The notes under the pieces are model-generated. The model ran no database searches. It was not told the origin of the DNA and saw only the letters and a list, made by a program, of their open reading frames with translations. A stretch of DNA of 36,297 nt from a virus: the IMG/VR virus record IMGVR_UViG_3300046028_009319, positions 1 to 36,297 of that record; one strand, written 5' to 3'. Position numbers and translations under genes: made by a program. The number at the start of each line of letters is the position of its first letter. Within the stretch, counting starts at the first letter, position 1. This document shows positions 1 to 36,297 of this stretch, in pieces.

Positions 1-44
1 TATAATAAAAAAGGCCCCCTGAAGTTTGATGTCTTCAGAGGGCC
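1..44 (-). terminator. Rho-independent terminator
   Basis: Read on the minus strand, a 12-bp stem (13-24 with 33-44) closes an 8-nt loop and is followed by TTTTTTATTATA. The one non-Watson-Crick position is a U-G pair only when read on the minus strand and an A/C mismatch on the plus strand. This fixes the direction: it ends the minus-strand run that includes the gene at 58-396. Confidence 0.85.
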
Positions 45-57
45 ACTGTTTTAGCGA

Positions 58-396
58 TTAATCTGCCACGTTGCGTTTGGCTTGAGCAATGTAATCGTAT
101 TCTTGTTGAATGCCAATTACATAAGTGCCAGGCACAATGTCAATGGTAGTGTGACGCTCCGACATGACGCAGCTAATGTCAGTTGCCACAGTGCTGTTCA
201 TGTAGCGCTTGCCAGTCTTCTTGGAGTTCCAGAAGGTGACTCCAGGCTTATTAGCAATAACGTGATGGTTGCCAGTAACTTCGCTGTTGGCGACAATCAC
301 TACTTTACTAGTGTGATTCTCAGCAATAGCGTCATCAGGCAAGCCTGCGCACTGAGCCACAATGCATTCGCCGTGAAGGATGATTTTCTTTTTCAT
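58..396 (-). CDS. Conserved hypothetical; companion of DUF6745-like gene
   Basis: A 112-residue soluble protein with no signal peptide or membrane segment. Two stretches stand out: SEVTGNHHVI near residues 38-47, and a C-terminal stretch with H-x-x-I-D-I-V-P-G-T-Y then QQEYDY and a final VAD. I recall the same pattern (TGHAH, then HEEH, PxGxYxVxxQREY, VAD) in small bacterial and phage proteins encoded beside DUF6745 proteins, and the upstream gene at 419-1378 is DUF6745-like. That recollection is unverified. Function is unknown. The leader is A/T-rich with no Shine-Dalgarno, and the gap to the upstream gene is 22 nt, so the two are probably cotranscribed and end at the 1-44 terminator. Confidence 0.75.
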   Translation of the reverse strand: MKKKIILHGECIVAQCAGLPDDAIAENHTSKVVIVANSEVTGNHHVIANKPGVTFWNSKKTGKRYMNSTVATDISCVMSERHTTIDIVPGTYVIGIQQEYDYIAQAKRNVAD

Positions 397-418
397 ATGT
401 TTATTTATTGTTTAATTA

Positions 419-1378
419 TTAAGCGATACCAACGATTTCATGATCCGAGAGATCAATGTCTCCGAGACGCTCAGCAATTGCTTGCCGAAGGTTCTTACAC
501 TCTGGAGAGACACTTTCGACATGCCACACTCCAACAGTTTGATTGAGCATCTTCAGGTGAGGAGCATAATCAATGCCTGGGTACAAAGCGGCCATGTCCC
601 AGAGTTCATACTCACTCTTAGTCCACCACTCTTCAGTAGGATAGTTTTCGTAAGAGTCAATCTTCTTGCCGAAAGAAAGCATTCTTTCAACTCCGAATTT
701 GCGAACAAACTCCATTTTGTGGTCTGCATTGTCCAGAGTATTGTACTGATCAAGAGTGAGTTCATTGCTTGGAGTAACTGCCAACCACTCAGGAACTCTC
801 GTTCCGTTGAGGATGAAGATACTGTTCAATCCGTAACCATTGTAAGCAATGGCTGGACCACCGTCACAGTGAGTCACATTATCTTCATTGAGGTGAATTA
901 CAGTAGGCTTTTGACTCACTACCACAGCAGTTGGCATGGGATAAATCTGCCCCAGTTTGTGGGTAGCGTGCCAAATCTCGTAGCACTCATTAGCCTCTTT
1001 GAAGTCGATGCCCACTTCGTCGCGGAAGAAATCGTAGAAGCTCCAGACATTCGCATCGAACGATCCGTTGAGGTAGGGAGTGGTGTAAGTTTCGATTGCC
1101 ATTTTAACACCCTTGACAAAGTATTCTTCAATCTTTGCGGGAATGTCTACTGCTTCTACTCCAGCTTTCAAGTAGTGACAAGCTACCCATGCTTCCACAG
1201 GATTGTTCACAATGATTACTGGAGTAGGCTCAACCTTGAGCAAGTGAGTTTGCACTTTGTGAATGATGCTCACAGTCTCATCATAGTCGAGACGATCAGT
1301 ATTAATGCCAATCTTCAGCCACTTCTCAGTGTACTCAGACATTTTGGCAGTTTGTTCGGGAGTGAGGGATTCGATCAT
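419..1378 (-). CDS. DUF6745-like protein
   Basis: A 319-residue protein. The N-terminus (LTPEQTAKMSEYTEKWLKIG, then TDRLDYDE, then VIIVNNPVEAW) and the central part (LNEDNVTHCDGGPAIAY, then LNGTRVPEWLA, a 'NAD' segment and KFGVERML) follow the pattern I associate with DUF6745. That family is found in actinobacteria and in phages and has no established function. No catalytic motif is obvious, and Cys, His and Asp residues around HCDGGP could be a binding site. It ends 22 nt before the start of the 112-residue companion. A 315-codon open frame lies antisense to it (440-1387). The family resemblance makes the minus strand the real gene. Confidence 0.75.
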   Translation of the reverse strand: MIESLTPEQTAKMSEYTEKWLKIGINTDRLDYDETVSIIHKVQTHLLKVEPTPVIIVNNPVEAWVACHYLKAGVEAVDIPAKIEEYFVKGVKMAIETYTTPYLNGSFDANVWSFYDFFRDEVGIDFKEANECYEIWHATHKLGQIYPMPTAVVVSQKPTVIHLNEDNVTHCDGGPAIAYNGYGLNSIFILNGTRVPEWLAVTPSNELTLDQYNTLDNADHKMEFVRKFGVERMLSFGKKIDSYENYPTEEWWTKSEYELWDMAALYPGIDYAPHLKMLNQTVGVWHVESVSPECKNLRQAIAERLGDIDLSDHEIVGIA

Positions 1379-1388
1379 TTTATTTAGT

Positions 1389-1679
1389 TTATTTTAGGTT
1401 GTTGTTGGTGGATTCTTGAAACAGTTCAGTCATTTGTTTGAGCCTACTGTTCGCACTCTCAAGCTCTTTGTCAATGACAAAATCAGGTCGAACAGTAAAT
1501 ATTTTATCACATTCAAGCATTTCAATTTCAAGCTTGATTTTCTCAACCTCGTAATAATGTTGAGTTAGAGCGCCTCCTGCTACGGGAAGCTTATCTGCTG
1601 TAACAGTAGAAGCATTGTTGTTTACAACAATTAATGTGAGCACTGTTACTACAGAGGTGGCGAGGAGAATTGCTTTCAT
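1389..1679 (-). CDS. Small membrane-anchored or secreted protein
   Basis: I start this gene at the ATG at 1679 rather than at an upstream non-ATG codon because the protein then begins MKAILLATSVVTVLTLIVV, a clear signal peptide or N-terminal anchor. That gives 96 residues. After the hydrophobic segment the rest is Glu/Lys/Leu-rich and probably helical (EVEKIKLEIEMLECD, LESANSRLKQM), suggesting a short coiled coil facing the periplasm. No family is recognised. It lies 10 nt upstream of the DUF6745-like gene. A role at the envelope, such as a lysis accessory (spanin-like) or exclusion protein, is possible, but the sequence does not decide it. Confidence 0.6.
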   Translation of the reverse strand: MKAILLATSVVTVLTLIVVNNNASTVTADKLPVAGGALTQHYYEVEKIKLEIEMLECDKIFTVRPDFVIDKELESANSRLKQMTELFQESTNNNLK

Positions 1680-1723
1680 TTTGGAGAGTACTCTAGATTT
1701 TTCGATTGTCAAAGTTTTTTTCT

Positions 1724-2149
1724 CTAAAAATAAGATTCGCCAAGGGGAGCTTTATCGCACATCAAAGATTCAATGATTCTGGCAGCGTTATCATGAAAGC
1801 TGGGATATTGAAGATGAGAGAATTCTTGTCCATGTTTAGCGATTAAAGCATTCCAGTCGGCTAACGCTTCTGGAGAAATTTCCACTTTTACTGGTCGAGC
1901 CTCGCTCGCTTCTCTGATGATTTGAATCAAAGACTCACTCTTGTCGCGAGCAGCAGCAGCAATTTCGGCGCGGCGAGGATAAATAGTACTACGCATGGAA
2001 ACTCCTCCTTTGTCAGACACTTTTACCAACCACCAACCAGCAGAGAGTCCTTGATATGCCCAAGGATCATTGATTGGCACATATTTTTTCCCCTGCTTTT
2101 TGTAAACAATCTCTTCAGATCGATCTTGAATGTTTGAGTAAGCTGTCAT
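1724..2149 (-). CDS. Phage conserved hypothetical
   Basis: A 141-residue soluble protein. It contains YVPINDPWAYQGLSAGWWLV, then a charged stretch YPRRAEIAAAARDKSESLI, then EASEARP and ISPEALADWNALIAKHGQEF. This arrangement (short strand-rich N-terminus, RR-x-I segment, ARP, then a helix with xxxW) resembles a widespread phage family of unknown function. I cannot name the family. The start ATG at 2149 is the only plausible one and has no Shine-Dalgarno. It is separated by 45 nt from the SNase gene upstream and by 44 nt from the membrane protein downstream. Confidence 0.7.
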   Translation of the reverse strand: MTAYSNIQDRSEEIVYKKQGKKYVPINDPWAYQGLSAGWWLVKVSDKGGVSMRSTIYPRRAEIAAAARDKSESLIQIIREASEARPVKVEISPEALADWNALIAKHGQEFSHLQYPSFHDNAARIIESLMCDKAPLGESYF

Positions 2150-2194
2150 GAGAGTATCTTACCACTCATTTAGACTGCGTCAAGCATTTTTCGA

Positions 2195-2608
2195 CTAATT
2201 TTTGGGAATTTTTCCAGCAGACTCTAATTTTTTCCGATTAGCTTGGTGCAAGTCTTTAATATTATTTTTATTTTCACCATTATATGGTACAGCATAGCCA
2301 TCTCGAATGAGACAAGTTGACACAGACTCTTGGTTCACTATAAAATCTCCTAAAATGCGACCGTATTTGTCATTTATAGTTGTTTGAACAACTTGAATGG
2401 ATGAAATTGGCAAGAGTTCTGCTAGTCTTTTCTTGCTTAAAACGCCAAAAGATTTTTCAACGGGATCAGAGGTGCGACTCTCTGGAGAGTCGATGCCCAG
2501 CAGTCGAATCACCACGTTGTTCATCCAAATATTAAACCCAACATCAACATCCACTTTCACAGTATCGCCATCAATGATTTCAATTATTTTGCATTTGTAC
2601 TGATACAT
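2195..2608 (-). CDS. Staphylococcal-nuclease-like (SNase) nuclease
   Basis: A 137-residue protein matching the thermonuclease (SNase, OB-fold) family: IIDGDTVKVDVDV at 11-23, IRLLGIDSPE at 34-43 and DKYGRILGDF at 80-89. These supply the expected Asp ligands, Arg35, Glu43 and Arg84 (the equivalent of Arg87). The family cleaves DNA or RNA in a Ca2+-dependent reaction. Length is normal for the domain. No signal peptide is visible, so it would act in the cytoplasm, for instance in host DNA breakdown or in nucleotide scavenging alongside ThyX. It starts 1 nt after the stop of the holin-like gene upstream, so the two are cotranscribed. Confidence 0.88.
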   Translation of the reverse strand: MYQYKCKIIEIIDGDTVKVDVDVGFNIWMNNVVIRLLGIDSPESRTSDPVEKSFGVLSKKRLAELLPISSIQVVQTTINDKYGRILGDFIVNQESVSTCLIRDGYAVPYNGENKNNIKDLHQANRKKLESAGKIPKN

Positions 2609-2609
2609 T

Positions 2610-2927
2610 TTACTTTTTTAAGAATTTTAATGGATCAGCCGCAAATTTCATTCCAATTTTAACAATGCCATTAATGATTTCGGGAGATATCACTCCGATG
2701 ATGCCATAAGTAACAGCTTTATAAAGACTAGAAATGTCTGTTTGCTCTAAAACAAACCACGCAACACCACTGCTGATAGCAGCAGTGATGATGCGTTTGA
2801 TTTGATTGAGTACTGTTAAATTAGAGTCAGATGACAATAATCTTGCTAACATTGCGCCCGCCCCTATCAAAGGAACAATCCATCCTCCACTCACGAATTC
2901 CTTTAATAATGACTTTTCTGTTTCCAT
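2610..2927 (-). CDS. Holin-like membrane protein
   Basis: A 105-residue protein starting METEKSLLKEFVSGGW. I use the ATG at 2927 because the GTGTAA-type box lies just upstream of it; an upstream TTG start would add 8 residues. There are about three hydrophobic segments (roughly 12-30, 45-62 and 68-90) with short polar ends and a basic C-terminus (DPLKFLKK). The FxxGGWxxPLxGxxxxLxRLL opening resembles LydA-type (holin superfamily III) phage holins. In that role it would oligomerise in the inner membrane and release the endolysin encoded at 4894-5523. The assignment rests on topology and a partial motif. Another small membrane protein at 4661-4870 is a rival candidate. Confidence 0.6.
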   Translation of the reverse strand: METEKSLLKEFVSGGWIVPLIGAGAMLARLLSSDSNLTVLNQIKRIITAAISSGVAWFVLEQTDISSLYKAVTYGIIGVISPEIINGIVKIGMKFAADPLKFLKK

Positions 2928-2941
2928 ATATACCTTTACAG
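2928..2941 (-). promoter_or_regulatory. GTGTAA-type box (variant CTGTAA)
   Basis: On the minus strand CTGTAA (2941-2936) is followed by 8 nt, AGGTATAT, and then the ATG at 2927. Six of the seven other boxes carry GTGTAA exactly, so this copy has one mismatch. Its spacing matches the others. Confidence 0.45.
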
Positions 2942-2992
2942 TATATAACAAAAAATGAGGTTAAATACTAGCATTTTGTTCGTGATATTGCA

Positions 2993-3700
2993 TTAATATT
3001 CTACAATATCTATCTTTTGAACGTTAGTTTCGCCCCACGCTTCTAAAGTGTGTTTAAAGGGAGAACCTTCAATGTTTTTAACCAGTTCGAGCATTTCTTG
3101 CGCTAATTCTCTGATTTCTAATTGAGCGTGCTCACTGTTGCGCAAGTTTTGAAAATTAGCAAAGCTTCTCATGTTGAAAGCGATGTCTGCTTGAATTTGA
3201 GAATTATAAGTCTTAAAAAAGCGAGCGCTTTCTTTAGCTCTTTTTCTGCCCAAAGTTGGCTCAAGATCTTTAACGCACTGATGATAAAGGGAGTTGCCCA
3301 GTTTAGTATACTCGTCTAGCAGACTTAACCATGAATTTCGAGGAGAATGATAAAAATTATCTTGAACTCCAATATGTTGCGATGGATACAACCCTTCCCA
3401 ATCTTCAGGAAGATAAAATTTGTCCTCTTTTAATTCTTTATATCTCGCCGATTCTGCATTCATTGATGAAATTCTGTGTTTAAGCAAATGAATGTGTGAG
3501 GCAATTTCGGTATCTACTAAAAAATGCACCATGCCTTTTTCCCAAGGAGTGTGATGACCTTCTCGCCACAGTCTCTGAATCATTCTGGGAATGCGATTTC
3601 TTTTCTCTTCGCTTAAATCTCTAGAAGTGGAAGTCCATGCTGAACAAGCAATGATTTCATCTGATCCGTAATATCCAATGAGTGATACTTTATTTTTCAT
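2993..3700 (-). CDS. thyX: FAD-dependent thymidylate synthase ThyX
   Basis: A 235-residue protein. ThyX makes dTMP from dUMP using methylene-tetrahydrofolate, FAD and NADPH, and acts as a tetramer. The signature RHRxxSxNxxSxR appears as KHRISSMNAESARY at 74-87. Only the first Arg is changed, to Lys. Other family features are GHHTPWEKG at 48-56 and a late AQLEIRELAQEM segment containing the conserved Arg. Length is typical. Its start overlaps the end of the metallophosphoesterase gene by 11 nt (ATGAAAAATAA), indicating translational coupling. It presumably supplies dTMP for an AT-rich phage genome. The Arg-to-Lys change could affect dUMP or FAD binding, but the rest of the motif is intact. Confidence 0.93.
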   Translation of the reverse strand: MKNKVSLIGYYGSDEIIACSAWTSTSRDLSEEKRNRIPRMIQRLWREGHHTPWEKGMVHFLVDTEIASHIHLLKHRISSMNAESARYKELKEDKFYLPEDWEGLYPSQHIGVQDNFYHSPRNSWLSLLDEYTKLGNSLYHQCVKDLEPTLGRKRAKESARFFKTYNSQIQADIAFNMRSFANFQNLRNSEHAQLEIRELAQEMLELVKNIEGSPFKHTLEAWGETNVQKIDIVEY

Positions 3701-4364
3701 AGTTTAGTTTATAGAGTTCAAGTTCAGCGCAAATGCGGCTTTTGCAACCGTTATTTTCTGCACGACAAACAGAGTGAAAGTGACCACAAAAATGATATTT
3801 AGGTTGGCAAAGCTCAATTAGTGAAGAAACGCCTTTTCTCTCTTCGCAGCATTCTGCCCAAAGAGTTGCATCGTCAACTTCCCAGCTACGAATTGGACCT
3901 TTAGTGGTTGGACCGTTCCAAATTGGAGCGGAATGAGTGATGAGAATATCGCACTTTTGAGCTTTTTCAGGAATTAAAACGAATTTTTCTCCTCGCCACC
4001 AAGATACTCCTTCTTGTCTAGCTTGTCGGTCAATGGATATTGCTCCACCCACAAAGAAGAATTTAATTCCTTTGATTTCTCGAAACGAATAATCTTCCAA
4101 AAGCTCGAAATTAGAGAATTTAAAATTGCCATGAAAAAAATCTGGATTGCTATGATTGCCGCGAATGCTCAAGTATTGAATATTCCTGCTTAAGAATACA
4201 CTATTTAAACGATCATATAAATCAAAAGATTCATACTGATCATGAAATCCTTCTCCACCATCACCAACGTGAAGAATGTAAGAGTCTCGCAAGTTAAATT
4301 TACTAATAATGCTTAATAATTTAGTATACTGACCATGATTGTCGCCAAGAATGTAAATGTCCAT
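3690..4364 (-). CDS. Calcineurin-like metallophosphoesterase
   Basis: A 224-residue protein starting MDIYILGDNHGQ at the ATG at 4364. A longer frame upstream uses a non-ATG codon and would overlap the previous gene. All motifs of the binuclear metallophosphoesterase family are present: D8-x-H10, GDGGEG (Asp35), RGNH (Asn70, His71), THSAP (His144) and GHFH (His195, His197). Family members hydrolyse phosphomonoesters or phosphodiesters, and the substrate here is unknown. There is no signal peptide. It lies 7 nt downstream of a 70-residue gene and overlaps thyX by 11 nt, so it belongs to the thyX operon. Phage homologues are often thought to act in nucleic-acid or nucleotide metabolism. Confidence 0.88.
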   Translation of the reverse strand: MDIYILGDNHGQYTKLLSIISKFNLRDSYILHVGDGGEGFHDQYESFDLYDRLNSVFLSRNIQYLSIRGNHSNPDFFHGNFKFSNFELLEDYSFREIKGIKFFFVGGAISIDRQARQEGVSWWRGEKFVLIPEKAQKCDILITHSAPIWNGPTTKGPIRSWEVDDATLWAECCEERKGVSSLIELCQPKYHFCGHFHSVCRAENNGCKSRICAELELYKLNYEK

Positions 4365-4371
4365 AGTGTTT

Positions 4372-4584
4372 TTATTCGTCAAAGTTAAAATTGTACTGTC
4401 TAGAATCATCAGACTGAGCAATGATGTTTTTAATATTAACCACTTCTTGGATTAAAACAACGTCTTTGGGAAAAGCTTCGCGTATTGTTGCGTAACTCTC
4501 AAAAGCTTGCGTGCGACTTGCGGTGGACAAACTGCTGATTGTATTGCCGCTGTGAATGATTTCGTATCTGGTTTGAGTGGTCAT
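4372..4584 (-). CDS. Hypothetical protein, 70 aa
   Basis: A short soluble protein beginning MTTQTRYEIIHSGNTISSLS and ending in an acidic tail, NFNFDE. The pattern (short strand, 'SGN', Ser/Thr-rich turn, 'A...YATIREAFPKDVVLIQEVV') suggests a small alpha/beta fold of the kind found as phage accessory proteins. No function is recognised. The ATG lies 5 nt beyond the T-run of the 4590-4615 hairpin, so its transcription depends on read-through or on a promoter I cannot see. It heads the metallophosphoesterase-thyX group. Confidence 0.6.
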   Translation of the reverse strand: MTTQTRYEIIHSGNTISSLSTASRTQAFESYATIREAFPKDVVLIQEVVNIKNIIAQSDDSRQYNFNFDE

Positions 4585-4589
4585 AAATG

Positions 4590-4615
4590 GAAAAGCAGCC
4601 CCAAACGGGGCTGCT
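4590..4615 (-). terminator. Rho-independent terminator candidate
   Basis: A perfect 9-bp GC-rich stem (4594-4602 with 4607-4615, AGCAGCCCC/GGGGCTGCT) closes a 4-nt loop. On the minus strand it is followed by TTTTCCATTTATG. The T-run is short, so termination may be partial. It sits between the small membrane protein at 4661-4870 and the 70-residue gene. Confidence 0.7.
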
Positions 4616-4660
4616 AGAGGTTTGGTTTGGCAAGTATAGAGAGAATTTCTCAGTTGTCAA

Positions 4661-4870
4661 TTATTTTTTCAAGAGCGGATTGGAAACGCCAGTTTGTTTG
4701 GCTTTACCAATGTTGAGCGCTGCGAAATCAATAATTTTATATAATTTAGACCAGCGTGATCCTGGCGTAGGAGTTGGAGTGATTGCTGCAATTGCAGATG
4801 CAGTTGTAACGATACTTGCCACTACTGGAAACCATGGCTGGGCTTTGAAGATTTGAATAAGAATGTCCAT
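4661..4870 (-). CDS. Small membrane protein, possible holin
   Basis: A 69-residue protein with one strong membrane segment at about residues 10-30 (QPWFPVVASIVTTASAIAAI), then TPTPTPGS and a basic C-terminus ending LLKK. It lies directly downstream of the endolysin gene (23 nt apart) and carries its own GTGTAA box 11 nt upstream of the ATG. Position next to an endolysin, size and topology fit a small holin or lysis regulator. No named family is recognised. A 65-89-codon set of plus-strand frames overlaps it and is judged to be shadow. A hairpin terminator follows at 4590-4615. Confidence 0.6.
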   Translation of the reverse strand: MDILIQIFKAQPWFPVVASIVTTASAIAAITPTPTPGSRWSKLYKIIDFAALNIGKAKQTGVSNPLLKK

Positions 4871-4887
4871 AGTACTATATATTACAC
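4871..4887 (-). promoter_or_regulatory. GTGTAA box, small membrane protein gene
   Basis: GTGTAA on the minus strand at 4887-4882, then 11 nt (TATATAGTACT) to the ATG at 4870. This is an exact hexamer match with the longest spacing of the set. It gives the small membrane protein a transcription start of its own inside the lysis region. Confidence 0.5.
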
Positions 4888-4893
4888 TAGAAT

Positions 4894-5523
4894 TTATTCA
4901 AAAGTGCGAATTCTGCTGCGAATTTGTGAAATGTGACGTTTCTTTTGCAAAACAGAACCTCCTTCTCGACTGCCTGCACCGTCAGTATTACCCTCTATTG
5001 TTTGAATGTAACCAGCAGAATCAATGCCTGAAATTGCTAATCCAATGTGCGAAAAAGTAAAGACTACAATGTCGCCAGGTTGAATGTCATTGTTGGGTGG
5101 TTTTTGCAGTTTGATAGAATCATTCTCTCCTCGCGCCCAATCTTCAAAACCCCATGCGCTAGCAGTTGTGGGTCTAGAAAAAGAGTGTTTAGAGTTTCTC
5201 ATACCCTCTTTGAATAACCAACAAATAAATGCAGCGCACCAAGGCCAGCTAGAGCGAGAGTTAAGAGTGGTTGATGATTTGTATTCATTAACTCTAGGTC
5301 CGCAATTTGTTCCATTAACTTCTTCAACTCCAATTTCTTCTTTTGCTAATTCTACTAGTTTTTTTGCCAAAGAACCTGTTTTAGCAACTACAATGCTTGG
5401 AGATTCTTTGGGCAAAGGAGCTAATTCGTCAACAATAGCTTTCCAAGTGGCTGGGCCAGCAATGCCATCCACTTCTAAGTTCAAAGAGGCTTGAATTCTT
5501 TTGATTAAAAATTGAATGTCCAT
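4894..5523 (-). CDS. Endolysin: PG-binding plus CHAP-type amidase/peptidase
   Basis: A 209-residue protein. Residues 1-34 form a peptidoglycan-binding_1 domain (IQASLNLEVDGIAGPATWKA). The catalytic part has the CHAP/NlpC pattern: Cys96 in WPWCAAFICW, His159 in FTFSHIGLAI preceded by QPGDIVVF, and a third polar residue in IEGNT (Glu177/Asn179). Such enzymes cut peptide or amide bonds in peptidoglycan at the end of infection. There is no signal peptide, so export through a holin pore is expected, and membrane protein candidates lie at 4661-4870 and 2610-2927. It starts 1 nt after the stop of the Glu/Pro-rich protein upstream, linking lysis to the fibre operon. Confidence 0.9.
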   Translation of the reverse strand: MDIQFLIKRIQASLNLEVDGIAGPATWKAIVDELAPLPKESPSIVVAKTGSLAKKLVELAKEEIGVEEVNGTNCGPRVNEYKSSTTLNSRSSWPWCAAFICWLFKEGMRNSKHSFSRPTTASAWGFEDWARGENDSIKLQKPPNNDIQPGDIVVFTFSHIGLAISGIDSAGYIQTIEGNTDGAGSREGGSVLQKKRHISQIRSRIRTFE

Positions 5524-5524
5524 G

Positions 5525-5977
5525 TTAAACTACTTCTAATGGCACTTCTGGAACGGTTTCCTCTGAGACAGTTTCCTCTGGAACGGTTTCCTCTGGAAGA
5601 ACTTCTGCTGGAACTTCTTCAGGAAGCTCTTCTGGAAGCACTTCTGGAACCACTTCAATGACTGGAGGTGGTTGAGGAGCGTTTTGAGCAGCGATCCACT
5701 CTCTCAATGGAACGATAGCGTCAATGATTGCTTGATAAGCAATGCCCACTTCTGGAACGTCGTAAGCTGCTTGAAACAATTGATCTGTAGAAATGACTTC
5801 CAACCCTGACGATGGTCCAATTTCTTGAACATCTGGATTGTATGGAAGCGCCTCAATATAAATTCGCCCAGAATTAACTGCTGGAGAATGAATATTAATG
5901 TTATAAAGCCACAGATCAGAGAATGATTTTTCTGGAACTGCGGGAACGGTGGTTGGGTTTTGTGCTGGGATTGGCAT
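5525..5977 (-). CDS. Structural-type protein with Pro/Glu/Val tail
   Basis: A 150-residue protein. The first ~115 residues include a mostly non-repetitive domain (SFSDLWLYNINIHSP, GRIYIEALPY, VGIAYQAIIDAIVPLREWI). The last ~45 are low-complexity Pro, Glu, Val, partly encoded by a 15-bp tandem repeat. The globular part resembles small proteins encoded among phage tail-fibre genes. Its role may be as a fibre accessory or assembly factor. It is 7 nt downstream of the 76-residue gene and 1 nt upstream of the endolysin. No exact family is recognised. Confidence 0.65.
   Translation of the reverse strand: MPIPAQNPTTVPAVPEKSFSDLWLYNINIHSPAVNSGRIYIEALPYNPDVQEIGPSSGLEVISTDQLFQAAYDVPEVGIAYQAIIDAIVPLREWIAAQNAPQPPPVIEVVPEVLPEELPEEVPAEVLPEETVPEETVSEETVPEVPLEVV
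5551..5595 (-). repeat. 15-bp tandem repeat, three copies
   Basis: Three adjacent 15-nt units at 5551-5565, 5566-5580 and 5581-5595 (GAACGGTTTCCTCTG on the plus strand, the middle copy with two changes). They encode repeated EET(V)xxE-type units in the tail of the 5525-5977 protein. More degenerate copies continue to about 5655. The repeat length keeps frame, so copy number could vary by slippage. Confidence 0.85.
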
Positions 5978-5984
5978 ATTTTTA

Positions 5985-6215
5985 TTAGTTTATATTTGGT
6001 AAGGTGAATGGTGGGTTTGGTTCTGATGGTTCCGAAATTGGAATGTTAAAAAAGGCTTTTGCTTCTAGTTCACTATCAAACCAACTCCATCCATCAACTG
6101 GATAAGTGTATTGTTCATGATTTTCGGCAATTAGCTCGTAGTTAGCGTTGATTACGAAATTGGGTCCGTAAAAAAGCTCGTTGTTTGTGTATTTATAGAA
6201 TCCTTGTGTGTTCAT
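5985..6215 (-). CDS. Small fibre-associated hypothetical protein
   Basis: A 76-residue protein with GFYKYTNNELFYGPNFVI at the N-terminus and YPVDGWSWFDSELEAKAFF in the middle, followed by a Pro-rich end. The 'GFYK...LxxGPNxV...YPVDGWxWFDSxxEAxxFF' pattern is one I associate with short proteins encoded beside tail-fibre genes, of undefined function. It starts 6 nt after the end of the first BspA-repeat gene and ends 7 nt before the next gene, so it is part of the fibre-lysis transcript. It could be a fibre chaperone or trimerisation helper, which is inference. Confidence 0.7.
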   Translation of the reverse strand: MNTQGFYKYTNNELFYGPNFVINANYELIAENHEQYTYPVDGWSWFDSELEAKAFFNIPISEPSEPNPPFTLPNIN

Positions 6216-6221
6216 AAAATT

Positions 6222-8162
6222 TTAACCTGTTACTGTCCAACCCTTGGCAGTTGCAATGCTTCTTGTGCAAGTGGCGGCACCAGGATTGTTTGTAATAGTA
6301 ATTGTTTGCGCTCCACTAGCAGTTCCTAAACCTGTAAAGATGTCGTTAAGTGCAGTTGCTGATAGCTTGCAACTAGCGTAACTAATAGCAAATCTTATTC
6401 CATTTGTACGACCTCGACATAGACTTGGGCAGGAATTAAAAATAAAACTATTTGATGCAGAATTGATTGCTGCTGTATTGAATATAGGAATACTCGATAG
6501 GGTTAAACAAGTATTAAACATCAAACTCATATTGGTTGCTGCTACTGTATTAAACAGAGGTACATTTTGTAAAGACCTACAACCATCAAACATATTACTC
6601 ATATTACTTACTAAATTTGTAATTAATAAAGGAACAGTTTCTAGGGAATTACAACCATTAAACATCAGATTCATATTAGTTACAGCTGCTGTATTAAATA
6701 AAGGTATAGTTCGTAAAGCTAAACAGCTAGCAAACATATTAGTCATATTAGTTACAGCAGATGTATTAAATAAAGGTACAGTTTGTAAAGAAGTGCAAGC
6801 ATTAAACATCTGCTGCATATTATTTACAGCAGATGTAATAAATAATGGAACAGTTTTTAAAGAAGGGCAAGTATTAAACATTTGAATCATATTAGTCACT
6901 GCTGCTGTATTAAATAAGGGTACACTATTTAAAGAGTTACAAGAGCCAAACATGCCACTAATATCAGTCACTGCTGATGTATTAAATAATGGAACAGTTT
7001 CTAAAGAAGAACAATTTGAAAACATGCCAGACATATTTATCACTGCTGCTGTATTAAATAAAGGTACGCTTTTTAAAGAGCGGCAAGAGCTAAACATGCC
7101 ACTAATATTAGTTACAGCAGATGTAATAAATAAAGGTGTACTTTGTAAAGAAAAGCAATTTTGAAACATACTACTTATATTAGTAACTGAAACTGTATTA
7201 AATAAAGGTACGCTTTGTAAAGAAGAGCAACCATTAAACATCAGATTCATATTAGTTACAGCAGATGTAATAAATAGCGGAACATTTTGTAGTTGATTAC
7301 AAGTATTAAACATCAAACTCATATTAGTCACTGCTGACGTATTAAACAAAGGCACAGTCTTGAGAGACTGGCAAGAATTAAACATACTACTCATATTAGT
7401 CACTACTGCTGTATTAAACAAAGGTAAACTTTTTAAATTATAGCAAGAACTAAACATGCTACTCATATTAGTCACTGCTGATGTATTGAATAAAGACAAG
7501 CTTTGTAAATTATAACAAGCATTAAACATACTACTCATATCTGTTACTAATAGACTATTTAGTAAAGATACGCTTTGTAAAAAAGGGCAATTGCTAAACA
7601 AATAACTCATATTAGTAATAGAATTATTATAAATTGTAACTTGTTGAAGCGCAGTCAATCTAACTATAACAGTTAATGCGCTAATATTCAAGGCAGTCAT
7701 GGCTGAAGCATTAATAGCCACGTCTAGCCAGTTAATTCTTGATGCTGCAATAGGAGTATTAAGTGGATTTTTCCGCTGTAAATCAAATGTTGTAATATTT
7801 CCTCCTTGTGATGTAACTGTGACGACTACTGGCTTATACTCCCCTACAACTGATGCTGTAATACTAGCATAATCATATGTGTGATTAGCCTGAACATTAC
7901 TTGCTATTCCAGAGTCAATTACACCATCACCCCAATCAACTGTATACGTTCCAGCGCTTGTCGCGACTAATAAAGATACAAAATTGCTATCAGTACTATC
8001 AACACCATATATAGCAGTAAACGTATTATCTGTGGATGTTAAATCTGCTAGCGCTGGCCATGCTGGTCTGACCCAAGGAGTCGGTGCAGGTGGAGACACT
8101 TCACTGATAGAATCCAAGTATAAAACTGGAGCTGTTCCTACATATACGGCTGCGCGGCTCAT
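6222..8162 (-). CDS. BspA/DUF285 repeat protein, probable fibre/adhesin (1)
   Basis: A 646-residue protein. The N-terminal part has TPWVRPAWPALADL near residue 30 and a PKD-like strand set (TYTVDWGDG, then NHTYDY) around residues 70-95. Residues ~185-575 hold 16 copies of a 24-residue repeat, consensus VPLFNTSAVTNMSxMFxxCxSL, the DUF285/BspA leucine-rich-like type, each with one conserved Cys. The C-terminus (ALNDIFTGLGT, ITITNNPGA, GWTVTG) is shared with its two paralogues. Such repeats usually form a solenoid used in adhesion, so a receptor-binding role on the virion is likely. There is no signal peptide. Its ATG overlaps the stop of the 59-residue gene upstream (ATGA). Confidence 0.88.
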   Translation of the reverse strand: MSRAAVYVGTAPVLYLDSISEVSPPAPTPWVRPAWPALADLTSTDNTFTAIYGVDSTDSNFVSLLVATSAGTYTVDWGDGVIDSGIASNVQANHTYDYASITASVVGEYKPVVVTVTSQGGNITTFDLQRKNPLNTPIAASRINWLDVAINASAMTALNISALTVIVRLTALQQVTIYNNSITNMSYLFSNCPFLQSVSLLNSLLVTDMSSMFNACYNLQSLSLFNTSAVTNMSSMFSSCYNLKSLPLFNTAVVTNMSSMFNSCQSLKTVPLFNTSAVTNMSLMFNTCNQLQNVPLFITSAVTNMNLMFNGCSSLQSVPLFNTVSVTNISSMFQNCFSLQSTPLFITSAVTNISGMFSSCRSLKSVPLFNTAAVINMSGMFSNCSSLETVPLFNTSAVTDISGMFGSCNSLNSVPLFNTAAVTNMIQMFNTCPSLKTVPLFITSAVNNMQQMFNACTSLQTVPLFNTSAVTNMTNMFASCLALRTIPLFNTAAVTNMNLMFNGCNSLETVPLLITNLVSNMSNMFDGCRSLQNVPLFNTVAATNMSLMFNTCLTLSSIPIFNTAAINSASNSFIFNSCPSLCRGRTNGIRFAISYASCKLSATALNDIFTGLGTASGAQTITITNNPGAATCTRSIATAKGWTVTG

Positions 8163-8338
8163 TCTTTTACAATGTAAACTGTGTTGTCGTTAATAATTCC
8201 AGAAGCTGCTAACGCTGCATAATTTGCAGGCGTTAGCATAACAAAAGTGGGAATGCTAAGAGAAGCTCTGATTCCGCTAGCTTGAACCAGAGTTGGTCCA
8301 ACTCCAGAAGGTGGGGTTGCTAAGTCGATGTTTGCCAT
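8159..8338 (-). CDS. 59-aa adaptor-type protein coupled to BspA gene 1
   Basis: A short gene, MANIDLATPPSGVGPTLVQA at its start, ending in TPANYAALAASG then NDNTVYIVKE. It is clearly homologous to the 61-residue protein at 12312-12497 (GPTLxQASGxRxSxxIPTFV, YAALxAxGxxxxNTxYIVxE). The Y-x-A-L...D-N-T-[IV]-Y-I-V ending resembles the short motif found in many phage fibre and tail proteins. The ATGA overlap with the BspA gene predicts translational coupling. A GTGTAA box lies 9 nt before its ATG. Role inferred: virion attachment adaptor or chaperone for the fibre. Confidence 0.8.
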   Translation of the reverse strand: MANIDLATPPSGVGPTLVQASGIRASLSIPTFVMLTPANYAALAASGIINDNTVYIVKE

Positions 8339-8353
8339 ATGTACATTTTACAC
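8339..8353 (-). promoter_or_regulatory. GTGTAA box, 59-aa/BspA-1 operon
   Basis: GTGTAA on the minus strand at 8353-8348, then 9 nt (AATGTACAT) to the ATG at 8338. It marks a separate transcription unit for adaptor, BspA copy 1 and the genes down to the endolysin. Confidence 0.6.
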
Positions 8354-8403
8354 ACAAAACCCCCAAAGATTAGCAATTAAAATGAATAGAAAATTAAAGG
8401 AAC

Positions 8404-10341
8404 TCAACCTAAAACAGTCCATAGTTTGCCCGATGCAATGCTTTTATCACAAGTTAAAGCTCCAGGGTTATTAGTGATATTGATTATTGGAGATGAGATG
8501 CCAGTTCCTAAGCCTGAGAATACGTCATTAAGAGCGGATGTGGAGAGTTTTGCATTAGCATAACTGATGCCATATCTTATTCCACTTGTGCGACCAGAGC
8601 ATAAAGAAGAACATCCAGCAAACATATTTCCAACACTAATATTTATACTACTCGTGTCAAACTGAGGAACGCTTTGTAAGCTTGCACAATTTGAAAACAT
8701 ACCAGACATAGTTCTTACTCCACTCGTATTAAATAGAGGCACAGTTTTTAAAACTGCACAGCTTGCAAACATATTATTCATACCTGTGGCAGCTGTGGTA
8801 ACAAACTGAGGAATACTTTGTAAAGAAGAGCAGATTTCAAACATAGTTTGCATAGTTATTACTTTGCTAGTATCTAATAAAGGCACAGTTGGTAAACTAG
8901 AGCATACCCGAAACATATTACCCATACCAGTAACATTTGATGTAACAAATTGTGGAACGCTTTGCAAAGAGGTGCAAGAATTGAACATATCGCTCATTTC
9001 AGTTACATTATTAGTAGTAAATAATGGAATAGTTTTCAAAGAATAACAATTTTGAAACATTTGTCCCATAGTAATTACATTAGGAGTATCGAATGTGGGA
9101 ACATTTTGCAAAGAATAGCAATTCGCAAACATCTGAAGCATAGTAATTACAGCTGTTGTAACAAATAGTGGTACAGTTATTAAAGAAAAGCACAGATTAA
9201 ACATCTGAGTCATATTTGTTACTGCTATAGTATTAAATAAAGGTATAGTTTGTAAAGATCGGCAACCGACAAACATGGTGCTCATATTTGTTACTCCTAT
9301 AGTATTAAATAAAGGCACGTTTTTTAAAGAAGAGCAATTACTAAACATACTCGCCATGGATATTACAGCCACTGTATTAAATAGAGGAACACTTTCTATA
9401 GAAGCGCATTGAACAAACATAGAACTCATATTTGTTACGCCTATAGTATTAAATAACGGTATATTTTTTAAAGAAAAGCATCCGTAAAACATTTGACTCG
9501 TAGTAAGTAAACTGCTTGTAGTATTAGATATAAATACAGTTTGTAAAGAGTGGCAATTATAAAACATATTCGACATAGTGGTAGCTGCGGCTCCACTAGA
9601 TATAGAAGCATTTTTTAAAGCAGTACAACCATCAAACATGCTCAACATAGTAGTTACGTTAGTAGTATTGAATTCAGGAACACTCGTTAAAGAGCTGCAA
9701 CCATTAAACATATATTGCATATTATTTATAGATGCAGTATTAAATAGAGGAACACTTCGTAAAGAATAGCAATATCTAAACAGAGTAGATGCGCTAATTA
9801 AACTATGATTATAAATTTTTACTTGTTCAACATTAACTAAAGTGGGAGATGCGCCCCCAACTGACAAACTCGTCATTGATGCGGCATTAATAGCAATATC
9901 CAGCCAATTAACTGCATTGGCAGCAGTATACGATGGATGTTTCACTTGCAAATTAATGCTAGTAATATTTCCTCCGACCGAAGTAATTGTAACAATTACG
10001 GGTTTAAGTCCATTTACAGGACTTGATGTAATACTTGAATAAGTATATTGATGACTAGCGGTAGTTCCATTCGGTATTCCAGTATCAGGTGTGGTCCCAT
10101 CTCCCCAATCAACTGTATGTGTGCCGCCACTACTCGTAAAAACAATAAATGCTAAATAATTTACCTCTGATGGATCAACGCCAAATACTCCTTTAAATAC
10201 ATTGTTTGTTGGCGTTAAATCTCCTAAACTTGGCCAAGCTGGCCTTGTCCAAGGAGTGGATATTTCAGGATCAGCTATACCGCTACCATAATCTAAAGTA
10301 AGAATGGGATTAGTTCCTTTGTATAATGTTGTATAACTCAT
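8404..10341 (-). CDS. BspA/DUF285 repeat protein, probable fibre/adhesin (2)
   Basis: A 645-residue paralogue of the 6222-8162 and 10375-12315 proteins with the same three-part plan: N-terminal STPWTRPAWPSLGDL and PKD-like HTVDWGDG, then 17 repeats of about 24 residues with the MFxxCxSL core, then the shared C-terminus (ALNDVFSGLGT, INITNNPGA, LWTVLG). Repeats have drifted from those of the paralogues (many VPLFNT units alternate with VPQFVT/VPQFDT), suggesting diversification of a binding face. It lacks its own small adaptor gene and GTGTAA box: 33 nt separate it from the upstream paralogue, so it probably reads from the 12497 promoter. Confidence 0.87.
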   Translation of the reverse strand: MSYTTLYKGTNPILTLDYGSGIADPEISTPWTRPAWPSLGDLTPTNNVFKGVFGVDPSEVNYLAFIVFTSSGGTHTVDWGDGTTPDTGIPNGTTASHQYTYSSITSSPVNGLKPVIVTITSVGGNITSINLQVKHPSYTAANAVNWLDIAINAASMTSLSVGGASPTLVNVEQVKIYNHSLISASTLFRYCYSLRSVPLFNTASINNMQYMFNGCSSLTSVPEFNTTNVTTMLSMFDGCTALKNASISSGAAATTMSNMFYNCHSLQTVFISNTTSSLLTTSQMFYGCFSLKNIPLFNTIGVTNMSSMFVQCASIESVPLFNTVAVISMASMFSNCSSLKNVPLFNTIGVTNMSTMFVGCRSLQTIPLFNTIAVTNMTQMFNLCFSLITVPLFVTTAVITMLQMFANCYSLQNVPTFDTPNVITMGQMFQNCYSLKTIPLFTTNNVTEMSDMFNSCTSLQSVPQFVTSNVTGMGNMFRVCSSLPTVPLLDTSKVITMQTMFEICSSLQSIPQFVTTAATGMNNMFASCAVLKTVPLFNTSGVRTMSGMFSNCASLQSVPQFDTSSINISVGNMFAGCSSLCSGRTSGIRYGISYANAKLSTSALNDVFSGLGTGISSPIINITNNPGALTCDKSIASGKLWTVLG

Positions 10342-10374
10342 GCTTATGATTGGTAAGTTTATGTTGATAATATT

Positions 10375-12315
10375 TTATCCCACCACTGTCCACAATTTAC
10401 CCGATGCTATACTTCGATTACAAGTGGTGGCTCCAGGATTATTTGTGATTGTAATATTTTGAGATCCTGAAGCAGTCCCTAAACCTGAAAATACGTCATT
10501 AAGAGCTGTTGCTGATAGTTTAGAGTTAGTATAATTAATAGAAACTCTTATTCCACTTGTGCGACCTGAGTATAAAGAATAACAATTTTGAAACATATTT
10601 CCTGGGATAATATTTACAGATGAGGTATCAAACTGAGGTACGCTTTGCAATGAAAAGCAATTATTAAACATAGTGGTCATATCTTTCACTCCTGACGTAT
10701 TAAATAAAGGAACAGTTTTTAAACTGCTGCACCCACCAAACATATTATACATTGCTGTCGCGCTAGAGGTATCTAATGGGGGGACACTTGTTAAAGAATA
10801 GCAATTAGGAAACATCTGATCCATGCGAGTTACTCCTGATGTGTTTAATAAAGGAATTCCTGTTAAAGAATGACAATTACTAAAAGTAACATATGTATTA
10901 ACTACTTTAGATGTATCAAACTGAGGGATAGTTATTAACGAACGGCAATTTTCAAACATTTGTTGCATATTAGTTAATAAAGGAGTCTGAAACTCTGGTA
11001 CAGTTTGTAAACGATAGCAGTTTGAAAACATAGATGACATACCAGCTACTTTAGTAGTATTAAATAAAGGTACACTTTGTAAAGAAGAGCAACTAGCAAA
11101 CATGCCATCCATACTCGTTACATTAATAGTATTAAATAATGGCACGCTTTGCAAATTATAACAACTAATAAACATATTTCCCATATTAGTTACCAAGCTA
11201 GTATCAAACCAAGGAACGCTTTGCAAAGAATAACAATTATAAAACATGCCATTCATTTGATTTACAGATACTGTATTAAATGATGGAACATCTTTTAAAG
11301 AAGTACAGTTAGAAAATGTGCTTCCCATATTATTTACTTTAGCGGTATCAAATAAAGGCACACTTTGTAAAGAATAGCAATTTTGAAACATGGTATTCAT
11401 ACTGGTTGCATTCGATATATTCAAAAAAGGTGCATTTTTTAAAGCAAAACAGCCATTAAACATGCTATTTATAATAGTTAAAGAGTTTGTGGTATTAGAT
11501 ATAGATACGCTTTGTAAAGAAGAGCAACTATTAAACATATTTGATATGTTGACCATAGCTATACCGTTATATATAGAGACTCTTTTTAAAGAAGTGCAAT
11601 TTTGAAACATACTGTTTGCAAAAATTACTTTAGTAGCATCAAACTCTGGAACGCTTTGTAAAGAAGAGCAATCTTGAAACATGCTAGCCATAGTAGTTAT
11701 ATTAGCAGTATTAAATAAAGGCACGCTTTGTAAAGAGCGACAATTATAAAATAAAGAACTTGTGCTAGTTAAATTATGATTATAAATTTTTACTTGCTCT
11801 AATACTCTAGGAGTAATAGGATTGCCCCCAATTATTAAACTCGTCATTGCTGAAGCATTAATAGCAATGTCTAACCAGTGAATTGGAGGAGATGTTACAG
11901 AAGAGAGAGATGCGTGTTTTCTTTGCAAATCAAAAGTAAGAATATTTCCAGTAGAGGTAGTAATAATAACAGTTACTGGCTTGAGATCTCGCACAGGTGT
12001 GATGCCAGTAAGGGCTGAATAGCTGTATGTATGATTAGCTTGAACGTTACTGGCGTAAGTATCCAACGCTGTTCCATCACCCCAATCAACTGTGTATGTG
12101 CCAGCACTTGTAGTTACAAGTAGTGATACAAAATTACTATCTGAAGCGTCAACGCCATACACTGCTTTGAACACATTGTTTGTTGACGTTAAATCTCCCA
12201 AAGGGGGCCAAGCTGGTCTCGTCCACGGTAAAGGCTCAGCATCAGCAGTTGATCTACTACCAGCAGCTACAGCCGCAATTGGCACGTTGCCCTTGTATAA
12301 TGCTTTATAACTCAT
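10375..12315 (-). CDS. BspA/DUF285 repeat protein, probable fibre/adhesin (3)
   Basis: A 646-residue paralogue with LPWTRPAWPPLGDL and PKD-like TYTVDWGDG at the N-terminus. It has 17 repeats with the MFxNCxSLQSVPxFxT core, then the common C-terminus (ALNDVFSGLGTASGS, ITITNNPGA, LWTVVG). Two repeats have replaced the Met of the MF core with Thr (GSTFSNC, YVTFSNC). The start overlaps the stop of the 61-residue gene by ATGA. It is the promoter-proximal member of a two-gene fibre unit driven from 12498-12511. An adhesin or fibre role is inferred from the repeat family and the tail context. Confidence 0.88.
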   Translation of the reverse strand: MSYKALYKGNVPIAAVAAGSRSTADAEPLPWTRPAWPPLGDLTSTNNVFKAVYGVDASDSNFVSLLVTTSAGTYTVDWGDGTALDTYASNVQANHTYSYSALTGITPVRDLKPVTVIITTSTGNILTFDLQRKHASLSSVTSPPIHWLDIAINASAMTSLIIGGNPITPRVLEQVKIYNHNLTSTSSLFYNCRSLQSVPLFNTANITTMASMFQDCSSLQSVPEFDATKVIFANSMFQNCTSLKRVSIYNGIAMVNISNMFNSCSSLQSVSISNTTNSLTIINSMFNGCFALKNAPFLNISNATSMNTMFQNCYSLQSVPLFDTAKVNNMGSTFSNCTSLKDVPSFNTVSVNQMNGMFYNCYSLQSVPWFDTSLVTNMGNMFISCYNLQSVPLFNTINVTSMDGMFASCSSLQSVPLFNTTKVAGMSSMFSNCYRLQTVPEFQTPLLTNMQQMFENCRSLITIPQFDTSKVVNTYVTFSNCHSLTGIPLLNTSGVTRMDQMFPNCYSLTSVPPLDTSSATAMYNMFGGCSSLKTVPLFNTSGVKDMTTMFNNCFSLQSVPQFDTSSVNIIPGNMFQNCYSLYSGRTSGIRVSINYTNSKLSATALNDVFSGLGTASGSQNITITNNPGATTCNRSIASGKLWTVVG

Positions 12316-12497
12316 TCTTGTACAATGTAAATTGTATTGCTGTCTGTAGTTCCAGCCGCAACTAAAGCTGCATATCCTGTGGGAGCTAAAACTACAAAAG
12401 TTGGAATTCCCATCGAAACTCTCATGCCGCTAGCTTGAGTGAGAGTTGGTCCCGTTCCAGGTGTAATTGGAGGAATAGATAAATCAATATATGCCAT
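12312..12497 (-). CDS. 61-aa adaptor-type protein coupled to BspA gene 3
   Basis: Starts MAYIDLSIPPITPGTGPTLT and ends TDSNTIYIVQE, with a central IPTFVVLAPTGYAALVAAGT. It is a paralogue of the 59-residue protein at 8159-8338, with the same ATGA overlap to the following BspA gene. The Y-x-A-L and NTIYIV motifs are typical of short phage fibre-associated segments. It is the first gene after the divergent control region at 12498-12539. Probable function: connecting or chaperoning the fibre it precedes. No database family is assigned. Confidence 0.8.
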   Translation of the reverse strand: MAYIDLSIPPITPGTGPTLTQASGMRVSMGIPTFVVLAPTGYAALVAAGTTDSNTIYIVQE

Positions 12498-12539
12498 ACA
12501 ATATTATACACTCATCCTTTTAAACGTGTAAAAATATTC
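12498..12539. promoter_or_regulatory. Divergent pair of GTGTAA-type boxes
   Basis: The 42 bp between two divergent ATGs carry one box on each strand. Minus: GTGTAT at 12511-12506, then 8 nt to the ATG at 12497. Plus: GTGTAA at 12526-12531, then 8 nt to the ATG at 12540. The flanks are near mirror images (AATATTATACAC versus AATATTTTTACAC). No Shine-Dalgarno is present on either side. Confidence 0.6.
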
Positions 12540-12908
12540 ATGCATCCTCGTTTTCTTCAGTCTACGATTCACTCTGAAAAATCTTCTACTCTCGCAGTTT
12601 GGGAAGGATATCAAACAAATGTTGTAGATGCATACACTGTTGCGCCTTTGCTAGAAGACTTGCATGATCATTTGATTAGAGAATTTAATCGTAGAGTTTA
12701 TAATTTGGGATTTTATAGTTTATTATTTAGTCCTTATGATGGAGGCTTTAGACTTGCTGGAGTTTATGTAACAGGTAGTGGTGGAGGAGGTAGTGGTAGT
12801 GGTAGTGGTGGAGGAGGCAGTGGTAGTGGTGTAGCGCCAGCTAATGCTCTAGTTTATAATAATGATAATTTAGTATATAACTTTGATTATTTTATTTATG
12901 GCGCATAA
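12540..12908 (+). CDS. Virion-type protein with Gly/Ser linker
   Basis: A 122-residue protein. Residues 1-78 form a compact domain (LAVWEGYQTNVVDAYTVAPL, EDLHDHLIREFNRRV, LLFSPYDGGFRLAGVYV). Residues 79-97 are a pure Gly/Ser linker, GSGGGGSGSGSGGGGSGSG. The tail is an aromatic/Asn repeat (NNDNLVYNFDYFIYGA). Such a layout suggests a short fibre or capsid/tail decoration piece with a flexible arm, but I do not recognise the family. Its GTGTAA box shares the divergent control region with the fibre operon, which supports a structural role. Codon use is as AT-rich as the neighbours outside the linker. Confidence 0.7.
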   Translation: MHPRFLQSTIHSEKSSTLAVWEGYQTNVVDAYTVAPLLEDLHDHLIREFNRRVYNLGFYSLLFSPYDGGFRLAGVYVTGSGGGGSGSGSGGGGSGSGVAPANALVYNNDNLVYNFDYFIYGA

Positions 12909-12949
12909 AAATAACTCTTTAACTCATTCAAACTTTTCCCACAACTAAT

Positions 12950-13591
12950 ATGTCAAACAATACTCCCCCAAAAATGTCTTATGGTGCTTTACCATTTGTA
13001 ATACCCGATGGCGAATTAGGCTTTCCTCTAACCTCTGCCACTAAAAAGGAAACTATTTTCCGCAATTATAAAATGGGCAGAGTTTTAGATCAAGGCGATC
13101 AAGGCATTTGCGTTGACATGTCTTTGACAGCTTTGCTCAATGCTGAACCAATAGCTCAAAATCCCTGCGAGCCTCTTGAGATATACAAAGCTGCACGCAA
13201 AATTGGAAACACTCCTGATGATGTAGAAGGTTGCCAATTGAATCACGCTGTAAATTATCTCATTAAGAAAAAAATAATTAAAAAAGAATATTGGACTCAA
13301 AAATCTTCAGAAGTGGCGCTTTATTTAAATACAATTAGTCCGATTGTAATGAGCTTGCCTTGGTCTGAAAAAATGAATAAACCTGCAAAAGATGGCAAAA
13401 TCATTCTTGGAGGCAATCAAATAGGCTATCATGCTGTGGTAGCGTTTCGCTTTGATGGATTGCGCAATCGAATCTGGCTTAGAAATTCTTGGGGATTGGG
13501 TTGGGGAACTTCTGGCAATTGTTACATTGAAATCAGCAACTTGCAAAAATTACTAACCCAAGGAGGCGTAGCTTGCGCTTTAGTAGAATAA
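12950..13591 (+). CDS. Papain-like (C1A) cysteine protease
   Basis: A 213-residue protein with the papain catalytic set. Gln48 and Cys54 lie in LDQGDQGICVDMSLTA, six residues apart as in papain. His161 is in IGYHAVVAF, and Asn179 is in WLRNSWGLGWGTSGNCYI. There is no signal peptide and only a short N-terminal extension before the active Cys, so little or no propeptide. Family members hydrolyse peptide bonds. In this context it could process virion proteins, act on host proteins, or travel in the particle. It is 41 nt downstream of the Gly/Ser-linker gene and likely cotranscribed. The canonical Cys-Trp after the nucleophile is Cys-Val here. Confidence 0.87.
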   Translation: MSNNTPPKMSYGALPFVIPDGELGFPLTSATKKETIFRNYKMGRVLDQGDQGICVDMSLTALLNAEPIAQNPCEPLEIYKAARKIGNTPDDVEGCQLNHAVNYLIKKKIIKKEYWTQKSSEVALYLNTISPIVMSLPWSEKMNKPAKDGKIILGGNQIGYHAVVAFRFDGLRNRIWLRNSWGLGWGTSGNCYIEISNLQKLLTQGGVACALVE

Positions 13592-13604
13592 AATAAACTT
13601 TTAC

Positions 13605-13619
13605 GTGTAAAGATTTCCG
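13605..13619 (+). promoter_or_regulatory. GTGTAA box, lipoprotein gene
   Basis: GTGTAA at 13605-13610, then 9 nt (AGATTTCCG) to the ATG at 13620. It lies in the 28-nt gap after the protease gene, so the lipoprotein can be expressed separately. Confidence 0.55.
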
Positions 13620-13865
13620 ATGAGAACGATTTTATTTTTACCTTTTATTTTTATTCTTTCATGCGCAACTCCCGCATTGCCAACAGCATCAACGTCTTCA
13701 GAGTCTGGCTTTTTAATTACTGCTTACGATCCTCGCGGAAAAATAGAAAATACTTATTTTGTTAAAGAATATGATGTGGGCATCGACGATGTTTCTTTTG
13801 CAGTAGACAACAAAACTAAAACTGTTGGCGGCTCATTTAAAATAGAAAAAATCAGCAAAAAATAA
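13620..13865 (+). CDS. Small lipoprotein
   Basis: An 81-residue protein beginning MRTILFLPFIFILSCATPA: a short basic start, a hydrophobic core, and the lipobox ILSC with Cys15 as the lipidated residue. The remaining ~66 residues are Ser/Thr-rich at first (TPALPTASTSSES), then strand-forming and end basic (IEKISKK). No family is recognised. Phage-encoded small lipoproteins often act at the envelope as outer spanins or superinfection-exclusion proteins. An o-spanin would normally lie beside the endolysin, so exclusion fits as well. It has its own GTGTAA box and is followed by a bidirectional terminator. Confidence 0.75.
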   Translation: MRTILFLPFIFILSCATPALPTASTSSESGFLITAYDPRGKIENTYFVKEYDVGIDDVSFAVDNKTKTVGGSFKIEKISKK

Positions 13866-13881
13866 TATCTTTGCAGCAAAA

Positions 13882-13911
13882 AAAAATGCAACCCTTGCGA
13901 GTTGCATTTTT
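13882..13911. terminator. Bidirectional Rho-independent terminator
   Basis: A 10-11-bp stem (13882-13892 with 13901-13911, core AATGCAAC/GTTGCATT) with an 8-nt loop. It has A-runs on one side and T-runs on the other, so it works in both directions. It closes the plus-strand lipoprotein unit and, on the minus strand, the tRNA-containing transcript that ends with tRNA-Ser. Confidence 0.85.
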
Positions 13912-13914
13912 AAA

Positions 13915-14002
13915 TGGCGGATGCGGAGAGATTCGAACTCTCGGTAGCTCTCGCTACGGCAGTTTTCAAGACTGCTGACTTAATCCGCTCGACCACACAT
14001 CC
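13915..14002 (-). tRNA. tRNA-Ser(UGA), CCA encoded
   Basis: Acceptor stem GGATGTG pairs with CGCATCC (one G-U). The anticodon loop CTTGAAA gives UGA, reading UCA. It has a long variable arm (GTAGCGAGAGCTAC), as expected for serine, and the T-arm GAGAG/TTCGAAT/CTCTC is intact. CCA follows discriminator G. Length is 88 nt with CCA. Confidence 0.95.
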
Positions 14003-14011
14003 AAGAGAGAC

Positions 14012-14082
14012 AGCGGGCAGCGGGAATCGAACCCGCATAGCTAGTTTGGAAAACTAGGACTTTACCACTAAGCTATACCCGC
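14012..14082 (-). tRNA. tRNA-Gly(UCC), no encoded CCA
   Basis: Acceptor GCGGGTA pairs with TGCCCGC and discriminator T follows. The anticodon stem CTAGT/ACTAG holds loop TTTCCAA, giving UCC (reads GGA, by far the commonest Gly codon in the tail genes here). The 3' flank is not CCA. Length is 71 nt. Confidence 0.95.
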
Positions 14083-14090
14083 AAAATAAA

Positions 14091-14177
14091 CGATGGAGGA
14101 GAGATTTGAACTCTCGGTAGCTTTTAAACTACGACGCTTTAGCAAAGCGTTGCCTTAAACCACTCAGCCACTCCATC
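14091..14177 (-). tRNA. tRNA-Ser(GCU), no encoded CCA
   Basis: Acceptor GATGGAG pairs perfectly with CTCCATC, with discriminator G. Anticodon loop TTGCTAA gives GCU (AGC/AGU). The long variable arm (GTAGTTTAAAAGCTAC) is typical for serine. Its 5' end lies only 6 nt after the stop codon of the outer-membrane protein gene, so it is probably cut out of that mRNA. Confidence 0.95.
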
Positions 14178-14183
14178 TTAATG

Positions 14184-14687
14184 TCAGAACTTGATGCCTA
14201 CACCAGCAGCTACTCCCCAAGCTTTATCTTCATCTTCGCTATCAAGAGCAAAGCTGTAGGTGCTTTCAACGAACAAGTTGATTTGTTCGGAGAGAGCAAA
14301 GGTTGCACCAGCACCAGCATTAGCGCTCCAGCGTTCTTCCTCAACCTCGTAGTCAACGCCACCAAGACCGTAGACAGCGAAACCTGCACCAATTGGCACT
14401 GTGTAGAGAACGCTTCCACCAAGAGTGAAGGTTTCATCTTCAAAGGCAACGAGAGAGCCTCTCACGCTCACATTGAGAAGACTAACAGTTTCAAGCGAAA
14501 CTCCTCCCCCGTAAGTAGCATCAGCATCTTCATTCAAAAGAGAAGCTGCAAAAGCATTAGCTTTGAGATTGTACTGCTCAACAGGAGCTTCAGGAAGTGG
14601 AGCTTCGAGAAGAATTTGATCTCCAGCCTGCAAAGCAGAAACTGAGGAAACGATGGCAAAAACGATTGCTTTAATTGTGTTTTTCAT
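14184..14687 (-). CDS. Outer-membrane beta-barrel protein (phage-encoded)
   Basis: A 167-residue protein. Residues 1-21 are a signal peptide (MKNTIKAIVFAIVSSVSALQ, with cleavage after LQA). The mature part alternates hydrophobic and polar residues in beta-strands separated by Gly/Asp/Glu-rich turns (GGVSLETVSLLNVSVRGSLV, GAGFAVYGLGGVDYEV). It ends GVAAGVGIKF, a terminal Phe that matches the beta-barrel assembly signal. It would form a small 6-8-strand barrel in the outer membrane, like Lom/Ail-type proteins. A role in blocking superinfection or altering the infected cell's surface is inference. A sigma70-like promoter lies at 14726-14754, and tRNA-Ser(GCU) follows 6 nt after its stop. Confidence 0.82.
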   Translation of the reverse strand: MKNTIKAIVFAIVSSVSALQAGDQILLEAPLPEAPVEQYNLKANAFAASLLNEDADATYGGGVSLETVSLLNVSVRGSLVAFEDETFTLGGSVLYTVPIGAGFAVYGLGGVDYEVEEERWSANAGAGATFALSEQINLFVESTYSFALDSEDEDKAWGVAAGVGIKF

Positions 14688-14725
14688 ATATGTTGTTTGT
14701 TTGGGTTTCTTGATAAGAACTACTC

Positions 14726-14754
14726 ATTATTATCAAAAATTATTTAAAAGTCAA
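14726..14754 (-). promoter_or_regulatory. Sigma70-like promoter, barrel protein and tRNAs
   Basis: On the minus strand TTGACT (14754-14749), a 17-nt spacer, then AATAAT (14731-14726). Both hexamers match the sigma70 consensus at five of six positions. It would start transcription about 30 nt before the ATG at 14687. The window has few such sites, so it suggests host-polymerase (early) expression. An imperfect TTGATAA/TTATCAA inverted repeat (14710-14736) overlaps the -10 region and could be an operator. Confidence 0.5.
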
Positions 14755-14945
14755 GTACAAAATTTACTTCCTTTTCTAAAGAGTAAAGAATTCATCCAGG
14801 TTCTTTGTCCTGCTGTGAACTTATCTTGTTTCAGGATAAAGTCAAGAGTTTTTTGATCTGATTCTCCCTCAACGGAGAGATGCATCATTTTTGTAATGAG
14901 AGCTATATCAGAGTGCAAATAAGTGAAGTCGCTAGTGTCAATCAT
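14751..14945 (-). CDS. Hypothetical protein, 64 aa
   Basis: A small protein, mainly helical: DIALITKMMHLS, then GESDQKTLDFILKQDKFTAG and QRTWMNSLLFRKGSK. The ending (two helices with a 'KQ-x-x-W-x-x-x-L' turn) resembles short helical modules found at the ends of phage DNA-handling proteins. That is weak, and I assign no function. The ATG at 14945 is 13 nt after the CCA end of tRNA-Trp, so its mRNA 5' end may be made by tRNA processing. Its 3' end overlaps the -35 of the next promoter by 4 nt. Confidence 0.6.
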   Translation of the reverse strand: MIDTSDFTYLHSDIALITKMMHLSVEGESDQKTLDFILKQDKFTAGQRTWMNSLLFRKGSKFCT

Positions 14946-14958
14946 ATTAATTATAAAG

Positions 14959-15034
14959 TGGGATACCCAGTAGGACTCGAACCTACAACCAACAGTTTTG
15001 GAGGCTGTTGCTCTACCAATTGAGCTATGGATAC
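14959..15034 (-). tRNA. tRNA-Trp(CCA), 3' CCA encoded
   Basis: Acceptor GTATCCA pairs with TGGGTAT (two G-U pairs). D-arm GCTC...GAGC and T-arm GTAGG/TTCGAGT/CCTAC are present. Anticodon loop CTCCAAA gives CCA for Trp. Anticodon stem ACAGC/ACTGT has one mismatch next to the loop. CCA follows a C at the discriminator position, which is unusual. Length is 76 nt. Confidence 0.88.
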
Positions 15035-15045
15035 GTATGTTAAAA

Positions 15046-15120
15046 TGGCTCCCAAAGTAGGACTCGAACCTACAACTTATTCCTTAACAGGGAATCGCTC
15101 TGCCATTGAGCTACATGGGA
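15046..15120 (-). tRNA. tRNA-Asn(GUU), 3' CCA encoded
   Basis: Acceptor TCCCATG pairs with TTTGGGA, with one T-T mismatch and one G-U. Anticodon stem ATTCC/GGAAT carries loop CTGTTAA, giving GUU. The D-arm and T-arm are normal. Discriminator is G and CCA is encoded. It lies 31 nt after the metallopeptidase stop. Length is 75 nt. Confidence 0.92.
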
Positions 15121-15151
15121 GTGTTTGGTTTAAAAATTGTTTATTAGTATA

Positions 15152-15736
15152 TTACTCAATTGGATGGCATTTTTCAAAAATTAATTCCATGATGCTCATG
15201 TCGATCTTTTTAAAAGATTTTAAAGTGGAAAGAGTTTCGGGCATTTTGTCACTGATGTCTGGATAGTATTGCTTGAATGAAATGTCAGTATTGCTAATGA
15301 ATGTGTAGCACAAGTGGTGCAAATAAGCATTAGCTCTTTGACAGTACTTTTTGTGGCATCCTAGATTCCATTTTTTAACTAGTTGAACTGCACGAAATTC
15401 ACAATCATGTTCAATCTTTAAAATTTGCCAGAAAGAACTCCAGCTATTCATAGAGACTGCTCCTGATTTTAAATCACAATAAAAAGAATCATCATGATCC
15501 CACAATGAGCTACCATTCACTGCTTGCATCAAGTGGCAAAACTCATGAACAAAAGTGTCTTCAAAAAGAGAATCTTTTCTAGCTACCACCATTGTGTTTC
15601 CATCGCAAAAGCCTAAACAATTTCCACTATTGCGAACGTAAAATGTTGGTCGTATATCTATTTTCTTTTTGTGCTTACGAGCATACTTGCAAGCCCAAAC
15701 ATAAAACAGTTTAAAATTAGGAGAAAACTTATTCAT
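15152..15736 (-). CDS. Zinc metallopeptidase (HExxH)
   Basis: A 194-residue protein with the zinc signature HEFCH at 64-68 (FVHEFCHLMQ). A helix further on, KIEHDCEFRAVQLVKK (107-122), contains Glu109 and Glu113, either of which could be the third ligand. There are many Cys and His residues but no signal peptide. The pattern HEFxHxxQ followed by xExxCExxA is one I associate with small uncharacterised phage/bacterial metallopeptidases of the gluzincin type. The substrate is unknown. It is encoded between the HNH gene and tRNA-Asn on the same strand. A 25-codon hydrophobic frame overlaps its start by 8 nt. Confidence 0.75.
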   Translation of the reverse strand: MNKFSPNFKLFYVWACKYARKHKKKIDIRPTFYVRNSGNCLGFCDGNTMVVARKDSLFEDTFVHEFCHLMQAVNGSSLWDHDDSFYCDLKSGAVSMNSWSSFWQILKIEHDCEFRAVQLVKKWNLGCHKKYCQRANAYLHHLCYTFISNTDISFKQYYPDISDKMPETLSTLKSFKKIDMSIMELIFEKCHPIE

Positions 15737-15806
15737 TGACTGCGAAAAATGAACAAAGCAAAAACCCTAAGCAAAAGCACAAACTACATAAAAAAAAAGT
15801 GATCAT
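15729..15806 (-). CDS. Candidate hydrophobic micropeptide, 25 aa
   Basis: ATG at 15806 opens a 25-codon frame beginning MITFFLCSLCFCLGFLLCSF and ending AVNE. It is almost entirely hydrophobic with four Cys, and its stop overlaps the metallopeptidase ATG (ATGAATAA). Its position, filling the 82-nt gap after the HNH gene and coupled to the next start, is the only support. Poly-T DNA makes chance hydrophobic frames likely, so this is tentative. Confidence 0.3.
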   Translation of the reverse strand: MITFFLCSLCFCLGFLLCSFFAVNE

Positions 15807-15818
15807 AAAAAAGTGGAG

Positions 15819-16196
15819 CTAACTTTCGGGATTGAACTGGTGGATCACAATTTCTCTTTTTCGTGTTCCTTTGCCTTTATTTTTTCCTTTGTATGAGTCT
15901 GTAAGAGCATGACAATTAGGACAAATTAGTTGCAAATTATTTAATTGATTATCTTTTGCGTTTCCATTCATATGATGAATCTCTAGTGGAATAGGATTAT
16001 CTTGCCAAGAATCAAGCGAGCATGACTCGCATTTATGCCCTCTTGTTCTCAAGATATAATCTTTAATAGTTCTTAAACTAGAATGAATTGGATTCCATGT
16101 TCCACTCTCTATTTGCATAGCAGCTTTCTCTTGTTGAAATTGCGCTGTTTTTAACGCTCCTTTTCTTCTTTGTTCTGGTGTAAAAATATATTTCAT
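15819..16196 (-). CDS. HNH endonuclease
   Basis: A 125-residue protein with a complete zinc-supported HNH domain: CESC (Cys56, Cys59), LEIHHMNGNAKDNQLNNLQL (His74/His75, Asn86) and CPNCHALTD (Cys92, Cys95, His96). A basic tail (KGKNKGKGTRKRE) probably binds DNA. A free-standing HNH gene inside a tRNA cluster is typical of phage homing endonucleases, which cut phage DNA lacking the gene and spread by repair. The start codon lies 4 nt after the CCA end of tRNA-Thr, leaving only TTTT as leader if the tRNA is processed. Confidence 0.9.
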   Translation of the reverse strand: MKYIFTPEQRRKGALKTAQFQQEKAAMQIESGTWNPIHSSLRTIKDYILRTRGHKCESCSLDSWQDNPIPLEIHHMNGNAKDNQLNNLQLICPNCHALTDSYKGKNKGKGTRKREIVIHQFNPES

Positions 16197-16200
16197 AAAA

Positions 16201-16275
16201 TGGAGCCTTCGACAGGACTTGAACCCGCAATATCCTCATTACAAGTGAGGTGCTTCACCATTAAGCTACGAAGGC
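16201..16275 (-). tRNA. tRNA-Thr(UGU), CCA encoded
   Basis: Acceptor GCCTTCG pairs perfectly with CGAAGGC, with discriminator T and CCA. Anticodon stem CCTCA/TGAGG holds loop CTTGTAA, giving UGU (reads ACA). The T-stem GCGGG/CCTGT contains one G-U. It is followed after 4 nt by the HNH start codon. Length is 75 nt. Confidence 0.94.
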
Positions 16276-16283
16276 AAATAAAG

Positions 16284-16356
16284 TGGAGAAGTGGGGACTC
16301 GAACCCCAGGCATATAACTTGCAAAGCTATCGCTCTACCAACTGAGCTACATCCCC
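16284..16356 (-). tRNA. tRNA-Ala(UGC), no encoded CCA
   Basis: Acceptor GGGGATG pairs with CTTCTCC (one G-U, one T-T mismatch), with discriminator A. Anticodon stem ATAGC/GTTAT (one C-G, one G-U) carries loop TTTGCAA, giving UGC (reads GCA). D- and T-arms are regular. It is the first tRNA of the cluster. Length is 73 nt. Confidence 0.92.
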
Positions 16357-16363
16357 ATAAAGT

Positions 16364-16391
16364 ATGGTATCATGAGAAGAGAATTTTTCAA
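16364..16391 (-). promoter_or_regulatory. Weak sigma70-like promoter, tRNA cluster
   Basis: On the minus strand TTGAAA (16391-16386), 16 nt, then TACCAT (16369-16364). The tRNA-Ala 5' end is 8 nt beyond the -10 hexamer. The -35 matches well and the -10 only at four of six positions. Confidence 0.35.
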
Positions 16392-16398
16392 GCGAAAT

Positions 16399-16560
16399 CT
16401 ATAGCCCAAACTTCGATTCAATTTTGCTGCAAAATTTATTAAGAAAATTTGGAAAAGCCTTTTTTCTAAACTCGCAAAAGATGCCAATTGGCATCACAAC
16501 AATAGTATAAAAAACAACATAAAGAAACATGGTAATTCGATTCATAATTTTAGTCATCAT
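16399..16560 (-). CDS. Small single-span membrane protein, 53 aa
   Basis: ATG at 16560 (a second ATG follows directly) opens a 53-codon frame starting MMTKIMNRITMFLYVVFYTI. A hydrophobic span at about residues 11-29 (MFLYVVFYTIVVMPIGIFC) is followed by a basic, amphipathic tail (EFRKKAFPNFLNKF, KIESKFGL), so N-in or C-in single-pass topology is likely. It fills the only gene-free gap between the phosphatase and the tRNAs on the same strand. A polar start, a membrane segment and a basic end make chance less likely. Function is unknown. Confidence 0.55.
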   Translation of the reverse strand: MMTKIMNRITMFLYVVFYTIVVMPIGIFCEFRKKAFPNFLNKFCSKIESKFGL

Positions 16561-16589
16561 ATTTTACATCTAGTTTGGGGATTAAATTT

Positions 16590-17018
16590 TTATTTGTTTA
16601 AAAGATTAAAGTAATTTACCATAGTGTTGTATATGTATAAATTTGGACGAGCAATTTCTCTGCCGTACTCACCCCAAAAATAATCCATTTTATCGTGGCA
16701 AAATTTGGCAACTGCTCCAGAGCGACCTTTGCCGCCAAAGCAATTCACTATAACATTAGATTTTGAATTAGAGAGTAAAAAATCAACAATCTTTTCAATC
16801 TCTTGTTTCTCTGGAGGCATTCTCCATTTTTCATTGAAGAAATGAGGCTCTTGTAAATTCCAAGCAGAGACTTTTAAAGTCTTTAAGTTTTCTAAAATTT
16901 TGTTTTCAACTGGAGCGTCCTTCTCGTATGGATTTGAAAAAGAAATCCATACTGTGTCAGAAGAAGCGTATTTGATTTCATTAGCTTTAGTTTGAGGTAG
17001 ATTACGAACTGTTTTCAT
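16590..17018 (-). CDS. Cys-based tyrosine/dual-specificity phosphatase
   Basis: A 142-residue protein with the phosphatase loop C-x5-R-S as NCFGGKGRSGAVAKF: Cys93 is the nucleophile, Arg99 binds phosphate, and Ser100 assists leaving. The usual His before the Cys is Asn92. A likely general acid could be an Asp/Glu in NLQEPHFFNEKW (54-65). The fold length fits small phage and bacterial PTP-like proteins. Substrate is unknown: protein phosphotyrosine, or an RNA or nucleotide 5' phosphate. Its start overlaps the stop of the glucosaminidase-like lipoprotein gene (ATGA), so the two are coupled. Confidence 0.8.
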   Translation of the reverse strand: MKTVRNLPQTKANEIKYASSDTVWISFSNPYEKDAPVENKILENLKTLKVSAWNLQEPHFFNEKWRMPPEKQEIEKIVDFLLSNSKSNVIVNCFGGKGRSGAVAKFCHDKMDYFWGEYGREIARPNLYIYNTMVNYFNLLNK

Positions 17019-17704
17019 GATTGTATTCTAGTCATCCATTTTTGCACTCCAGTAGTCCAATGTTTATTGATGCCACTAGGATCATTATAGTCTTTGCTTT
17101 TTTTATTCGTGATCACGGGACAATACTTGGCTTGAATTTTAGAAATACTAGTTCTTCCTTCGTCAATATAATTTTCTTTTAAATTAGATGCTGTTCTGGT
17201 TAAGCACTCAGTTACAGATGAGAACTTCATTGGACCCCATTTACCAGTCAATTTATTACGATACATTTGGCCGCTCACATTATTATATTTTTTAGCGTAG
17301 ATGGATTCTCCATTGCCAGTTTCATGACAGCAAACTGCCGCCAAAAACAATGGACAGATTTTGTACTTGTTGCTAACATTAATAATGTCTTGACCTTTAT
17401 TCAGCAGCTTACCCTTTAAAGTTTTGTTTAAAAGTTTAGCTGTTAAAGGATAGGGTTTAGTGACGTTATAATAAGATGAAATTTTTTGTTTGGGCGCAAC
17501 TTGAACAGGAGCTTTACCTGATGCTTTAATGTATGATGTTAAAACTTCATCTTGCATAGGATCGGCTGAATGTGCAATAGCATCTCTCTCAGGATTCAAG
17601 TTAAATGATGGTCTAGAACTATTGAATTTAAATGATGGTTTAGAGCAAGAGCATATTCCCATCAATGCCAAATTAGAATAAATAAATAATTTAATTAGTT
17701 TCAT
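17015..17704 (-). CDS. Glucosaminidase-domain lipoprotein
   Basis: Starting at the ATG at 17704 gives 229 residues beginning MKLIKLFIYSNLALMGICSC, a lipoprotein signal with likely lipobox ICSC (Cys20). An upstream non-ATG start would bury this signal. After a disordered Ser/Pro/Asn linker, residues ~95-225 resemble the mannosyl-glycoprotein endo-beta-N-acetylglucosaminidase (FlgJ-like) fold: CPLFLAAVCCHETGNGESIY with a candidate catalytic Glu, then YNNVSGQMY and W-rich end GINKHWTTGVQKW. It would hydrolyse peptidoglycan glycan strands while tethered to a membrane. It is translationally coupled to the phosphatase gene. Confidence 0.78.
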   Translation of the reverse strand: MKLIKLFIYSNLALMGICSCSKPSFKFNSSRPSFNLNPERDAIAHSADPMQDEVLTSYIKASGKAPVQVAPKQKISSYYNVTKPYPLTAKLLNKTLKGKLLNKGQDIINVSNKYKICPLFLAAVCCHETGNGESIYAKKYNNVSGQMYRNKLTGKWGPMKFSSVTECLTRTASNLKENYIDEGRTSISKIQAKYCPVITNKKSKDYNDPSGINKHWTTGVQKWMTRIQS

Positions 17705-17743
17705 AGCAATAGAGTTTACATTTAAAGTTTTCACCAATTATAA

Positions 17744-17780
17744 CCTGCAACTAATATAGCAGGGTTGCATCATCATGCAA
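17744..17780 (-). other. Two short inverted repeats after UV endonuclease gene
   Basis: The 84-nt gap between the UV-endonuclease stop and the lipoprotein start holds TTGCAT-CATC-ATGCAA (17765-17780) and CCTGC-10 nt-GCAGG (17744-17763). On the minus strand the second is followed by TTATAATT rather than a real T-run. They may be weak terminators or mRNA-end structures. Confidence 0.35.
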
Positions 17781-17787
17781 GCTGAAA

Positions 17788-18699
17788 TTACGAATTATTC
17801 GCTGCTAATTGGCGGATTTTAAAAATAGCATGACATTTGTGCTTCAACTCAACATCCCAAAATACTGGACGATTATAATTAGGAGGATAACCGTTTGGCA
17901 TGTCAGCATGTTTACGAGTCTCTTTACCCTTCTCTACTATTCCCTCTGAGTAATGAAACAATGGAGTGATGAAGTTCCAAGAGTCTGCTGCTGAATGGAA
18001 AGCGTAATCAGGAGTCCAGTCATCACTCAACAGCTTGTGATGCAATGCGTCGAATGTGATAGGAATATTTGGAAAGTATTGAAGAAGATTCTTGATGCTC
18101 CAAACTCCTTTGGCATTGTCATTGTTCTCAATGACGAGTCGGTTGCGAATAGAGTTGGGCAAAGAGTCGTAAACTTTCATTACTCTTCTTGCAATGCCCA
18201 ATGGCTCCCCATCTTGTCGAACGTGAATGTTTAATGGACTTTGATAAGTTTCTGGCAAGCCAAGCAGGTCAAAGATTTCAGCATGTTGCTTCAAGTCAAG
18301 AATACTATTCTCAATGCAATTCTCATCCAAAGAGCTTAGTGTGATGTACTCACTAGGATGAGCAGAAATGCGCAGATACTGTTTCTGCAATGTTTGCTTG
18401 ATGCTTTCACACTCTTGCAAAATCAAAGGATAATTTGGCAAGTCGCTAATCTTTAAATTAACATTTTTATGAGTGAGAACTGGAGCAAGAGATGATGAGA
18501 GTCGATATCCTTGAATGTAATTGTTTTGGCAGTATTTAATTGTACGATGAGTAATTTGAAAGTTGTGCAAAATGCGAGCGCACAATTCATTCATAGATTC
18601 ATCTTGAGGGTTTTTACAAAACTGAGTGTAAGTCATTGTTTTAAAACGATGACCTTCATCAGAGAGACTTTTAGAGATGCAGCAAAGGGATAAGTTCAT
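17788..18699 (-). CDS. uvsE: UV DNA damage endonuclease (UvdE/UvsE)
   Basis: A 303-residue TIM-barrel protein. Motifs of the UvdE family run in order: an N-terminal CCISKSL, then RISAHPSEYITL (His in barrel strand), NIHVRQDGEP, LVIENND, ITFDALHHK, and a late HYSEG and HADMP, then DVELKHK. These supply the His, Glu and Asp ligands of the metal cluster. The enzyme nicks DNA 5' to UV photoproducts and other lesions, starting repair without UvrABC. Length is normal. Being phage-borne, it would protect viral DNA, for example in a sunlit environment. It lies alone between the lipoprotein gene and the 39-residue gene. Confidence 0.92.
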   Translation of the reverse strand: MNLSLCCISKSLSDEGHRFKTMTYTQFCKNPQDESMNELCARILHNFQITHRTIKYCQNNYIQGYRLSSSLAPVLTHKNVNLKISDLPNYPLILQECESIKQTLQKQYLRISAHPSEYITLSSLDENCIENSILDLKQHAEIFDLLGLPETYQSPLNIHVRQDGEPLGIARRVMKVYDSLPNSIRNRLVIENNDNAKGVWSIKNLLQYFPNIPITFDALHHKLLSDDWTPDYAFHSAADSWNFITPLFHYSEGIVEKGKETRKHADMPNGYPPNYNRPVFWDVELKHKCHAIFKIRQLAANNS

Positions 18700-18732
18700 G
18701 CTTCAATATGCCGAGAGTTCATGCCTCGTCAA

Positions 18733-18852
18733 CTATTTTTTGGGATTTTTTGGAATTTCAACTTTACGAAAGATTTTATCATAGTTGTCTCTGTAGGCTT
18801 TTAAGTTTGCGCCTTTGCGAAGTTTTGATCCTTTTCCAGCTTCTTTATTCAT
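18733..18852 (-). CDS. Small basic phage protein, 39 aa
   Basis: ATG at 18852 opens a 39-codon frame beginning MNKEAGKGSKLRKGANLKAY and continuing RDNYDKIF. A short Gly/Lys/Arg start followed by 'Y-x-x-N-[YW]-[DE]-x-I-F' is a pattern I recognise from tiny basic proteins of many tailed phages, of unknown function. The strong basic charge suggests nucleic-acid binding. It is divergent from the 18874 structural gene (21 nt between ATGs). Confidence 0.7.
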   Translation of the reverse strand: MNKEAGKGSKLRKGANLKAYRDNYDKIFRKVEIPKNPKK

Positions 18853-18859
18853 AATATGA

Positions 18860-18873
18860 GTGTAATTTATTTT
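18860..18873 (+). promoter_or_regulatory. GTGTAA box, structural gene; decides the start
   Basis: GTGTAA at 18860-18865, then 8 nt (TTTATTTT) to the ATG at 18874. Because the box falls inside the six codons added by an upstream ATG at 18856, it argues for 18874 as the true start. Confidence 0.6.
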
Positions 18874-20205
18874 ATGGCGCAGACATATACTTTTCAAAAT
18901 TTAAATCAACTAGCTCACTCTGCTGGGCATGTTCCTTTCATCTATGATCGACAAAATGATTATTATAGAGCAATGGAAAATTCAGACATGGGCTTGTTGA
19001 ATAGCTCAAGCTCTACAAGTTTAGATGCTTTTGGCAGATTGAGAACTTCCACGCCATTAACATTATTTGATTCTAATCACAGATACACTGACAATAATTT
19101 GTGGAATACTTTGAGTGGAACTGGAGGAGCTATAGCTTTTAATGCTAATCAAGGATTAATGGATTTAAGCACTACAACAGCTTCTGGCTCTGCTGTTATC
19201 AGAGAAACTACAAAAGTTTTTGCTTATCAAGCTGGTAAGTCATTGCTCACCATGAATACTTTTGTCATGTCCCCAGCTAAAGCTAATTTAAGACAAAGAA
19301 TTGGTTATTTCTCTACTGAAAATGGAATGTATTTAGAATTAGATGGAACCAATTTAAGTCTTGTAAAAAGAAGTCTTGTGGGAGGTTCAGTGTCTAACAC
19401 TTCAGTTCTTCAAGCATCTTGGAATGGAGATAAACTAAATGGAACTGGACCTTCTCGTTTAACCTTGGACGTTACAAAAGCTCAAATTTTGTGGATGGAT
19501 TTTGAATGGTTGGGAGTTGGAACTGTTCGTACTGGTTTTATTATTAATGGACAATTTATTGTTTGCCATTCTTTTCATCATGCTAATTTAATTTCTTCTA
19601 CTTATATCACAACAGCTTCTTTGCCGCTTAGATATGAATTAGTTAATACTAATACTACTGCTACTGCTAGTACTTTAAAACAAATATGCTCCACCGTTTT
19701 ATCAGAAGGTGGATATGAAGTACGAGGATCTCAAAACGTAGTTTCTCTTCCTGTTGCCTCTCCTAGAACTTGTACGCTTGCTAATGTTGAATATCCAGTA
19801 ATCTCTTTAAGATTAAAATCAAATAAATTAGATGCTATTGCTATACTATCAGCAGTAAGCGCTATAGGACTTGGTAATAATGCATTATTTAATTGGACAT
19901 TAGCTGCAAATGGAACTACAAGCGGAGGAAGTTGGATTACTCAAAGCGCTAATGCTGCAATAGAATACAATATAAGTGGAACTGGATTTGCTATTGGCTC
20001 TGGAAGATACATTGCTGGAGGATATTTCTCATCTGACTCTCAAGGAAGGGTGCCAATAACTCTTGCTGGAACTGATTTATTTAAATTTCAATTTGAAAGA
20101 AATTCTTTAACATCAACTCCATATGAGCTATCATTTGTTGTTTCGTCTAAAGCTGCTGGAGATTTAGCTTATGCATCTATTGACTGGGAAGAAGTGGTAA
20201 AATAA
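18874..20205 (+). CDS. Virion structural protein
   Basis: A 443-residue protein starting MAQTYTFQNLNQLAHSAGHV. The 18856 ATG is rejected in favour of the one placed 8 nt after the GTGTAA box. Residues ~50-75 (SLDAFGRLRTSTPLTLFDSN) match a hallmark I know from large structural proteins of tailed phages, where 'DAFGRLRxSxPxTLFD' opens a beta-rich domain. The rest is strand-rich with Thr, Ser and Asn repeats and ends DLAYASIDWEEVVK. Probably a baseplate, tail or head decoration component. No enzymatic motif is seen. It is a single-gene unit ending exactly at the stop of the convergent HNH gene. Confidence 0.8.
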   Translation: MAQTYTFQNLNQLAHSAGHVPFIYDRQNDYYRAMENSDMGLLNSSSSTSLDAFGRLRTSTPLTLFDSNHRYTDNNLWNTLSGTGGAIAFNANQGLMDLSTTTASGSAVIRETTKVFAYQAGKSLLTMNTFVMSPAKANLRQRIGYFSTENGMYLELDGTNLSLVKRSLVGGSVSNTSVLQASWNGDKLNGTGPSRLTLDVTKAQILWMDFEWLGVGTVRTGFIINGQFIVCHSFHHANLISSTYITTASLPLRYELVNTNTTATASTLKQICSTVLSEGGYEVRGSQNVVSLPVASPRTCTLANVEYPVISLRLKSNKLDAIAILSAVSAIGLGNNALFNWTLAANGTTSGGSWITQSANAAIEYNISGTGFAIGSGRYIAGGYFSSDSQGRVPITLAGTDLFKFQFERNSLTSTPYELSFVVSSKAAGDLAYASIDWEEVVK

Positions 20206-20772
20206 TTAAATCAAAAAATCTTTCCACTCTTCTCTTTGCGCATTAGCATTTAAAACAAAAGCTGGAATAGGTGGAGCATTCACTTGTTCATTTTTAATGT
20301 TAAAAAATGGGAATTGACTTCCTTTTCGATTGTTGCATTTTGTGCAAGCAAGAGTTCTATTGTGATGATCATCCGTTCCGCCATTACTTCTTGGCAAGAT
20401 GTGATCAATTGTCAGTTCGCAAAGTTTAAATTTATTTAAACAATACTGACATTTATAATTGTAAATTTTTGCTAGTTCGCCAAGAGAGAGCTTAGTCTTT
20501 TTGTATTGGCGGAAAAACTTGTGAGTAACCACAATGATTGTGGGAATGGGCCAAGACTTTTGAGAACTTCTTAAAACTGGTTGATTTTCAAAAAACGAAC
20601 CGTTTTTAATCCACTGTGAAAAAGTGGAGAATATATTTTGATTAGCATCAACAGCACCCACTCTCTCTTTTAAAATGTGTAAAAAAGCTGCGCGAGCAGT
20701 GACAGCGCAAACTGGTTGCCATGCACTGTTTAAAAGTAAAGAAACTTTAGCATTTGGATCTACTGCATTCAT
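20206..20772 (-). CDS. HNH endonuclease
   Basis: Starting at the ATG at 20772 gives 188 residues (a further upstream TTG is possible). The N-terminus (VSLLLNSAWQPVCAVTARAA) is the usual leader of this HNH subgroup. The catalytic part has CQYC, then LTIDHILPRSNGGTDDHHNR with Asp123-His124, and CTKCNNRKG, so the two Cys pairs form the zinc site and the His-Asn pair the active site. It could be a homing nuclease or a DNA-packaging-associated nuclease. Its stop abuts the stop of the convergent structural gene with no gap, and no terminator lies between them. Confidence 0.9.
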   Translation of the reverse strand: MNAVDPNAKVSLLLNSAWQPVCAVTARAAFLHILKERVGAVDANQNIFSTFSQWIKNGSFFENQPVLRSSQKSWPIPTIIVVTHKFFRQYKKTKLSLGELAKIYNYKCQYCLNKFKLCELTIDHILPRSNGGTDDHHNRTLACTKCNNRKGSQFPFFNIKNEQVNAPPIPAFVLNANAQREEWKDFLI

Positions 20773-20795
20773 ATAAACAATCAATGGTAAAGAAT

Positions 20796-20828
20796 GCTCT
20801 CCTCACGGCATGAAGCTATGAGGAGAGC
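20796..20828 (-). other. 10-bp perfect hairpin, no T-run
   Basis: GCTCTCCTCA (20796-20805) pairs exactly with TGAGGAGAGC (20819-20828) around a 13-nt loop. It sits in the 91-nt gap between the 69-residue gene and the HNH gene. The minus-strand 3' flank is ATTCTTTACC, so it is at best a weak terminator. mRNA stabiliser or protein-binding site are alternatives. Confidence 0.5.
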
Positions 20829-20863
20829 GCAAGTAACTAGCAAAAAGAGATTTTCATTTCTCT

Positions 20864-21073
20864 TTAATCATCCACGGGGGAAGAGTTTTCAGGAGTTGGA
20901 CCCCAAACAAATTCAGAAGAGATTCTTTCTTTGCCTTCTGTAACAACTCTCATAATGTATCCGTTGCATTGACTAGCGCAACATTTAGCCCACTTGAGAG
21001 AATCTTCAAGAGCTTCATTATAAGATTGGATGAATTCTCCATTAGGAGAAAAGATGTAGTATGAACTATTCAT
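20864..21073 (-). CDS. Hypothetical protein, 69 aa
   Basis: A short protein, MNSSYYIFSPNGEFIQSYNE at the start, then ALEDSLKWAKCCASQCNGYI and an acidic C-terminus ending SSPVDD. Strand-helix-strand layout with three Cys. No family is recognised. Its ATG shares one base with the stop of the upstream gene (TAATG), so it is translationally coupled. It is the last gene of a five-gene minus-strand block. Confidence 0.6.
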   Translation of the reverse strand: MNSSYYIFSPNGEFIQSYNEALEDSLKWAKCCASQCNGYIMRVVTEGKERISSEFVWGPTPENSSPVDD

Positions 21074-21315
21074 TAGTTTTTAGAGCGAGCGATTAGATGT
21101 TCGTGGATTTCGGTTCGGGCAGGTTTATCAAGAAGACGACCCTCGTCTTGCGGTAATTGATTGATTAATTCATCTGGGCTAACATTCAAAACATAAGCCA
21201 TGCATTTAACTTTGCGCAAAATGCCAATTTCTTTGTATTTTAAAATTGCCCACAAGGCATCAAGCCCAGTAGCGTCAATTTCATCAATTAAATTTTTTAA
21301 TGTGGTGGATCTCAT
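21073..21315 (-). CDS. Hypothetical protein, 80 aa, helical
   Basis: I start this gene at the ATG at 21315, 1 nt after the stop of the upstream gene. An upstream TTG would force a 26-nt overlap. The 80-residue product is mainly helical: TTLKNLIDEIDATGLDALWA, KYKEIGILRKVKCMAYVLN, then SPDELINQLPQ and a C-terminal KPARTEIHEHLIARS. A helix-turn-helix-like arrangement around AYVLNVSPDELI is conceivable, which would make it a small regulator, but nothing firmer can be said. Confidence 0.6.
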   Translation of the reverse strand: MRSTTLKNLIDEIDATGLDALWAILKYKEIGILRKVKCMAYVLNVSPDELINQLPQDEGRLLDKPARTEIHEHLIARSKN

Positions 21316-21316
21316 T

Positions 21317-21571
21317 TTAGTTGTTGGAGAGTTTGAGTTCAAAGGTTACTAATCCTAGTTCATCTTTATTAGCTAAGAAACCATTGATTAGAATAGTTTT
21401 TTCATCAATGAAAAAAGTGTTTTTAATTTCCATCGTGTATTCAGCATCGTTTAAAAAAACAGTGTGAATCATATGATCGTTGTTTGGTAAACAATTTAAT
21501 CGTATTGAATAAGAGTGAAGTGCATCTAGTTTCGAGAACTGGAAGCTTGATTCGATGAGTTTAGCAATCAT
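21317..21571 (-). CDS. Hypothetical protein, 84 aa
   Basis: A beta-rich small protein, MIAKLIESSFQFSKLDALHS, then SIRLNCLPNNDHMIHTVFLN, with strands EYTMEIKNTFFIDEKTILI and a C-terminal GLVTFELKLSNN. No motif is recognised. It overlaps the nuclease-like gene upstream by ATGA and is followed after 1 nt by the next start, so the block is tightly packed. It may be an accessory or host-interaction protein. Confidence 0.6.
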   Translation of the reverse strand: MIAKLIESSFQFSKLDALHSYSIRLNCLPNNDHMIHTVFLNDAEYTMEIKNTFFIDEKTILINGFLANKDELGLVTFELKLSNN

Positions 21572-22083
21572 TTTGTGAATATAATGTGTTTTATGTTGTC
21601 TATGATGTCAGTTATTTTTATGAGAGAGAGAAGATCTTTTCGATTCTTTCGTTGATAGCCAGTGTAGAGTGGCATGTGACTATGCACATTAATCAAGGAA
21701 GTGTCAACAAGTTTTTCAGAAAGTTTTGCTAAAGACTGTCGATTCACCATGATGAAATCGCTTTCGCGTTCAAAGCAAATGAAATCAGCTTTGCCATATA
21801 GCCAACCATTGCGACCCTGCACGTTTTTAAATTCAATCCAAATCAAATCATCGTTGACTGAACTATCTGCACGATTGATTTTTTTTCTACTTTTAACGTC
21901 AACAGAAATCTCCAATCCTTTTTCAGACTTTAGATGAAAGTCTATGTGATTCATCTCATCGTTAAAGGATGCTTTTGCAACTTGAAATCCATTTTTTTGA
22001 GCACAAGAAGAGAAACAGTTCTCTGCATTCTGCCCCATCTCTAAAGCTGCACCGCTCGAATCAAATTTGTTTTTATTCAACAT
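21568..22083 (-). CDS. PD-(D/E)XK-like nuclease
   Basis: A 171-residue protein starting MLNKNKFDSSGAALEMGQNA at the ATG at 22083, which overlaps the previous gene by 11 nt. Residues ~45-70 read HIDFHLKSEKGLEISVDVKS, an Asp followed by D-V-K, the usual spacing of the PD-(D/E)XK nuclease core. Then IWIEFKNVQGRNGWLYGKAD adds an E-x-K-N segment and GWLYGKAD, a combination I recall from phage proteins of this fold. Likely Mg2+-dependent DNA nuclease, with targets unknown. It is the only recognisable enzyme in the 20864-22543 block. Confidence 0.65.
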   Translation of the reverse strand: MLNKNKFDSSGAALEMGQNAENCFSSCAQKNGFQVAKASFNDEMNHIDFHLKSEKGLEISVDVKSRKKINRADSSVNDDLIWIEFKNVQGRNGWLYGKADFICFERESDFIMVNRQSLAKLSEKLVDTSLINVHSHMPLYTGYQRKNRKDLLSLIKITDIIDNIKHIIFTK

Positions 22084-22543
22084 GTTGTTTGTACCAATAC
22101 ACTGCAATTTTATCATTGTCAACAACTAGTTTACACGATTTTACATAACGTTTAATCCAAGAAAGATATTGTTTTAATTTAAATTTGCGAGTGATGCCGC
22201 TATAAACGTATTGACACTCTGGATTTTGTTCAAAAAGAAAAGAATAAAATTCATTTAAAACTCTATCCACATCTTTCTGAGGAACTGAAATGTTCATGCC
22301 AAAAAATACTTTGATGTGGTCGCTCATTTTTTCAAAAGAAATAAAAATTTGTTCGTTACTATTTGATTCTATTAAGTATTTTATTTCAGCTTTTTCTAGA
22401 AATTGAATGTAGTCATTTATTTTTTTGCTTCTAATACTAGGCGAGGGATGAGAGCAAAAACTCATTGGTTTGGATTTTTTAAAAAACTCATAAAGAAGAC
22501 GATGCAACTCTTCATCAAAAGCATTTATTAATTTAAAATTCAT
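22073..22543 (-). CDS. Phage hypothetical protein, 156 aa
   Basis: Starts MNFKLINAFDEELHRLLYEF and ends KLVVDNDKIAVYWYKQHVE, with TRKFKLKQYLSWIKRYVKSC before that. The 'R-x-F-K/W-K-...-Y-L-x-W-I-K-R' and 'I-A-V-Y-W-Y-K' ending is a pattern shared by uncharacterised phage proteins. Alpha/beta composition. It is the first gene of the block, divergent from the tail module (38 nt between ATGs). Its 3' end overlaps the nuclease start by 11 nt. Confidence 0.65.
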   Translation of the reverse strand: MNFKLINAFDEELHRLLYEFFKKSKPMSFCSHPSPSIRSKKINDYIQFLEKAEIKYLIESNSNEQIFISFEKMSDHIKVFFGMNISVPQKDVDRVLNEFYSFLFEQNPECQYVYSGITRKFKLKQYLSWIKRYVKSCKLVVDNDKIAVYWYKQHVE

Positions 22544-22568
22544 AAATAATATTTATTATAGTTTAACA

Positions 22569-22581
22569 GTGTAAATACATC
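22569..22581 (+). promoter_or_regulatory. GTGTAA box, tail-tip operon
   Basis: GTGTAA at 22569-22574, then 7 nt (ATACATC) to the ATG at 22582. It is the only such box before the gpL-gpK-gpI-gpJ run, so it would drive all tail-tip genes to 31662. Confidence 0.6.
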
Positions 22582-24984
22582 ATGGGAAAAGGTCAAGATA
22601 AAATAGCTAGGAATCTAATGGATTTGCAGCCTACGGCTATTGTAGAGATGTTTCGATTGTTTTTCAATACAGTTGATTCTCCTGATCAATACGTGTCATT
22701 TCATGGAGGATCACTATTTCAAAACGATATTCTTTGGCAACAAATTCCTTACTCTCCCATTCCAGTAGAAACTGAAGGTTTTGAAATCAATGGTAATGGT
22801 CAAGTTCCTCGTCCAAAAATTCGTGTTGCTAATAGAGACTACTTTGTGACCAAATTATTAACTGACAATAATGATTTTTTGCACGCGAAACTTGTTCGCA
22901 AAAGAACTTTTGTAAAATATCTTGATGATCAGAATTTTGATGGAGGAAATCCATGGGGAGAAGCTGATTCTTCAGCAGAATTGAGCAATGACACTTTTCT
23001 TTTTAGCCAAAAAACTGCTGAAAATAAAAGTTTTGTAGAATTTGAATTAACAAGCCCTTTGGATGTTGAAGGTTTTGATTTAACTAATAGATTAGTTTTG
23101 TCTAGATACTGTCCATGGAGATATAGAGGTGCAGGATGTAACTACACAGGACCACCAATTGAAACTGAGGATTTACAAAAAATCACTTTTAATGAAAAAA
23201 CAGAACTACTACTGTTCCCTTCAATGGGAATAATAAACCCACAAGCAATTGCGGAGTGGAAGATTGGAGAACACTATAGATCTGGAGATCTAGCTACTAT
23301 TACGCACTCTGGCATCAAACTTGATACGTTAGATAAGCTGGGAGACATTCAATATTATAAAGATTGGTTTTCTTGCCGAGTTGAACATACAGGCAAGGCT
23401 GAAAATAAACCATATGGCACTAATACCTTTTGGCTCAAAGATGGATGTAGTAAAAGATTAACCGCATGTAGCAAAAGATTTGGTAGAGTGGGTGTAAATG
23501 GAAAAGAAGAAACTGTAACACTTACTAGAAACTATGTTGATTTTTCTGCTCTTTATTTAAACCCTAGTAATAACATAGCTTCTGTATGGAATAGTATTAG
23601 TGGATTTCCAAATCAACGACTAGAAGGTCCGCCTAACTATAATCCATTTTTCAGCGCTGTTGATGGTAATATTGCTAGTCTTAATAATCCATACTCTACT
23701 TTTTGGAGCGCTTCAGGCGCTGCAACTGGAGTATTTTACATTAATGATTTAACTGGAAAATTCGATCAATTAAATAGCGTTGATATTGATAGGATTAATG
23801 TTTACAATGTTTATAAAGAAAATAGTAAATTCGGAACGGGCGTTAAAATTTCTATAACAGATAAAGATGGAGTTGTCACTAGCATTATCGCTCCTGAGAT
23901 TATTGATGGAGGAACTACTGGTAGATTCACATTAACAGGATCTTTTCTCAACACAAGCGGAGTATCTATCAGCGGAATTGGAGGAAGCGGAATTCCAAGC
24001 TTAGATCAAATTGAAATCTTAGACAATCGTCGCAATAGAGGTTTAATTAATTACGATTTTACTGCTGAAAACATTCATCAAAATGAAAGCTTCTTGATTG
24101 GAATGTGGCTTGAATTTCCTAATGGTAATACTAGCGACACTAGAAAAATTAGTTTAGTACACAACATTAAAACTGGTTGTCAATATAGTGGATTTAATGT
24201 TTATTTAGCTGGGGCTGATTTAATTTGTGATTTTGCAGTAGTTTCTGTATCTGGAGCATCTCCAGTTAGTACTATAATTCAAAAATCTATGACTGGTGAA
24301 GGAGCTGCACTTAAGTATATTTTTGAGGGAAGAAACTGTTTATTTTTAGAAAATTATCAACAAGATGGACATTCAACAGGTCAGCCTTTGTCTAGAATTA
24401 GACTGCTTGATGAATACGGAGATATTCTTTCCGATTATTCTATGCCTCCGAAAAATACTGGAACAAAATTTAGCGGAGAATATTTTTTATTCAAAGATCC
24501 AACAAAACAAAATGGCATTGGAAATTTAAGCTTTGGAATTAATGAGTGGGAAGATTATAAACAAGGCTTAGTTTACACCTCTCCCATTAAATGGGGATCT
24601 ATAGCAATTTGGGAAACTGATGGAAGCTATAGTGATCTTATTTACAGAAATTTTGGACGAAATGCGGGAGCAGATAAAGATGAATTTTATTCATTTGGAT
24701 CTTTAGATGATCGAGCTACTTTAAAAGAGAATTTGTTTGCTTGGTGGGATTCTGATTTAAATATGCCAAGTGATCGTTCTCCATACATTACAAGCGTAGA
24801 GAGACGGTACGACTCTACTGCCAACCCTTATGAATTAATATTAACTGGAAGTGGCTATCCAAGCTTATTGCAGCAAAAAGTAGTTACCATAAAAACATTT
24901 AACGCAAGCAGCCCTGTTGCCCCAAATCCACAAAATGCACTTCCATTTGGAGGATTTCCAGGAACTGATAAATATGGAAACTAA
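22582..24984 (+). CDS. gpL-like minor tail protein with long extension
   Basis: An 800-residue protein. Residues ~15-310 match lambda gpL, a tail-tip protein that holds an iron-sulfur cluster: AIVEMFRLFFNT, then CPWRYRGAGCNYTGP (Cys177, Cys186), and after an insert, CSKRLTACSKRFG (Cys289, Cys296). In lambda the four Cys are much closer, so about 100 residues with one more Cys (265) are inserted here. The remaining ~490 residues are a beta-rich extension absent from lambda gpL, possibly a receptor-facing or carbohydrate-binding part. It starts the operon after a GTGTAA box and overlaps the gpK-like gene by 11 nt. Confidence 0.88.
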   Translation: MGKGQDKIARNLMDLQPTAIVEMFRLFFNTVDSPDQYVSFHGGSLFQNDILWQQIPYSPIPVETEGFEINGNGQVPRPKIRVANRDYFVTKLLTDNNDFLHAKLVRKRTFVKYLDDQNFDGGNPWGEADSSAELSNDTFLFSQKTAENKSFVEFELTSPLDVEGFDLTNRLVLSRYCPWRYRGAGCNYTGPPIETEDLQKITFNEKTELLLFPSMGIINPQAIAEWKIGEHYRSGDLATITHSGIKLDTLDKLGDIQYYKDWFSCRVEHTGKAENKPYGTNTFWLKDGCSKRLTACSKRFGRVGVNGKEETVTLTRNYVDFSALYLNPSNNIASVWNSISGFPNQRLEGPPNYNPFFSAVDGNIASLNNPYSTFWSASGAATGVFYINDLTGKFDQLNSVDIDRINVYNVYKENSKFGTGVKISITDKDGVVTSIIAPEIIDGGTTGRFTLTGSFLNTSGVSISGIGGSGIPSLDQIEILDNRRNRGLINYDFTAENIHQNESFLIGMWLEFPNGNTSDTRKISLVHNIKTGCQYSGFNVYLAGADLICDFAVVSVSGASPVSTIIQKSMTGEGAALKYIFEGRNCLFLENYQQDGHSTGQPLSRIRLLDEYGDILSDYSMPPKNTGTKFSGEYFLFKDPTKQNGIGNLSFGINEWEDYKQGLVYTSPIKWGSIAIWETDGSYSDLIYRNFGRNAGADKDEFYSFGSLDDRATLKENLFAWWDSDLNMPSDRSPYITSVERRYDSTANPYELILTGSGYPSLLQQKVVTIKTFNASSPVAPNPQNALPFGGFPGTDKYGN

Positions 24985-25387
24985 AATAATATCATATTCT
25001 AGAATCTCAGATGTTGCTCAATGTTTAAAACTCTCTTCTGATAATCATTCAGCCGTAGAAATTTGCATTTTAATTGGATACTCTGAAGAGGAAAAACTTT
25101 ATTATTTAAGTTATGAAAACAACATTGCCTCAGATCCTCGAAACTTTTTTTGCATTAGTCCTGCTCGATATTTAAAATTCAAACAATCTTATAAAATCAT
25201 TGCAATTTTTCACAGTCATGTTTGCGGAGATGAAAAAGCCTCCCCATTTGACATTAAAATGGCTGAAAATTGTTGTGTTCCATTTATGATTTTTTCACTT
25301 AATTCTCGCAAATTCAACTTTTATGAGCCACAAAATAAAGAATATGATGTAAACTTAGTTTCAAGGTTCAAGGAAAAATTTTTATGA
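24974..25387 (+). CDS. gpK-like tail protein, JAMM/MPN peptidase domain
   Basis: A 137-residue protein starting METKII at the ATG at 24974 inside the end of gpL (overlap ATGGAAACTAA). The JAMM zinc motif is complete: Glu29, then H80-S-H82 in IFHSHVCGDE, Ser90 and Asp93 in KASPFDIK. Lambda gpK has this domain plus an NlpC/P60 domain that cuts peptidoglycan. Here only the MPN half is present. It probably acts in tail assembly and, if active, as a metallo-isopeptidase. Its stop overlaps the gpI start (ATGA). Confidence 0.85.
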   Translation: METKIISYSRISDVAQCLKLSSDNHSAVEICILIGYSEEEKLYYLSYENNIASDPRNFFCISPARYLKFKQSYKIIAIFHSHVCGDEKASPFDIKMAENCCVPFMIFSLNSRKFNFYEPQNKEYDVNLVSRFKEKFL

Positions 25388-26019
25388 CTACTATTAATTT
25401 ACATGGAGCTTTAGCTAAAGAATTTGGAAGTTCTTTTAAAATGAAAATTAGAAAAGCTACCGAAGTTTTTAAAGCTATCGATGCTAATAAAAATAATTTT
25501 ATTAATAGAGTTATTAATTTATCAAGAGAAGGAGTTCATTATGCTGTGATTGTGAATGGAAAAGATGTTAAAACATGTTTAGAATTGGAAATGAATAATT
25601 CTCCAGAAACTATTGACATTGTTCCAGCAGTTTGTGGCGCTGGCGGTAAGGGGGGAGCACTTATTTTAGGCGTTCTTGGTGTTGCTGCAATGCTATTTGG
25701 ACAATTTAGTTTAGGTGTCGCTTTAATTGGGCTAGCAATTATGATAGCTTTGCAGCCAAAGCCCAACACTCCCAAACCTCAAACTTATTTTACAAGTGGC
25801 ATGAAAGAGTCTTTCTTATTTGCTAGCAAAGCTAATTTGGCACAACAAGGAAGTCCCGTGCCTATTGGTTATGGTAGATTAAGAATAGGATCTAATGTGA
25901 TTCAAACTACTGTTAAATCTTTTCCAGTATCCAGCTTAACCCTTGATAGTTTACAAGCTGGACAAGCTTCTTCTGCTTTTGGTTCAAATCCTCATAAATT
26001 CATTTCTCGGCAAAAATAA
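25384..26019 (+). CDS. gpI-like tail assembly protein
   Basis: A 211-residue protein. The first ~80 residues form a ubiquitin-like beta-grasp domain (INLHGALAKEFGSSFKMKIR, then IDIVPAVCGAGGKG). A Gly-rich hydrophobic stretch follows (LILGVLGVAAMLFGQFSLGV, then LIGLAIMIAL), and residues ~150-175 read QGSPVPIGYGRLRIGSN, all as in lambda gpI. In lambda it works with gpJ, gpK and gpL at the tail tip and is not found in the mature particle. Gene order and overlaps (ATGA upstream, 2-nt gap to gpJ) support this. Confidence 0.88.
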   Translation: MTTINLHGALAKEFGSSFKMKIRKATEVFKAIDANKNNFINRVINLSREGVHYAVIVNGKDVKTCLELEMNNSPETIDIVPAVCGAGGKGGALILGVLGVAAMLFGQFSLGVALIGLAIMIALQPKPNTPKPQTYFTSGMKESFLFASKANLAQQGSPVPIGYGRLRIGSNVIQTTVKSFPVSSLTLDSLQAGQASSAFGSNPHKFISRQK

Positions 26020-26021
26020 AC

Positions 26022-29000
26022 ATGAAGCACTTTATTAAAAAAACAACTTTTGCTGGAGCTGGGGGTACTCCACCACGACCAAAAATTCAAGCGGGAACTC
26101 TGAGACCTCCTCAACTTGGAAATTTTAACATTGCCACATCTTACAGTACTATTGAAATTGTGGATTTGCTTTGTGATGGACCCATTCATAGCATTGTGAA
26201 TGATCAAGGAGCTAATGTTAAGAATGATCATTTGATGCAGGGAATTTATTTAGATAATACGCCCATAGAAGTTTCTAATAGCACGTTAGTTGTTAATAAT
26301 TTTAATGTTAAATATTTTTTAGATAAAAAAAGAGGTGGAAGCACTTATTATATAAGTGATCAATTAAATTCTTTAGTAGGAGATTCTATAAACTCGAATG
26401 GATTTGTAACTTCAAGAAAAAGCCATCTCTTCAAACAACCATATAACAGCACTTTTTTTTATATGGAATACAATGGAGATGGAACTGTTATCAACTCTCC
26501 TGATACATATAAAGCATCTGTAGATTTTATGTTTCTCAGAAGAGATGGTTCTAATTCAGATAAAGTTCTGTCGCAAAATTATTTAAGCTACGATCCCGAT
26601 GCAACTCCACGTTACAGTGCAGATTTTAATAATTATGATCAGGTTTGGAGTAGGATTATTTGGACTCCTACTAGTTTGACCACATATGATGAAGAAATTA
26701 ATTATGGTCATTATTTTGTAAACAAAGAAGCAACATCAAGCACAAATCCAGCAGATATTGATATAAATTATGTAACCTCTGAGCTTCACTATTATAATCG
26801 ATCAGACTCGTCTCTTGACACTGCGAACAGTTTATACAAAACATTTTTAACAAGTTTAGAGAAGATTAAAAACGATGGAACTGCGGGAGATCTAGGGGTT
26901 CCTGATTCTCAGAAGCCCAAAATGAAGACTCTCGCTTCTTCTCTTATTGCTGAATTAACAGTTTTAAGAAGCGCTCATTTTGGTATTACTCGTTTGGGAA
27001 GAAAAACTCCTAGTGATACATTGCTAATGCTTATTAGTATTGGAACTGTTAATTTTCTTAACTTAGAAAACCTCACTAATTCATCAGGTGGAACAAATGC
27101 TAATATAAATACTGATGCTTTAAAAATGTATATTCCAAATTTTGATGGAACAAATGCAACAGCAAAAATTTATTTTCTTCCACAAGTTAATGCTTCAGGA
27201 TTTTTAACTAATCAAGTTTGTGGATTAATAGCTATTAGTATTAAACTAACGACACAACGTGTTCCTATAGTGCAGCGGGGGATTGGCGAGTATTGGAAAA
27301 TTCCTTTAGAATTAATAACCACATTCGCTAGAAAAGATTTAACACTTAGTTTGTACAAAACTAATGAAAGAACCAATCAAAGTACTATTTCATCAGAGGC
27401 TAAATACAATTTTAGTAATTTACTTTGTGAATTTAAAGATGGAGCTGAAACACAAGCACCATTAAGCTTCTTCAATTCTATTCATATTGATTATGAATAT
27501 AATCAACAACTATTAGGTCCATTCAGAACAGGAGGAAGAGGAGTTCGTAGGCTTCAAGAAGATCCAGAGATAAGAACAATTTGGAATCCATCTTTTTATG
27601 AAGAAACTGGCGGAGTACCCAGATTAACAAATGGAGAAAGAGTTGAAACTAGTACTGATTCTGATCGATTATCGGAAGAAAATTATTCGGACTGGAATTC
27701 CGAGAATGATGATTTTAATGAAGATGCTTCTCCTGTGATGCACACTATTGAAAATCCAAATGTTACTAGTGTTTATTTTACACTTGGAATCTCATCATTA
27801 AAAGATACTGCTAGTGCAGATATAACTTATAATAAAACAGTTCCAGAGGATGGCAAAGAACCTAAAGTTTCAGAAGAAGAGGAGTTTCGTGCGGGAGATA
27901 CTTATCCCGCAATCTTAGTAATTCAGGTTGAAATTGGAAAAGTAGTAGGTGGAATAGCTAAAAGTAAAGAAACTAGAGACTATAGAATAGTCTGTCAAGT
28001 TAATGGTCAATTATTGATTGATTTTGGACAGACAACAGGTACTGTTGCTAATGCAATAAATGGAAGATTTGTTACTGCTAATAAAAAAGGAGGCGATGGC
28101 GATCCAACAGCAAGTTTTAAAGCTTTAATTCTAGATCCAATAACTGAAGATGATAATTCTACACTAGTTAAAAGGTATATTAAAGTTACTAAAGTATCAA
28201 CAGAAACAAATTCAGTTTTAATAAGCAGAGAGTGTAGTTTAGTTAAAATTACAGAAATTATTCAAGCTAATTTGTCTTACCCATTTTCAGCAATGGCTGG
28301 AATTAAAATGGACTCTAGAGTTTTTGCTAACGTTCCAGAAAGAAGCTATGACTGTCGATTAAAAAAAATACAAGTTCCAAGCAATTATGAACCTCTTTTT
28401 TCAAATGGAATTGATAAAAGATACATTCTAGACTCTGCTGGATACAACCAAGACTATAAAATTTACGAAAAAGATTGGGATGGAACTTTTAAATTTGGCT
28501 GGACTGATAATCCAGCTTGGATTCTTTATGATATTTTAACCAATACAAGATATGGTCTTGGATCTTATCTTGAAGAATCGCAAATTAACATTTGGGAGCT
28601 TTATAAAATTGGAAGATTTTGTGATGCTGTAAATGATGAGGGTTATTTTATTGGAGTTTCAGATGGTATTCGAGGATTAGAGCCAAGGTTCTCTTGCAAT
28701 ATTTTATTCAAAGAATCTATTAAAATATTTGACGCGATTAATGTAGTTGCTAATTTATTTAGAGGTGCAGTGTTTTTTGCTAATTCGGAAGTTCATTTTA
28801 TTGATGATCGTCCTAGAGCGCCAATTGCACTTTTTAGCAACACTCATGTAAAAGACGGTATTTTTTCTTACAGCAATAATCGCAGAGATCAGCAGTTTAA
28901 TACTATTGAAGTTTCTTATCTTGATCGTTTCGATAATTTTAAGAGTAAAATTGAATTTGTAGAAGATGAATCTGATATTCGTAAACGAGGAGTTTTTAAA

Positions 29001-30503
29001 ACTACTATTAATACTATAGGAGTAACTTCTAGATCAATGGCTAGAAGAATTGGTCAACACATGATTTATCAAACAATTAAAGAAAATCAAGGAGTTGAAT
29101 TTAAAGCTGGTTTGGAAAGTTTACTTTGCCGCCCTGGAGACTTGATCATTATTGAAGATGAGATGAAAACTCAGCAGACAAATTTTGGAAGAATTTTAAA
29201 GACAGATTTTTCATCTAAAAGTTTATATATTGAAAATGAATTTAATCCCACTTCGTATAATAATAAAATTACTGTTTACTCACCAACAGGATACACTACA
29301 TCTGAAGAATTATATATTAAATCTGCTGCTACTCGCAGTCGATTAAGTAATTTTACATTAGCAAGCGGTGGAATAGTGAGTGGCTATTTAGCTGCTAAGT
29401 ATGAATTTTCTAATTATTTAAGTGGATTTGCCCCTATTTATAGCAATAATACAAAAAGCGACGATATTCAAGAATATTTTGCTTATTATACTGGCAAAAA
29501 TTCTAACAATGAAAATGTTTTTTGTTATTATAATACTGGATTTTCTGGATGGATTTTTTCAACAGGACAATCTTTTGCAGATAATAATATTTATGATAAA
29601 TTAATTTTAAATACTGGAGTCTATACTATTGACGAGGTTCACACGGCTGACGCATTTAGTAATCAAACTGGATTTATTTACGATACTACAGCTCCTAATA
29701 GAAGATCAACAAAATATTCAGGTGTGAGTTCTCAAATAACTTACTCCATAGACAATATAAATAGCAACGGTGGTATTTTAGATGAAGAAATCTCTACAGT
29801 CAATAATGCTCAAGTTGTTACTTTTGAGATTACAGGATATAATAATAGTGGATTAAATAATAATAATTATGGCTCTACTGTATATTTGAGTCCTACTGAT
29901 ACTAATATTAATTTATTAGAATTTGTTCAAGATGGAAGTCCTTATAGAATTCAAAGACTAAATTCAGAAAGCCAAATCTATAAAGTATTAACAATCCGAG
30001 AAGATAGTCAAAATGAATACACAGTTGTAGCCACAAAATATAATACTGGAAAATTTGCAGAAATTGAAAAATTCTCATCTGATCTATTGCCAGCAGATAC
30101 GTTTAATACTGCTCCATTAATTGTTAATAATGTGATTGTTGCAGAATTAAAACCCCCAGTCATTGAAAGTTTAATATTTAGAGCTGCTGCAAGCGCCAAA
30201 TTCTCTCTAATCTTAAACTGGTTACCAGTTGACAATAATGAGGGTCATGAATTAATATTTACAAACAATCTAGGAACATCTAAATCATACAAAACAATTA
30301 AAGGCAAAGTACAGTTTGACTCATCAATTGAAGACAAAGATAATTACTTTGAAGGATTTGGCTATTGGACTGCAAAAATTAAAACTATTGGAAATGGAAT
30401 AACAACTTTAGATTCTTATTATGCTGAAAAAACTATTCTTGTTGCTTATCTAACAGAAAATAGCAGAGCTAAGGCAGTAGTTGTAGACTTTACTATATCA
30501 TAA
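26022..30503 (+). CDS. gpJ-like tail tip / host specificity protein
   Basis: A 1493-residue protein, the largest in the window. Typical gpJ features are the opening (RPPQLGNFNIATSYSTIEIV, DLLCDGPIHSIVNDQG) and the middle (YDCRLKKIQVPSNYEPLF, then WDGTFKFGWTDNPAWILYDI, NTRYGLGSYLEESQINIWEL). Later come RRDQQFNTIEVSYLDRFDNF and LLCRPGDLIIIED, the phage-tail hub domains. It forms the central hub and fibre that contacts the receptor. About 150 residues at 530-680 and a fibronectin-like C-terminus look variable. Length exceeds lambda gpJ (1132). The next gene starts 1 nt after its stop. Confidence 0.92.
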   Translation: MKHFIKKTTFAGAGGTPPRPKIQAGTLRPPQLGNFNIATSYSTIEIVDLLCDGPIHSIVNDQGANVKNDHLMQGIYLDNTPIEVSNSTLVVNNFNVKYFLDKKRGGSTYYISDQLNSLVGDSINSNGFVTSRKSHLFKQPYNSTFFYMEYNGDGTVINSPDTYKASVDFMFLRRDGSNSDKVLSQNYLSYDPDATPRYSADFNNYDQVWSRIIWTPTSLTTYDEEINYGHYFVNKEATSSTNPADIDINYVTSELHYYNRSDSSLDTANSLYKTFLTSLEKIKNDGTAGDLGVPDSQKPKMKTLASSLIAELTVLRSAHFGITRLGRKTPSDTLLMLISIGTVNFLNLENLTNSSGGTNANINTDALKMYIPNFDGTNATAKIYFLPQVNASGFLTNQVCGLIAISIKLTTQRVPIVQRGIGEYWKIPLELITTFARKDLTLSLYKTNERTNQSTISSEAKYNFSNLLCEFKDGAETQAPLSFFNSIHIDYEYNQQLLGPFRTGGRGVRRLQEDPEIRTIWNPSFYEETGGVPRLTNGERVETSTDSDRLSEENYSDWNSENDDFNEDASPVMHTIENPNVTSVYFTLGISSLKDTASADITYNKTVPEDGKEPKVSEEEEFRAGDTYPAILVIQVEIGKVVGGIAKSKETRDYRIVCQVNGQLLIDFGQTTGTVANAINGRFVTANKKGGDGDPTASFKALILDPITEDDNSTLVKRYIKVTKVSTETNSVLISRECSLVKITEIIQANLSYPFSAMAGIKMDSRVFANVPERSYDCRLKKIQVPSNYEPLFSNGIDKRYILDSAGYNQDYKIYEKDWDGTFKFGWTDNPAWILYDILTNTRYGLGSYLEESQINIWELYKIGRFCDAVNDEGYFIGVSDGIRGLEPRFSCNILFKESIKIFDAINVVANLFRGAVFFANSEVHFIDDRPRAPIALFSNTHVKDGIFSYSNNRRDQQFNTIEVSYLDRFDNFKSKIEFVEDESDIRKRGVFKTTINTIGVTSRSMARRIGQHMIYQTIKENQGVEFKAGLESLLCRPGDLIIIEDEMKTQQTNFGRILKTDFSSKSLYIENEFNPTSYNNKITVYSPTGYTTSEELYIKSAATRSRLSNFTLASGGIVSGYLAAKYEFSNYLSGFAPIYSNNTKSDDIQEYFAYYTGKNSNNENVFCYYNTGFSGWIFSTGQSFADNNIYDKLILNTGVYTIDEVHTADAFSNQTGFIYDTTAPNRRSTKYSGVSSQITYSIDNINSNGGILDEEISTVNNAQVVTFEITGYNNSGLNNNNYGSTVYLSPTDTNINLLEFVQDGSPYRIQRLNSESQIYKVLTIREDSQNEYTVVATKYNTGKFAEIEKFSSDLLPADTFNTAPLIVNNVIVAELKPPVIESLIFRAAASAKFSLILNWLPVDNNEGHELIFTNNLGTSKSYKTIKGKVQFDSSIEDKDNYFEGFGYWTAKIKTIGNGITTLDSYYAEKTILVAYLTENSRAKAVVVDFTIS

Positions 30504-30504
30504 T

Positions 30505-31662
30505 ATGTACGAATTTGATAAAAATTATTCTTTAGATTTAGACGACTTAACCATTGATAATGCGGCTAGTGGAGTTCATTTAGATAGAGATGTTTCTTTA
30601 TATTTTAGTTTTCAAGATCCTTTGGGAAATAATATAACTAGCGATGCAGAGTTGAGGGACAACCCATTCATCAGCCACACGGTTTACGATATTTTATCTA
30701 GTAGCGGAACAACAGTTTACGCTAACTACGCTTCTGGTAAGAGTCGATATTTTAATTTTAGAGCAGAGGAGAACATTGGAGTTTTTGGATTTTATCAAAA
30801 AGATTTTGGGATTAGAACTAATGTTTATAATAGAATTGATGATAGCGTTTTTAAAGCTAGTTTTTATCTTTATGGAAATGTTCCAAGTATAAATACTATC
30901 GATGTCTATGATGGAACAACAGGGGCAATTAGTGGGGGATCAGGAGTTTATAATAAAATTCAATTAAATATAAAATATAATAATAATTTAAATTATGTAA
31001 AATTTAATAGAATAGACGTTTATGCTAGCAGTGAAAATATTAGTGGTCAAATATTTCAACCATCTAAAGAATTGGCTGCAAACATAATAGCTAATACTCC
31101 ATACTACTTGTATTCTTTGCCAGTTTTTAATCAACTAGATGCTTCGATTGTTAATATTCCAGCTTCTAGATTAAGGTACAATGTTCCATACTATTTTGGG
31201 ATTATTCCATACTCAGAAATGGGAAGTGGCGAAGTTCAATATTTTGGACCTCACACAATGACTAGAGAGTTTCCAACCTTAGTAACTGAAAAAGTTTTAG
31301 CTACTAATATTTTACAACTTAATCATGGAGCGTCATCTATGATCATGGATTACATTACTGGTTTTATTACTGGAGCGAGTAACACAAATACACTATTAGA
31401 TACAATTCCAAAAAGCGCGTATAGCACAATAACATATACGGCCCAAATTAGTGATGCTAATTTGTCCGTATCGTCTTCAGAATTGAAGATTGTTATCACT
31501 TCAACTGGAAGTCCATCATCTGGAGTTTCATTCTCTGAATATGCTATTAGTGATAATAACTATCCAGTATACTCTTATACAAATTCTGGAGACTTTGTTT
31601 ACTTGAATGTTTCAGGAGTAACTCCAACAGGAGTCTTTAAACTTTACAAAGTCGCTTTGTGA
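30505..31662 (+). CDS. Tail-tip/fibre protein downstream of gpJ
   Basis: A 385-residue beta-rich protein with Tyr/Asn/Ser repeats (DVSLYFSFQDPLGNN, AEENIGVFGFYQKDFGIRTN, VPYYFGIIPYSEMGSG) and no signal peptide or enzymatic motif. The early part resembles the C-terminal fibronectin-type domains that in other phages are fused to gpJ, so it may be a separated gpJ tail, fibre or baseplate cap. It is cotranscribed with gpJ (1 nt apart). Its last 19 nt overlap the convergent gene at 31644-31814. No family name can be given. Confidence 0.75.
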   Translation: MYEFDKNYSLDLDDLTIDNAASGVHLDRDVSLYFSFQDPLGNNITSDAELRDNPFISHTVYDILSSSGTTVYANYASGKSRYFNFRAEENIGVFGFYQKDFGIRTNVYNRIDDSVFKASFYLYGNVPSINTIDVYDGTTGAISGGSGVYNKIQLNIKYNNNLNYVKFNRIDVYASSENISGQIFQPSKELAANIIANTPYYLYSLPVFNQLDASIVNIPASRLRYNVPYYFGIIPYSEMGSGEVQYFGPHTMTREFPTLVTEKVLATNILQLNHGASSMIMDYITGFITGASNTNTLLDTIPKSAYSTITYTAQISDANLSVSSSELKIVITSTGSPSSGVSFSEYAISDNNYPVYSYTNSGDFVYLNVSGVTPTGVFKLYKVAL

Positions 31663-31814
31663 CTAAAAGTTTCCCTCAAACCTTCCAAGAATAAAAGTCG
31701 AGCATCTGAGGATAGAGACGCATACTTTTTCTTAGCTCGCCGATAAGTTTTGCGAGTAATAGGATCATTTGGATTGATGATGGATCGAAGTTCTTTTGCT
31801 TTGTTCGCGTTCAT
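31644..31814 (-). CDS. Small phage protein, 56 aa
   Basis: ATG at 31814 (ATGA overlap with the acetyltransferase stop) opens a 56-codon frame starting MNANKAKELRSIINPNDPIT, then RKTYRRAKKKYASLSSDARL. The pattern 'N-K-A-K-x-L-R-x-x-I-N-P-x-D-P-I-x-R-x-x-Y-R-R-x-K' is one I recall from short basic proteins of many phages, of unknown function. Strong basic helices suggest nucleic-acid binding. Its 3' end runs 19 nt into the tail gene on the other strand. Confidence 0.75.
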   Translation of the reverse strand: MNANKAKELRSIINPNDPITRKTYRRAKKKYASLSSDARLLFLEGLRETFSHKATL

Positions 31815-32269
31815 AATTTAGAAATATAATTTTCAGAGTCTTTTAAAAATCCTAGTTTTTCATAAAAGGATTTAATTTTTTCATGTTTAGGATGCTTCAC
31901 CACAGTGTTCATGGAAATGTATTTAAAATCATTTTCTTTTGCATACTTTATTGCAGTAGATAATAATTTGTATCCCATCTTAGGATTTTTAGACAACCAT
32001 AGATATTCACTAAAGATTTTTACATTGAATTTAACATTTTTATCATTAATGAAAGCTATCATTGAATCAAATTTTGATCCATTATGATTAGCCCAAACTA
32101 ACAAGTCCCATGCTAATATACTTTTGTAGCAGAAAGCATTTTTGATGGATTGAACATCATGTTTTAAAAATTGATGAGCGCTATCAACATCTTCTTGCTG
32201 AAAAGATTCCATCAAGTCGTCCAAGACAATTTTAAATTCTTCAGGATTAGTTATTCTTTTTATACTCAT
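31811..32269 (-). CDS. GNAT-family N-acetyltransferase
   Basis: A 152-residue protein of GNAT-like layout: a strand with WDLLVWANHNGSKFDSMIAF, then helix NPKMGYKLLSTAIKYAKEND in the position of the acetyl-CoA loop, and the diagnostic ending KIKSFYEKLGFLKDSENYIS. The classic Q/R-x-x-G-x-G/A loop appears only as NPKMGYKLL, so activity is likely but not certain. Substrate is unknown; phage GNATs may modify proteins, tRNA or DNA bases. It overlaps the annealing-protein gene by 23 nt and the 56-aa gene by 4 nt. Confidence 0.75.
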   Translation of the reverse strand: MSIKRITNPEEFKIVLDDLMESFQQEDVDSAHQFLKHDVQSIKNAFCYKSILAWDLLVWANHNGSKFDSMIAFINDKNVKFNVKIFSEYLWLSKNPKMGYKLLSTAIKYAKENDFKYISMNTVVKHPKHEKIKSFYEKLGFLKDSENYISKL

Positions 32270-33107
32270 TGGTCAGTTTGAGAAGCATTCTAGATTGTTT
32301 CGAGGGAATATCTTTGAACACATTCCACTCTTTAGCATCTGAGAGCAATTCAGACAGTTCTTTCTGCTCTGTTGGGCTTGCTTTCTTCCACAGTTTGCGC
32401 AGGAACGCTTTAAACTCTTCCAAGCTCTGAACATGAAGCAATTCATTTGCAGCCTTCTCTAAGGCTCCCTGTGCAGTAATTGGCACTGCATTAGAAATCA
32501 TAAGCTCAGCAACGTCCGAGACTCTGTTTTTGGACTTGTCAATTTCATCAGCACCCACAATGTGAATGTTTAAAAAGTTACGAACGCAGCGAACAAAAGC
32601 TCTGTTGCAAGCAATAGTCTCCAAGAACTTCAAGCAAAAAAGATCAGTGTTGTCACTAGTAGCATTTGCTACATCTTCATAAACGACACTTTCAGCATTT
32701 TCATAGTTTGGAATCCAATCAATGGAGCACTTGGCCACAACATAATTATCTCTAGGATAATCTAATGAATACTTTACTTTTGTAAAGCCGCGAAGCTTTG
32801 CCAGTTCTTTGATTCCTCCCAGCATGATGAGAAGCTGCTTGTCTGTTAAACCTTCAGAGGAGGTTGGAACAGTTTGCTTTCTGAGATCAAACCAGTCTTT
32901 GTTTGGATAAAGAAATTCAGGCTTGATCATGCTGCGCCAATTAACAGATCCATCCTCGTTGAATGAATAATTAATTGAATTGAGCAATCCATACTCATTG
33001 CGTTTGCAATCAATGTGACTTGGCGGATGACTAGATACCACTTTACCACTGGGAGTTTCGCTGGTTTGCGTTTCGACTTCTGAGACTTCACTATTTTGAG
33101 TAGACAT
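32247..33107 (-). CDS. Candidate single-strand annealing protein (Rad52/ERF-like)
   Basis: A 286-residue protein. After a disordered Ser/Thr/Glu start, residues ~45-180 hold NEDGSVNWRSMIKPEFLYPN, then TDKQLLIMLGGIKELAKLRG and CLKFLETIACNRAFVRCVRN. The last is a helix with the 'A-x-x-R-A-x-x-R' pattern seen in Rad52/ERF-type annealing proteins. The family placement is mine and weak. If right, the protein binds single-stranded DNA and promotes annealing during phage recombination. The C-terminal ~90 residues are helical and charged and may recruit partners. It overlaps the GT9-like gene by 17 nt. Confidence 0.45.
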   Translation of the reverse strand: MSTQNSEVSEVETQTSETPSGKVVSSHPPSHIDCKRNEYGLLNSINYSFNEDGSVNWRSMIKPEFLYPNKDWFDLRKQTVPTSSEGLTDKQLLIMLGGIKELAKLRGFTKVKYSLDYPRDNYVVAKCSIDWIPNYENAESVVYEDVANATSDNTDLFCLKFLETIACNRAFVRCVRNFLNIHIVGADEIDKSKNRVSDVAELMISNAVPITAQGALEKAANELLHVQSLEEFKAFLRKLWKKASPTEQKELSELLSDAKEWNVFKDIPSKQSRMLLKLTNEYKKNN

Positions 33108-34248
33108 AAAAATGTTTTAATTCTTCTAAGAGAACTTCATCTTCGCATAGTTCAAAGTTCTTGTCAAGAAATGTTTCATCTTTTAATAAGTGATATCGAC
33201 TGTTGTATTTTTTATTGTTTGAGAGAATAGTTTTACTAGAATTAAAAAATGCATTTTTAAAAGAAAAGTCTTTGGGAAGAAGATCTTTAGAATCCATTCC
33301 ATATTCCTGAACTGAATAATCAAAAAATTCATATCTTAAAGCTGCTAGTTGACTTGGATTTTTTACAAGAAGATGAAATTGAATTTTTAATTTTTTCAAT
33401 AGCTCCAAGTACTCAACTGCTGGCTTGTGTTGTTCATCAACAACGAAAGACAAGATGTGAATTTTATGCTTAACAGCATCAAGCAATTCGATTGGAATAA
33501 ACTTGTCTGTGATGATGGCAAATCGATTCAAATGCTGAAACCAATGAGTCCAACCCTCGCTAGTATCTGCCCAGTCTAGTCTTAAAAAACAAAATTCGGT
33601 TGCTGGCACTAATGATGGATTAAAAAAGTTTGGAACAATTTCGACAATTTTGTTGTGATACATTCTGCCAGTAAAAAGAGTTTTTAAAGGAACTTTATCA
33701 TCTAGTTTTAAAGATTTTAAAATGGCAGATGCAATGGTTTCTGGAAGAATTTTATTAATAGAGTCTTCTGGATCATAATTGCTCAAACAAGGTTTCACAC
33801 TCCAAGGAGCTTCAATGTTAATCTTTGATTTGCACCAGTATCCATCTGTGACAGAACTAAACACATTGCCAAATAATGTTACTTGAGGCACATTAACTGA
33901 ATTAGCGTAGTGAGATAAAGCATCGTCCACTCCAATGTGCAGCTTAGATTTTGAAACAATGTAGGCTGTATTTTTAAATCTTAGTTTACCATAACTAATA
34001 TCAACGTTTTTTAATTTAGTTTCTGGAGTAGCGCCAACTTGCACAATTGAGATGCCAAGCTTTCGTAATTGACTACTAATAAGATCAATAACAATCTCAT
34101 AGTAGTGATACTTTTTAGCGCTAATCTCTGGCGCTAGTTGAATGGTAATGTAATTGTCAAACATCACAGGATAAAAGTGACGAGAAACAATTGGTTTGGA
34201 GATTTTCACTCCTAAACTTTTAGAATATTCTTCAATGAGATGGCTCAT
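33091..34248 (-). CDS. GT9-type glycosyltransferase, C-terminal half plus extra domain
   Basis: A 385-residue protein. Residues ~40-150 match the C-terminal (nucleotide-sugar) half of GT9 heptosyltransferase-like enzymes: KPIVSRHFYPVMFDNYITIQ, then NTAYIVSKSKLHIGVDDALS and YANSVNVPQVTLFGNVFSS. The N-terminal half of the fold is missing here but appears at the end of the neighbouring gene. The rest (~180-385) is a further alpha/beta domain, possibly a second transferase-like part. It would transfer a sugar to an unknown acceptor, perhaps lipopolysaccharide, DNA or a virion protein. Its ATG overlaps the upstream stop (TATGA). Confidence 0.7.
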   Translation of the reverse strand: MSHLIEEYSKSLGVKISKPIVSRHFYPVMFDNYITIQLAPEISAKKYHYYEIVIDLISSQLRKLGISIVQVGATPETKLKNVDISYGKLRFKNTAYIVSKSKLHIGVDDALSHYANSVNVPQVTLFGNVFSSVTDGYWCKSKINIEAPWSVKPCLSNYDPEDSINKILPETIASAILKSLKLDDKVPLKTLFTGRMYHNKIVEIVPNFFNPSLVPATEFCFLRLDWADTSEGWTHWFQHLNRFAIITDKFIPIELLDAVKHKIHILSFVVDEQHKPAVEYLELLKKLKIQFHLLVKNPSQLAALRYEFFDYSVQEYGMDSKDLLPKDFSFKNAFFNSSKTILSNNKKYNSRYHLLKDETFLDKNFELCEDEVLLEELKHFYVYSK

Positions 34249-36137
34249 ACTAGTGGGAATTGAATTTTATCTTTTCCATTGTGAACAAAGGAAATGACTT
34301 TTTGAGTGGTGATTGTTGGAAAGAAAGCTAGTTCAAAATATCCTTTGTGATGAGATTGCCCCTCTAAAATTGCTGAACTATCAATGGATGGAGAGTAAGG
34401 AATACACTTGTGAATATAAACGTTGTCTTCAATGTATTCAAAATTATTTGGATTAGTAATAATGTAAATATTGTGTTTGGGATACTGCTTCTTCAAGTTT
34501 CTCATCAATCCATTCACTAATAAAACATCACTTTCAGAATCTGGTACGACAACTGCAATTCTGCGACCTTCATCATCAGAATCTAAAATATCGCCGAACT
34601 CTATAATTTTAGAATCCGAATTACTTTTGAGAGCAACATCTTGGAAGTGTTTTAGAATGTCAGCTTTGGGAGTTCCAGTCGCTAAGACTCCCAACCAGTG
34701 TTTGACTCCTGTGGAGTTTTTATCCATTTCTTCATTTAAGATGTTCTTGTAAAGATCAATCAAAAATGTTTCATTGTCTGCGTCTAAATTTTCAGGAGAG
34801 TAAGTGTGATTTTTATCGATGAGTTTAAAATCAAAATCAAAATCAACTGCTGGCATTGCATCAATGATGTCTTCAATTTTTTTGCCGATAACTTCTATAG
34901 AGCATTCATCAATTACAAACTGTCTAGCTTTAGCGCCAATCTCTTGTCTTTCAGAAACGGACATATTATAAACTCTGTGTAGTTGATTAGAAATGCTAAT
35001 TGGACAAGTGGACGCTTTGATGAATTGAGTACCTGGCTCTCTGTATTCAAACCAATCTAATGGAAGACCCCCGCTATCTTCATGACAATAATCTTCGCCG
35101 CACGAATAATCAGTAGCTAACGTTACCAACTCTGTGAGCTTAGCTTCTTGAATAGGAATTTCTTGTCCACCACTAGTGAATGGATGACAGTAAACATCCA
35201 TGAGATTGTAGATTTCATTCAATTGAGATTCACTAACTCCATCCATGATGTTGGTTGTAGAGAATGACTGTTGAGTCTGGCAGTGAGGACACTGTTTTTG
35301 CTGCCCAGAAAAAGGTTGCACGCTATAAGAACTGCACGACTTGCAAAAATAAGTTGTTAAGATATCATTCATGCTGATGCTCTTCTCTTCCAAGAGTCGC
35401 GGAATGTCCCATCCTTCTGACCAATGAGTATGAAGCAAGAGTTTAGCTTTGGGAGTTGATGCCTTGAACATCTTAAAGCCATCTAAAATATTAGGAACGC
35501 TCTTTCTCAATTGATTGCGGAATACGAAACCAATGATGAACTCATCTTGCAAGTTGTTTTTGTTTCTCAACTCTGCTCTTTGAAGATCAGACATCTTGTA
35601 AAAAGAAGATGCATCTAAACTTCCGCGCAATGTTTTGATGTGAGAGTATCCCATCTCTTGAAATGCTTTTTCAGCAAATGATGCCCAAACATAATAGTTT
35701 TTAATTTTGGGAGCAGCATCAATAGCAGATTGCAAAATTGGCAAGCTGTCTAGAGTTGTCCAAATCATGCAGTTGATTTTATTCCACCATGGTTTGGCAT
35801 AGAGAGTGTCGAATGCCCAAATGTCTTCAATTCCAATGTAAACGTCTGGCTTTACAGTTTTGACAACATCGTCAATGAGTTCTGCTCCATAAGATGCTGC
35901 TCGTTGGCGAGTAGGATCAGTGATTTTATTAAATGCTTCTGGACTTGGAAGAGATCCGTAAGTTTTCCAAGGAGTACTATCTGTTTCTCTGCCCTGCCAA
36001 TTTTGACCATTAGCAAATTCAACGATGTTATACTTGTTAGTATTAAACAAATATCGTAGAATATTTTTTTTGTTTTTGCCAAATCCAGTAAAGGCTTTGC
36101 AAAAATTGCTGTGAATTAAAACGGTTTTTTTACTCAT
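34245..36137 (-). CDS. Multi-domain glycosyltransferase: GT4, Zn ribbon, DUF4214-like, GT9 N-half
   Basis: Starting at the ATG at 36137 (which overlaps the upstream stop by 8 nt) gives 630 residues. Residues 1-430 resemble GT4 enzymes: N-terminal VLIHSNFCKAFTGFG, then IIGFVFRNQLRKSVPNILDG and PFTSGGQEIPIQEAKL. A four-Cys zinc ribbon (C265-x2-C268, C283-x2-C286) is inserted. Residues 456-500 (FLIDLYKNILNEEMD, GVKHWLGVLATGTPKADIL) are DUF4214-like. Residues 525-630 (RRIAVVVPDSESDVLLVNGL) look like the first half of a GT9 fold. It would use nucleotide sugars to glycosylate an unknown target. Confidence 0.8.
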   Translation of the reverse strand: MSKKTVLIHSNFCKAFTGFGKNKKNILRYLFNTNKYNIVEFANGQNWQGRETDSTPWKTYGSLPSPEAFNKITDPTRQRAASYGAELIDDVVKTVKPDVYIGIEDIWAFDTLYAKPWWNKINCMIWTTLDSLPILQSAIDAAPKIKNYYVWASFAEKAFQEMGYSHIKTLRGSLDASSFYKMSDLQRAELRNKNNLQDEFIIGFVFRNQLRKSVPNILDGFKMFKASTPKAKLLLHTHWSEGWDIPRLLEEKSISMNDILTTYFCKSCSSYSVQPFSGQQKQCPHCQTQQSFSTTNIMDGVSESQLNEIYNLMDVYCHPFTSGGQEIPIQEAKLTELVTLATDYSCGEDYCHEDSGGLPLDWFEYREPGTQFIKASTCPISISNQLHRVYNMSVSERQEIGAKARQFVIDECSIEVIGKKIEDIIDAMPAVDFDFDFKLIDKNHTYSPENLDADNETFLIDLYKNILNEEMDKNSTGVKHWLGVLATGTPKADILKHFQDVALKSNSDSKIIEFGDILDSDDEGRRIAVVVPDSESDVLLVNGLMRNLKKQYPKHNIYIITNPNNFEYIEDNVYIHKCIPYSPSIDSSAILEGQSHHKGYFELAFFPTITTQKVISFVHNGKDKIQFPLV

Positions 36138-36297
36138 TGTTTTTAACGCTTTGATTTTGCTTGTAACGGAATTCAAAAATATTGTGAAGAATGTTTTTGC
36201 AGAACTCTCTCAAAACATAAGCTTCGCCAACTTCAATGCCCACTCCAAACTTGATTGTAGAGTTTTTGGTCACACTCAAAGAGTAAGCAGCAGTGCC
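36130..36297 (-). CDS. Partial hypothetical gene cut by window edge
   Basis: The frame is open from the right edge to TAA at 36132-36130, giving 55 C-terminal residues that include NSTIKFGVGIEVGEAYVLR and a basic Asn/Gln/Lys-rich end. The start lies outside the window. Its stop overlaps the glycosyltransferase start (ATGAGTAA), in line with the tight gene packing of this region. Function cannot be read. Confidence 0.6.
   Translation of the reverse strand, partial: GTAAYSLSVTKNSTIKFGVGIEVGEAYVLREFCKNILHNIFEFRYKQNQSVKNNE

Follow-up and report, generated by a model that had tools for sequence, protein, structure and literature searches.

GTGTAA boxes at a fixed distance before start codons, likely late promoter elements of a large uncultured phage lineage

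Boxes and genes in the window

The stretch of DNA analysed here, which we call the window, comprises the whole of an IMG/VR record (36,297 bases). It is a fragment of a phage, and the wider search was hence done in its relatives. Eight genes of the window have the hexamer GTGTAA, or a one-base variant of it, close upstream of their start codon (Table 1). A sequence-only reading had listed eight such sites, six of them as exact copies, and both the positions and spacings and the number of exact copies held; the variants are those of the genes starting at 12497 and 2927.

Table 1. Boxes and sigma70-type promoters of the window and the genes they precede.
Feature	Position	Strand	Placement	Gene
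Box variant CTGTAA	2936..2941	-	8 nt before ATG	2927-2610, 105 aa, small membrane protein-like
Box GTGTAA	4882..4887	-	11 nt before ATG	4870-4661, holin-like small membrane protein
Box GTGTAA	8348..8353	-	9 nt before ATG	8338-8159
Box variant GTGTAT (GTGTATAAT)	12506..12511	-	8 nt before ATG	12497-12312
Box GTGTAA	12526..12531	+	8 nt before ATG	12540-12908
Box GTGTAA	13605..13610	+	9 nt before ATG	13620-13865, short lipoprotein-like protein
Box GTGTAA	18860..18865	+	8 nt before ATG	18874, virion structural protein gene (phrog_1645)
Box GTGTAA	22569..22574	+	7 nt before ATG	22582, minor tail protein gene
Sigma70-type promoter TTGACG-16-TAAGAT	2156..2183	-	ends 6 nt before ATG	2149-1724
Sigma70-type promoter TTGACA-16-TACTCT	1685..1712	-	ends 5 nt before ATG	1679

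The same reading had described the boxed genes as virion, lysis or envelope types, and this held only in part. Two of the products are backed by PHROG assignments (the minor tail protein at 22582 and the virion protein at 18874), and three are judged from the look of their sequence only (2927 and 4870 as small membrane protein-like, 13620 as lipoprotein-like). For the products of 8338, 12497 and 12540 no match was found in the function searches. The claim that metabolic and tRNA genes lack the box held for the thyX, phosphoesterase, nuclease, glycosyltransferase and tRNA genes of the window.

Gene 8338-8159 overlaps the start of a repeat-protein gene (8162-6222), and the box at 12506..12511 points away from its neighbour at 12526. 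The minor tail protein gene is the first of a run of tail genes (22582-31662), and the later genes of this run have no box. We note that the choice of 18874 as a start was made in knowledge of the box; the longest open reading frame starts at 18856 and would contain the box.

The box is special by position, not by abundance

GTGTAA is not more frequent in the window than shuffling predicts, with 17 copies found and 18 expected. What distinguishes it is where the copies lie. Exact GTGTAA is found 7-11 nt upstream of 6 of the 43 starts in our hand-chosen list for the window and of none of 1335 other ATGs, and when 43 ATGs were drawn at random 2000 times, no hexamer whatsoever was seen more than five times in a draw. 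The claim of a placement above chance thus held. A lack of enrichment elsewhere had been named beforehand as a result that would refute the box, and this test was passed in relatives far beyond the window.

These relatives were reached through an endonuclease gene beside the boxed virion gene, which led to three contigs 91% identical in that protein: G001 (120 kb), G002 (74.6 kb) and G003 (37.9 kb). Much of the window could be aligned to them, mostly at 75-90% DNA identity. Other relatives include G007 (165 kb) and G008 (148 kb). A search for close cultured phages gave no DNA match and only distant matches to tail proteins. In the window and 13 related phage contigs together (1593 starts, from uncurated script gene calls), GTGTAA is the top hexamer and lies 5-13 nt before 116 starts against 2.6 expected; at exactly 8-10 nt the count is 97 against 0.87. 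GTGTAT is enriched 16-fold at this distance (9 against 0.56 expected) and CTGTAA more weakly (5 against 1.5). G001, G007 and G008 contain 9, 10 and 9 copies of the pattern GTGTAA-N7-9-ATG, compared with 0, 0 and 1 of its reversed form.

Orthologous starts retain the box even though their proteins are only 36-78% identical. For the holin-like gene at 4870 it is present in L092-L094, L104, L098, L103, L304 and L314, several lineages in which protein identity is 53-78%, and gene 12540 has an identical box in L092-L094 at 70% identity. The minor tail protein gene keeps it at orthologous starts in L092/L196, L093, L104 and L325 (36-53% identity); L098 and L103 also have a box at this gene, but about 30 nt away from the closest ATG, and certain further orthologues lack it altogether. 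L104 (67% identity) and L329 (65%), both more distant, have an exact GTGTAA at the variant site of gene 2927. For genes 8338, 12497, 13620 and 18874 the set searched contained no orthologue, and L089-L091 span only stretches that are also without a box in the window and are neutral on the claim. Distant phrog_1645 relatives were without GTGTAA, and some have an AAATA-type sequence instead. These results establish the GTGTAA box as genuine and as recurrent in a large group of uncultured phages.

When 107 instances were compared, no conserved sequence and no -35 element was seen between position -40 and the box. There is a weak preference for T 3-4 nt upstream of the box, and the sequence downstream is A/T-rich. 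Among 124 boxed ATG starts with spacings of 6-15 nt the mode is 8 (54 starts), followed by 9 (27) and 10 (16). A purine is found at nucleotide 8 or 9 after the box whichever of these spacings is used: with a spacing of 8 this is the A of the ATG itself, with 9 there is an A or G at nucleotide 8 in 23 of 27 cases, and with 10 at nucleotide 9 in 14 of 16. Since the purine stays about 8-9 nt past the box at any spacing, we infer leaders of 0 to about 3 nt. The geometry would suit a -10-like element with transcription from the ATG or 1-3 nt upstream of it, an inference from sequence alone without any mapped 5' ends. The proposal of the sequence-only reading that transcription begins at or next to the ATG and yields leaderless or near-leaderless late mRNAs therefore fits the geometry, with a predicted start 0-3 nt before the ATG, while the 5' ends and the timing remain inferred.

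A second promoter class and a candidate sigma factor

A second kind of promoter is found next to start codons, of the sigma70 type, with two examples in the window (Table 1). The orthologue of gene 2149 in G001 (at 12871) has TTGACT-16-TAAAAT before its ATG. At the other site the TTG at 1712, which appears as a start in the list of open reading frames, is the TTG of the -35 element. The pattern TTGAC-N15-18-TAnnnT ends 4-9 nt before a start in 145 cases against 1.9 expected, and the end of the -10 element peaks at 6 and 5 nt from the ATG (67 and 33 cases). We infer that this gap of 5-6 nt is the distance that would place the start of a sigma70 polymerase at the A of the ATG. Such placement accounts for 88 of 485 sites here, compared with 15 of 254 and 35 of 392 in other contig sets. 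The two classes do not mix: none of the 134 genes with a sigma70-type promoter is boxed, against 9.6 expected.

Sequences resembling a Shine-Dalgarno are near background before most genes in most contigs. They precede 34% of the unboxed genes in G042 and 24% in G028, compared with none of the boxed genes there, and only 4 of 107 boxed genes over all contigs. Several boxed genes are not virion genes, such as those for a GIY-YIG-like endonuclease, a PhoH-like protein and an ATP-dependent protease, and calling the box "late" is therefore an inference.

Sigma-70 region 2 was detected in five of the six relatives first searched. The first type of sigma gene lies at 41270-42028 in G001, the nearest long relative, and is also present in G007 and G008, the proteins being about 40% identical to one another. 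The G001 protein is small, with a sigma2 domain, a four-cysteine stretch and a sigma4-like domain in that order. All 46 scanned members of the family have sigma2 (PF04542), and only 3 of the 46 are hit by the Pfam sigma4 model. In an AlphaFold model, residues 1-76 superpose on sigma2 (rmsd 2.1 over 76) and residues 143-222 on an ECF sigma4 (rmsd 2.4 over 70). The relative placement of the domains is not to be trusted (mean pLDDT 81.5, pTM 0.43); the Foldseek search with the whole model was weak (best E-value 0.016), and the single-domain matches are the usable part. Comparison with PDB sequences gave only marginal matches, and no match was found among 50,697 phage records. The family is widespread, with at least 551 IMG/VR relatives among the first 600 matches. 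Six sigma-bearing contigs come from draft genomes assigned to Halobacteriovorax, Flavobacteriaceae, Flavobacteriales, Verrucomicrobiales and one unnamed bacterium, which is too mixed to indicate a host. A second sigma gene, of the ECF type, is found in G007, G008, G004 and G005. No beta' domain of a multisubunit RNA polymerase was detected in 13 contigs, and the host core polymerase is therefore presumed to be used; a search for the T7-type polymerase (PF00940) was uninformative since its controls were negative.

The box and the first sigma gene occur together. In 44 contigs chosen for the sigma gene (2.1 Mb) there are 159 box-ATG patterns against 22 reversed ones (75 and 10 per Mb), compared with 107 against 81 (23 and 18 per Mb) in 50 contigs without it (4.6 Mb; Fisher p 2e-11). 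Among the larger box-bearing contigs, G001, G036, G042, G026 and G028 have the first sigma only, although none is known to be complete. Two sigma-less contigs, G072 and G076, have 5-6 box patterns and no reversed one. G072 holds L104, with orthologues of window genes; at 44 kb it is probably an incomplete piece of the same lineage from which the sigma locus is missing. The sigma-bearing contigs may all belong to one broad lineage, so that shared descent cannot be fully separated from function. That the window's own phage carries the sigma gene is inferred from its relatives, as the gene is not in the 36 kb fragment. The earlier suggestion of a promoter read by a phage-encoded or modified sigma is thus supported, with a candidate in the nearest long relative and the box enriched in sigma contigs, but without binding data. 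In 52 sigma genes examined no box was present within 150 nt, which fits a sigma factor that is made before the box is used.

Proposed reading, its rivals and known systems

We propose that late promoters in a large lineage of uncultured phages have GTGTAA as their core, -10-like element. The likely reader of this box would be the small phage sigma with sigma2, four-cysteine insert and sigma4-like domain, which together with the host core RNA polymerase would recognise GTGTAA without a -35 element. Transcription would start about 8-9 nt past the box, at the A of the ATG or 1-3 nt upstream, and the late mRNAs would be leaderless or nearly so. Earlier genes would use host-type sigma70 promoters, likewise directly next to the ATG, and replacing one sigma factor by the other would switch the class of genes expressed. 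We regard this model as likely overall. The sequence-level evidence behind it is shown, that is the box, its spacing and conservation, the absence of a -35, the enrichment in sigma contigs, the separation of the two classes and the box-less sigma gene; binding, start sites, late timing and the sigma gene of the window's phage are inferred. A bolder reading is a two-tier leaderless programme, run by sigma70 and then by a new Cys4 sigma family acting on GTGTAA, and to this we lean by a narrow margin. One puzzle for the model is that a sigma4-like domain normally binds a -35 element, and none is visible.

Could the box be a promoter read by another factor, either the second, ECF-like sigma or an alternative sigma of the host? 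The second gene is indeed present in four of the relatives, and the reader is not proven. Against this, the five larger contigs with only the first sigma are boxed (with the reservation about completeness given above), and contigs picked by the first sigma are strongly enriched in the box, which makes this alternative unlikely. Considerably less likely still is that the box is an unusual ribosome-binding signal acting on translation. The fixed spacing to the start codon and the scarcity of Shine-Dalgarno sequences in boxed genes would speak for it. However, GTGTAA is not complementary to the conserved 3' end of 16S rRNA, and the internal genes of the tail run are without a box although they need to be translated too. 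Boxed genes and genes with sigma70-type promoters never coincide, as would be the case for two promoter classes, and the purine tracks the distance from the box and not the ATG alone. The third possibility, that a phage repressor or activator binds the box as a site overlapping host-type promoters, would agree with a short, exact and conserved sequence. It is very unlikely, as the box is non-palindromic, has a single orientation and a fixed distance to the ATG, and is not surrounded by a -35/-10 pair.

Returning to the late-promoter reading, the GTGTAA system is likely a variation on the kind of switch known from gp36 of phiEco32 and gp55 of T4, again as inferred from sequence alone. The phage ECF sigma gp36 recognises tAATGTATAtA, a motif placed 6-8 nt upstream of where the transcript begins (PMC4281155; also PMC4331800). 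Like the system proposed here, that of phiEco32 (Kuravirus; also SU10, 7-11) has an ECF-type phage sigma, which serves middle and late genes. PHROG 1740 is matched by both sigmas, with E-values of 7e-7 to 1e-3 for the first sigma and 2e-45 for gp36; their direct comparison found no sequence similarity. The motifs have only TGTA in common, GTGTAA being dominant here. Whereas phiEco32 has three middle and three late promoters, about ten boxes are found per contig here, at single start codons, and unlike in the gp36 system the sigma has a Cys4 insert between its domains and the promoters abut the ATG.

T4 gp55 reads only a -10-like box, without a -35, at late virion genes. The likeness to the present model lies in this mode of reading. 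The box had been said to differ from the T4 late TATAAATA box, and this held: a T4-type late box was rejected, ATAAATA-N6-10-ATG occurring 104 times against 87 in reversed controls over 44 contigs. Nor was any relation to gp55 found (hhalign probability 0.25% against A2), gp55 belonging to phrog_234 and the first sigma to phrog_1740. To our knowledge T4 late mRNAs have not been described as leaderless. No earlier report of GTGTAA as a phage promoter was found in the literature searched, which did not cover most subscription journals.

Few phage sigmas have been paired with their promoters, and nearly all of these are from cultured phages. For this widespread lineage, which is uncultured, the promoter code becomes readable from sequence, as a compact six-base promoter free of a -35 with a candidate cognate sigma. 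The information can improve the calling of gene starts and can separate earlier from late genes without culture. The predicted start of transcription at the start codon resembles that of bacteria with leaderless mRNAs such as mycobacteria (PMC4633059). There it concerns the host's own genes, whereas here it would concern a virus lineage in which both the sigma70-type and the late promoters are so placed. If the mRNAs are indeed leaderless, much of the viral programme needs leader-free translation, and this would be informative on the unknown hosts.

Repeat proteins and tRNA genes of the window

Two of the three paralogous genes for long repeat proteins (645-646 aa, PHROG 22899) each follow a short boxed gene, and this short gene overlaps the repeat-gene start. 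Between the tRNA genes lie small genes, one of which encodes an HNH endonuclease.

Possible opposed promoters at the tail gene

The tail-gene box is overlapped on the opposite strand by TTGACC-17-TACACT, which could serve the gene at 22543-22073. It is possible that an earlier promoter and the putative late promoter share the same bases here, in opposite directions.

Related phages

The GIY-YIG-like endonuclease genes with a box, also found among the boxed genes of the related contigs G007 and G008, look as if they might have acquired the late promoter. Some related phages, including those of loci L098 and L103, have an ECF-type second sigma gene. In G001, the nearest long relative, about 12 small reading frames made of 12-base repeats (TTCTGTAnGGAn) are scattered across ~5.4 kb on both strands, and their products are SVxxSV-type repeat proteins.

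Coordinates of the features in the window and in related phage contigs
Feature	Position	Strand
Three long repeat proteins	window 6222-12497	
Seven tRNA genes	window 13915-16356	minus
Possible opposed promoters	window 22543-22582	
Boxed GIY-YIG-like genes	L093:12307; L095:880	
Second sigma gene	G008:58941-59456; G007:131269-131820	
12-base-repeat frames	G001 15062-20490 (L197:15062-20000)	both
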